From the NCBI GenBank assembly GCA_945898275.1, contig CAMDHZ010000023.1:1-42879 (forward strand): a stretch of DNA of 42,879 nt, given 5' to 3'. A program made the position numbers and the translations under genes. The notes below the pieces were generated by a model. The model had not been told where the DNA came from. It saw only the letters and a program-made list of their open reading frames with translations, and did not search any database. Numbering within the stretch: the first letter of the stretch is position 1; each line of letters begins with the position of its first letter. Below, one piece after another: positions 1 to 42,879 of the stretch. This stretch comes from Chitinophaga pinensis. GTDB taxonomy: Bacteria; Bacteroidota; Bacteroidia; UKL13-3.

Positions 1-570
1 GGATATGTTCAATTCATTAACACCGAACTAGGAATTGCGTTTCCAATATATGTTGGAGAGGAAGACAGTAAAGGACTTGCAGACATGCGTTTTTTTAGAT
101 TATCTCTTCCTAAATATGTTACTAGAATTCCAATGTTTCAATCTGCAAATCTTATTTCTAAAGAAGGGAGTTACCAATTCTATTTGGCGCAAGATATCAA
201 CGCAATTGCCTATAAAAGTTTGCAAGACAGAATGTTGAAAGAATTATCCATCGGCTTAACACGGCTTGCTTTAAAACAACTTGCTGTTTACAAGGCTAAG
301 CAGGATAAAGAAAAAGAAGGACTTGCCTTGGCTGCTTCGGTTATTGGTGCTATTTCTGAACATGCAGATACAAGAAATTGGCAATTATTGCCCTACCAAA
401 TTAGTTATACTAGAGTAAAATTGCCTGTTGGAAATCAAGAACTCAAATTTAAAGCAGTAGGAGAAAATGCAGCAGAATTAGAGAAAAGCATTTCAATTGA
501 AGTTAAGCCTAATCAAAACCAAATGATTTCGATTCAAACGCCAAATTTTATTGGTTACCAAAATCGTTAG
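1..570 (+). CDS. COG3014-like protein, 3' part only (5' end outside window)
   Basis: The frame is open from the first base, so 189 codons of the C-terminal part are visible and the start lies upstream. The segment around residues 75-140 (a run of Leu/Ala-rich helix, then 'SEHADTRNWQLLPYQI' and 'YTRVKLPVG') resembles the end of COG3014 proteins, which are predicted periplasmic or lipoprotein-type proteins of unknown function. No catalytic motif is visible. The stop codon (568-570) overlaps the stop of the convergent gene on the other strand by four bases. The family call rests on recalled similarity to that C-terminal pattern; an unrelated envelope protein is possible. Confidence 0.6.
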   Translation, partial: GYVQFINTELGIAFPIYVGEEDSKGLADMRFFRLSLPKYVTRIPMFQSANLISKEGSYQFYLAQDINAIAYKSLQDRMLKELSIGLTRLALKQLAVYKAKQDKEKEGLALAASVIGAISEHADTRNWQLLPYQISYTRVKLPVGNQELKFKAVGENAAELEKSISIEVKPNQNQMISIQTPNFIGYQNR

Positions 571-1688
571 TTTCTTAAACGATACCCTAAGCTCCATTCC
601 ATAAAATCACTTTTTAGTTGGCCTTTTGCATTAATGGTACCTTTGAAGAAGCTTCCAATAAACCAATTTGGCCCTAAGTTATAACCCAATCCAAACCTTA
701 TGTACAGCGGTTCTTTGATATATGTCAAGGGGGCAATATAAGTATACACACCAAAGGGTAAGAAAAACTTTCCTAAACTAAATCTTTGAGAAATGCCAAT
801 TGCTACTAAATACTTCTCGTTCTCTTTTACTTGGTAAAGTTTTTTAGTTTTATCTGTTAAAGATTGCGTCGCATCATAATGGAAATCCATCCCTAATCCT
901 AATGAGTATAGTTTATTAAGTTGGTATTGAATGTTTTGGTTCAAACCAAAAACCCAAAACCTATCTAAGTATGAAAAATAATTATACTCTCTATGGGTAG
1001 CAAAGCCATACAACCAATACTTCCAAGCTTTCTTTTCCAAATTATAATCATGTTTTAAGATTTCTTGATTTGGTTTCCCTCGGTTCAAACCGAAACCTGC
1101 TTTTAGGTATAATAAATTTATACCACCATTTGGCATTTTTATGCTACCATTTGAAATGTGGTAAACGCCTGGTGATAATACAAAGTAATATTTTTCTTTT
1201 AAATTGATTTCCCAATCTAATCCTAAATCAAGGCCAAAGTTAATAGGTGAACTAATAGCTCTGTTGTCGAAGTTAGTTTCTTTATTGTATTGTTGGGTAT
1301 TGAAATTTATCCCATAAGAAACTTTGGCGCGCAATGCTTGATTTTTCGTTATTTTGAGTGGTATATGAATACTTGGTAAAATACCAAAAGCATACCCAAA
1401 AGTATCTATTTTATTTAAGGCTGCAACTCTAAAATTGAGCATTACTTTTTGTTCGCCGTATATGCTTTTATAGGATGGTTTTCCTATTCCATTTTTACCG
1501 AAACCAAATTCTATTCCTTGGATAGGCCCCTCTAAGGAAGCTTTGGTTTTATCAATTACATTTGTGGCAAAATGATGGCCATAAAGTGTTGAAATTTCAA
1601 TCTTGTTAATTTGCGAATAACCAAAGAGATTAAGACATAATAGCAATACAACAAGTGTTTTTCTGTTTGACCCAAGCATTGATTCCAT
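567..1688 (-). CDS. PagL-like acyloxyacyl hydrolase, outer-membrane beta-barrel
   Basis: Predicted outer-membrane protein of 373 residues with an N-terminal signal peptide (hydrophobic stretch about residues 11-23, cleavage near 'GYSQ') and alternating strands typical of a beta-barrel. Residues 177-191 read HISNGS...GGIN, matching the His-x-Ser-Asn and downstream Gly-x-Asn pattern of the PagL lipid A 3-O-deacylase family, where His and Ser are catalytic; here they are H177 and S179. The protein is much longer than PagL and has an unassigned C-terminal barrel-like extension of about 150 residues. The start at 1688 lies one base after the stop of the prenyltransferase gene; an alternative ATG at 1679 would give a cleaner signal peptide. 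It is the last gene of the dnaX operon. Activity on lipid A is inferred from the family. Two copies of the dispersed GGTTCAAACC motif lie inside. Confidence 0.7.
   Translation of the reverse strand: MESMLGSNRKTLVVLLLCLNLFGYSQINKIEISTLYGHHFATNVIDKTKASLEGPIQGIEFGFGKNGIGKPSYKSIYGEQKVMLNFRVAALNKIDTFGYAFGILPSIHIPLKITKNQALRAKVSYGINFNTQQYNKETNFDNRAISSPINFGLDLGLDWEINLKEKYYFVLSPGVYHISNGSIKMPNGGINLLYLKAGFGLNRGKPNQEILKHDYNLEKKAWKYWLYGFATHREYNYFSYLDRFWVFGLNQNIQYQLNKLYSLGLGMDFHYDATQSLTDKTKKLYQVKENEKYLVAIGISQRFSLGKFFLPFGVYTYIAPLTYIKEPLYIRFGLGYNLGPNWFIGSFFKGTINAKGQLKSDFMEWSLGYRLRN
938..947 (+). repeat. Dispersed motif GGTTCAAACC, copy 1
   Basis: Flanks TTT/AAA make an 18-base inverted repeat around a central CA. 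It lies in the PagL-like gene, read as GLN in the gene's frame. Confidence 0.85.
1082..1091 (+). repeat. Dispersed motif, copy 2
   Basis: Right flank GAA as in the consensus. It lies in the same gene, 144 bases from copy 1, read as GLN. Confidence 0.85.
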
Positions 1689-1689
1689 T

Positions 1690-2571
1690 TTAATATCTCC
1701 AAAAGACCATGCTGAGGATTCCTGTAATCATAGTAACTTTGGCAATGAGGCTTAGGCGACTAAAATCTTGCTTTACATCTGCCATGCGAATAAGCCAAAT
1801 ACTTGAAAACATAGGAATAATTACTGCCAACAACATATACATAACAAAAATGCCAAACACTTTATTACTACTGTAACTAAGAACACCAAAAAAAGTACAA
1901 TAGACTAAGGTTAGGCCTGCCAAAATTACTTGAAGCCAGGTGATTACATCTTTAGTTTTTCTAACACCAAGAACAATTGGTAAGGTTTTGCATTTGAATT
2001 TTGCATCACCACGCATGTCTTCGGTGTCTTTGATTATTTCGCGCACTAGGGTTGTTAAAAAGGCAAAGGCCGCATAAACCCAAATGCCATTAACCATTAC
2101 CCGATGGTCAAAAAAATAAATAATTAGCAAGGTAAAGCTACTAAGGGTGGCAACCATTAAGTTACCAATTAAGTAGGTTTTTTTTAGTAATTGTGAATAA
2201 ATCCAAAGAAATAAACCAGATAGGAAAACGCTTAAAGCAATGGTATTACTGAGTTGCAGGGCTAATAAGAAGGCAATTAGGTTCAACCCAAAATGTAAGA
2301 ACATTGCCCAACGCCTGCTAATAGTTTTTCCAACAATTACTTTTTCAGGTTTGTTAACCAAATCAAGCATGACATCCATGTAGTCATTGATAATGTAACC
2401 TGCGGCTGCAACCAAAAATGTACTTGTGAGTAAAATTACAAATTGAGGCGAAATGACATCTCTAATCGAGATGGAAGGAGATAAAAAGTAATATGCAAAT
2501 AATTGGGTAAGGGAAATTATAATAAGATTATTGAACCTAATAAGCCTTAAAAAATCCCTGATTAAAAGCAT
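1690..2571 (-). CDS. UbiA-family prenyltransferase
   Basis: Integral membrane enzyme of 293 residues with about eight or nine hydrophobic segments. Two aspartate-rich motifs of the UbiA superfamily are visible: N62-D63-x-x-D66-x-x-x-D70, and R177-E178 followed by D182, E184, D185 and D189. These bind the Mg-diphosphate of a polyprenyl donor. In Bacteroidota this subfamily is usually annotated as geranylgeranylglycerol-phosphate geranylgeranyltransferase-like; the acceptor cannot be read from sequence, and a quinone or heme role (MenA or CtaB type) is not excluded. It sits two bases downstream of the DUF502 gene and one base upstream of the PagL-like gene, so it is probably co-transcribed with both. 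Confidence 0.8.
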   Translation of the reverse strand: MLLIRDFLRLIRFNNLIIISLTQLFAYYFLSPSISIRDVISPQFVILLTSTFLVAAAGYIINDYMDVMLDLVNKPEKVIVGKTISRRWAMFLHFGLNLIAFLLALQLSNTIALSVFLSGLFLWIYSQLLKKTYLIGNLMVATLSSFTLLIIYFFDHRVMVNGIWVYAAFAFLTTLVREIIKDTEDMRGDAKFKCKTLPIVLGVRKTKDVITWLQVILAGLTLVYCTFFGVLSYSSNKVFGIFVMYMLLAVIIPMFSSIWLIRMADVKQDFSRLSLIAKVTMITGILSMVFWRY

Positions 2572-2573
2572 AA

Positions 2574-3167
2574 TTATTTATTTTTATCGTCATTTTGAAT
2601 AATACCACCCGAAATTATAAATTTCATCAAATCTCCACTTTCTCCAGAGTATTTAATAATTTTTTCTTTTTCAACCAAAAAGACATTCCCGGAGAAGGCA
2701 TAGGAGTGAGGTAGATAAACAGCAACCATATCTTTTAAGCCCATAAATTCTAAATCATCTTGTGTAATAAACCCTGGTTTATAAATGCCAGGCGTAAGTT
2801 GGACTAAAACTGGTTTGTTAAATTTCTTTTTATCGCCAACAAATGCTTCAATTAAATCTTTAATTGATGTATAAATAACCTTAACCAATGGAATTTTAGA
2901 AAATATATCGTCCATAAGGTCTATAACAGGACGGGTAAAGATGGTTGACCCAATAATGCCTAACAACGTAATAGTAAAAATTACAATTAGAAATCCTAAG
3001 CCTTTAGTTTCAAAAGCAAGTACGGCATCAAGAGTTTCTAACGAGCCCCTAATAATGCGATAGGTGGCATAAATAGGCAAAGATATTAATAATCCTTTTA
3101 AGAAGTAATTAATGAATTTTCTTGCTTTCAAACTCAAGGATTCCTTGATTTTATTTGTATTTGTCAT
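2574..3167 (-). CDS. DUF502 family inner-membrane protein
   Basis: A protein of 197 residues with two transmembrane helices (about residues 20-38 and 56-77) and a C-terminal soluble domain. The order of features is that of the DUF502 family: 'SLPIYATYR' in helix 1, the connecting 'IPLVKVIYTSIKD' segment (about 92-104), then a 'GIYKPGFIT' strand and 'VAVYLPHSYAFSGNVFLV'. The function of the family is unknown. The ATG at 3167 is two bases after the dnaX stop and the gene ends two bases before the prenyltransferase, so it belongs to the same transcript. The neighbours suggest an envelope role but prove nothing. Confidence 0.85.
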   Translation of the reverse strand: MTNTNKIKESLSLKARKFINYFLKGLLISLPIYATYRIIRGSLETLDAVLAFETKGLGFLIVIFTITLLGIIGSTIFTRPVIDLMDDIFSKIPLVKVIYTSIKDLIEAFVGDKKKFNKPVLVQLTPGIYKPGFITQDDLEFMGLKDMVAVYLPHSYAFSGNVFLVEKEKIIKYSGESGDLMKFIISGGIIQNDDKNK

Positions 3168-3169
3168 GG

Positions 3170-4897
3170 TTAATAATCAATTTCCAATCCTAAACTTTGA
3201 ACAAATTCAGCAAGAATAGGTTGTTTTTCTATCATCATTTTTAATTGGTCGCCTTTGCTAATTCTTCCAAGATTAACAATTCTATCTTTATTAATTGTAA
3301 ACTCAATTTCAAAATTTGAATTTTTTAGTTTAGATCTGAACCAAGGCATAAATTCTAATCGTTCTTCTTGAATCATTTCGAATTCCATTTCACTTTTCAA
3401 TTCTATTACTGCAGTACAGGGTTCTTTCCATTCAATTGGGGATTCTTTAAGGAAAGCTGAAAGTCTTGCTTTGCTATTGGTTTCTAGCATTTTAAGGAAC
3501 TCGTCGAAGGCAGACTTAAACATTTCTAATGTTACTTCTTCACTTTTTATGTCCTCAAAAGAAGTTGAAGTTTCAATTATATCTTCTTTTGATAATTGTT
3601 CCTTGTTCTTTGTAATTTGTGCTTTTAGTTTCTCTAGAGCACTAAGATTTCCTTGAGGAGAAGCTGTGGTAATTGGGTTTATTAAAGGTTGAGGGTTTGT
3701 TTCAACTTTTTGTTCTGTTTGATCCAAAACCTCATTTTGAGGAATTAAGTCAGGAGTTTTTTTTTTCTCATCAACCAAAGGTTGCTGAGTGTTTAGCTGA
3801 ATTACACGATTAAGGTTGCATAATTTCATTAGAGCCAACTCTACATGAAGTCGTTGATTTTTACTTTGCCTGTACCCTAAATCTGTTTGGTTGATAAGAT
3901 TGAGCGCATTTAACAAAAAGCTTGAGCTTGTGATTTGACATTGTTGGGCAAATTTTCCAGCTACATTTGGGGCAACTTCTAATAGTTTAAGGGTATCAGG
4001 ATGTTTGCAAACCATCAAATTTCTAAGATGTTCAGCAAAACCTTGCAAAAAGTGTTGGGCTTCAAAACCATTGTTTAAGATTTCGTCAAACAGCAATAAA
4101 CTTCCTGCAATGTTCCCATTCATAATTAGGTTTACGGCTTTAAAATAGTAATCATAATCTAACATGTTTAGATTACTGATTACATCTGAATATGAAATTT
4201 TATTTCCACTAAAGCTTACAATTCTATCAAAAATGGAGAGGGCATCTCTCATGGCACCATCTGCCTTTTTCGCAATAACATGTAAGGCTTCTTCTTCAGC
4301 TTCAATTTGCTCTTTGGTGCATATTTCTTTGAGTTGTTTTACTGCATCTTCTATTTTAATTCTATGAAAATCAAAAACTTGACAACGAGAAAGAATGGTA
4401 GGTAAGATCTTATGTTTTTCTGTAGTTGCTAGAATAAACTTAGCATAAGAAGGCGGTTCTTCAAGGGTTTTAAGAAAGGCATTAAATGCGGCTGAGCTTA
4501 GCATGTGAACCTCATCTATGATATAGATTTTATATTGAGCACCTTGAGGGGCATATCTTACTTGTTCAACTAAGCCTCTAATATCATCTACTGAGTTATT
4601 GGAAGCAGCATCTAATTCATAAATATTAAAAGATGCATTCATGTTGAAGGCTTTACAGCTATCGCATTCATTGCAAGCTTCAAAATCATCACTTAAGTTG
4701 GTACAATTGATAGTTTTTGCTAAAAGTCTTGCACTGGTAGTTTTGCCAACACCTCTTGGACCACAAAATAAGAAGGCATGTGCCAAATGCCTATTTTTAA
4801 TGGCATTTTTTAAAGTCTGAACCACATGTTCTTGTCCAATTACAGTATCAAAACGGGATGGACGATACTTACGCGCACTTACCACAAAATTTTCCAT
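3170..4897 (-). CDS. dnaX: DNA polymerase III subunit gamma/tau
   Basis: Clamp-loader ATPase subunit that loads the sliding clamp on DNA; 575 residues. Visible: Walker A GPRGVGKT (46-53), four zinc cysteines C65, C75, C78, C81, Walker B with DEVH (128-131), the sensor-1 'ATTEKHK' (157-163) and the SRC arginine-finger motif (170-172). The region after about residue 370 is low-complexity and charged, then a C-terminal domain of about 120 residues as in tau. No obvious A-rich slippery site for a shorter gamma form was seen. The ATG at 4897 is preceded on the minus strand by a TATTTTC box five bases away and a TTG 20 bases further up, so the mRNA may have almost no leader. It heads an operon with three membrane-protein genes at 1-2 base spacing. 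Confidence 0.97.
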   Translation of the reverse strand: MENFVVSARKYRPSRFDTVIGQEHVVQTLKNAIKNRHLAHAFLFCGPRGVGKTTSARLLAKTINCTNLSDDFEACNECDSCKAFNMNASFNIYELDAASNNSVDDIRGLVEQVRYAPQGAQYKIYIIDEVHMLSSAAFNAFLKTLEEPPSYAKFILATTEKHKILPTILSRCQVFDFHRIKIEDAVKQLKEICTKEQIEAEEEALHVIAKKADGAMRDALSIFDRIVSFSGNKISYSDVISNLNMLDYDYYFKAVNLIMNGNIAGSLLLFDEILNNGFEAQHFLQGFAEHLRNLMVCKHPDTLKLLEVAPNVAGKFAQQCQITSSSFLLNALNLINQTDLGYRQSKNQRLHVELALMKLCNLNRVIQLNTQQPLVDEKKKTPDLIPQNEVLDQTEQKVETNPQPLINPITTASPQGNLSALEKLKAQITKNKEQLSKEDIIETSTSFEDIKSEEVTLEMFKSAFDEFLKMLETNSKARLSAFLKESPIEWKEPCTAVIELKSEMEFEMIQEERLEFMPWFRSKLKNSNFEIEFTINKDRIVNLGRISKGDQLKMMIEKQPILAEFVQSLGLEIDY

Positions 4898-4932
4898 GCG
4901 GTGAAAATAGTAGCTTTTTCTTGAAACCGCAA
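4895..4932 (-). promoter_or_regulatory. Candidate promoter of dnaX operon
   Basis: On the minus strand, TTG (4932-4930), a 20-base spacer and TATTTTC (4909-4903) resemble the Bacteroidota TTTG / TAnnTTTG promoter. The -7 box ends only five bases before the ATG, which suggests a leaderless or nearly leaderless mRNA. Inferred from pattern only. Confidence 0.4.
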
Positions 4933-4941
4933 TTTAGAAAC

Positions 4942-6966
4942 TTAAGCTTCAGAATTGTAGAGTGGTAATTCTATATAAAAGGTTGAACCATAATTAGGTT
5001 GGCTTTCTACAAATATTTTTCCACCATGGGCTTCAATTATAGATTGAGAAATTGTTAACCCAATTCCAAATGATTTTTCTTTTTCTAAACCAACTCTTCC
5101 TATTTTTTGGTGTTTATCAAACAACTTATTTATTACATCTTTTGTCATCCCAATGCCTTGATCTGAAATACTTAATAAACATTTATCCTGTTTTTGAATA
5201 AGTTTTATATGGATTACTGATTTTCTTGGACTAAACTTAATTGCGTTCATTAGAATATTTATAATCACACGTTTGATGCGTTCTCCATCAATTGAAATTC
5301 TTATTTCCTCTTCCAATAAAGTAACTACCTGAATTTGTTTTGGTTCAAACCTAAATCTTAATAAGTTTATTGTATCATTAATAATCGGATTGATTAAAAT
5401 GTTTTCCTTAGATAAAGTTAGTATGCCTTTTTCAATAACAGATTGATCCAAAATATCCTCAATGATGTGCATGGCCATAAAGCAACTACTTGAGATTAAT
5501 TTTTGGTATTCCTCGCTTTCTGGACTTTTTTGTATGTATTCATCTAGTAAACTTTGTAAACTTATCAAATTCCCAATAGGGGTTCGAAGGTCATGTGCAA
5601 TTGTATTAATTAAGTAGGTTTTATTATCATTGGCTTGAAGTAATTGATGGTTTAGTGCCTCTAAAGAAAACTTTTGTTGCATGATTTGTTTGTTCATTTC
5701 TTGCAATTGGGCATTGTTATTCTTGATTTTTCTATAAAAATAAATTGCAATTATTTGGGTTATAATCAAGAATACCACTAATCCAGAAATCCCAATTGTG
5801 ATAAGGCTGTTATTTTTGTTTTGTTGAACCAAAAGTTCATTTTCGGCCTTTTCTTGGCCTAACTTATATATCAGCATTTGCCTAGATAAGTTATTTCTAC
5901 CTGTTACCTTATTAACAGAGTCTCTAAACTGAAGGTGTTTCATCTTAGTTTTATAAGCAGCTTCGTAAAGGTTTTGCCTAGCAAAATGTTTGGCTAATTG
6001 TGCCAGTCGATATTCATTCAAATGTTTAAAGCCTAGGCTATCAATTAGTTGTTTTGAACGCAAAAAGAGTGCATCTGCTTCTTTATAATTACCTTCCAAA
6101 CTTTTAAGTGCTCCAATAAATATGTAGGTATGGGCGGCATGGTTTAACTCATCGTTTTCTGGTTTTAGGCAAAAGGCAAGTCCTTTAAAGAGGTATTCAT
6201 AGGCAATTTTATATTGTTTTAGTTCGCCATAGATAGCGCCAATATTGGTGGAAATTACCCCTATGGGGCGTTCTTGTTCAAACTTAGCATTTTGACAAAA
6301 AGCCAAGGCAATTTTAAAATATGCCAAGGCTTTATAAGGATTATACATTTGTTGATGGCATAAGCCAATATTCAATAAGTTGTTTTGAACCCAATAAGCA
6401 TATTCTGGATTTTGATCTTTGATTTGGTTGTACAAAACAAAGCTCCCAAAAAAATATTGACGTGCAAGCTCATAACTGTATTCCTCATAATGCAGCAAAC
6501 CCAATTTGTTGTAAATAAATCCTAGTTTTTCTTTTTTGTCCAAATTGGTATAAATCTCTTGTGCTTTTAAAAGATATGGAATAGAGTTTTTAATGTCTAC
6601 GATAGTTTCATAATAGGTTGCTAAATCTGTATAAATATCAGCTAACAAAAGTTTATCGTTAAGTTTTTCGGCAACTTCAAGTGCCTTTTTTTTATACGTA
6701 AATTGTTGGTTAAGTTCGTCCCTTTTGCTAAATAAATCTCCTTTAATCCTAAAAAATCTGTACAAATCCAGATTGGTTTTATCAAAAGAAATCTTCTGTT
6801 CAATTTGGTCAATGAATAGGGCAGCCGAATCTAGTTTAGAATGGTCAAGGTAATATTGGGTTTTTATAAAAGCAGAATCAATAGGGTTTCCTTTGGTTGA
6901 AAAGGTCCAAATCCAAATAAATATTAAAAATAAAACCGTAGTTTTGTTGGATAGGCAAAAAATCAT
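4942..6966 (-). CDS. TPR-containing sensor histidine kinase
   Basis: Membrane-bound two-component sensor of about 674 residues. Order (numbered from the upstream GTG at 6972): N-terminal hydrophobic segment (10-25), a periplasmic array of TPR-like helices (about 35-350), a transmembrane helix (391-413), a coiled-coil linker (415-450), HisKA with phospho-acceptor H460 in 'AHDLRTP', then an HATPase domain with N box N576, G1 box DQGIGM (604-609) and FGIGL (635-639). All kinase motifs are intact. No response regulator lies next to it, so it is an orphan. The start is ambiguous: GTG at 6972 or ATG at 6966. I prefer the ATG because a TATTTTC promoter-like box (6979-6973) abuts the GTG. The signal sensed is unknown. 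Confidence 0.9.
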   Translation of the reverse strand: MIFCLSNKTTVLFLIFIWIWTFSTKGNPIDSAFIKTQYYLDHSKLDSAALFIDQIEQKISFDKTNLDLYRFFRIKGDLFSKRDELNQQFTYKKKALEVAEKLNDKLLLADIYTDLATYYETIVDIKNSIPYLLKAQEIYTNLDKKEKLGFIYNKLGLLHYEEYSYELARQYFFGSFVLYNQIKDQNPEYAYWVQNNLLNIGLCHQQMYNPYKALAYFKIALAFCQNAKFEQERPIGVISTNIGAIYGELKQYKIAYEYLFKGLAFCLKPENDELNHAAHTYIFIGALKSLEGNYKEADALFLRSKQLIDSLGFKHLNEYRLAQLAKHFARQNLYEAAYKTKMKHLQFRDSVNKVTGRNNLSRQMLIYKLGQEKAENELLVQQNKNNSLITIGISGLVVFLIITQIIAIYFYRKIKNNNAQLQEMNKQIMQQKFSLEALNHQLLQANDNKTYLINTIAHDLRTPIGNLISLQSLLDEYIQKSPESEEYQKLISSSCFMAMHIIEDILDQSVIEKGILTLSKENILINPIINDTINLLRFRFEPKQIQVVTLLEEEIRISIDGERIKRVIINILMNAIKFSPRKSVIHIKLIQKQDKCLLSISDQGIGMTKDVINKLFDKHQKIGRVGLEKEKSFGIGLTISQSIIEAHGGKIFVESQPNYGSTFYIELPLYNSEA
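5342..5351 (+). repeat. Dispersed motif, copy 3
   Basis: It lies in the histidine kinase gene, read in another phase as FEP. Confidence 0.85.
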
Positions 6967-7034
6967 TAGCACGAAAATAAATTTAAATTGCCTAAATAGC
7001 TATTTTATTGGAGAATTAAAATCATGTTTTTTAC

Positions 7035-7062
7035 AATTCTTAGCTGTTAAGTGCTAAGAATT
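7035..7062. repeat. Perfect 10-bp inverted repeat upstream of rpsF promoter
   Basis: AATTCTTAGC (7035-7044) and GCTAAGAATT (7053-7062) are perfect reverse complements around an eight-base centre. The repeat ends 11 bases upstream of the -33 TTTG of the rpsF promoter, in the divergent gap between the histidine kinase and rpsF. There is no U-tract after it in either direction, so an operator or an upstream-region hairpin is more likely than a terminator. Confidence 0.7.
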
Positions 7063-7073
7063 TGAGATAAATA

Positions 7074-7104
7074 TTTGTGATTTAGGAATTTTACCTTACT
7101 TTCG
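7074..7104 (+). promoter_or_regulatory. Promoter of rpsF-rpsR-rplI operon
   Basis: TTTG (7074-7077), a 19-base spacer and TACTTTCG (7097-7104) match the Bacteroidota -33/-7 promoter (TTTG, 19-21 bases, TAnnTTTG) with one mismatch. Transcription would start about 7110, giving a leader of roughly 20 bases before rpsF. Confidence 0.65.
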
Positions 7105-7133
7105 CGGTCCTTTTAAAATTAAAACATCGATAA

Positions 7134-7544
7134 ATGGCAACTAAAACCAAATCTAACAAAACAGAATCGGTTGTCGCTAAGGACTATGAATCAGTGATTA
7201 TTTTCACTCCCGTACTATCCGACGAACAGTTAAAGGATGCAGTAGCAAAATACCGCAAACTTATAACTGAAAACGGCGGAGAGATGGTTCATGAAGAAAA
7301 TTGGGGTTTGACTAAACTGGCTTATCCAATCCAGAAAAAGTCTACAGGGTTTTACACACTGTACGAGTTTAGGTCAACACCAGATTTTATTTCAAAAATT
7401 GAACTAGCTTTTAGACGTGATGAAAGAATTCTCAGATTCTTAACAGTTTCTTTAGACAGACACGCTGTAATTTTTAACCAACGCAAACGCAATGGTGAAT
7501 TTAACCAACCTAAAAAAGACCTAAAACAGGAAGGAGTTAAGTAA
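7134..7544 (+). CDS. rpsF: 30S ribosomal protein S6
   Basis: Small-subunit ribosomal protein that pairs with S18 on the 16S rRNA platform; 136 residues. The S6 fold begins about residue 18 with '[15 protein letters not shown]', followed by the conserved '[21 protein letters not shown]' segment (about 58-81) and '[13 protein letters not shown]'. Compared with S6 of E. coli type, which starts directly at the first beta strand, there is a basic N-terminal extension of about 17 residues; no internal ATG offers a shorter start. First gene of the operon rpsF-rpsR-rplI, two bases before rpsR. A standard S6:S18-binding leader element is not recognisable in the short 5' region. Confidence 0.97.
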
Positions 7545-7546
7545 TC

Positions 7547-7825
7547 ATGAAAAAGAAATCTAACAACTCATCACCTGCAATGGTGTTCAACACCATGCCT
7601 GAAGCGCCTCAGAAGAAAAAATTCTGTCGTTTCAAGAAAAACGGGATTAAATATCTCGATTACAAAGACGCAAACTTCTTATTGAAATTTGTGAACGATC
7701 AAGGTAAAATTCTGCCTCGCAGACTTACTGGAACTTCATTAAAATATCAACGTAAGGTAGCTCAAGCTGTTAAACGTGCTCGTCACATTGCAGTGTTACC
7801 TTTTACTGGTGATTCACTTAAATAA
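7547..7825 (+). CDS. rpsR: 30S ribosomal protein S18
   Basis: Binds S6 in the small ribosomal subunit; 92 residues. The S18 core is plain: '[19 protein letters not shown]' (27-45), '[16 protein letters not shown]' (about 57-72) and '[13 protein letters not shown]'. One Cys sits at the usual position but the other zinc-ligand cysteines of some S18 proteins are missing. The ATG lies two bases after the rpsF stop, with AAGGAG about ten bases upstream inside the rpsF end. Confidence 0.97.
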
Positions 7826-7829
7826 GACA

Positions 7830-7835
7830 GGAGGG
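7830..7835 (+). promoter_or_regulatory. Strong Shine-Dalgarno of rplI
   Basis: GGAGGG lies seven bases before the rplI ATG. This is the clearest Shine-Dalgarno in the window; most other genes here have none that is convincing. Confidence 0.7.
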
Positions 7836-7842
7836 AAGCACA

Positions 7843-8283
7843 ATGAAAGTTATTCTTAAAGAAAACATGAAAAACCTAGGTCACCAAGGTGACGTGGTTG
7901 AGGTAAAAAATGGCTACGCTAACAATTACCTATTCCCGCGTGGTTATGCTATTATGGCAACAGCTTCAAACTTGAAAATGCATGAAGAGAACAACCGCCA
8001 AGGTGCTCTGAAGCGCGAAAAGATGAAAGCTGACGCTCAAGGTTTAGCTGAACAATTAAAAGAAATGTCTATCACTATCGGCACAAAAGCTGGTGCAAAT
8101 GGAAAAATCTTTGGTTCAATTACTCCATTGCAAATATCACAAGCACTTAAATCAAAAGGCTTCGAAATTGATAGACGCAAAATCGAAATCAATGATGTTA
8201 AAATGCTTGGCTCGTACGAAGCTACGCTCAACTTACACCGCGATGTAACATTAAACATTGCAATTGAAGTTATTGCAGAATAG
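7843..8283 (+). CDS. rplI: 50S ribosomal protein L9
   Basis: Large-subunit protein at the base of the L1 stalk; 146 residues, the usual length. The N-terminal signature is complete: 'MKVILKENMKNLGHQGDVVEVKNGYANNYLFPRG' pattern over residues 1-34, followed by the long connecting helix (about 42-75) and the C-terminal domain containing 'GKIFGSIT' (about 87-94). Third gene of the operon, followed at once by a hairpin terminator. Confidence 0.98.
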   Translation: MKVILKENMKNLGHQGDVVEVKNGYANNYLFPRGYAIMATASNLKMHEENNRQGALKREKMKADAQGLAEQLKEMSITIGTKAGANGKIFGSITPLQISQALKSKGFEIDRRKIEINDVKMLGSYEATLNLHRDVTLNIAIEVIAE

Positions 8284-8304
8284 ATTTTATTAAATTATAA
8301 GAAG

Positions 8305-8334
8305 AGGAGATTGTTTTCGCAATCTCCTTTTTTT
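8305..8334 (+). terminator. Rho-independent terminator after rplI
   Basis: AGGAGATTG (8305-8313) pairs perfectly with CAATCTCCT (8320-8328) around a six-base loop, and is followed by a run of seven T. It closes the ribosomal protein operon before miaA. Confidence 0.9.
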
Positions 8335-8346
8335 ATGCCTTAACCC

Positions 8347-9231
8347 ATGGGAAAAATTTTACATGTAATTGTCGGCCCAACTGCAAGTGGTAAAACTCAT
8401 TTAGCCATTGAAATTGCCACTAAATTACAAACGGAAATCATTTCTGCTGACGCCCGACAATTCTACAAAGGTATGGACATTGGCACTGCAAAGCCTAGTC
8501 TAGACGAATTAAACAAAGTTAAACATTATTTTATTGATAATAGATTGCCTACAGATTACTACTCTGCGGGAGATTTTGAAAGAGATGCTTTAAGCGTTGT
8601 AAAAGATATCTTTAAAAGAAAAAAAAATGTAGTCGCTGTTGGCGGTTCAGGGCTTTATATCAAAGCACTTTGTGAAGGTATGGACGAAATGCCGCCAGTA
8701 GATTTTACCTATAGAAATGAGCTTATTGGTAAATTTGAAACCAATGGAATTTCTTGGTTACAAGAAGAATTACAAAAGTTAGATCCTGAAAAGTACGGAA
8801 AAATTGATCTCAATAATCCGCAGCGACTCATGCGAGCCCTTGAGATAAACAAACAAGGTGTTGTGTTATCAAAACCTAAGGCTCCTAGAAATTTTGAGGT
8901 TAGAAAATACGCAATAGCTTGGGAACGTGACGAACTCTACAAAAGAATTAATGAAAGAGTTGACCAAATGATGGAAATGGGATTGCTAAAAGAGGCCTCC
9001 CAACTATATGAAATCAAGGAATGTAATGCTTTGCAGACAGTTGGGTATACTGAACTTTTTGATTATTTGGATGGAAAAACAAGTCTTGATCGGGCAATTG
9101 AGCTTATCAAACAACATACCCGTAATTATGCCAAACGACAAATTACTTGGTTCAAGGCCGACCCAAATGTGCATTGGCTACTTCCTAATGAATTGAATAA
9201 CCTGATTGTAAACTTGGTTCAAATCGAATAA
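8347..9231 (+). CDS. miaA: tRNA dimethylallyltransferase
   Basis: Transfers the dimethylallyl group to N6 of A37 in tRNAs reading UNN codons; 294 residues. P-loop GPTASGKT (10-17), the 'SADARQFYKGMDIGTAKP' segment (about 34-51) with the prenyl-acceptor Asp, 'VGGSGLYIKAL' (about 98-108) and the C-terminal 'LQTVGYTELFDYL' and 'RNYAKRQITWFK' motifs are all present. It starts 12 bases after the terminator of rplI, so it needs its own promoter, which I cannot place. The hydroxylase for the same modification (miaE) is in this window at 27.8-28.4 kb. The last sense codons contain a near copy of the dispersed motif (9216-9228). Confidence 0.97.
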   Translation: MGKILHVIVGPTASGKTHLAIEIATKLQTEIISADARQFYKGMDIGTAKPSLDELNKVKHYFIDNRLPTDYYSAGDFERDALSVVKDIFKRKKNVVAVGGSGLYIKALCEGMDEMPPVDFTYRNELIGKFETNGISWLQEELQKLDPEKYGKIDLNNPQRLMRALEINKQGVVLSKPKAPRNFEVRKYAIAWERDELYKRINERVDQMMEMGLLKEASQLYEIKECNALQTVGYTELFDYLDGKTSLDRAIELIKQHTRNYAKRQITWFKADPNVHWLLPNELNNLIVNLVQIE

Positions 9232-9249
9232 AAAAGCAATATTTATTTG

Positions 9250-9257
9250 TACATTTG
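9250..9257 (+). promoter_or_regulatory. -7 promoter box of terC-lipB
   Basis: TACATTTG matches TAnnTTTG exactly, 16 bases before the ATG. No good TTTG lies at the right distance upstream, so the call rests on one box. Confidence 0.45.
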
Positions 9258-9273
9258 CACCCTGTAAATAAAT

Positions 9274-10038
9274 ATGACAATAATAGAACTATTTAACGAC
9301 CCTGCTGCTTGGTTGTCTCTGATTACCTTAACTGTAATGGAAATTGTTTTAGGTATTGATAATGTAATTTTCATTTCCTTAGTTACCTCTAAATTACCTG
9401 CTGAAAGCCAAAATAAAGCCAGGAAACTCGGTATTTTCTTTGCACTTTTTATTAGAATCGTGCTGCTTGGATTCATCAGTTATATTGTACGTGAATTAAA
9501 AGACCCCATCTTTTTTTTATTAGATCATCCCATCAGTTGGAGAGATATTATTCTAATCTTAGGTGGGTTGTTTTTGCTTTATAAAAGTACTTTAGAGATG
9601 TTTGAATTGTTAGAACATGATCCTGAAGTTACAAGCAGCAAAGTTGCACCTACTTTTTGGAGAGTTGTTTTTCAAGTAATTTTGATTGACATTGTTTTCT
9701 CTTTCGATTCAATTATAACAGCGGTTGGCTTGGCGCAACACTTGCCAATTATGGTTTTAGCTGTTATTATTTCTATGATTATTATGTTGTTTTTTGCAAA
9801 TTATATTGCTCACTTCATCAATTCTCATCCAAGCATTAAACTATTGGCATTAGCCTTCCTTTTGGTTATTGGAATTATGTTGCTAGTTGAAGGTTGGAGC
9901 CATGATTTAGCTGAACACTACAACCTAAAAGGATATGTTTATTTTGCCATGGCATTCGCCGTGATGGTTGAATTACTAAACATGAAAATGCGCAAGAAAA
10001 AGTCAGATCCTGTTGAGCTAAAAGATATTTATAAATAA
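9274..10038 (+). CDS. TerC-family integral membrane protein
   Basis: A protein of 254 residues with about seven hydrophobic helices. TerC-family hallmarks are the paired acidic membrane motifs: 'EIVLGIDNVIFI' (about 23-34) and 'DIVFSFDSIITAVG' (about 139-152), whose Asp and Asn residues are thought to bind a metal. The family includes tellurite-resistance TerC and manganese exporters of the Alx/MeeY type; the substrate here is not readable from sequence and no ter genes are nearby. The ATG at 9274 is followed four bases after its stop by lipB, so the two are probably one transcript. Confidence 0.9.
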   Translation: MTIIELFNDPAAWLSLITLTVMEIVLGIDNVIFISLVTSKLPAESQNKARKLGIFFALFIRIVLLGFISYIVRELKDPIFFLLDHPISWRDIILILGGLFLLYKSTLEMFELLEHDPEVTSSKVAPTFWRVVFQVILIDIVFSFDSIITAVGLAQHLPIMVLAVIISMIIMLFFANYIAHFINSHPSIKLLALAFLLVIGIMLLVEGWSHDLAEHYNLKGYVYFAMAFAVMVELLNMKMRKKKSDPVELKDIYK

Positions 10039-10042
10039 TTCT

Positions 10043-10738
10043 TTGCAAATTAAGTTTGAAAATTGGGGACCTATCGACTACCAACAAGCTTGGGATAAGC
10101 AAGAAGCGGTCTTCCAAGAAAAAGTGAATCTTAAATTTCAAAATCGACAACATCCTGAAGTTGAAACTCCCTCCATTTCGCATCACTTGTTTTTCTGCGA
10201 ACACCCGCATGTTTACACCTTAGGCAAAAGTGGTGATAAAGCAAATTTATTGCTAAATGAAATTGAACTAAAGGAAATAGGCGCAAAGTTTTATCCCATA
10301 AATCGAGGAGGAGATATTACTTATCATGGACCTGGACAATTGGTTGGCTACCCCATTTTTGATTTAGAACAGGTGTTTACAGATATCCATAAATACTTGA
10401 GATTTTTGGAGGAAGCTGTTATTCAAATGTTAAATAGATATGGCATTATTGCTGGAAGATATGAAGGGTATACGGGCGTTTGGATTGAACCCGACTTGCC
10501 ATCTGCACGCAAAATATGTGCTATGGGCGTGCGTTGCAGTAGGTGGATTACCATGCATGGATTTGCCTTAAACATTCATCCTGATTTGAACTACTTTAAA
10601 CATATCATTCCTTGCGGAATTGATGATAAGGATGTTACATCCATGGAAAGGGAATTAGGATACAAACCCAATTTTGAAGAAGTATCTTTAGTTTTAAAGG
10701 AAGAAATCGCAAGACAATTCGAAGCTATTTATTTGTAA
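10043..10738 (+). CDS. lipB: Lipoyl(octanoyl) transferase
   Basis: Moves octanoate from acyl carrier protein to lipoyl domains, the first step of lipoate synthesis; 231 residues. 'RGGDITYHGPGQLVGYPI' (88-105), K157 in 'ARKICAMGV' and the catalytic C191 in 'IIPCGI' identify it. The start is TTG at 10043: it gives the expected N-terminus and no ATG occurs before residue 129. It follows the TerC gene by four bases. Its end overlaps the convergent DUF1501 gene by 14 bases. No lipA is in the window. An insert of about ten residues (35-45) precedes the first conserved strand. Confidence 0.96.
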   Translation: MQIKFENWGPIDYQQAWDKQEAVFQEKVNLKFQNRQHPEVETPSISHHLFFCEHPHVYTLGKSGDKANLLLNEIELKEIGAKFYPINRGGDITYHGPGQLVGYPIFDLEQVFTDIHKYLRFLEEAVIQMLNRYGIIAGRYEGYTGVWIEPDLPSARKICAMGVRCSRWITMHGFALNIHPDLNYFKHIIPCGIDDKDVTSMERELGYKPNFEEVSLVLKEEIARQFEAIYL

Positions 10739-12305
10739 TAAGTAACTTCTTGCTAAGCTTCCTATTTCCATTTACCAACTGATAATAATAAACTCCTTCT
10801 GGAAGATGTGAAACATTCAATTTTACTTCGTGAATGCCATGCGAAAAGGGTTCATTTACAATCATTATAAGTTCCTTTCCTGCATTATCATATAAAGCTA
10901 TTTGAACCAATCCACCCATTGAGCTAAACTGAATGGTAGTTTCTGTAGAGGCAGGATTTGGATAATTACTAAGTTTTGCAACCTCATTTTCTCTCAATTC
11001 TCTTAAACTGCTAGCCTCAGTGTTTATTACTGGAATAATTGGAAAATTCGCCATCATAATCGAACTTAAGTCGGCATCGCTTACCTCAAACCAATCCTTT
11101 AAAATACTAGCATAAATTGTCCTAAAGTCAAATTCCATTGGTAAATTGTCTCCTGGACTTGGTTCTGTTGGAATCACCACATTTTTTCCATACACCCCAC
11201 CATTTACTTTAGCTCCAAATAAAAACAAAGGCGCTGCTGCACCATGGTCGGTTCCTAAACTATCATTGGATTTAATTCTTCTTCCGAATTCAGAAAATGT
11301 CATACCAAGCACACGATTATCTATACCTAATAATTTTAAGTCGTCCTGAAATGCATTAACAGCCTCAGAAACTCTTGTAAGCAAAGTAGCATGCGCACCT
11401 GTTTCTGTTCCACTTGTAGCTACTTGTGAAGAATGGGTGTCAAAGCCTCCTAAACTAACCATGTAAACCCTTGTTTTTAATCCACCGGCAACTAGCCTTG
11501 CAACAATTTTCAATTGGTCGGCTAAAGTGTTTGTGCCACTATTTGGGTATAAGGTAGATTTATTGGTTGCCTTATCAGCTGCCGCTTTAATGCTACCAGA
11601 ATATGCTTGCGTTTGCTGGGCAACTAATCTTACAAAAGTTAGTTCATGTCCCATTGGGGTATTTGGAGCAGGGTCTACCGTTCCATTAACAAATTGATAA
11701 AAGTTTGTTGGGTCTGTTATACTCATACCCATACTCATATTTGGTCCTTGCAAAGCTGGAGAAATCATTGCTCCAATTTGTATGGCAGGTGGATCTGGAT
11801 TAGTTGTATTTGGGTAATTTGTAGGAAAGTCAGGAAATTTGGTGTCTAAATATCTACCCATCCAACCGGTTTCAATTTCCTCATCTGAATCACTTCCAGT
11901 AAGCCAAATATCTGTTGAGCGAAAATGTGAAAAATCTTGATTGGGATAACCTACATTCTGCACCAAACTTATTAAACCTTCCTCATACATGGTTTTCATT
12001 TTGCTCATACCAGGGTGCAATCCTATGCTAGGTGCACTTCCTAGTCCTAGTACTTTTGATTCTGGAATGGCAATGTTGGTTCGAGCCGAATAATACTTGC
12101 TGTATTGATCGAGGGGGATAACGGTGTTCAAGCCATCATTTCCTCCATTTAATTGGATCAAAACTAAAACACGATCTTCATTGCCTGCTTTATTTAAAAA
12201 AGCAACCAAAGGAGAATCTGCAAAGGCTTGCAGTGAAAAGCCATTGAGTACAACAGGTAGGAATCCAGCAGTGATGGATTTGCCTAAAAATTCTTTTCTA
12301 TTCAT
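10725..12305 (-). CDS. DUF1501 family secreted protein with T9SS sorting domain
   Basis: A protein of 526 residues. DUF1501 signs: 'VLIQLNGGNDGLNTVIP' near the N-terminus, 'FSHFRSTDIW', and 'FGRRIKSNDSLGTDHGAAAP' (about 345-365), a pattern related to the sulfatase/alkaline-phosphatase fold. The last 75 residues ('LSNYPNPAS...', 'YDNAGKEL', ending 'KLLITNK') are a type A C-terminal sorting domain for export by the T9SS. I start it at the ATG at 12305, preceded by AAGG, not at the TTG at 12323. The N-terminus 'MNRKEFLGKSITAGFLP' is a basic-hydrophobic leader. The DUF1800 partner ends 11 bases upstream; such pairs are widespread in Bacteroidota and Planctomycetes. The substrate is unknown. Confidence 0.9.
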   Translation of the reverse strand: MNRKEFLGKSITAGFLPVVLNGFSLQAFADSPLVAFLNKAGNEDRVLVLIQLNGGNDGLNTVIPLDQYSKYYSARTNIAIPESKVLGLGSAPSIGLHPGMSKMKTMYEEGLISLVQNVGYPNQDFSHFRSTDIWLTGSDSDEEIETGWMGRYLDTKFPDFPTNYPNTTNPDPPAIQIGAMISPALQGPNMSMGMSITDPTNFYQFVNGTVDPAPNTPMGHELTFVRLVAQQTQAYSGSIKAAADKATNKSTLYPNSGTNTLADQLKIVARLVAGGLKTRVYMVSLGGFDTHSSQVATSGTETGAHATLLTRVSEAVNAFQDDLKLLGIDNRVLGMTFSEFGRRIKSNDSLGTDHGAAAPLFLFGAKVNGGVYGKNVVIPTEPSPGDNLPMEFDFRTIYASILKDWFEVSDADLSSIMMANFPIIPVINTEASSLRELRENEVAKLSNYPNPASTETTIQFSSMGGLVQIALYDNAGKELIMIVNEPFSHGIHEVKLNVSHLPEGVYYYQLVNGNRKLSKKLLITNK

Positions 12306-12316
12306 AATTGCCTTAA

Positions 12317-14032
12317 TTAACAAAGTTGATATTCTGCCTGTCCAAATAAATATTTAAGTAATGCTTGCAAGCGAATTTTAATTGCATCCTTGTTTGCATT
12401 ATTAGAAGGATTGGTTTTGTACAAATTCCATGCATCAGTCCAAATGTAGTTTTCGGTTTGACCCGAAAGTAAGAAGGATGTTTTTATAAAATTTTTAGTA
12501 TTTGCACTTAGGTCATTTGGGTATAACAAAGTAATTATATCAGTTAGTAATTGGTCTGGATTTGAAGGGTTACTAAATTGCTCAGCAAATGCGATTGTAT
12601 CAATTACAGTTTTAAATCCAAATCTTGAATATCCAAGGTATAATAAATAGTCTGCTATGGAATTTCTTTTAGGAAGGGTATCAGAATTGATCCAAATTTC
12701 ATAATACTGAGGATTTTCGTAGTAAGCCGGCCATCCTGCCACGTTAGGTGGGTCGCCAAGGTCTTGGTTTGCAGTTTGCGCCGAGAATTGAACCACCTGC
12801 CAATGGCCGTATTGCTTTTGGGCGTCAGAATTATCTGGAAAAACTAGATTTGTTTGCCTGCATAAACCAACCAAGTGGTCAAGTGGAGATTTTATCATGC
12901 AGCCCCTATTAAGAGCATCATAAAAGTGTTCACTTTTTAATAAGGTCTCAATAACAGGTAAGATGTTATAATTATTGCTCCTAAATAAATTTGCCAGAGG
13001 TACAATTACATTTTTTTCTACACTATCATCAATTACATAATAAACAAAAAAACGGTAGATTTTTCTAACAATGTATTTGGCTGTTTCCTCGTGGGCCAAC
13101 AACATGTTTAATAAATCATCCAACTCTAATAAACCTGCATTGGCTCCTGTTCTGCCTGTAATTACAGTGTTATTATAAAATGCCGAAAAAGTTTTATTTC
13201 CAGTATCATGTTTATTGCTGTCGAAAAATGAACTGATTCCAAGTCGATTATTTCTCCAGCCAGTTAGTACTTTTGCAGCTTGTTTTACATCCTCTTCTGT
13301 ATAATGTTGCGGAAGGTCTTTTCCAATGGTAAACAATTCTTGTAGTTCTCTTCCATAGTTTTCATCAGGCGCAGTTTTGGTGTTTTGCTCGCCATTTAGA
13401 TAGCTTAACATAGCTGGGTCAAGGGTTACTTGTTTGAGTAACTCCTTAAAATTTCCAAGGCAATTTGCCCTCAGCATGGCATGGTGCTTATATGAATACC
13501 TAGAATCCTGAACAGTAATAGTTTCAGTAGCAAAATGATTATGCCAAAACAAAGTCATTTTTTCTCTAATACTTCTGTCTTGGTTCAATAATAAACCTGT
13601 CCACCATGCCTTAAGAGAAAAAATGCGGGCTCCTTCCAAGTTTGGATTTACAGCAGCATTTACCCAAGTGCTTCCATAAGGTACTTCGGCGTCATTTTGA
13701 TTAGGATTGTTGCCATAATTATTCAAAGGAGGAAAAGGTGGATTTGCAGGTAAGCTTAATAAATTTGCAACACATTCATTCATAGATTTTCCTTTGAAGA
13801 AATCTAAATCCGTTTTTTTGACTCCAAAAAGTGTTCTTCGCAAAAGATGCAAAATTTGGGTTTCTCCCCAACTTCCAACATAAGGATTAATGCCTGTGCT
13901 CGTTTTTTGAAGATGCCTTGGCAGGTCTTTATTCGAAGGATCCTTGTATGGGTAAGGCTTAGGAGGAAGTGATTCCGACAATAATTCCGACCCTGCGCTT
14001 TTTAAAAAGGCTTTTCTGGATAATTGTTTCAT
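12317..14032 (-). CDS. DUF1800 family protein
   Basis: A protein of 571 residues from the ATG at 14032. DUF1800 motifs appear in order: 'LLRRTLFGVKKTDLDF', 'REKMTLFWHNHFATE', 'NYGRELQELFTIG', 'EEDVKQAAKVLTGWR', 'FDSNKHDTGNKTF', 'HEETAKYIVRKIYRFFV' and 'DPPNVAGWPA'. The function of the family is unknown; it is nearly always encoded just before a DUF1501 gene, as here. Unlike its partner it has no T9SS sorting domain and no strong signal peptide, though 'MKQLSRKAFLKSAG' resembles the leader of the partner. A longer frame to 14158 exists, but it would overlap the divergent ATG of the aldehyde dehydrogenase gene and leave no promoter space, so I reject it. Confidence 0.88.
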   Translation of the reverse strand: MKQLSRKAFLKSAGSELLSESLPPKPYPYKDPSNKDLPRHLQKTSTGINPYVGSWGETQILHLLRRTLFGVKKTDLDFFKGKSMNECVANLLSLPANPPFPPLNNYGNNPNQNDAEVPYGSTWVNAAVNPNLEGARIFSLKAWWTGLLLNQDRSIREKMTLFWHNHFATETITVQDSRYSYKHHAMLRANCLGNFKELLKQVTLDPAMLSYLNGEQNTKTAPDENYGRELQELFTIGKDLPQHYTEEDVKQAAKVLTGWRNNRLGISSFFDSNKHDTGNKTFSAFYNNTVITGRTGANAGLLELDDLLNMLLAHEETAKYIVRKIYRFFVYYVIDDSVEKNVIVPLANLFRSNNYNILPVIETLLKSEHFYDALNRGCMIKSPLDHLVGLCRQTNLVFPDNSDAQKQYGHWQVVQFSAQTANQDLGDPPNVAGWPAYYENPQYYEIWINSDTLPKRNSIADYLLYLGYSRFGFKTVIDTIAFAEQFSNPSNPDQLLTDIITLLYPNDLSANTKNFIKTSFLLSGQTENYIWTDAWNLYKTNPSNNANKDAIKIRLQALLKYLFGQAEYQLC

Positions 14033-14142
14033 ACCTTTTGTTTTCTTTAAGATAAAGGTAAGGATTAAAGGTTTAATTTTCTCATAAAAAAACATTTTAA
14101 GTTCCTGTCTAGGCAGTTTTGTGTTTTGCACTTGTTTAAGTA

Positions 14143-14152
14143 GGTTTGAACC
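14143..14152 (-). repeat. Dispersed motif, copy 4
   Basis: It ends at the base before the aldehyde dehydrogenase ATG, in the divergent gap upstream of the DUF1800 gene. Non-coding if the DUF1800 start at 14032 is right. Confidence 0.8.
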
Positions 14153-15595
14153 ATGCAAAAAATTCTGAACTATATCAATGGTGAACTTGTAGCCCCTATT
14201 TCTGATTCTTATATAGAGAATATTGACCCTTCAACTGGCAAGATTTATAGTTTGTGTGCAGATAGCGATGATCACGATGTAGCCTTAGCTACCGATGCGG
14301 CTCTTGCTGCTTTTCCAGCCTGGAGCAATACTTCAAGTTCTGATAGAAGCAAGGTTATGCTTAAAATAGCTGCTTTAATCGAGGAGAATTTAGAGGCACT
14401 TGCTTTGGCTGAAAGTATAGACCAAGGCAAACCGTTATGGCTAGCTAAGAATGGAGAAATCCCAAGGGCGCAAGCCAATATTCATTTTTTTGGGACTGCT
14501 ATCGAACATTTTGCTTCAGAAGCCCACCCTATGGGAAATCATGCACTCAATTATACACTCAGAACACCTATTGGTGTAGTAGCTTGTATAAGCCCATGGA
14601 ATTTGCCCTTGTATTTATTTACTTGGAAAATTGCTCCAGCCTTGGCAGCTGGCAACTGTGTGGTTGCAAAGCCTTCTGAAGTTACACCGATGACGGCCTT
14701 TTTGTTTAGTAAGATTTGCATAGAAGCGGGTTTGCCAAAAGGGGTTTTGAATATTGTGCACGGACTTGGACCCAAAGTGGGGGCAGCACTTACTTCTCAC
14801 CCGAATATTCCTGTAATTTCTTTTACAGGAGGCACAAAAACAGGAGCAGAAATTGCGCGTGTTGCTGCGCCTATGTTTAAGAAACTTTCACTAGAATTAG
14901 GTGGAAAAAATCCCAATATCATTTTTGCCGATTGTGATTTTGAAAAAACAGTGAAAGAAAGTGTTCGCGCCTCTTTTACCAATCAAGGTGAAATATGTTT
15001 GTGTGGTTCCAGAATTTATATCGAAGCCTCTATTTATGAAAAGTTCAAATCGGCATTTGTTGAAGAGGTGAAAAAGTTAAAAGTAGGAGACCCTTTATTG
15101 CCTCAAACCAAGGTTGGAGCTATTGCCTCTCAATTGCATTATGATAAGATATTAGGCTATATCGATCTTGCCAAAGAAGAAGGAGGGACAATTTTGTGTG
15201 GAGGAAAAACCGCAGCTGTTGAAGAGCGTTGTAAAGATGGTTTTTTTATTGAACCTACAGTCATTGAAGGTTTAAATCATTTGTGCCGAACCAACCAAGA
15301 AGAAATTTTTGGTCCAGTAGTAACCTTGCAAAAATTTGAAACCGAAGAAGAGGTAATTGAGTTTGCAAATAGTAATAACTATGGATTAGCCTGTATTCTT
15401 TTCACAGAAAACCTAACACGCGCTCACCGCGTGGCGGCTGCAGTAAAAAGTGGAATTGTTTGGGTAAATTGCTGGCTGCTACGCGATCTTAGAACACCTT
15501 TTGGTGGAATGAAGCAAAGTGGCGTTGGCAGAGAAGGTGGTTGGGAAGCGCTTCGATTTTTCACGGAACCCAAAAATGTTTGTATAAAACTATAA
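14153..15595 (+). CDS. Aldehyde dehydrogenase, aminomuconate-semialdehyde type
   Basis: NAD(P)-dependent aldehyde oxidation; 480 residues, the usual length. Visible: 'SPWN' (147-150), cofactor lysine K173 in 'AKPSE', 'FTGGTKTG' (224-231), general base E248 in 'LELGGKNP', and the catalytic Cys C282 in 'NQGEICLCGSR'. The 'GEICLCGSR' and 'GGKNPNIIFADCDF' variants are those of the 2-aminomuconate and 2-hydroxymuconate semialdehyde dehydrogenases (ALDH8-like), which suggests kynurenine or aromatic catabolism, but no other gene of such a pathway is in the window. The ATG at 14153 directly abuts a copy of the dispersed GGTTTGAACC motif. The glycosyltransferase gene follows after three bases. Confidence 0.93.
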   Translation: MQKILNYINGELVAPISDSYIENIDPSTGKIYSLCADSDDHDVALATDAALAAFPAWSNTSSSDRSKVMLKIAALIEENLEALALAESIDQGKPLWLAKNGEIPRAQANIHFFGTAIEHFASEAHPMGNHALNYTLRTPIGVVACISPWNLPLYLFTWKIAPALAAGNCVVAKPSEVTPMTAFLFSKICIEAGLPKGVLNIVHGLGPKVGAALTSHPNIPVISFTGGTKTGAEIARVAAPMFKKLSLELGGKNPNIIFADCDFEKTVKESVRASFTNQGEICLCGSRIYIEASIYEKFKSAFVEEVKKLKVGDPLLPQTKVGAIASQLHYDKILGYIDLAKEEGGTILCGGKTAAVEERCKDGFFIEPTVIEGLNHLCRTNQEEIFGPVVTLQKFETEEEVIEFANSNNYGLACILFTENLTRAHRVAAAVKSGIVWVNCWLLRDLRTPFGGMKQSGVGREGGWEALRFFTEPKNVCIKL

Positions 15596-15598
15596 GCT

Positions 15599-17245
15599 TT
15601 GAAGTATAATAAATTTTTATTCCTTTTCATTCTGCTGGTATTCGTATTAAACCTCCGCTTGGATGTAATGGAAATTGATGCTGCGCAGTATGCAAGTATT
15701 TCTCTTGAAATGTTGCAAACCAATAGTTTTTTGGAGGTTTATGACCAAGGGCATGACTACCTAGATAAACCGCCATTGTTGTTTTGGTTGAGTGCATTTT
15801 CAATGAAGGTTTTTGGGGTTTCTAATTGGGCCTACAAGCTACCTGCCTTGTTAGTTTTATTGCTTGGTGTTTTTTCATTATATAAACTTGCTAGGAATTG
15901 GTACAATGAAGAAACTTCTCAATTAGCAGCCTTACTATTGTGCTTTACTAATGCTTGGTTTCTCATGACAAATGATGTGAGAACAGATGGCATTTTGAGC
16001 GGTTTTATTGTGTTTTCAGTCTGGCAAGTCGTTGAATTTGCGAATTCGAAAAGGTGGATTTATTTGTTAGGTGCAGCTATTGGAATTGCAGCAGCTATGA
16101 TGTCAAAAGGTCCAATTGGATTGGTTATTATTGGAATGGCTGTAGGTTTTCATTGGCTTGTTTTGCAAGATTGGAAAGCCATCTTCAAATGGCAATGGTT
16201 ATTAATGCTGCTAATAGTAGGTGTTTTGCTAGGTCCCATGTTATACGGACTTTACCATCAATTTGACTTGCATCCAGAAAAGGAAGTGTATGATTTAAAA
16301 GGCCCTTCTGGTATTTTGTTTTTCTTTTATACGCAAAGCTTTGGAAGAATTACAGGTGATATTTATTGGGACAATCATGCGCCTTGGCATTACTTTTTTG
16401 ATACCATGGCTTGGGACATGCAACCTTGGTTTCACTTGTTTTTATTAGCTTTAATCATTCGTCTTGTTTCAATAGTTAAAAATAGGTTTCGGTTTGAACC
16501 AAACTCAGAATATGTTTCTTTATTTGGTTTTTTATTGCCTCTAATTGCTTTGTCAGCGTCTCGGTTCAAACTGCCACATTATGTTTTTCCTATTTTCCCG
16601 TTTGCTGCGATTATTACAGCAGATTTTATATGTAACAAACTACCTCAATTTAAAGCCACTTTTAAAGGTATGAAAGCATTTCAGTTTGCCTTGAATATGC
16701 TTTTGCTTGCAGCGGTGGCTGTTGCTTTTTCCTTCTTTTTTACCCCAAATACTATTTCAATATTGATCTTAGTTGCAGGTTTTTTAGGTTTTGTTTTTCT
16801 TTATGCAAAATCAAAATCATTAAACTTAAAATGGTACCATCCCCAACTATTTGCATTTGGTGTTTTTGGTTTGATGATGTCTGTTTATTTTTATCCTAAC
16901 CTGCTTAAATACCAATTTAGTTCACAGATGGGAAAAGACCTTGCTTCAGCAAAATATGAAGGAAAGGCAATTTATAGATTTGGGATTTATGATAGAAGTT
17001 TTGGGTTTTATACTCTAAATAAAGTTCCATTACTAACCAAACCAGAGATCAAAAATTTAGCTTCTGGAGCAATTTTGGCTGCTACTGCCGAATCCTTGCA
17101 AGAAATTGACACTTTGGTTCAAACCGAATTTGATACCTTAGCAACTTACAACGCCTACCCTGTAACCCAATTAAACCCAGAGTTTTTACTTAAAAAGTTT
17201 AGAGAACAAAAAGTTAAGAAAACATATTTAATCATTAAAAAATAA
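15599..17245 (+). CDS. ArnT-like membrane glycosyltransferase (GT39/GT83 type)
   Basis: A protein of 548 residues with an N-terminal membrane helix and about ten more. The first periplasmic loop has 'EIDAAQYASISLEM' and 'HDYLDKPPLLFWL' (about 25-65), the pattern of polyprenyl-phosphate-sugar glycosyltransferases of the ArnT/PMT superfamily, with the acidic residue that binds the metal or acts as base. A TTG start at 15599 is chosen since it keeps the first membrane helix; the next Met would delete it. A C-terminal periplasmic domain (about 440-548) is present. Acceptor and donor are unknown (lipid A, glycan or protein). It is three bases downstream of the aldehyde dehydrogenase gene. Two exact motif copies lie inside. 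Confidence 0.85.
   Translation: MKYNKFLFLFILLVFVLNLRLDVMEIDAAQYASISLEMLQTNSFLEVYDQGHDYLDKPPLLFWLSAFSMKVFGVSNWAYKLPALLVLLLGVFSLYKLARNWYNEETSQLAALLLCFTNAWFLMTNDVRTDGILSGFIVFSVWQVVEFANSKRWIYLLGAAIGIAAAMMSKGPIGLVIIGMAVGFHWLVLQDWKAIFKWQWLLMLLIVGVLLGPMLYGLYHQFDLHPEKEVYDLKGPSGILFFFYTQSFGRITGDIYWDNHAPWHYFFDTMAWDMQPWFHLFLLALIIRLVSIVKNRFRFEPNSEYVSLFGFLLPLIALSASRFKLPHYVFPIFPFAAIITADFICNKLPQFKATFKGMKAFQFALNMLLLAAVAVAFSFFFTPNTISILILVAGFLGFVFLYAKSKSLNLKWYHPQLFAFGVFGLMMSVYFYPNLLKYQFSSQMGKDLASAKYEGKAIYRFGIYDRSFGFYTLNKVPLLTKPEIKNLASGAILAATAESLQEIDTLVQTEFDTLATYNAYPVTQLNPEFLLKKFREQKVKKTYLIIKK
16491..16500 (-). repeat. Dispersed motif, copy 5
   Basis: Full 16-mer consensus (TTTGGTTCAAACCGAA on the minus strand). 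It lies in the ArnT-like gene, read as FEP. Confidence 0.85.
17116..17125 (+). repeat. Dispersed motif, copy 6
   Basis: Full 16-mer consensus. Same gene as copy 5 but in the other orientation and phase, read as VQT. Confidence 0.85.
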
Positions 17246-17252
17246 TCACATC

Positions 17253-17564
17253 ATGCAAGAAGAAAACAATCCAAATCAAATACAAATTGAGTTGAGCGAG
17301 GAAATGGCTGAAGGCATTTACTCAAATTTGGCAATTATCACACATTCAACCAGCGAGTTTGTTTTTGATTTTATTAGAGTAATGCCAGGCGTTCCAAAGG
17401 CAAAGGTAAAGTCGAGAATAGTTTTGACACCAGACCATGCCAAACGTTTATTAATGGCACTTAACGATAACATCAACAAATTTGAAGATCAAAATGGTAA
17501 CATAGCCATTAATGAGCAAGTTCCATTTCCAATGGGATTTGGCGGACCAACTGGTCAAGCTTAA
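17253..17564 (+). CDS. DUF3467 family protein
   Basis: A small cytoplasmic protein of 103 residues without signal or membrane segment. The DUF3467 pattern is clear: 'EGIYSNLAIITHSTSEFVFDFIRVMPG' order over residues 21-47, then 'KSRIVLTPDHAKRLLMALNDNI' (53-74). The function is unknown. The C-terminus is a flexible Gly/Pro-rich tail. It lies seven bases after the glycosyltransferase gene. Its stop is directly adjacent to the stop of the convergent marC-type gene, with no base between. Confidence 0.88.
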   Translation: MQEENNPNQIQIELSEEMAEGIYSNLAIITHSTSEFVFDFIRVMPGVPKAKVKSRIVLTPDHAKRLLMALNDNINKFEDQNGNIAINEQVPFPMGFGGPTGQA

Positions 17565-18125
17565 CTAGAAATTGTCTTTAAAAATCCGGACTGCAATACT
17601 AAGGAGTACTATTCCAAAGAACTTTCTTACAAGGGTAAGTCCGGATTCTCCTAGCTTGCCTTCAATCCAGCTGCTAGAGCGTAAAACTAAAAACACAAAA
17701 GTAAGATTAACTACAATCCCAACTAAAATGTTATAAGTGCTATAAACAGCACTCATTGAAATAATGGTAGTTAAAGTTCCTGAACCTGCAATGATTGGGA
17801 AAGCAATTGGGATAATGCTACCTGTTTTTGCATTTGGGTCATCTTTTAATAATTCAATTCCAAGAATCATTTCTAAGCCTATGATAAAAATTACGATTGA
17901 ACCAGCAATTGCGAAGGATTGTAAATCAACGCCAAAAAGTTTTAGAAACTTCTCTCCAACCAATAAAAAAATAACCATTAATGCCCCTGCAGCCAAGGTA
18001 GCTTTGCCACTATCGAGGTGTTTTTGACGGTTTTTTATGTTGATAATAATTGGAATAGCGCCAATAATATCAATGATAGCAAATAGGGTAAGGGTGATGG
18101 TTGTGATATCCTTTAATGAAAACAT
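17565..18125 (-). CDS. MarC family membrane protein
   Basis: A protein of 186 residues with six hydrophobic helices. 'FAIIDIIGAIPIII' (about 15-28) and 'IPIAFPIIAGSGTLTTIIS' (about 104-122) are the conserved MarC/NAAT signatures. The family was once linked to multiple antibiotic resistance and is now thought of as possible transporters; the substrate is unknown. The gene is divergent from the PASTA gene. A TATCTTTG box ends only four bases before the ATG, so the mRNA may be leaderless. Confidence 0.92.
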   Translation of the reverse strand: MFSLKDITTITLTLFAIIDIIGAIPIIINIKNRQKHLDSGKATLAAGALMVIFLLVGEKFLKLFGVDLQSFAIAGSIVIFIIGLEMILGIELLKDDPNAKTGSIIPIAFPIIAGSGTLTTIISMSAVYSTYNILVGIVVNLTFVFLVLRSSSWIEGKLGESGLTLVRKFFGIVLLSIAVRIFKDNF

Positions 18126-18129
18126 GTGG

Positions 18130-18137
18130 CAAAGATA
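18130..18137 (-). promoter_or_regulatory. -7 promoter box of marC
   Basis: On the minus strand TATCTTTG matches TAnnTTTG exactly and ends four bases before the ATG. An ATTG 22 bases further up could be the -33 element. Confidence 0.5.
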
Positions 18138-18139
18138 GC

Positions 18140-18169
18140 TTTGTACTCTCTTAAAATATCAATATTTTG
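18140..18169 (+). promoter_or_regulatory. Promoter of PASTA-T9SS cargo operon
   Basis: TTTG (18140-18143), a 19-base spacer and TATTTTG (18163-18169) form a promoter whose -7 box ends five bases before the GTG start. It overlaps the marC promoter in a 49-base divergent gap. Confidence 0.5.
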
Positions 18170-18174
18170 CAGCC

Positions 18175-18921
18175 GTGAGATTCCTAAAATCCTTAACCAT
18201 CAATATAGCCTTGATTATCTTGGTAATTATAATCATTACTTGGATAGCAGCTAGTTTTTTAAGTTCCTATACCAGACATGGACAATCTTTGACATTGCCT
18301 AATCTTAAAGGTTTACCAATTTCTGAAGCCGAGGAAGTATTAAATGAGAAAAAATTACGTTACCTCATCACTGATACCTTTTTCGTAGACAATATGCCCA
18401 AATTAGCCGTAGTAGAACAAAATCCTGCACCTAATAGTAAAGTGAAGGAGGGTAGAATAATTTATCTAAGCATTAATTCTGATGCACGGGCAACTGTGCT
18501 AATGCCTAATTTAATAAATGCTTCCTTGCCATATGCCCAAACAGTTTTGAGTACACTTGGATTAAACGCTGGAGAAATATCCTACAAACCGGATATTGCT
18601 CAGAATGCGGTTTTAGACCAAATGTGGAGGGGAAATAGCATACAACCAAATACACGAATACCTAAGGGAGCCACCATTGATTTAATTGTTGGTGATGGGA
18701 GTGGAGGGGCTTTGGTTTCTATCCCAAATTTAAAGGGTCTTAATTTGTTGGATGCCCAAAATGTTTTAAAATCTTCATTGCTTAATTTGGGTTCAGTACT
18801 TTATGAAGGCAATGGAAAAGACAGTTCCAAGGCTGTGGTTATTCGACAAAGTCCACCTTATGTAGAAGGTGGCACAATTAAAGGCGGTGATATTGTAGAC
18901 ATTTATTTATCAATTCCTTAA
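18175..18921 (+). CDS. Membrane-anchored protein with three PASTA domains
   Basis: A protein of 248 residues with one N-terminal transmembrane helix (about 8-30) and three PASTA repeats (about 36-103, 107-175, 180-248), marked by 'PNLKGLPISEAEEVL', 'PNLINASLPYAQTVL' and 'PNLKGLNLLDAQNVL'. PASTA domains bind muropeptides or the D-Ala-D-Ala stem in PBPs and Ser/Thr kinases. No kinase or transpeptidase domain is attached, so this is a stand-alone periplasmic PASTA protein. The start is GTG at 18175, the only option that keeps the membrane helix. The stop overlaps the ATG of the next gene by one base (TAATG), which suggests coupled translation. Confidence 0.9.
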   Translation: MRFLKSLTINIALIILVIIIITWIAASFLSSYTRHGQSLTLPNLKGLPISEAEEVLNEKKLRYLITDTFFVDNMPKLAVVEQNPAPNSKVKEGRIIYLSINSDARATVLMPNLINASLPYAQTVLSTLGLNAGEISYKPDIAQNAVLDQMWRGNSIQPNTRIPKGATIDLIVGDGSGGALVSIPNLKGLNLLDAQNVLKSSLLNLGSVLYEGNGKDSSKAVVIRQSPPYVEGGTIKGGDIVDIYLSIP

Positions 18922-21791
18922 TGAATAAACTAAAGATATTTTTCCTAGTTTCTGTACTAAGTCTTTTTGGTCGTCATTCTTTTGGGCAAGAAGTATCATG
19001 GCCAAAGGGTTATTCGGGTTCAATCCAAAGTGAAACTACCAATGAAATAGGCACAAAGAGATTTTTAAATAAAAATGCTGGCTTTTTTCCTTTGGTAGAT
19101 TTTTTTACCAAACAAAATCTGCAGGTAGATTCATTGTTTTGGTTCAAATCGAATGCAAGCATTGAAAACCGCAGTTTGGTCTTTAATACATTAGACAGCA
19201 CAAATCAAGTATATCCAGCAACGGCATTGAATGCAGATGAAGTAGAATCTAGGTCAATAGACATTTCTGGTCAAGGTACGGACGTATTTGTTTCATTTAG
19301 CTATGTGCAAGGTCCAACAGCCGCAGCAGGTGATTCATTGGTGTTGTTTGGTAAAGATGTTTTTGGACAATGGGTAGAAATTTGGAAATCCACTTCAGGA
19401 CAAACAACTTGGAGAGAGGTTATATTTAATCTTCCAAAATCAAACTTTGAGTCTGGCGCATTTGCCATAAAGTTTGTGCTTTATTCTGCCAATTACTCCA
19501 ATTCAAATACAGCAACTTTTGCTATTAGCAAGTTGGTAGTGGCAGCAAAAACTAAGCTCGGAAATTATGATAATTTTAGTGTTTTCGAAATTCCAGATTC
19601 GGTTCCTCCGCGATTAAGATATGCTGCTGAAGATGTGAAAATAATATCAGGTCCTACGAATGGCATCAATTGGGGTTTTTTAGCGAAGTTGGATAATCAG
19701 GATGCCAACGATAATGTTTATGCAAATGCAGATAATTCCTATGGTGGCAATGATACTTTATACACACATGCCATAAACGTTTTGAACCAAGCTGTTTCTG
19801 ACTCGATTTTTTATGGATTTTCTTGCAAAGCTGCTGCGGGTGCAGCACCTGGCGATTCATTTATTGTGGAGTTTAAAAACAATCTTGGCGTTTGGGTTCG
19901 CATGCTAGCCTTAGGTGGAAACCAAGGTCAGGCCCTATTAACTTACAATTACAATATTAATTTCGGAAGAAACAGACACGGATTTTTTCAAGCTCGTTTT
20001 ATATTTAAGTCGGAGAGAAGTCTGGCCAACAAAGCGCATTGGTTGCTTGGAGCAATTAGGCTAAATCGCAGAATTGAATTGCCTTTATTTGATGATTTTT
20101 CTTTTTCAACAGGACTGCCAGATAAAGACCGCTGGATAAATGGAAATGTGCATATTAATAATACCTTTCCATTTGCGCCTCCAAGTGTAAATGTAGCCAC
20201 ATTTGACGGTTTAAAGGAAAATGGTGTTCCTTACTCAACCTTTGCTAACAAAGGAATTTGCGATCAACTTACTTCTTTAAATTTTAACTTAAGCAGCTTA
20301 AAAGCATCAGATTCAATTATGTTGAGTTTCTACTATCAATATGAACCGCAAGGAAAAAATGACCAATTTTTTCCTGATGATTCACTTATTCTTGAGTTTA
20401 GAAATTCTCGATTTGGCGCAGACTCATTTGAGGTAATAAAATTGATTGGAGCTGATGATTCCCTATTTTATAAATTCAACTATTTCAGTGTCGTCTTGCT
20501 TGACCCTAAGTTTTTTCATGATGATTTTCAATTTAGGCTAAAAAACAGAGGAAGTTTTACAGGAAATCTATCTCATTGGCATGTAGATTATGTTAGGTTC
20601 AATAAGGGTAGAACCCAAAACGATGTTAATAAAGATATTAGTTTGGGAAATGCGCCTAGGATTTATTTAGGTCAGTATAGCAGCATGCCATGGGACCATT
20701 ATCTAACAAATAAGGCTGCCTTCAGAGGCGCCAAGGATTCTTTAAGATTAGTCAATCATGACAACCAAGCCTATGCGATAGATTATTTTAGAAGTGTAAT
20801 TAGGCCAGAAGGAGATACATTGGATAAATTTATTCAAATTATTGGTTCTTTTGCCGGGCAATCTACCACGAAGGTTGAAATCAATAAACCCTTCGACTTC
20901 GCTACTTCGGTTCAAGCTGATAGTCTAGCATTTGAAACCAAGTATCGCGTTAAGATTAGTGGTACAGCCTTAGATAATGTGCCTAGCAATGATACTTTTA
21001 CGGTTCAAAATGTGTTTAGCAACTACTTTGCATATGATGATGGAAGCGCCGAAGCGGGTTATGGTATCGAGATTAAACCTAATGTTGGCGCTTGCCTTAA
21101 GTACAATATTCAAAAGCCAGATTCTATAGTTGGAATTTATGTTTTTTATAATCGTAGCGAACAAGATGTTAGTTTGCAAAGGTTTAATTTGAAAATTTGG
21201 AAGAAAATTTCACCCTTTTTCACGAATGCAACTTCTGATGAAGTTATTTGGAGTTTAGAACAAATAAGACCTTTATATACAAGTCAAAGAGATGGGTTTA
21301 CAGCGTACAAACTTCCTAAGCCTGTTGCGGTTGCAGATTCCTTTTATATTGGCTGGGATCAAGTAAATTCTTTTGTATTGAATATTGGCTTAGATAGGAA
21401 TTATCCTAAAGGCGTTAATCCTAATATGGCATTTAAAATGGATGGTAGGTGGTACCCATCAGAAACAAAAGGAGCACTTATGATTAGGCCTATCATGGGA
21501 ACTTTTATAGGAAGCCCAACGCAATTGCCAGAAGTTACAAATGCAATTTCTCGGGTTGAACCAAGCGTTTATCCAAACCCTACAAATGGGAGCTTTAAAA
21601 CTAACTTAACAAATTTAAAGGAGTATAATTTTGAGCTTTATGATATTAAAGGAAGCATGGTTTGTGAATTGTTTCCAGAAGACGAAAGTTTTAGCGTTCC
21701 AAGTGGACTTGAAGGTTTTTATATTTTTTACATAGAAAATAGAGAAACTGGACAAACCTTTGCAAAGAAGTTAATCATTCAACCCAATTAA
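18921..21791 (+). CDS. Large secreted protein with T9SS C-terminal sorting domain
   Basis: A protein of 956 residues with a signal peptide (hydrophobic 5-18, likely cut after 'SFG'). The C-terminal 75 residues ('SVYPNPTNGSF', 'YDIKGSMV', ending in 'KLIIQPN') form a type A T9SS sorting domain, so it should be secreted or anchored on the cell surface. The body has no recognisable enzyme motif; it contains several beta-rich segments with recurring 'DSIMLSFYYQYEP..GD/DSLILEF' patterns (around residues 130, 300 and 470) that look like repeated jelly-roll or adhesion-type modules. Translation is probably coupled to the PASTA gene through the TAATG overlap. The function is unknown. Confidence 0.82.
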   Translation: MNKLKIFFLVSVLSLFGRHSFGQEVSWPKGYSGSIQSETTNEIGTKRFLNKNAGFFPLVDFFTKQNLQVDSLFWFKSNASIENRSLVFNTLDSTNQVYPATALNADEVESRSIDISGQGTDVFVSFSYVQGPTAAAGDSLVLFGKDVFGQWVEIWKSTSGQTTWREVIFNLPKSNFESGAFAIKFVLYSANYSNSNTATFAISKLVVAAKTKLGNYDNFSVFEIPDSVPPRLRYAAEDVKIISGPTNGINWGFLAKLDNQDANDNVYANADNSYGGNDTLYTHAINVLNQAVSDSIFYGFSCKAAAGAAPGDSFIVEFKNNLGVWVRMLALGGNQGQALLTYNYNINFGRNRHGFFQARFIFKSERSLANKAHWLLGAIRLNRRIELPLFDDFSFSTGLPDKDRWINGNVHINNTFPFAPPSVNVATFDGLKENGVPYSTFANKGICDQLTSLNFNLSSLKASDSIMLSFYYQYEPQGKNDQFFPDDSLILEFRNSRFGADSFEVIKLIGADDSLFYKFNYFSVVLLDPKFFHDDFQFRLKNRGSFTGNLSHWHVDYVRFNKGRTQNDVNKDISLGNAPRIYLGQYSSMPWDHYLTNKAAFRGAKDSLRLVNHDNQAYAIDYFRSVIRPEGDTLDKFIQIIGSFAGQSTTKVEINKPFDFATSVQADSLAFETKYRVKISGTALDNVPSNDTFTVQNVFSNYFAYDDGSAEAGYGIEIKPNVGACLKYNIQKPDSIVGIYVFYNRSEQDVSLQRFNLKIWKKISPFFTNATSDEVIWSLEQIRPLYTSQRDGFTAYKLPKPVAVADSFYIGWDQVNSFVLNIGLDRNYPKGVNPNMAFKMDGRWYPSETKGALMIRPIMGTFIGSPTQLPEVTNAISRVEPSVYPNPTNGSFKTNLTNLKEYNFELYDIKGSMVCELFPEDESFSVPSGLEGFYIFYIENRETGQTFAKKLIIQPN

Positions 21792-21793
21792 AT

Positions 21794-22099
21794 ATGGCAG
21801 ATATTTCCGTTACAGAATTGCATGAGCGCATGCAAAAAGGTGAGAAGTTAAATATTATAGATGTTAGAGAAGTCTATGAGTATGAAGAGTTCAATATTGG
21901 AGCACAACTCATTCCACTTGGTACCTTACCAGAAAAATTAGCCGAACTTGAGTCAATTAAAGATGAAGAAATCATTGTACATTGCAGAAGCGGTGCAAGA
22001 AGTGCAAATGCCAAAATGTATATGATGAGTGAAGGATTTACAAATGTGCGCAACTTACTAGGCGGAATGATTGCCTATCAATCAGAAGTTAATTCGTAA
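21794..22099 (+). CDS. Single-domain rhodanese
   Basis: A cytoplasmic sulfurtransferase of 101 residues. The rhodanese fold shows 'IIDVREVYEYEEFNIGAQLIPLG' order (21-43), the active-site loop with C64 in 'HCRSGARS', and 'LLGGMIAY' at the end. It would accept a sulfane sulfur as a persulfide on C64. It lies two bases after the T9SS cargo gene and nine bases before the cytochrome gene; the physiological donor is not evident. The active site is intact, unlike the first rhodanese unit of the MBL fusion at 26.4 kb. Confidence 0.93.
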   Translation: MADISVTELHERMQKGEKLNIIDVREVYEYEEFNIGAQLIPLGTLPEKLAELESIKDEEIIVHCRSGARSANAKMYMMSEGFTNVRNLLGGMIAYQSEVNS

Positions 22100-22108
22100 T
22101 TCTTCGGA

Positions 22109-24052
22109 ATGAAAAGGAGCCTTTTTTATGTGGCACTATTTGGTTTACTCGCTTGCATAAGTTTGCTCAATTTGTTTTGTGGGGATACTGTAAAATCTGC
22201 TAAGCTTGCTTACCTCAATCATGATACAGCTGTTCAATATGTTGGAAAGCAGCAATGTCGTTCATGCCATGAAGATATTTATAATTCTTTCATAAAAACT
22301 GGCATGGGCCAATCGTTTGGTGCGGCTACTAAACAAAAATCTGCAGCAAATTTTTCGCATAAACCTTTGTATGATGCTGCACTAGATTTTTATTATCTAC
22401 CATTTTGGAAGGGCGATTCGATGTATATTTCTGAATTCCGCTTGGATGGAAGAGATACTATTTTTAAAAGAACGGAGCGTGTGGATTATATCATCGGTTC
22501 AGGCCAACATACCAATAGTCACTTGACCAATATCAATGGTTATATATTTCAAATGCCACTCACTTGGTATGCACAGAAAGGGAAATGGGATTTACCTCCA
22601 GGATTTGAAAATGGCAGAAATGTAAGGTTTAGCAGGGGTATTGAAATGGAATGCATGAGTTGTCACAATGCAATGCCCAAAGCTGAGGAAGGTGCAGTAA
22701 ACAAATTTGTTTCTATTCCGGATGGCATTGATTGCGAGCGCTGCCATGGCCCTGGTTCATTGCATGTTCAAGAAAAGCTAAAAGGTATCATCGTAGATAC
22801 TGCCACCCAAATTGATTACACAATTGTTAATCCTAGAAAGTTGCCTTGGGAATTGCAAATAGATGTTTGTCAGCGTTGCCATTTGCAAGGCAATGCGGTA
22901 TTGAAGGAAGGAAAGAAATTTACTGATTTTAGACCTGGTATGGTGCTATCAGATTATATGGAGGTTTATCTCCCAAAATACAAAGACAGAGATGACGAGT
23001 TTATCATGGCTTCGCATGCTCAGCGGTTACAGTTGAGCAAATGTTTTATAGGTTCAAACCAAAAAACAAATGCTAGTACTAAAAAAGGATTTGAAACTTT
23101 GGCCTTAACTTGTATTACGTGTCATAACCCGCATGTGAGTGTAAAGGAAACTGGGAAGCAAATTTTTAATAATGCTTGCCTTAAATGTCATTCAGATAAG
23201 GCTTGTACAGAACAACCACAACAGTTAAAGTTAGCCCAAAACGATTGTGTGAGCTGCCATATGCCAAGAAGTGGTTCAATTGATATACCCCATGTAAGTG
23301 TGCACGATCATAAAATTGCAATTCCGATAGCTAAAAAAGAACTTTCAAAAATTAAGGTTTTCGAAGGCTTGTATTGTGTTAATAAATCAAATACTAGTGC
23401 CATATTTAAAGCAGCAGCTTATTTAAATTATTATGAGAAGTTTAATGGAGAAAGGTCGGCCTTAGACTCTGCAAAGTTTTTTTTACGGGCTTTAAATGGA
23501 GCACCTGCTATCCAACTTAATATTCATAAATTATATCTCCAAGAAGATTGGAACAGTATTATCCGTTTGGTTCAAACCGAAATAAAAGACATTAACTTAA
23601 TTACAGATGCATGGACAAACTATAGAATTGGTCAGGCATTTCAGAATTTAGGAGAGTTTGAAAAGGCTTTAAGCTATGTTTCTAAGGCTTCAGAATTGGC
23701 TAAGGCTAATTTGGAGTTTAAAAACAAAAGGGCAATTTTATTCATACAAAAAGGTGATTTACAAACCGCCAATATACTGCTGGAGGAGAGTTTAAATTTG
23801 AATCCAAAACAAGTAGAACCTTGGGTAAATTTAGGATTTAGTTACCTTCAAATGGGGGCAATAGAAAAGGCATTTAAAAGTTATGAAAAGGCATTGGCAT
23901 TAGACTCAGACCATCCTCAGGCTTTATTAAATCTAGCAGCTTTATATAATTTACAAGGAAATAAAAAATTGGCTGCTTTTCAATTAAAAAAGATACTAAA
24001 AAGAGATCCAAACAATAAAGAGGTGAAAAATTTGTTGAAGACTTTAAGTTGA
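22109..24052 (+). CDS. Seven-heme cytochrome c with C-terminal TPR domain
   Basis: A protein of 647 residues. Seven CxxCH heme sites start at C50, C182, C209, C254, C335, C357 and C380. The N-terminus has a hydrophobic leader with a possible lipobox 'LLAC' (C16), so it may be a periplasmic or outer-membrane lipoprotein. From about residue 480 to the end there are TPR helices ('WVNLGFSYLQMGAIEKAFKS' type). The arrangement matches multiheme proteins with a cytochrome c-554-like fold plus TPR, often called doubled-CxxCH or TPR cytochromes; the redox partner is unknown. A motif copy (23051) falls in the spacer before the fifth heme, another (23569) before the TPRs. Confidence 0.9.
   Translation: MKRSLFYVALFGLLACISLLNLFCGDTVKSAKLAYLNHDTAVQYVGKQQCRSCHEDIYNSFIKTGMGQSFGAATKQKSAANFSHKPLYDAALDFYYLPFWKGDSMYISEFRLDGRDTIFKRTERVDYIIGSGQHTNSHLTNINGYIFQMPLTWYAQKGKWDLPPGFENGRNVRFSRGIEMECMSCHNAMPKAEEGAVNKFVSIPDGIDCERCHGPGSLHVQEKLKGIIVDTATQIDYTIVNPRKLPWELQIDVCQRCHLQGNAVLKEGKKFTDFRPGMVLSDYMEVYLPKYKDRDDEFIMASHAQRLQLSKCFIGSNQKTNASTKKGFETLALTCITCHNPHVSVKETGKQIFNNACLKCHSDKACTEQPQQLKLAQNDCVSCHMPRSGSIDIPHVSVHDHKIAIPIAKKELSKIKVFEGLYCVNKSNTSAIFKAAAYLNYYEKFNGERSALDSAKFFLRALNGAPAIQLNIHKLYLQEDWNSIIRLVQTEIKDINLITDAWTNYRIGQAFQNLGEFEKALSYVSKASELAKANLEFKNKRAILFIQKGDLQTANILLEESLNLNPKQVEPWVNLGFSYLQMGAIEKAFKSYEKALALDSDHPQALLNLAALYNLQGNKKLAAFQLKKILKRDPNNKEVKNLLKTLS
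23051..23060 (+). repeat. Dispersed motif, copy 7
   Basis: It lies in the heme cytochrome gene, read as GSN, in the spacer between the fourth and fifth heme sites. Confidence 0.85.
23569..23578 (+). repeat. Dispersed motif, copy 8
   Basis: Full 16-mer consensus. Same gene as copy 7, read as VQT. Confidence 0.85.
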
Positions 24053-24109
24053 TATACTAAGAAACCTATTGCAAAAGTTATTTATTTGAATAGCCATAAA
24101 AAAAGTGTA

Positions 24110-25174
24110 ATGCCTGCTCATAATAACCAATTTCAAAACGCGTCTAAAAATTTTAAACCCATTTTGTGGGTGAGTTTATTATTGTTGGTAGTTGCCGCAT
24201 ATAAGATTTACACTGATGTGTTTTCATCAAATATTATCAAACAACAACAACAAAGTAAGGAGGCATTTATTACAGTTAACTCGCAGAAGAATTATTATAA
24301 ATTTCTTTCGCAAATTAGAAATAACTACAATTTTATTAATCCAGAATCCTTCATTCGCTTGGCCGCATTGCTTAAATTGGAAGAAAAGATGAAACCCGGG
24401 CGTTATAAGCTAAAAGAAGGAATGAATAATTTTGAATTGGTTAGAATGATTATTAAAGGCAGACAGGAACCAATTGATTTAGTCTTAAAGTATGAGGAAA
24501 GACCAGTTGATTTAGCCTCTTTTGTTGCTCAGAATTTAGAAATTGATAGCAATGTATTCTTAGCAAAACTCATAGATACTGCAATGGTTAAGAAGTATGG
24601 ATTTGATACCTTAAACATTATCTCGATGTTTATTCCGAATACTTATAATTTATATTGGAACATTAGTGCAGATGCTTTTTTAGCTAGAATGCATAAGGAA
24701 TATTTAAAATTTTGGACCCAAGAGCGCATAGCCAAAGCTATTGAAAAGAGACTAAGTTTAACTCAAGTAAGTGTGCTTGCGTCAATTGTGCAAAAAGAAA
24801 CCAATCAAAAAAGCGAGATGCATACCGTGGCAGGCGTTTATTTGAACCGTTTAGCAAAAGGAATTCCATTGCAAGCAGACCCAACTGTTATCTATGCTTG
24901 GAATGATAAAAACATCAAAAGGGTTACAAGTATTCATACTGCTCTAAATTCTCCTTATAATACTTATCAGAATGCGGGGCTTCCGCCTGGTCCTATTTGC
25001 ACAGCTTCTATTCAAGCCATAGATGCAGTGCTCAATGCCGAGCAACACGATTATTTTTACTTCTGTGCCAAAGAAGATTTTAGTGGCTACCATGCTTTTG
25101 CATCTAGCTTGGAGCAGCATATTAACAATGCGCGGAGGTATCAAAAAGCACTCAATCAAAGAGGCATTTATTAA
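24110..25174 (+). CDS. mltG: Endolytic transglycosylase MltG
   Basis: Inner-membrane lytic transglycosylase that cuts nascent glycan strands; 354 residues from the ATG at 24110. One transmembrane helix (17-33), a LysM-like periplasmic part (about 55-120), then the YceG domain with catalytic E230 in 'SIVQKET', 'VAGVYLNRLAKGIPLQADPTVIYAW' order (about 240-264) and 'SPYNTYQNAGLPPGPI'. A TTG eight codons upstream (24086) is in frame but less likely. The gene follows the cytochrome gene by 57 bases. Together with the PASTA protein it gives this stretch a peptidoglycan theme. Confidence 0.95.
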   Translation: MPAHNNQFQNASKNFKPILWVSLLLLVVAAYKIYTDVFSSNIIKQQQQSKEAFITVNSQKNYYKFLSQIRNNYNFINPESFIRLAALLKLEEKMKPGRYKLKEGMNNFELVRMIIKGRQEPIDLVLKYEERPVDLASFVAQNLEIDSNVFLAKLIDTAMVKKYGFDTLNIISMFIPNTYNLYWNISADAFLARMHKEYLKFWTQERIAKAIEKRLSLTQVSVLASIVQKETNQKSEMHTVAGVYLNRLAKGIPLQADPTVIYAWNDKNIKRVTSIHTALNSPYNTYQNAGLPPGPICTASIQAIDAVLNAEQHDYFYFCAKEDFSGYHAFASSLEQHINNARRYQKALNQRGIY

Positions 25175-25177
25175 TTC

Positions 25178-25187
25178 GGTTTGAACC
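25178..25187 (-). repeat. Dispersed motif, copy 9 (intergenic)
   Basis: It lies three bases after the mltG stop codon, outside any gene, with the GAA flank. Confidence 0.85.
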
Positions 25188-25288
25188 CAATACTGTAAAA
25201 TCTATATTTTCCTGTATTTCTTCAAAAAATGATGTTAAATGGCTTCATAATTTGATGAACTTTGGTATCAATACCTACTAATACATTG

Positions 25289-25296
25289 TATATTTG
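25289..25296 (+). promoter_or_regulatory. -7 promoter box of SPFH gene
   Basis: TATATTTG matches TAnnTTTG exactly, 19 bases before the ATG. A TTTG at 25261-25264 is 24 bases upstream, a little far for a -33 element. Confidence 0.45.
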
Positions 25297-25315
25297 AGTC
25301 TTAATAATTACTACC

Positions 25316-26215
25316 ATGTTATTTATTGTATTAGGCGCTATCATTTTTATAGCCACTTTGTTTATCTCAAATGTAGATGCCATTAGAAAATTTCTTCCAA
25401 CCTTAAGGGTAGTTGGAATAGCCTTGGCATTGTTGGGATTTGTTACCTCATGCTTTAAACAAATTGATGCCGGTTTTATAGGTGTAAAGGTTTTATTTGG
25501 TAAAGTGCAAAGCGATATTTTAGAAAGTGGTTTACATGTGATTAATCCTTTGTTAGACATAAAGTCTTTAGATGTTAGAACGCAAAATTACACCATGAGT
25601 GGCATACATGATGAAGGTGATAAGGCAGGGGATGATGCCATTAGAATTTTAACTGCTGATGGCCTAGAAGTAACCATTGACTTAACGGTTTTATTCAAGG
25701 TTGTTCCTTCAGATGCTCCAAAAATTCTTAACGAAACAGGTTTAGATTACAATACAAAAATAATTCGTCCTATTACCAGAACAGCCATTAGAGATAATGC
25801 AGTTTATTATGATGCAGTTGCTTTGTATTCTAGCAGAAGAGATGAATTTCAAAACAGAATCTATAAAACAATTGAAAAAAGTTTTAGAGATAGAGGTATT
25901 ATTTTAGAACAATTATTGGTTCGAAACATAACCTTACCAGCATCTGTGAAAGCAAGTATAGAATCTAAAATTAATGCAGAGCAAGATGCGCAAAAAATGC
26001 AATTTGTATTACAAAAAGAAAAGCAAGAAGCTGAACGCAAAAGGGTAGAGGCGCAGGGTATTGCAGATTACCAGCGCATCATCAGCACCGGTCTTACCGA
26101 TAAACAATTGCAATACGAAACCATTAAAGCCAATCTAGAACTTGCAAAGTCGCCAAATGCAAAAGTTATTATCATGGGTAAAGGAAATACACCTGTGATA
26201 CTTGATGGTAAGTAA
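25316..26215 (+). CDS. SPFH/prohibitin family membrane protein
   Basis: A protein of 299 residues with two N-terminal hydrophobic segments (about 1-18 and 30-46) and an SPFH domain (about 47-235) showing 'GFIGVKVLFGKVQSDILESGLHVINP' order and 'RDRGIILEQLLVRNITLP'. A charged helical part (about 215-250) with 'QKEKQEAERKRVEAQGIADYQRI' order is typical of prohibitin-type oligomers. Such proteins form ring or cage assemblies that organise membrane proteases and other proteins; no protease partner is adjacent. It is transcribed alone, with its own promoter and about 140 bases free on each side. Confidence 0.9.
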   Translation: MLFIVLGAIIFIATLFISNVDAIRKFLPTLRVVGIALALLGFVTSCFKQIDAGFIGVKVLFGKVQSDILESGLHVINPLLDIKSLDVRTQNYTMSGIHDEGDKAGDDAIRILTADGLEVTIDLTVLFKVVPSDAPKILNETGLDYNTKIIRPITRTAIRDNAVYYDAVALYSSRRDEFQNRIYKTIEKSFRDRGIILEQLLVRNITLPASVKASIESKINAEQDAQKMQFVLQKEKQEAERKRVEAQGIADYQRIISTGLTDKQLQYETIKANLELAKSPNAKVIIMGKGNTPVILDGK

Positions 26216-26269
26216 TTATAGAAATCCTTATAATTTTAAGAAAACCTGATTTCTATCAACTTTTTTGGG

Positions 26270-26291
26270 GTGATTATGTTACTTTAATCAC
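26270..26291. repeat. Perfect 7-bp inverted repeat upstream of MBL/rhodanese gene
   Basis: GTGATTA (26270-26276) and TAATCAC (26285-26291) are perfect reverse complements with an eight-base centre, 66 bases before the ATG of the persulfide-dioxygenase-like gene. The size and symmetry suit a dimeric regulator's operator. No T-run follows, so it is not a terminator. Confidence 0.5.
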
Positions 26292-26357
26292 ATTTTATAT
26301 GAAGTGAATGTTCAACCTTTGTATTGTTATTAATGCTTAAATTAAACACTCACACAT

Positions 26358-27779
26358 ATGAAAGTTGAACAAATTTACACAGGTTGTCTTGCAGAGGCTG
26401 CCTATTACTTAGAAAGCAATGGAGAGGCAATTATCATTGACCCCTTGAGAGAATATGCTCCTTATTTAGACCGTGCTGAAAAGAGTGGAGCAAAAATTAA
26501 GTACATATTAGAAACCCACTTCCATGCTGATTTTGTAAGTGGCCATAGAGACCTTGCCAAGAAATCTGGCGCAACCATAGTATTTGGACCAACCGCTAAA
26601 CCAGCCTACGAGGCACATGTGGCTGAAGATGGGGAAGTGTTAAAATTTGGAAATGCCGAAATTGTGGTATTGCATACACCAGGACACACCATGGAATCTT
26701 CTACCTTTTTATTGAGAGATGAACAAGGAAAAGACAATGCAATTTTTACAGGCGATACTTTGTTTATTGGAGATGTTGGTAGGCCAGATTTGGTTCAAAA
26801 AGTAAAAGCTGATATTACGCCAGATTACTTAGCAAGTTTGTTGTTTGATTCGCTTCAAAACAAAATTATGCCTTTGGCAAACGATGTAATTGTATATCCT
26901 GGACATGGCGCAGGCAGTGCTTGTGGCAAGAACATGAGCAAAGAAACTACAGATACTTTAGGCCATCAAAAGGAAGTAAATTATGCTTTAAGACCAGGTT
27001 TAACAAAAGAACAATTTATCAAGGAAGTTACGGATGGCTTAGTAGAACCCCCTCAGTATTTTCCACATAATGTTTTGATGAATATTTTAGGTGGACTTCC
27101 AACCATTGATGATGTCTTGAAACAGGGAACTACTGCACTTTCTCCTGATGCATTTCAATTGGTTCAAGAAGTAGAAAACGCATTGATCATTGACACACGC
27201 AAGAAAGATGAATTTACTAAAGCATTTATTCCGGGTGCAATCTTTATTGGAATTGATGATAGTTTTGCGCCATGGGTAGGTACTTTGGTAACCGATTTAA
27301 AACAACCTATTTTAGTTATTGCTGAAGAGGGTAGAGAAGAAGAAGTGGTTTTAAGATTATCCCGTGTTGGGTATGACAATGCAAAAGGATTTCTAAAAGG
27401 AGGAATGGAAGCTTGGATCAAGGAAGGAAAGCCAGTAGATTCAATTAAAGATATGGAAGCAAGTGCCTTTGCAGATTTTTATCTTTCTAATGAACATGTC
27501 AAACTTTTAGATGTTCGCAGAGACAGTGAATTTAAAAGCCAACATTTAATGGGTGCTACAAGTTTTCCATTAGATTTTATTAATTCAAATATGAGTAGCG
27601 TTCAACCAGAACAAACCTATTATTTGCATTGTGCAGGAGGATATAGATCTGTTATTGCAGCTTCAATCCTTAAAGCAAGAGGTTTTGATAACCTTGTAAA
27701 TATTTTAGGAGGATTTAAACAATTGAGCGAAACTGAAATTCCTAAAACAGATTATGTTTGTCCTACAACTATGTTATAA
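26358..27779 (+). CDS. MBL-fold persulfide dioxygenase-like protein fused to two rhodanese domains
   Basis: A protein of 473 residues. The N-terminal MBL domain (1 to about 230) has the ETHE1-type metal motif H54-F-H56-A-D58-F followed by 'VSGH', then 'TPGHTMES', 'FTGDTLFIGDVGRPDL' and 'YPGHGAGSACGK'. Two rhodanese domains follow (about 262-360 and 375-465). The second has C425 in 'HCAGGYRS'; the first has 'AEEGREEE' at that place with no Cys, so it is probably catalytically dead and structural. Related fusions oxidise glutathione or other persulfides to sulfite and use the rhodanese to load or transfer sulfur. The gene stands alone between an inverted repeat and a strong terminator. The reaction is inferred from the family. 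Confidence 0.9.
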   Translation: MKVEQIYTGCLAEAAYYLESNGEAIIIDPLREYAPYLDRAEKSGAKIKYILETHFHADFVSGHRDLAKKSGATIVFGPTAKPAYEAHVAEDGEVLKFGNAEIVVLHTPGHTMESSTFLLRDEQGKDNAIFTGDTLFIGDVGRPDLVQKVKADITPDYLASLLFDSLQNKIMPLANDVIVYPGHGAGSACGKNMSKETTDTLGHQKEVNYALRPGLTKEQFIKEVTDGLVEPPQYFPHNVLMNILGGLPTIDDVLKQGTTALSPDAFQLVQEVENALIIDTRKKDEFTKAFIPGAIFIGIDDSFAPWVGTLVTDLKQPILVIAEEGREEEVVLRLSRVGYDNAKGFLKGGMEAWIKEGKPVDSIKDMEASAFADFYLSNEHVKLLDVRRDSEFKSQHLMGATSFPLDFINSNMSSVQPEQTYYLHCAGGYRSVIAASILKARGFDNLVNILGGFKQLSETEIPKTDYVCPTTML

Positions 27780-27797
27780 GACAATTTTTTAAAAAGA

Positions 27798-27833
27798 AAA
27801 GCCCGATGAGAAATCATCGGGCTTTCTTTTTTT
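27798..27833. terminator. Bidirectional terminator between MBL/rhodanese gene and miaE
   Basis: AAAGCCCGATGA (27798-27809) pairs perfectly with TCATCGGGCTTT (27814-27825) around a GAAA tetraloop. T-rich sequence lies on the right and A-rich on the left, so it can end both convergent transcripts. Confidence 0.93.
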
Positions 27834-27844
27834 ATATTATTTGA

Positions 27845-28426
27845 TTATCCATGCATGGTTTCGCGTTTGCCGTAATTTACAATAATTGAGTTTTCATACT
27901 CAAGCCATTCTTTCCATCTTTTTTCTACATCAATGCCATCTCCATATTTTCTTGCATAACCTAAGAAGGTTGTATAATGATTTGCTTCACTTTCCATGAG
28001 TTCTCTGTAAAATGCAGATAATTCTGGGTCGCTAATATTTTTAGAAAGCACCTTAAACCGCTCGCAGCTTCTTGCTTCAATGAGTGCAGAAAACAACATT
28101 CTATCTACAAACGAGGCTTTTCTACTACCATCTTTTTTAAGAAACTTCATTAAGTCATTTACATATTCATCCTTTTTCTCTCTTTGTAAGGTAAGTCCGC
28201 GTTTTACAATTAACTCATGAACCCTTTCAAAATGATCAACTTCTTCTTTGGCAATACCCAACATGGCTGTAACTAAGTCTGGATGCTCCGAGTTATTAGT
28301 AATAATTGTAATTGCATTGCTTGCAGCCTTTTGCTCGCACCAAGCATGGTCTGAAAGTATGGCTTCAATATTTTCTTCTACAATATCAACCCATCTCGGG
28401 TCTGTTGCGAGTTTTAATCCTAACAT
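27845..28426 (-). CDS. miaE: tRNA-(ms2io6A)-hydroxylase
   Basis: Non-heme diiron monooxygenase that hydroxylates the isopentenyl side chain on tRNA A37; 193 residues, the usual size. A four-helix bundle carries the ligand pattern: E31 in 'WCEQKAAS', E62 and H65 in 'EEVDH', E117 in 'IEARSCERF', E147 and H150 in 'ESEANHY'. It completes the pathway begun by miaA at 8.3 kb; miaB is not in the window. It is convergent with the MBL/rhodanese gene over a shared terminator and divergent from the glycosyltransferase gene, with a TATTTTTGC promoter box 16 bases before the ATG. Confidence 0.94.
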   Translation of the reverse strand: MLGLKLATDPRWVDIVEENIEAILSDHAWCEQKAASNAITIITNNSEHPDLVTAMLGIAKEEVDHFERVHELIVKRGLTLQREKKDEYVNDLMKFLKKDGSRKASFVDRMLFSALIEARSCERFKVLSKNISDPELSAFYRELMESEANHYTTFLGYARKYGDGIDVEKRWKEWLEYENSIIVNYGKRETMHG

Positions 28427-28427
28427 G

Positions 28428-28457
28428 TTTGTTTATTTACCTGCAAAAATAGGTTTA
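28428..28457 (+). promoter_or_regulatory. Candidate promoter of glycosyltransferase gene
   Basis: TTTG (28428-28431), an 18-base spacer and TAGGTTTA (28450-28457) fit the Bacteroidota promoter with one mismatch. The box ends eight bases before the ATG and overlaps the divergent miaE box. Confidence 0.35.
28443..28451 (-). promoter_or_regulatory. -7 promoter box of miaE
   Basis: On the minus strand TATTTTTGC matches TAnnTTTG plus the frequent following C exactly. No convincing -33 TTTG lies upstream. Confidence 0.45.
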
Positions 28458-28465
28458 TTTGTGAA

Positions 28466-29710
28466 ATGGAAAGACCCATCCTATTAATTATTGGTTTTGT
28501 TTGGCCTGAACCAAATTCAAGTGCAGCTGGCGTAAGAATGATGCAATTGATAGAAGGATTTTCTAATAATGGATATAAAGTGGTTTTTGCTTCTGCGGCT
28601 CAACACAGTGAGTTTGAATTCCCATTAGCTAAGTTAGAGATTGAAACTTGCTCAATAAAGCTGAATGATGATTCTTTTGATGAATTTCTTAAAGGTTTAA
28701 ACCCAACTATAGTTTTGTTTGATCGATTTATGATTGAAGAACAATTTGGTTGGAGGGTTTCTGAAATTTTACCCAATGCCATTAAAATTCTAGATACAGA
28801 AGACCTGCATTTTTTAAGAAAGGCTAGGCATAATGCAGTGAAAAAGGGAGTAGAAATGAGCTTAGCTGAAATGCAAACTGACATTGCCAAGAGAGAAATT
28901 GCAAGTATTTTAAGGTGCGATTTAAGCCTAATTATTTCTACTTATGAGTTTACATTGCTCACAGAAACATTTAACATAAGTTCAAAATTACTTTGGTATT
29001 TTCCAATTTGGTTTGAACCAAAGACTGAGCCATTCCCAACTTTTGAGGAAAGAAAGGATTTTGTATTTATTGGTAACTTTTACCATGAACCAAATAGACA
29101 TGCAGTAATAGTTTTAAAAGAAAAAATTTGGCCACTTATTCATAAGAAACTACCTGAGGTCAACTTAAATATTTATGGAGCCTATTGCGATGAAAAACTA
29201 AATAGTTTGCATAGTGAGAAAGATGGATTTATGGTAAAGGGTAGGGCAGAGCAGGTAGAACTAGTTATGAAAAGCGCAAAAGTTTGTTTAGCACCAATGT
29301 TATTTGGCGCTGGTTTAAAGGGGAAGTTATTAGAAGCAATGCAAGCCGGAACACCTTCCGTTACCACTTCTATTGGTGCTGAAGGAATTGCAAGTAACTC
29401 GGATTGGCCTGGCTTTGTTTCCGATGATTTTAATGAATTTGCTTATAAAGCATGTTTGCTCTATTCAGATATTACGCTTTGGACAGAATCGGTTCAAACC
29501 GGAAAAAAAATACTAGAAAATAATTTCAACAGGGTACGGTTTGAACCAAACTTTTTTGAAGGTTTGAAGGTGTTAAACTTAAATTTAAAAGTTCATAGAC
29601 AAGGAAATTTCGTGGGTCAGATTTTGCAGCATCATACCATGGTAAGTACAAAATATTTAAGCAAATACATCATGGCTAAAAACAAAAAATCGGAAGACCA
29701 AATTCTTTGA
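28466..29710 (+). CDS. Glycosyltransferase, GT-B fold (family 4-like)
   Basis: A cytoplasmic protein of 414 residues. The N-terminal half begins 'PILLIIGFVWPEPNSSAAGVRM', the first Rossmann strand with a sugar-acceptor loop; the C-terminal half has 'FVFIGNFYHEPNRHAV', 'PEVNLNIYGAY' and 'LAPMLFGAGLKGKLLEAMQAGTPSVTT', the nucleotide-sugar binding motif of GT4/GT1 enzymes, with the usual E in 'KLLEAM'. Donor and acceptor are unknown and no other sugar gene is beside it. The last seven or so codons form the left arm of the terminator hairpin, and the stop codon lies in its loop. Three exact copies of the dispersed motif and a GGTTTAAACC variant lie inside, the densest cluster in the window. Confidence 0.88.
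   Translation: MERPILLIIGFVWPEPNSSAAGVRMMQLIEGFSNNGYKVVFASAAQHSEFEFPLAKLEIETCSIKLNDDSFDEFLKGLNPTIVLFDRFMIEEQFGWRVSEILPNAIKILDTEDLHFLRKARHNAVKKGVEMSLAEMQTDIAKREIASILRCDLSLIISTYEFTLLTETFNISSKLLWYFPIWFEPKTEPFPTFEERKDFVFIGNFYHEPNRHAVIVLKEKIWPLIHKKLPEVNLNIYGAYCDEKLNSLHSEKDGFMVKGRAEQVELVMKSAKVCLAPMLFGAGLKGKLLEAMQAGTPSVTTSIGAEGIASNSDWPGFVSDDFNEFAYKACLLYSDITLWTESVQTGKKILENNFNRVRFEPNFFEGLKVLNLNLKVHRQGNFVGQILQHHTMVSTKYLSKYIMAKNKKSEDQIL
29010..29019 (-). repeat. Dispersed motif, copy 10
   Basis: It lies in the glycosyltransferase gene, read as FEP; flanks TTT/AAA give a 16-base inverted repeat. Confidence 0.85.
29491..29500 (+). repeat. Dispersed motif, copy 11
   Basis: Same gene, read as VQT; 37 bases from copy 12 in opposite orientation. 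Confidence 0.85.
29538..29547 (-). repeat. Dispersed motif, copy 12
   Basis: Same gene, read as FEP. It can pair with copy 11 over ten bases. Confidence 0.85.
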
Positions 29711-29732
29711 AAATGATCTTCCGATTTTTTTT
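29684..29732 (+). terminator. Terminator overlapping the end of the glycosyltransferase gene
   Basis: AAAAAATCGGAAGA (29684-29697) pairs perfectly with TCTTCCGATTTTTT (29717-29730); the 19-base loop holds the stop codon (29708-29710). A T-run follows. The left arm is coding sequence. Confidence 0.88.
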
Positions 29733-29745
29733 GAGCTATTTTAAA

Positions 29746-30162
29746 CTACCAAACGTACTGCTTCTTATTCATCAAAAGCGCATCACCGGTAATGGTTTCT
29801 TGTCCAGATTCAACTTCAATAACTTTTGTTTCATATAATACCCTGTTTTTTTCAGGGAAAACTTCTTTTACGGTTATATCAGCTCTGTAAGGTGTGTTTA
29901 CAAACATTGGTCTTAAAAAGGTATTATTTTGTTTCATGTAAATATGGCCATCAGCATATAAAAGCGTTCCAAATATTTTAGTGAAAACACTTGCACTATA
30001 ATGGCCATGAATAATACAGCGTCCAAACATGCTGTTTTTTCCTATTTCTTCATCAATATGTAAAGGGTTTACATCGCCGCTAATTTGGGCATAAAGGTTA
30101 ACGTTTTCTTGCGTGTAGCTAATGTCATGGGTAAATACATCCCCAACTTTTGGTGCGTTCAT
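29746..30162 (-). CDS. MaoC-like (R)-specific enoyl-CoA hydratase (PhaJ type)
   Basis: Hotdog-fold hydratase of 138 residues. The hydratase-2 motif is intact: 'AQISGDVNPLHIDEEIGKNSMFG' order with D30, N32 and H35, then 'IIHGHYSAS' (51-58). D30 and H35 are the expected catalytic pair. Enzymes of this kind turn trans-2-enoyl-CoA from beta-oxidation into (R)-3-hydroxyacyl-CoA, the monomer for PHA synthase. It lies divergently beside the phaE/phaC genes, which supports a PhaJ role, though other MaoC functions are possible. Confidence 0.85.
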   Translation of the reverse strand: MNAPKVGDVFTHDISYTQENVNLYAQISGDVNPLHIDEEIGKNSMFGRCIIHGHYSASVFTKIFGTLLYADGHIYMKQNNTFLRPMFVNTPYRADITVKEVFPEKNRVLYETKVIEVESGQETITGDALLMNKKQYVW

Positions 30163-30323
30163 GTTTTAAAATTTTCCTGAATTATAAACTTTTTATGCAG
30201 AAATTTAATATAAGCATTCAATATTTTTTTTATAAAAACAAGGCTCAATTAGAGTTTAAAATAATTTCTTGCTTAGAGCCACAAAGGATTGAGGTGAATT
30301 GACAATTAAATAACAGCAACTAT

Positions 30324-30354
30324 ATTGAAAATAAATAATTTATATTAATTTTGC
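30324..30354 (+). promoter_or_regulatory. Promoter of phaE
   Basis: ATTG (30324-30327), an 18-base spacer and TAATTTTGC (30346-30354) give an exact TAnnTTTG box with the usual following C. The leader would be about 50 bases. The rest of the 248-base gap back to the MaoC gene is AT-rich with no other feature I can support. Confidence 0.6.
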
Positions 30355-30410
30355 GCCCGATTTCAGACGAACAAACAGTCTAGCTACCAAATACAATAAT
30401 AACCAAAAAA

Positions 30411-31718
30411 ATGGAAAATAAAAACATGTTTGAAACTTTTGCAGATATGCAAAAGCAAGCTGCCGAAACTATTACAAATGCAGCAGAAACAATGCAAAAA
30501 GCGATGTTTAATTCTTCTTCAGTTGATTTTAATTCTGATTTCTTTAAGAAATGGTATGATAATCAAATGTCTTGGTTCAACCAATCAAATTCTCAAAACC
30601 CAAATATGCCTGCTTTTGATTTCTTTAACAATTGGATGAAAAACCAAATGGATATGGGAAAAAATTGGGTAGATATGAGCCAAAATATGTTCAAATCTAT
30701 GCCAGCTGCAAATACAATGAGCGCAGATATGAATGGAATGATGGGAATGTTTAACTCTTGGAAAGAAACCATGACTGGAGCATATAATCAAATGATGACT
30801 CAAATGAATGATGGTACTCCAAAGACTTCTTTTTCTGGATTATTTAACAATGCAGAAATGTTCATGAAGATGTATCAGTTTATGATGCCTATGATCAATT
30901 CTTTACAAGATAAAACATATACACCTGAAATGTTTAAGCAAATGTTTAACACCTCTGCTTACAAAGACATGATGGATAAGATGTTTAACATGCAACCTGA
31001 TTTCATGAAGACCTTCATGGGCAGCATGAGTGGTGACATGAAAGCTAACATGGATAAAATGATGGGTATGAATAAATCTATGTTCGATACAATGAAAGGC
31101 AACATGCAACAACAATTCAACCAAATGATGCCTGCCGATATGTTTGGAACAATGTTCAATAACTACGAACAATGGTATAACCAAATGAATGCTACTTTTG
31201 CGCCATTAACTAAAATAATGCCTTCAAATGCAAGCACTCAAAACATGGAAGTAATGAAAGAAATGGCAAACATGATGGCTGTTTACAATATGAAGAATTC
31301 TCAATTGCAATACATGATGTACACAACTGGTTTAAAAGCCATGGATCAATTTTCTGAAGGTTTGTATACAAGAATGCAAAATGGAGAGGAGTTCAAAAGC
31401 TTCATGACAATTTACCAAGAATGGTTAAATCATAATGATAAAAACTTTATTAGCTTATTCGAAACTGAAGAGTATTCTAAGTTAATGAGTGAAGTAAGTG
31501 CTATGCAATTGACACTTAAAAAGAAAGTTGAAGCACAAATGGAAAAGGCAATGGCTCACTTGCCAATTATTAATCGCACCGAAATGGACGAATTATACAA
31601 AACCATTTATGAACTAAGAAAACGCATCAATACACTTGAGAAACAAGTAGATGTTGAAGAAGTAGTTTCAGAAGAGCCAAAAGCAGCTCCTAAAAAAGCA
31701 GCTAAGAACAGTCAATAA
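30411..31718 (+). CDS. phaE: Methionine-rich PhaE-like subunit of class III PHA synthase
   Basis: A protein of 435 residues. The C-terminal third matches PhaE: 'GLYTRMQNGEEFKSFMTIYQEWL', then 'LPIINRTEMDELYKTIYELRKRINTLEKQV' in order, a predicted coiled coil (about 390-420). PhaE forms the active complex with PhaC on PHA granules. The N-terminal two thirds are unusual: I count 67 Met in the whole protein (about 15%), mostly in amphipathic NxM/xxMM helices rich in Phe, Asn and Gln. The tail is Lys/Ala-rich. A terminator-like hairpin separates it from phaC. It could also behave as a phasin-like granule coat. Confidence 0.8.
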   Translation: MENKNMFETFADMQKQAAETITNAAETMQKAMFNSSSVDFNSDFFKKWYDNQMSWFNQSNSQNPNMPAFDFFNNWMKNQMDMGKNWVDMSQNMFKSMPAANTMSADMNGMMGMFNSWKETMTGAYNQMMTQMNDGTPKTSFSGLFNNAEMFMKMYQFMMPMINSLQDKTYTPEMFKQMFNTSAYKDMMDKMFNMQPDFMKTFMGSMSGDMKANMDKMMGMNKSMFDTMKGNMQQQFNQMMPADMFGTMFNNYEQWYNQMNATFAPLTKIMPSNASTQNMEVMKEMANMMAVYNMKNSQLQYMMYTTGLKAMDQFSEGLYTRMQNGEEFKSFMTIYQEWLNHNDKNFISLFETEEYSKLMSEVSAMQLTLKKKVEAQMEKAMAHLPIINRTEMDELYKTIYELRKRINTLEKQVDVEEVVSEEPKAAPKKAAKNSQ

Positions 31719-31744
31719 GTTTAGGGTTTGTTTAGTGATAAAGG

Positions 31745-31786
31745 GCTGCAGATTTTTGGGTGAACCAAATTTCTGTGGCTTTTTTA
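31745..31786 (+). terminator. Terminator between phaE and phaC
   Basis: GCTGCAGA (31745-31752) pairs with TCTGTGGC (31772-31779) using two wobble pairs; an inner stem TTTGG/CCAAA continues it. A T-run (31780-31785) follows. Full readthrough to phaC is thus doubtful. Confidence 0.7.
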
Positions 31787-31825
31787 TTTAAACAAATTAT
31801 ATTGAGCCTACAATTAAATGCGCGT

Positions 31826-32884
31826 ATGATACAAAATTTCAATTTTGCAGGAATGATGGAAGAACTTCATTCAACCAGCCAAAAAATGGTTAAAGGTTAT
31901 GAAGTATTGTCAAAAGTAGAGGAGGTACAAGTTGCCACAACACCAAAAGAATTGGTTTGGGAAAATGATTTAGTAAAATTATATCACTATAAACGTGATA
32001 CACCTGCTAAATCAAAAATACCTGTATTGGTTTCTTTTGCGATTATGAATAGACATGATGTTTTGGATTTACAACCAGACAGAAGTCTTATGAAAAAACT
32101 TTTAGATGAAGGTTTAGATATTTATATCATGGATTGGGGATACCCAAAACAACAACATAAGTATTTAACCATGGAAGATTATATCCTCGATTTTATGGAT
32201 GGTGCTGTTGATTTTATTCGCAAGTCAACTAAAAGCCCAAAAATTCATAAAATGGGTATTTGCCAAGGTGGTACATTCAGCACTATTTATGCTGCTATTT
32301 TCCCGGAAAAATTAAAATCACTCACCGTTTATGTTACACCTTATGATTTTGGTGAGAATGAGTGCATGTTATACAAATGGACCAAAGACATTGATGTGGA
32401 TGTAATGGTAGATAGTTTAGGTATCATCCCTGCGGATATGTTAAATGCTGGTTTTGGTTCACTTAAGCCTAGCGCCGATATTAGTAAATACTTTGGCATG
32501 GTAGATATGATGCAAGATGAAGCTAAGCTTTCTAACTTCTTGCGCATGGAAAAATGGAAGAATGATTGCCCTGATTTAGCAGGTGAAATGTTTAGAAAAT
32601 ACATCAAAGATTTATGGAGAGATAATAAACTTATCAAAGGTGAATTTGAATTAGGTAAGTATAAAGTAGATTTGAAAAATGTAACCATGCCCTTCTTAAA
32701 CATTTTTGCTACTGAAGACAATATCATTCCTAATAGTTCAACTAGGCCAGTGATGAATATTGTTGGTTCCAAAGACAAAGAAGAATATGCTTTCCCTGGT
32801 GGCCACATAGGCGTTTTTGTAGGTGCAAGGTCTCAAAAAGAACTTGGGCCTAAAGTGGCGCAATGGGTAATAGAAAGAAGTTAA
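31826..32884 (+). CDS. phaC: Class III poly(3-hydroxyalkanoate) synthase subunit
   Basis: Polymerises (R)-3-hydroxyacyl-CoA into PHA; 352 residues, the short length typical of class III PhaC. Alpha/beta hydrolase with lipase-like box G-x-C-x-G-G containing C146 ('GICQGG'), D298 in 'ATEDNI' and H327 in 'GGHIG'; the positions are close to the C149/D302/H331 triad known from Allochromatium vinosum. I start at the ATG at 31826. The longer frame from GTG at 31760 begins inside the terminator hairpin and gives an atypical N-terminus. The end is directly adjacent to the stop of the convergent PolX-like gene. It works with the phaE product and probably the MaoC hydratase upstream. Confidence 0.94.
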   Translation: MIQNFNFAGMMEELHSTSQKMVKGYEVLSKVEEVQVATTPKELVWENDLVKLYHYKRDTPAKSKIPVLVSFAIMNRHDVLDLQPDRSLMKKLLDEGLDIYIMDWGYPKQQHKYLTMEDYILDFMDGAVDFIRKSTKSPKIHKMGICQGGTFSTIYAAIFPEKLKSLTVYVTPYDFGENECMLYKWTKDIDVDVMVDSLGIIPADMLNAGFGSLKPSADISKYFGMVDMMQDEAKLSNFLRMEKWKNDCPDLAGEMFRKYIKDLWRDNKLIKGEFELGKYKVDLKNVTMPFLNIFATEDNIIPNSSTRPVMNIVGSKDKEEYAFPGGHIGVFVGARSQKELGPKVAQWVIERS

Positions 32885-34537
32885 TTAACCACGTTTGGTT
32901 TTGAACCAAGCGTCTAATTCTAAGGCGGATTTAGCATTGAAACACATTTCTTTGGTAAGTCCGCCTTTTTGTGCAGCAACAATTCCCCAATGCATGTCTA
33001 AAAATCCTGCTGTCTCATGTGCATCCGGATTAATACTTATCATTACTCCTTTCTCAAGCGCGTAATTAATATGTCTCCAATCCATGTCTAACCTATATGG
33101 GTTTGCGTTAAGTTCAATCACCACATGATTCGCTGCACAAGCATCAATCACCTTTTTATGGTCAATTGGATAACCTTCCCGCATCAACAACAACCTGCCA
33201 GTAGGGTGACCTAAAATAGTAGTGTATGGGTTTTCAATGGCCTTAAGCAATCGTTCCATTGCCTTTTCTTCGGTCATCTTGAGTACACTGTGAATGCTGG
33301 CAACAACATAATCAAAAGATTTGAGCACCTCATTAGCATAATCTAAGCTACCATCATATAAAATATCGCACTCAATTCCAGTGAAAATTTTGAAGTCTGT
33401 CCATTGTTGGTTCAAACCGAAAATTTCTTTTTGTTGTGCATATACACGTTCTTCTGATAATCCATTGGCGTAAAACGCACTCTTGCTATGGTCGGCCATG
33501 CCTAAGTATTCAAAGCCTTGTGACCGGCAAAAATTAGCCATTTCTAGGACAGTATTTAAACCATCACTCCAAGTTGAGTGGTTATGCAAAGGCCCTTTTA
33601 AATCTGAATATTCAATTAACTTAGGGAGCGCATTTTTTTCTGCCAATTCAATTTCGCCACGGTTGTCTCTTAACACAACAGGAATAAATGGTAAATCTGC
33701 TGCTTCATAAATTTCTTCATCGTCCCTAACTTCTGGTAATGGAAATCCAATGCGTTGTAAAATAGATTCTGCATGTTGCGCATCTGAACATAATCTAAAT
33801 AATTCCCATGCAAATGAAGTTTCATCGCAATAGTGAAAGGCAATTGTATAACCTTGGAAACTAATTTTTTCTTTTGAACTAGTTATGCCTGGCAATTCCA
33901 GAATTGCTTGTGCTGCCAAGGATTGTTCTTCCGTTTCAATTAGAATGTCTACACTGTCCAATACCTCAAAACCTCTACCAATTTGGCCACATAAACTTGT
34001 TGAGGTTACGGATGGTATTTGGTTCAATAATTCAATTAAATTTAGGGCAAAAGGGTAGGCTTTGGCGTAGTGAAATTTGTTTGCATTGGCAAACATAAAT
34101 TCTATTTGCTTGATGATGGCATCCTGTGTTTTCAGTCCAAATCCTTTGGCTTGAACCAACCTATTTTCTTTGCAAGCATATAAAAGTTCTCCAATGGATT
34201 CAATGTTTAATTCTTTCCAAATGGTAGCAACTTTTTTGGGCCCAATTCCTTTGATGCGCATAATTTCCAATACTCCTTTTGGGGTTTGGGCAAGTAACTC
34301 TTCTAATTCTGGAAAACGCTGGGTTTGGTTAATTTCAAAAATTACTTTGGCTATGCTTTTGCCAATTCCTTCGATGGCTTCTAGTTCTACCAAAGTTTTT
34401 GTTTCTAAGGGCGTAGGCAATTTATCTATTCTAAAAGAAGCATTGCTAAAGGATTTTATTTTAAAGGCATTTCCACCATGCAATTCGCTAAGGTCGGCAT
34501 ATGCTTTTAGAATATCTGAAAGGTCTGAGTTGTTCAT
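32885..34537 (-). CDS. polX: PolX-like protein: degenerate polymerase X domain plus intact PHP domain
   Basis: A protein of 550 residues. HhH motifs ('IEGIGKSIAK' about 55-64 and 'IKGIGPKKVATIW' about 95-107) lead into a Pol X palm that is decayed: the usual GSxRR reads GQIGR (184-188), the GDID metal motif reads DSVD (194-197), losing one Asp, and the third catalytic Asp position appears to be H235. The PHP domain (about 315-550) keeps its metal residues: H318, H320, D325, H350, E389, H416, H444, D505, H507. So it is probably a PHP-type 3'-5' exonuclease or phosphoesterase with a DNA-binding front half and no polymerase activity. Last gene of a leftward trio with the EamA and MBL genes. Confidence 0.88.
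   Translation of the reverse strand: MNNSDLSDILKAYADLSELHGGNAFKIKSFSNASFRIDKLPTPLETKTLVELEAIEGIGKSIAKVIFEINQTQRFPELEELLAQTPKGVLEIMRIKGIGPKKVATIWKELNIESIGELLYACKENRLVQAKGFGLKTQDAIIKQIEFMFANANKFHYAKAYPFALNLIELLNQIPSVTSTSLCGQIGRGFEVLDSVDILIETEEQSLAAQAILELPGITSSKEKISFQGYTIAFHYCDETSFAWELFRLCSDAQHAESILQRIGFPLPEVRDDEEIYEAADLPFIPVVLRDNRGEIELAEKNALPKLIEYSDLKGPLHNHSTWSDGLNTVLEMANFCRSQGFEYLGMADHSKSAFYANGLSEERVYAQQKEIFGLNQQWTDFKIFTGIECDILYDGSLDYANEVLKSFDYVVASIHSVLKMTEEKAMERLLKAIENPYTTILGHPTGRLLLMREGYPIDHKKVIDACAANHVVIELNANPYRLDMDWRHINYALEKGVMISINPDAHETAGFLDMHWGIVAAQKGGLTKEMCFNAKSALELDAWFKTKRG
33409..33418 (+). repeat. Dispersed motif, copy 13
   Basis: It lies in the PHP part of the PolX-like gene, read as GLN; right flank GAA. 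Confidence 0.85.
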
Positions 34538-34564
34538 ACCCTTGCAAGGTATTGAACCAAATCT

Positions 34565-35479
34565 TTATCGCCAAACAAGAATTAAAACCCCTGCCAAACT
34601 AATGCCCACAGCAAGGTAAGAAATGGGATTTATCTTTTCCTTGAACCAAATCACAGCTGCAATTAAAACGGTTATGGGTAGCATGGAAAAAATGGTTTGA
34701 GCAATGCCTGCTTCTAGATGGGTGGCCGCATACAATGAAAAGCTGATACCAATCATCGGTCCAAATAAAGTACCTAATAAGACTTGCTTATTGATGGATT
34801 TATTGAAACTAATATCTTTAAACTCCTGCCATAAATTTACTTTAAACGCGCCTATAAGATATACTGTTATAGAGGCAATTAACATTCTCACCCAAGTGGC
34901 ATAAATAGGATGGAAGTTTGGCGCAGAAACTTCAAATCCCTTCTTTGCAAATACTAGTCCAACACCTTGCCCAACTGCACCAAGAATACCAAATAAAACT
35001 CCGACCATAAAATTGCCATGCCCTTCTTGGTTAACATTTGCCTTTTCCTTTCTAGATAAGACAAGGATTAGAATTCCTGCCACAGAAATTAACATGCCCA
35101 GAATTCCTTGTAAAGTAATAGGTTCATTGAGCAGCAAACTAGCCCCAATAAATGCTGCACCAGGCGCAAAACAAGAGAATAAACTCGTTCTTCTGTTGCC
35201 TAAAATTTTAAAAGCAGAAAATGCAAAATAATCTCCTAAAGTTAGTCCAATAAAACCTGAAATTCCAAACCATAAATACTGCTCTGCACTAATATTTGTG
35301 AAAAGTTCGATTGGGTTCAAACCGAATAAAAAACAGCAAATAATGCTTAAGGCTAGGGCCGCATATAAAAGTCTTACCCTATTAACTGATGCTGGGGATG
35401 CTTTTCTAGCGGCAAATGCAAATACATAGGTTGCAATTGTCCAGCAGATTAAAGTTGCAAAAGCAGCTAAGTATCCCAT
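34565..35479 (-). CDS. EamA/DMT-family transporter
   Basis: A protein of 304 residues with ten hydrophobic helices arranged as two EamA repeats (about 1-140 and 155-304). Each repeat ends in the usual pattern: 'NEPITLQGILGMLISVAGILIL' and 'KEKINPISYLAVGISLAGVLIL'. These are drug/metabolite exporters; the substrate cannot be read from sequence. It starts three bases after the stop of the MBL nuclease gene and ends 27 bases before the PolX-like gene, so all three are likely co-transcribed. One motif copy lies at 35314. Confidence 0.93.
   Translation of the reverse strand: MGYLAAFATLICWTIATYVFAFAARKASPASVNRVRLLYAALALSIICCFLFGLNPIELFTNISAEQYLWFGISGFIGLTLGDYFAFSAFKILGNRRTSLFSCFAPGAAFIGASLLLNEPITLQGILGMLISVAGILILVLSRKEKANVNQEGHGNFMVGVLFGILGAVGQGVGLVFAKKGFEVSAPNFHPIYATWVRMLIASITVYLIGAFKVNLWQEFKDISFNKSINKQVLLGTLFGPMIGISFSLYAATHLEAGIAQTIFSMLPITVLIAAVIWFKEKINPISYLAVGISLAGVLILVWR
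35314..35323 (+). repeat. Dispersed motif, copy 14
   Basis: It lies in the EamA gene, read as GLN in a loop between helices; right flank GAA. Confidence 0.85.
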
Positions 35480-35482
35480 GGT

Positions 35483-36901
35483 TTATAAGTAAAATTCTTC
35501 AAGCATGTCGGGCACCACAACTTTATCTGATAAGCCAGAAGCAGCTAAGTCATCTTGCATGGCTTGTAAATGCGGAATATCACCATGCACTAAAAATACT
35601 TTTCTTAATTTTTGGTCGCTATTTTTAATTGCTGTTAATACATAATTTTTAACCTCATCGTGGTCGGGATGCGAACTAAAAACATCTGTTCTAGCAATTT
35701 TAGCGTATATATTTCTTTCAGTATTTTTTATTCTGATAGAAGATTGGCCTTGCAACAAACGATGTCCAAGGGTTCCATCAGCACAATAGCCCGCAATTAA
35801 TATTGTACTGTAGGGGTTTTCAATGTTATTAGAAACATGCTCTTGTATTCTTCCTCCTTCAACCATACCAGCAGCACTAATGATGATGCAAGGTTCAAAA
35901 TAGTTCATCAACTCATCATGTTCGTCCATTCCTTCAAGGTATTCGATGCCTTCAAAATGAAACAGATTTCCATGGGTTTTAAGAAAATCTGCTGCTTCTT
36001 CATTTAACAAATAGGGGTGTCTTTCATAAACAGGAGTGCTTTTTATGGCCAGTGGGCTATCCACAAAAACCTTGAGCCAAGAAGGAATAAAACCTTTTTG
36101 TTTTAATTGATGAATGGTAAATACAATGGCTTGGGTTCTGCCAACACTAAAAGCTGGAATCACTAATCTACCTCTAAATTCGATGCAAGTTTTTTGAATA
36201 TAGTCTAGCAGTTCATCTTCAGGATTTTTTTCAACTAAATGTTTTCTTCCACCATAAGTAGATTCTGTAACTAAGTAATTGATATCGCTAAATACTTCGC
36301 CATTTTTAACGAGTTTGCTATTGCTTCTACCTAGGTCTCCAGTGAAGCCAATTTTTTGTGTAACCCCTTTTTCTGTAAGGGTTAATTCTACACTGGCTGC
36401 GCCCAAAAGGTGACCAGCTTCTATGAGTTTTATACTTACTTGGTCATTAATTTTAAAAGGTTTATGAAGGTGTAGGGTTAAAAACTGGTCTACACATTCT
36501 TGAACTTGTTTTTCGGTGAATAGCGGTTTTGGAATAAAATCTCTTCTGGTTTTTTTGGTTCGACCCAAGTTTTTGCGATAATCGTTCCATTGGATATTTG
36601 CCGAATCAAAAAGTAAAAATTCAGTGAGTTCTGCAGTTGCTGGTGTGCAGATAATTGGTCCTTTGTAGCCTCCAGCAGTAAGTGCAGGAAGATTACCACT
36701 GTGATCGATATGTGCATGTGTTAAGATTACTAAATCAAGTGTAACAGGTTCGAACGGAAATAAATTTCCACGACTTACCGGATTTTTCTTCATTTCATAA
36801 TCCATCCCACAATCGATGAGTATTTTATAACCAGATTCGAGGGTTATTAAATACATGCTTCCTGTAACTTGTTTAGCGGCTCCTAAAAAACTTAACTTCA
36901 T
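35483..36901 (-). CDS. MBL-fold RNA exonuclease with beta-CASP domain
   Basis: A protein of 472 residues. The metallo-beta-lactamase motif THAHIDH gives H62, H64, D66 and H67; then 'EAGHLLGAASVEL' and 'GFTGDLGRS' (about 185-190) supply the remaining ligands. The beta-CASP part contains 'TESTYGGRKH', 'IPAFSVGRTQ' and 'IISAAGMVEGGRIQEH', and the RMMBL-like C-terminus has 'VFSSHPDHDEVKNYV' and 'VFLVHGD'. This is the KH-less bacterial type related to CPSF-73 and the YSH1-like RNA-processing exonucleases, acting on RNA in the cytoplasm. First gene of the leftward trio. Confidence 0.93.
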   Translation of the reverse strand: MKLSFLGAAKQVTGSMYLITLESGYKILIDCGMDYEMKKNPVSRGNLFPFEPVTLDLVILTHAHIDHSGNLPALTAGGYKGPIICTPATAELTEFLLFDSANIQWNDYRKNLGRTKKTRRDFIPKPLFTEKQVQECVDQFLTLHLHKPFKINDQVSIKLIEAGHLLGAASVELTLTEKGVTQKIGFTGDLGRSNSKLVKNGEVFSDINYLVTESTYGGRKHLVEKNPEDELLDYIQKTCIEFRGRLVIPAFSVGRTQAIVFTIHQLKQKGFIPSWLKVFVDSPLAIKSTPVYERHPYLLNEEAADFLKTHGNLFHFEGIEYLEGMDEHDELMNYFEPCIIISAAGMVEGGRIQEHVSNNIENPYSTILIAGYCADGTLGHRLLQGQSSIRIKNTERNIYAKIARTDVFSSHPDHDEVKNYVLTAIKNSDQKLRKVFLVHGDIPHLQAMQDDLAASGLSDKVVVPDMLEEFYL

Positions 36902-37009
36902 TCTTATTTCGATTCGATATTATTTATCAACCTACAAATAAAGTTGCTTTCTTTAATTTTGTTTGATTTAATTATATTGTGCCCTATTAACTTGATATCT
37001 TTTAAGCAT

Positions 37010-37492
37010 ATGAGAATTCTTTTATTTACATTATTCTATCTTGGAGGCCAATTTATTACAAAAGCCCAAGAGCTTAAAGTTATTAATAAATCAGACCTTG
37101 TGGCCTTAATAAATAGCAAAAGTGACACTGTTTATGTAATTAACTTTTGGGCAACTTGGTGCAAACCTTGTGTTGAGGAGTTGCCAGTATTTGAGAAAAT
37201 AAATAAAGATTATACTGGTCAAAAAGTTAAAATTATTTTGATAAGTAATGATTTTAAAAAGCAAATTAAACCAAAGCTTAAACCTTTTTTATTGGATAAA
37301 AATATTCAATCCGAAGTTTGGTGGATGAGTGAAACTGATCCAAATATTTGGATTAACTTGGTTGAACCAAACTGGGAAGGTTCACTGCCTGCAACGCTTA
37401 TTTTTAAAGGCAGTGAGAACAAGAGATTTTTCCATGAAGGAAGCTTAACAGAAAATACTTTAAACGCCATTATAAACAAAATTGCACCATGA
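37010..37492 (+). CDS. TlpA-like periplasmic thioredoxin
   Basis: A protein of 160 residues from the ATG at 37010, with a signal peptide (4-19, cleavage near 'TKAQ'). The redox site W50-C51-K-P-C54 sits after 'VINFWAT', as in TlpA/ResA proteins that reduce periplasmic disulfides, for example on apocytochromes. An in-frame TTG at 36944 would bury the signal peptide and is rejected. The stop overlaps the ATG of the next gene (ATGA), so translation is coupled. Confidence 0.9.
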   Translation: MRILLFTLFYLGGQFITKAQELKVINKSDLVALINSKSDTVYVINFWATWCKPCVEELPVFEKINKDYTGQKVKIILISNDFKKQIKPKLKPFLLDKNIQSEVWWMSETDPNIWINLVEPNWEGSLPATLIFKGSENKRFFHEGSLTENTLNAIINKIAP

Positions 37493-38088
37493 AAAAACTA
37501 AGTGTTATTATCACAATTTTACTTTCTCTTTCATACTTTGCCCAAGCGCAAACGAGCGGGTATAAACCTGGAGACAAAGCCATTGACTTTAATTTAAAAG
37601 GTACAGATGGTAATTTTCAATCCTTAGCTTCCTTGAGTAAAGGGAAGGGTTTTATAGTTATTTTCACTTGCAACCATTGCCCATTTTCACAAGCATATGA
37701 GCAACGAATAATTGCACTACATAAAAAGTATGCTCCCAAAGGTATGCCTGTGGTGGCTATTAATCCTAATGATTCCGCGCGTGAGCCAGAAGACAGCTAT
37801 GACAACATGAAGAAGCGCGCCAAGAAGTATAAATATCCATTTGTTTATCTAGTAGATGAAAACCAAGCCATTGCAAAGGCGTATGGCGCCATGCGCACGC
37901 CACATGTTTATGTATTGGATGCCAATAGAAATGTTATTTACATTGGTGCAATAGACGATAACTTTGAAGATGCTAAATTAGTAAAAGAAAAATACCTTGA
38001 GAATGCACTTGATGCCTTCTTGAGTGGAAAGCCGATTTTAAATCCGGTTACTAAAGCCATTGGCTGTGGTATAAAATGGAAGAAATAA
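37489..38088 (+). CDS. AhpC/TSA-type thioredoxin-fold (redoxin) protein
   Basis: A protein of 199 residues with a signal peptide (1-20, 'AQA' cleavage). Redoxin fold with C61-N-H-C64-P-F in 'IFTCNHCPFSQAYE', 'VVAINPNDSAREPEDSYDNM' and cis-Pro in 'RTPHVYVLD'. The 'CNHCP' variant is common in Bacteroidota periplasmic thioredoxin-like proteins; a further Cys near the end ('GCGIKWK') could take part. It overlaps the TlpA-like gene by four bases, so the two probably form one oxidoreductase module. Its stop directly abuts the stop of the convergent thioesterase gene. Confidence 0.9.
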   Translation: MKKLSVIITILLSLSYFAQAQTSGYKPGDKAIDFNLKGTDGNFQSLASLSKGKGFIVIFTCNHCPFSQAYEQRIIALHKKYAPKGMPVVAINPNDSAREPEDSYDNMKKRAKKYKYPFVYLVDENQAIAKAYGAMRTPHVYVLDANRNVIYIGAIDDNFEDAKLVKEKYLENALDAFLSGKPILNPVTKAIGCGIKWKK

Positions 38089-38526
38089 TTAAAGGTCTAG
38101 AATAGCATAAGTTGCAGAACTTTTGGCAATTAAAGTTTCAATGTCATTGTTAACAGAATAGATTTCTGCCTCTGCAAAAGCCATTTTCTGGCCAATTTTA
38201 ATTACACTTCCAATGGCCTTAGCATGGCTTCCAACACCAGGATTGAGATAAGAAACTTTCATTTCAATGGTTACAAGCGTCTGACCTTCTTTCACCAAGG
38301 TAAAAGCCGCAAATCCTGCGGCTAAATCTGCCAAGGTAGCGGTAACACCTCCATGCAAAAAACCTATTTGTTGTTTGTGTTCTGGCTTTACTTCTAAAAT
38401 TCCTTCTACTTTGGCAGCCTCAATAAGGGTTGGTTTGAACCCAAGATGATTCATGAAATGATTTTGAGCCATTTTATCTTTAATCATTTGCTCAAAATTG
38501 GGATTTTGTGGGATAAATGCTTGCAC
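38089..38526 (-). CDS. PaaI-type hotdog thioesterase
   Basis: A protein of 145 residues with the PaaI/YbgC-like hotdog pattern: 'GFLHGGVTATLADLAAGFAA' (about 55-74) with the HGG motif and the acidic residue on the central helix, then 'TIEMKVSYLNPG' (about 86-97). It would hydrolyse an acyl- or aryl-CoA; the substrate is unknown. The GTG at 38526 keeps the usual length; an ATG at 38487 is 13 codons inside. It is divergent from DUF3822 across a shared palindromic promoter region, and its Gly-Phe-Lys-Pro segment is encoded by a motif copy (38432). Confidence 0.9.
   Translation of the reverse strand: MQAFIPQNPNFEQMIKDKMAQNHFMNHLGFKPTLIEAAKVEGILEVKPEHKQQIGFLHGGVTATLADLAAGFAAFTLVKEGQTLVTIEMKVSYLNPGVGSHAKAIGSVIKIGQKMAFAEAEIYSVNNDIETLIAKSSATYAILDL
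38432..38441 (-). repeat. Dispersed motif, copy 15
   Basis: It lies in the thioesterase gene, read as FKP, a fifth phase. Confidence 0.85.
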
Positions 38527-38551
38527 TTTTCTTTATTTGTATTGGTTTTAC

Positions 38552-38566
38552 TACTTTGCGAAAGTA
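38552..38566. promoter_or_regulatory. Palindromic -7 region shared by thioesterase and DUF3822 genes
   Basis: TACTTTGCGAAAGTA is a 15-base inverted repeat (arms TACTTT/AAAGTA). Read rightward it gives TACTTTGC, leftward TACTTTCGC, both like the -7 box of Bacteroidota. The starts lie 13 bases to the right and 25 to the left. It may instead be an operator. Confidence 0.5.
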
Positions 38567-38579
38567 AGAAGGAAATATT

Positions 38580-39434
38580 GTGCAATCCATAAACATCAAA
38601 ACATATTCTGATAATCAATATCATTCTGCTGATAACCAAAGGTTGACGAATATTCTCTTTTTCTCACCTAACCATATTAGCACTGTTACGTTTGATCCAA
38701 TTGCCAAGCAAATCCTTGAAATGAAGGTTTTTTCGGGCATTCATCATAATGTTTTGCAGCTCAGCTATGATGAACTTAAATCTATTCTTCCTTTGATGGA
38801 GGAACTTAAGGTTAAGTATAAAGAAAGAAAGGTTGTTATTTCTGATAAAAATTGCACTTTGGTACCCGATGCCTTGCTTAACGTGGTTGAAACAGAAAGT
38901 TATTACCAATTGAACCACCATTTGTTGCCAAACTCTCAGGTGCTTTATTGCAAAATGCATGTTCAGCAAACTGCGGTTTTGTTTAATGTAAGAAATGAGT
39001 TGGTTAAGTTAATTCGTTTCAACATGCCAATGGTTGATGTTTACCATGGCTCTTTGTTGTTTATTAAAGCAGTAGAACATCAGCAATTCTCTGAGGCCGC
39101 AAATAAGTTGCACTTGCATATTCATCCTGGATATTTTGAATTGTTAAACATTGATAAGCAAATTCGTTTTTATAATACATTTGATTTTGAAAGTGAAACA
39201 GAAATAGTTTATTTCTTGTTGGCTTCAGCAGAACAACTTCAAATTTCTCATGCTTGCGATGTTGTGATTTATGGCAATTCACCAACTTTGCCTTCACTGC
39301 AAAATTTATTAACTAAATATGTTAGGAGCGTACAGTTTGCTATAAAACCTAAGAACTTCACTTATCCTATCAGTTTTAAAGAGTTTGCAGAATATCAATT
39401 TTTCACAGAATCTGCTGCAATATTGTGCGAATAA
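38580..39434 (+). CDS. DUF3822 family protein
   Basis: A protein of 284 residues, cytoplasmic, with no signal or membrane helix. It has the actin-like/hexokinase-like character of DUF3822: 'FFSPNHISTVTFD' near the N-terminus, a central 'YCKMHVQQTAVLFNVRNELVKLI' order and a C-terminal 'YFLLASAEQLQ' region. The function is unknown; in Bacteroidota it is regularly encoded just before rsmD, as here, with a ten-base overlap. The start is GTG at 38580, the only start that keeps full length. Confidence 0.85.
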   Translation: MQSINIKTYSDNQYHSADNQRLTNILFFSPNHISTVTFDPIAKQILEMKVFSGIHHNVLQLSYDELKSILPLMEELKVKYKERKVVISDKNCTLVPDALLNVVETESYYQLNHHLLPNSQVLYCKMHVQQTAVLFNVRNELVKLIRFNMPMVDVYHGSLLFIKAVEHQQFSEAANKLHLHIHPGYFELLNIDKQIRFYNTFDFESETEIVYFLLASAEQLQISHACDVVIYGNSPTLPSLQNLLTKYVRSVQFAIKPKNFTYPISFKEFAEYQFFTESAAILCE

Positions 39435-39967
39435 TTGGAGGCGAAAAAAGCGGCTTATTAATTCAGCCTCCCAAAGGATTACCCGTTAGACCAACTACAG
39501 ATAGAGCAAAAGAGAGTTTGTTTAACATGCTCGATTCTAGATTAACTTTATCTGGAATTCATGTTTTAGATTTATTTGCAGGAACTGGCAATCTCAGTTT
39601 CGAATTTGCTTCAAGAGGCGCAGCAGAAGTAATGAGTATCGACCAAGACTTTGGCTGTATTAATTTTATCAAACAAGCATCTAAAGGTTTCGGTTTGAAC
39701 CAAATAATGGCTAGGAAGCAGGATGCATTTGCCTTTTTGAACCAAAATAAAAAGCAATATGATATTATTTTTGCAGACCCTCCTTATGCCTTATCCCAAA
39801 TAGCCATGTTGGCTCAAACCATTTGCAGCGGTAGCCATTTAAAAGAAGGTGGCTTGGCCATTGTTGAACATGCTACCTTGCAAGATTTAAGTTTTGTAAC
39901 AGGTTTTGAGAAAAGTAAAACCTATGGTCAAAGCACGTTTTCTTTTTTTGTATACAATTCAGGTTAA
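39425..39967 (+). CDS. rsmD: 16S rRNA (guanine(966)-N(2))-methyltransferase
   Basis: Methylates G966 of 16S rRNA with S-adenosylmethionine; 180 residues, the usual length. 'MRIIGGEKSG' start, 'RPTTDRAKESLFNML' (about 22-36), the SAM-binding 'DLFAGTGNLSFE' (about 48-59) and the catalytic 'FADPPY' (about 115-120) are all present. The start is GTG at 39425, inside the end of DUF3822. A motif copy encodes 'FGLNQ' (39692). The 50-base gap to the convergent ligA has no good terminator hairpin that I can see. Confidence 0.96.
   Translation: MRIIGGEKSGLLIQPPKGLPVRPTTDRAKESLFNMLDSRLTLSGIHVLDLFAGTGNLSFEFASRGAAEVMSIDQDFGCINFIKQASKGFGLNQIMARKQDAFAFLNQNKKQYDIIFADPPYALSQIAMLAQTICSGSHLKEGGLAIVEHATLQDLSFVTGFEKSKTYGQSTFSFFVYNSG
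39692..39701 (-). repeat. Dispersed motif, copy 16
   Basis: Full 16-mer consensus. It lies in rsmD, read as GLN. Confidence 0.85.
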
Positions 39968-40017
39968 TAATCAGTTTTCTAAAATTGGTGCGAACCTTTG
40001 AAGAAGTCTTATTTTTC

Positions 40018-42123
<2,106 letters not shown>

Positions 42124-42172
42124 TTACTATTTTTATATCAATAATGTGGACAACAATCTTCATTTTTGAAAG

Positions 42173-42879
42173 ATGAAAATCAGAATTCTTCCAAAAGCTA
42201 TTTTATTGTTACTTTTTATTTCAAGTCTACAAGTAAATACTAGTTTTTCTCAACATACTTATACAAGGCCTGGTGGACTAACAGACCATCTTCTTGATAG
42301 GTTTGAAATAAAAAGTGGAGCCTTGGCAAATGATTACTTTCATACCACTTTGAAAAGTTACAGAAGAAAAGCCATTGCAAATTATGTGGATAGTTTTCCT
42401 GTAAGTAAAATTTCCTTAAGCACCCAAGATTATGCAAACTTGGCTTATCTAATCAATGATAATTTCGAATGGAGTAAGCAAGAAACATCTTCTTCAAAGC
42501 GCAGTATTTTAAACACATTTTATAAAAAGCAGGCAGCAATGTATAGTGTGCAAATTCCTGACTTTAATTTGGTGGTAAATCCAGTTCTTTTGTTGCAGCG
42601 GTCTACAGAAATGAATCCAGGTGGTAAACCTGCTATGATTAACAATAGGGGAGTAGAAATAAGAGGAAATATAGGAAGTAATATTGGGTTTTATACCCAA
42701 ATTAGCGATGAGGTTATCAGAAATTACAGTTGGGTAGAAAATGCAATTCAATTTCCTGATTATACGATTCCTTATGTAAACTTCTATAAATCAAATCCAG
42801 ATTCAAAAACATTTAGCTATTTCTTGAGCAATGCTTATGTTACTGGAAGTATTAATAAATACATGGATTTGCAATTTGG
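42173..42879 (+). CDS. RemB-like outer-membrane protein, 5' part (cut by window end)
   Basis: The frame is open from the ATG at 42173 to the end of the window (235 codons). A signal peptide is clear (hydrophobic 8-23, cleavage near 'SFSQ'). The segment 'NNRGVEIRGNIGSNIGFYTQISDE' in order (about residues 160-183) resembles RemB, an outer-membrane protein linked to gliding in Flavobacterium, and related Wzi/capsule-assembly-like barrels. Whether this strain glides is not shown. Two short frames on the opposite strand (42240-42751) are shadows of this gene. Confidence 0.65.
   Translation, partial: MKIRILPKAILLLLFISSLQVNTSFSQHTYTRPGGLTDHLLDRFEIKSGALANDYFHTTLKSYRRKAIANYVDSFPVSKISLSTQDYANLAYLINDNFEWSKQETSSSKRSILNTFYKKQAAMYSVQIPDFNLVVNPVLLLQRSTEMNPGGKPAMINNRGVEIRGNIGSNIGFYTQISDEVIRNYSWVENAIQFPDYTIPYVNFYKSNPDSKTFSYFLSNAYVTGSINKYMDLQF

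Follow-up and report, generated by a model that had tools for sequence, protein, structure and literature searches.

A dense, genus-specific 14-base word of Bacteroidota genomes as a possible tag of self-DNA

A short word, GGTTCAAACC, is scattered at high density, on both strands and in all open phases, over the genome (G000) that contains the analysed stretch of 42,879 nucleotides (hereafter the window). It is the best form of the 14-base consensus TnGGnTC-RR-nCCnA, which is abundant throughout the genus, and it is constrained as DNA. The explanation favored here, with a probability of roughly 0.4, is that the word marks the genus's own DNA for recognition and is maintained through biased replacement of DNA.

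Results

Sites of the word in the window

All 16 exact copies of GGTTCAAACC reported in an earlier note on this DNA were recovered at the same coordinates, 9 on the plus and 7 on the minus strand. The chance expectation of 0.05 copies given there was too low: a third-order Markov model predicts 0.23, so that the excess in the window is about 70-fold. GAA indeed follows the word on its right side in 8 of 16 copies, four of the 16 share the identical 16-base TTTGGTTCAAACCGAA, and the peptide readings GLN, FEP, GSN, VQT and FKP were each found in window ORFs. The number of coding copies, previously set at fourteen, should be read as 14 or 15, since the ORF list places 15 of 16 in ORFs and one (25178) between them, and the copy at 14143 falls at the outermost N-terminal end of an ORF with an unsure start. 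The exact 10-mer was itself too narrow a definition. Its positions 3 and 8 are degenerate, and the window therefore has 23 sites of GGNTCAANCC, 22 of them kept in the relative G008, with 33409 as the sole exception ("kept" below refers to this genome):

938..947, +, GGTTCAAACC: GLN phase, ORF 567-1688(-); kept
1082..1091, +, GGTTCAAACC: right flank GAA, GLN phase; kept
2280..2289, +, degenerate site GGTTCAACCC; kept
5342..5351, +, GGTTCAAACC: FEP phase, ORF 4942-6972(-); kept
10482..10491, -, degenerate site GGTTCAATCC; kept
12455..12464, -, degenerate site GGGTCAAACC; kept
14143..14152, -, GGTTCAAACC: GSN phase, N-terminus of ORF 12317-14158(-), start uncertain; kept
16491..16500, -, GGTTCAAACC: full 16-base form TTTGGTTCAAACCGAA, FEP phase; kept
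17116..17125, +, GGTTCAAACC: full 16-base form, VQT phase; kept
19017..19026, +, degenerate site GGTTCAATCC; kept
21553..21562, -, degenerate site GGTTCAACCC; kept
23051..23060, +, GGTTCAAACC: GSN phase; kept
23569..23578, +, GGTTCAAACC: full 16-base form, VQT phase; kept
25178..25187, -, GGTTCAAACC: intergenic, 3 bases past ORF 24086-25174; kept
29010..29019, -, GGTTCAAACC: FEP phase; kept
29491..29500, +, GGTTCAAACC: VQT phase, inverted pair with 29538; kept
29538..29547, -, GGTTCAAACC: FEP phase, inverted pair with 29491; kept
33409..33418, +, GGTTCAAACC: lost in G008, which has GGTTCAAAAC
34148..34157, -, degenerate site GGTTCAAGCC; kept
35314..35323, +, GGTTCAAACC: GLN phase; kept
38432..38441, -, GGTTCAAACC: FKP phase; kept
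39692..39701, -, GGTTCAAACC: full 16-base form, GLN phase; kept
39811..39820, +, degenerate site GGCTCAAACC; kept

Abundance, placement and constraint on DNA

The whole genome has 785 copies of GGTTCAAACC versus 29 of the reversed control word. The near equality of the two orientations seen earlier in the window extends to this scale (394 forward and 391 reverse; 9 and 20 for the reversed word). One GGNTCAANCC site occurs per 2.1 kb and one exact site per 4.5 kb; extrapolation from the sites counted in the stretches examined gives about 1600 in all. Spacing of the sites is near-random (CV 1.07). Stretches free of the motif are not always islands, and one such gap of 12.4 kb has core genes. No strand polarity was registered in contigs C1, C2 and C7 of G000 or in the window (one-strand share 50/98, 43/82, 35/69 and 12/23), nor in contigs C32 of G008 (53/102) and C34 of G013 (39/83); the same test in G003 and G004 comprised only 6 and 11 sites. 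Polarity of the KOPS/FtsK type was likewise absent from the contigs tested for strand bias, in which origin and terminus are unmapped.

About 89% of the GGNTCAANCC sites (180/203) are genic, all five open phases are used on both strands with VQT as the commonest (78/180 genic sites), and intergenic copies also exist. A codon-shuffled null for 443 kb gave 9.0 exact genic copies where 89 were observed, and 24.3 genic GGNTCAANCC sites where 180 were observed. As these counts are far above the null, they do not fall near the codon-aware expectation, which the earlier note had named as the outcome that would speak against its claim.

In G008, 93.65% identical overall, 110 of 115 sites are kept, versus 64.1% of random windows, and in this one species pair identity in the flanks of the sites (92.5%) falls a little below the average. 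At fourfold-degenerate positions inside sites, identity reaches 97.0% (160/165) as compared with 78.4% (21626/27591). Thus, constraint acts on DNA, and the earlier view of a phase-free DNA element rather than a protein motif is borne out by the codon-shuffled null, the five phases and the near-fixed fourfold bases. DNA that could not be aligned to the compared G008 stretches contains 4 sites in 19.9 kb versus 115 in 238.8 kb of aligned DNA. The few aligned sites in other clades were kept only in part, for instance in 2/3 (G004 vs G014), 2/3 (G009 vs G011) and 0/1 (G009 vs G003) cases.

Asymmetry and spelling of the word

The direction ascribed to the word is supported for this species: with complete sites masked, its left half is still enriched 3.2- to 4.6-fold, and right-half words show no enrichment (0.3- to 0.9-fold). 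The left half alone is also conserved here. Symmetric positions 3 and 8 are tolerant, and one-mismatch variants of the left core are not enriched (17 observed vs 23.0 expected, summed over positions). Sister species have a perfectly palindromic form of the word, with CGA in its center.

The consensus was abundant in all 19 genomes of the genus, with 118–1672 matches versus 5–35 for controls, in a count where a palindromic CGA site may match both strands and thus be scored twice. Forty-five other genomes of the order had 4–40 matches (controls 2–26), most of them near their own controls; the exceptions were G111, with the highest value (40 vs 8 for control), and genus g7 (27–36 vs 11–26). In the stretches examined, the CAA center characterizes G000 (272 sites; CGA 11, CAG 11), G008 and G005, and the CGA center characterizes G012 (14; CAA 1), G010 and G016. 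The latter three have 327–520 CGA sites in their whole genomes (520 in G012); the whole genome of G008 has 839 exact copies. Centers are mixed (CAA/CAG/CGA) in G004, G014 and G006, and mixed also in G003, G009 and G011; G013 has CAA though it lies outside the clade of G000. The sets G000/G008/G005, G010/G012/G016 and G004/G014/G006 correspond to clades in the LigA tree, and agreement of center with lineage is clear for the first two. A literature search found no description of the word.

Searches for a reader and its machinery

No reader gene for the word was found. Matches above the cut-off to the type IV pilus/type II secretion ATPase PF00437 (PilB/PilT/GspE) were obtained in 13 of 14 control genomes and in none of 62 genomes of the family, 40 of which have nothing more than weak partial matches below it; this search covered the ATPase alone, as distinct from pilins and secretins. 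Of 39 genomes drawn from the family, 38 have ComEC, among them all 5 drawn from the genus; alone it explains nothing, because sister genera without the word have it equally. Seven of the 17 genus genomes drawn, G008 and G012 among them, yielded no match to the N6/N4 DNA methyltransferase PF01555, and 4 further ones none above cut-off, so no uniform N6/N4 methyltransferase was found with this profile alone, as distinct from PF00145, D12 and type I/III enzymes. No extra ParB/Noc paralogue was found: ParB_N has one match in 14 of 17 genus genomes and zero in two, G004 has a second, weak one, and sister genera have 0–2. The analogy drawn earlier with the DNA uptake sequences (DUS) of Neisseria and with cyanobacterial HIP1 holds for genomic behavior and does not extend to the known machinery, neither a pilus ATPase nor a uniform N6/N4 methyltransferase having been detected.

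Discussion

The scatter of the sites, their near-fixation and their lineage-dependent spelling suggest that a putative protein reads the word as a mark of own DNA. Such a sequence-specific DNA-binding protein of the genus would recognize it on double-stranded DNA, primarily through the left half (TnGGnTC) and to a lesser degree through the mirror image of that half. Word-bearing DNA may then be favored in DNA exchange, both in uptake and in recombination, and alleles with a site would replace alleles without it; sites would therefore spread to arbitrary permissive places and mutations in them be purged, no individual site needing a benefit of its own. Drift in specificity of the reader would entail drift of the center. 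The tag would thus act like Neisseria DUS or the uptake signal sequences (USS) of Haemophilus, via a different receptor, because the pilus ATPase of those systems was undetected. Also in line with such a tag are the sharp limit of the word to one genus, the sparser sites in DNA that could not be aligned to G008, the random-like spacing, the lack of strand polarity and the presence of ComEC in the genus.

Neither DUS nor USS words are known to be palindromic, and one-mismatch variants are common in the genomes that carry them. USS occur as hundreds of phase-free, mostly genic copies of an asymmetric word. The same holds for the word in the present species, which has no sequence similarity to USS and belongs to a genus where the ATPase of the type IV machinery was undetected; the predicted USS receptor, ComN, is a type IV minor pilin (excerpt of PMC12616744). 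With the DUS that Neisseriaceae recognize through the minor pilin ComP, the word shares dense occurrence on both strands within a single taxon, spelling that differs between lineages, conservation above that of flanks, slightly permissive places and sparser occurrence in lineage-specific DNA. DUS dialects follow phylogeny (excerpt of PMC3630211), and DUS sites are kept above background with more divergent flanks (excerpt of PMC2397512). Differences are also evident: the present word is palindromic or near-palindromic, comes from a different phylum and from a genus in which no type IV pilus ATPase was detected, and has 89% of its sites in genes, whereas neisserial DUS are mostly intergenic (excerpt of PMC2397512). 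Since no pilus/secretion ATPase appeared above the cut-off in the 62 family genomes, the word is not a member of the uptake-sequence family as known. Several observations count against a self-DNA tag. Several members of the genus are mixed rather than clean dialects, the perfectly palindromic CGA form suits a dimeric DNA-binding protein, left-core one-mismatch variants are not enriched, unlike those of USS and DUS genomes, the search for a reader gene was negative, the few aligned sites in other clades are kept only partly, and the motif-free stretches include one with core genes.

That palindrome lends some weight to an alternative that we consider unlikely on balance, namely a site for a protein of the Noc, SlmA or NAP type that organises the nucleoid or acts in chromosome segregation or nucleoid occlusion. 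Bound as a dimer to hundreds of copies of the contiguous 14–16 base palindrome TTTGGTTC/GAACCAAA, this protein would fold the chromosome or keep division away from it. Sites of parS, Noc and SlmA are contiguous palindromes of the same size class, scattered on the chromosome; palindromy fits a dimer, as does the tolerance of the symmetric pair of positions 3 and 8, and strand polarity is neither required nor seen. Such sites number tens per chromosome, however, versus about 1600 here (extrapolated), and selection on each of so many redundant copies should be weak, yet they are near fixation. No additional ParB-family protein was found in the 17 genus genomes, and enrichment and conservation of the left half alone are odd for an obligate dimer.

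Rather improbable is a mutation/repair ratchet or methylation-linked iterated palindrome with no role in exchange, where a modification or mismatch-repair enzyme would tilt repair toward the word and so let it accumulate. HIP1 (GCGATCGC) is likewise an iterated palindrome that occurs at high density, has no proven function and is replaced by alternative words in certain relatives; a ratchet with orphan methyltransferases was proposed for it by Elhai 2015, and the varying abundance among species of the genus resembles HIP1 variation (excerpts of PMC4390886). The present word differs from it in its 14 bases, its tolerant symmetric positions and an asymmetric variant, the CGA form of G010, G012 and G016 being a perfect palindrome and the CAA form of the present genome not. 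Genomes as rich in the word as G008 and G012 lack a PF01555 match, and left-core one-off variants are only mildly under expectation, which does not indicate a strong purge.

Quite unlikely is a Chi-like recombination hot-spot word of a RecBCD/AddAB-type helicase-nuclease. One site per 2.1 or 4.5 kb is within the range of Chi densities, the left core is strict and conserved DNA has a higher site density; E. coli Chi is leading-strand biased, though, and no such bias exists in the contigs examined. The CGA form, as a perfect palindrome, rules out directionality, and to our knowledge no Chi resembles the word in length or in within-genus variation. Finally, a protein-level or codon-usage artefact (a peptide motif that recurs, or a bias in codon pairs), which the large genic share and prevalence of the VQT phase could have indicated, is refuted by the codon-shuffled null, the five phases on both strands with intergenic copies, the near-fixed fourfold bases and the sister genera that lack the word at such level.

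The self-DNA tag has some background in other Bacteroidota: Riemerella columbina and R. anatipestifer are reported to prefer own DNA in transformation (excerpt of PMC7965970), and a screen in R. anatipestifer yielded transformation genes that are essential yet of unknown function (excerpt of PMC8459023). It is possible, at less than an even chance, that the word represents DNA self-recognition of an undescribed kind, with a palindromic dialect-forming tag, a non-pilin reader sorting own from foreign DNA, an undetected pilus motor and lineage divergence visible in the two central bases.

We know of only two well-studied uptake-word systems and HIP1, all outside Bacteroidota. If the tag is real, this would be an independent uptake-word-like case in Bacteroidota, with the pilus motor undetected and spellings differing inside one genus. 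It would open two questions to direct tests: by what means Gram-negative bacteria that lack type IV pili might choose DNA, and whether it is exchange, folding of the chromosome or biased repair that upholds dense words. The 14-base word offers a handle for purifying its reader and may provide a sequence key to genetic work in little-studied Bacteroidota.

Abundance and shape of the word

An earlier note had counted 16 copies of the exact 10-mer GGTTCAAACC in the window, and every one of them was found again in its place, nine on the forward and seven on the reverse strand, where a third-order Markov model predicts 0.23 copies (GC content 35.2% over 42,879 bases). Only its own shifted form CGGTTTGAAC surpasses it by excess among the window 10-mers, and the top 12-mer, GGTTCAAACCGA, occurs 8 times against 0.01 expected. 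The source genome as a whole (3.52 Mb, G000) carries 394 forward and 391 reverse copies, against 9 and 20 for the word read backwards. Its degenerate form with the CAA centre, GGNTCAANCC, was registered at 203 sites in 443 kb of this genome (9.0 expected) and at 272 sites in 601 kb. A type IX secretion sorting domain occurs among the window's proteins, which mark the organism as a member of Bacteroidota; no supported neighbour for the genus emerged from a DnaX tree that included 80 named loci.

The consensus of the 203 sites is TnGGnTCAAnCCnA, with T found two bases 5′ of GG in 93% of them. At position 3 all three alternatives are far over expectation, and so are C and G at position 8. After masking of complete sites the left halves TTGGTTCAA and TNGGNTCAA were still enriched 4.6-fold (89 against 19.4) and 3.2-fold, while right-half words fell to 0.3–0.9 of an expectation computed before masking. 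Left halves that lack the right CC are retained in a sister species in 49 of 51 cases for TTGGTTCAA (against 66%) and in 127 of 140 for TNGGNTCAA (against 72%), whereas retention of right halves that lack GG is weaker (80 of 96 against 75%); all these counts pool both directions, so that shared sites are counted twice. Since the two halves differ both in enrichment and in conservation, the element has a direction in this species, as the earlier note had proposed. With the main word masked, two further words exceed expectation in the 443 kb, GGGGGTAC (10 copies, 1.5 expected) and the palindrome GGGTACCC (14 over the two strands, 3.1 expected).

Constraint at the level of DNA

Conservation was estimated in a single species pair, the source genome and its relative G008, aligned over 238,817 bases with 93.65% identity. 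Of the aligned sites, 110 of 115 are kept from the source to the relative and 110 of 116 in the opposite direction, against 16,933 of 26,415 random windows (64.1%) identical at the same eight positions and 290 of 501 shuffled words of the same composition (57.9%); relative to random windows the binomial p is 6e-16, if the sites are assumed to be independent. For the flanks, taken to about 60 bases from the sites, identity is 92.5%, a little under the average. Among the 11 unshared sites seven are altered in the right CC alone, and one now has the CAG form.

Inside the ten bases, 160 of 165 fourfold-degenerate third positions are unchanged between the two genomes, compared with 21,626 of 27,591 elsewhere in coding DNA. 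Under a codon-shuffled null that retains each gene's peptides and codon pool, genes would hold 9.0 exact copies (89 seen) and 24.3 of the degenerate form (180 seen); genes in these tests were longest-ORF calls made by a script, with no trained gene finder. The near-fixed fourfold bases and this null bear out the claim that the word is not a protein motif and, together with its restriction to one genus and the phases used, rule out a codon artefact as well. An origin from an RNA family or tRNA was also rejected, as the window has no Rfam matches and no tRNAs; the similarity of GGTTCRA to the tRNA T-arm could explain background copies only.

Retention of sites, in some form of the word, between genomes of other clades (only 2–10 kb aligned per pair)
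G010–G012: CGA sites 3/3, CAA sites 0/1
G006–G004: 3/3
G006–G014: 3/4
G004–G014: 2/3
G009–G011: 2/3
G010–G016: 1/2
G009–G003: 0/1
G012–G016: aligned CGA sites kept; the pair listed is probably a single LigA site present in two loci

Placement of sites

Of the 203 sites in 443 kb, where 92.6% of DNA is coding, 180 lie in genes, 22 between them and one on an edge. Their spacing is near random (mean 2.1 kb, coefficient of variation 1.07), and the distribution along genes is flat. In genes 108 sites are oriented with the gene strand and 72 against it; over 60 codon shuffles the corresponding counts were 481 and 1032, but this null is dominated by one reading phase, FEP, and nothing was drawn from it. 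Inverted pairs resembling terminators were considered and rejected, because the 21 pairs closer than 150 bases are of mixed orientation (9 same, 12 opposed), their spacing is not fixed, and so few sites are intergenic.

Site density is 0.48 per kb where the genome can be aligned to the G008 stretches compared, and 0.20 per kb in 19.9 kb without such alignment (4 sites, a small sample). The longest motif-free stretch, 14.5 kb at 105.8–120.3 kb of contig C1 (L196), starts at the end of the G008 alignment, encodes a lipase, an AbiEii-like AAA ATPase, a trypsin-like protease and two tandem GIY-YIG proteins, and looks like accessory DNA. A second gap (contig C2, 127.1–139.4 kb, 12.4 kb) has core genes inside; motif-free gaps are therefore not islands alone.

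Two adjoining genes in the window were observed besides:
30411–31718, PhaE-like protein (matches TIGR01834 under the curated cut-off)
31760–32884, PhaC-like protein
Together they make up a putative polyhydroxyalkanoate synthase of class III, here from a member of Bacteroidota.

Distribution and lineage-specific spellings

The exact word is enriched in all 18 other genomes of the genus (46–1318 copies, each above its own control), against no more than 22 copies in any of 18 genomes from the family's other genera, no more than 20 in any of 23 class-level genomes, a few of them slightly over controls (G057, 15 against 3; G051, 20 against 8; G043, 17 against 5), and 1–16 in named Bacteroidota (25 genomes, taken from the 80 loci). 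The centre-agnostic consensus TNGGNTCRRNCCNA, in whose counts palindromic sites can be taken twice, has 118–1672 matches in 19 of 19 genus genomes (controls 5–35) and 4–40 in 45 other genomes of the order (controls 2–26). G015, G017 and G018 are the weakest members of the genus, yet above their controls. Outside it, G111 is among the largest exceptions (40 against 8); its matches, 33 forward and 7 reverse on a single contig, appear as if borne by a directional repeat. The other main exception is genus g7 of the same family (27–36 matches, controls 11–26), and in 5 of 5 genomes of genus g14, which belongs to that family too, the palindromic pattern GGNTCGANCC reaches 2–3 times control; a faint relic or an independent weak form is possible in both. 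In 20 kb each of G019 and G024, genomes from sister genera, no such word of their own was seen.

Genus members poor in the exact word use other spellings of it. GGNTCGANCC occupies 520, 473 and 327 sites in G012, G010 and G016 (controls 16, 13 and 9), and GGNTCAGNCC occurs 662, 569 and 447 times in G001, G007 and G002 (controls 16, 22 and 18).

Centres of the word (CAA, CGA, CAG), counted like for like on partial stretches of each genome
G000: 272, 11, 11
G008: 139, 6, 6
G005: 18, 2, 1
G013: 86, 8, 12
G012: 1, 14, 1
G010: 7, 10, 1
G016: 5, 13, 2
G004 (mixed): 13, 6, 11
G014 (mixed): 10, 5, 10
G006 (mixed): 7, 2, 5
G003 (mixed): 12, 18, 6

Two dialects are clear, CAA (G000, G008, G005, G013) and CGA (G012, G010, G016). 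Seventeen of the 19 genus genomes were placed in a LigA tree, where G000/G008/G005, G010/G012/G016, G004/G014/G006 and G009/G011 each form a group. The preferred centre thus appears to follow descent broadly; G013 is a CAA species placed elsewhere in the tree.

Small samples of three genus members show some additional conspicuous 10-mers: CTATGGTCTA (8 copies, 0.13 expected) and GACCATAGAC (6 against 0.05) in G014, ATGGTCCATG (6 against 0.14) in G005 and GACCATGGTC (2 against 0.02) in G015. They may represent a second word, unrelated to the first and either dispersed or borne by repeats. Stretches of G018, which has the fewest main-word matches within the genus, contain GGTGTGCCAC (6 against 0.07) and TAGAGCGTGA (4 against 0.02).

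The 16-base form is also contained in 21 viral stretches of IMG/VR (L313–L333). Further GGNTCAANCC sites are absent in 12 of them, and nine have 2–5 in all, the richest being L332 (13.9 kb, 46% GC) with five. GC content of these pieces (33–62%) is mostly unlike that of the genus; nonetheless, the 13 further copies exceed chance (about 3.8 expected from base composition, none for the reversed control), and some viral or mobile contigs may carry the word.

Possible function

The published features of the uptake sequences of Neisseriaceae (DUS), as far as described in the parts of PMC2397512 and PMC3630211 considered here, are confinement to a clade, lineage spellings, permissive flanks and sparser occurrence in lineage-specific DNA. 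The present word resembles DUS in these respects, in its spellings as far as the CAA and CGA clades are concerned, and we therefore tentatively favour a tag of self-DNA used in DNA exchange, with a probability of roughly 0.4. The machinery seems unlike the one in Neisseria or Haemophilus: among 62 genomes drawn from the family, none has an ATPase of the PilB/PilT/GspE type above the curated cut-off (40 of them show weak partial matches under it), compared with 13 of 14 control genomes. ComEC was detected in 38 of 39 genomes, in sister genera just as often. Among other Bacteroidota, Riemerella columbina and R. anatipestifer prefer their own DNA in natural transformation, according to the sections of PMC7965970 consulted, and an R. 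anatipestifer screen found essential genes with function unknown (PMC8459023, in part). The k-mer table in section 16 of PMC7965970 holds A/T-rich words only, so the present element differs from the one discussed there. Among the matches listed, open-access literature on Bacteroidota uptake sequences, HIP1, over-represented palindromes and uptake-sequence evolution gave no description of the word, and that on the word itself no title on a bacterial genomic repeat.

A site for a nucleoid or segregation protein is the nearest rival, suggested by the contiguous palindrome; no additional Noc-like ParB paralogue was found in the genus, and a parS-like pattern was not found in 30 ParB loci. Accumulation by a methylase-linked ratchet has against it that no N6/N4 methylase is uniform in the genus, 7 of 17 genomes giving no match. 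Strand bias was absent in every contig with enough sites, which speaks against strand-polar words (Chi, KOPS), and a Chi-like word is further disfavoured by the palindromic form.

For a redundant word kept so strictly at many hundreds of arbitrary places, separate selection for each copy is a difficult explanation, and a drive would be more economical. Known or proposed drives are preferential replacement by exchanged word-bearing DNA, as for DUS and the Pasteurellaceae sequences (USS), and biased repair. The latter was put forward for HIP1 in the part of PMC4390886 considered. If the word is a tag of self-DNA, exchanged DNA that bears it would preferentially replace resident DNA, and the word would thereby be maintained.
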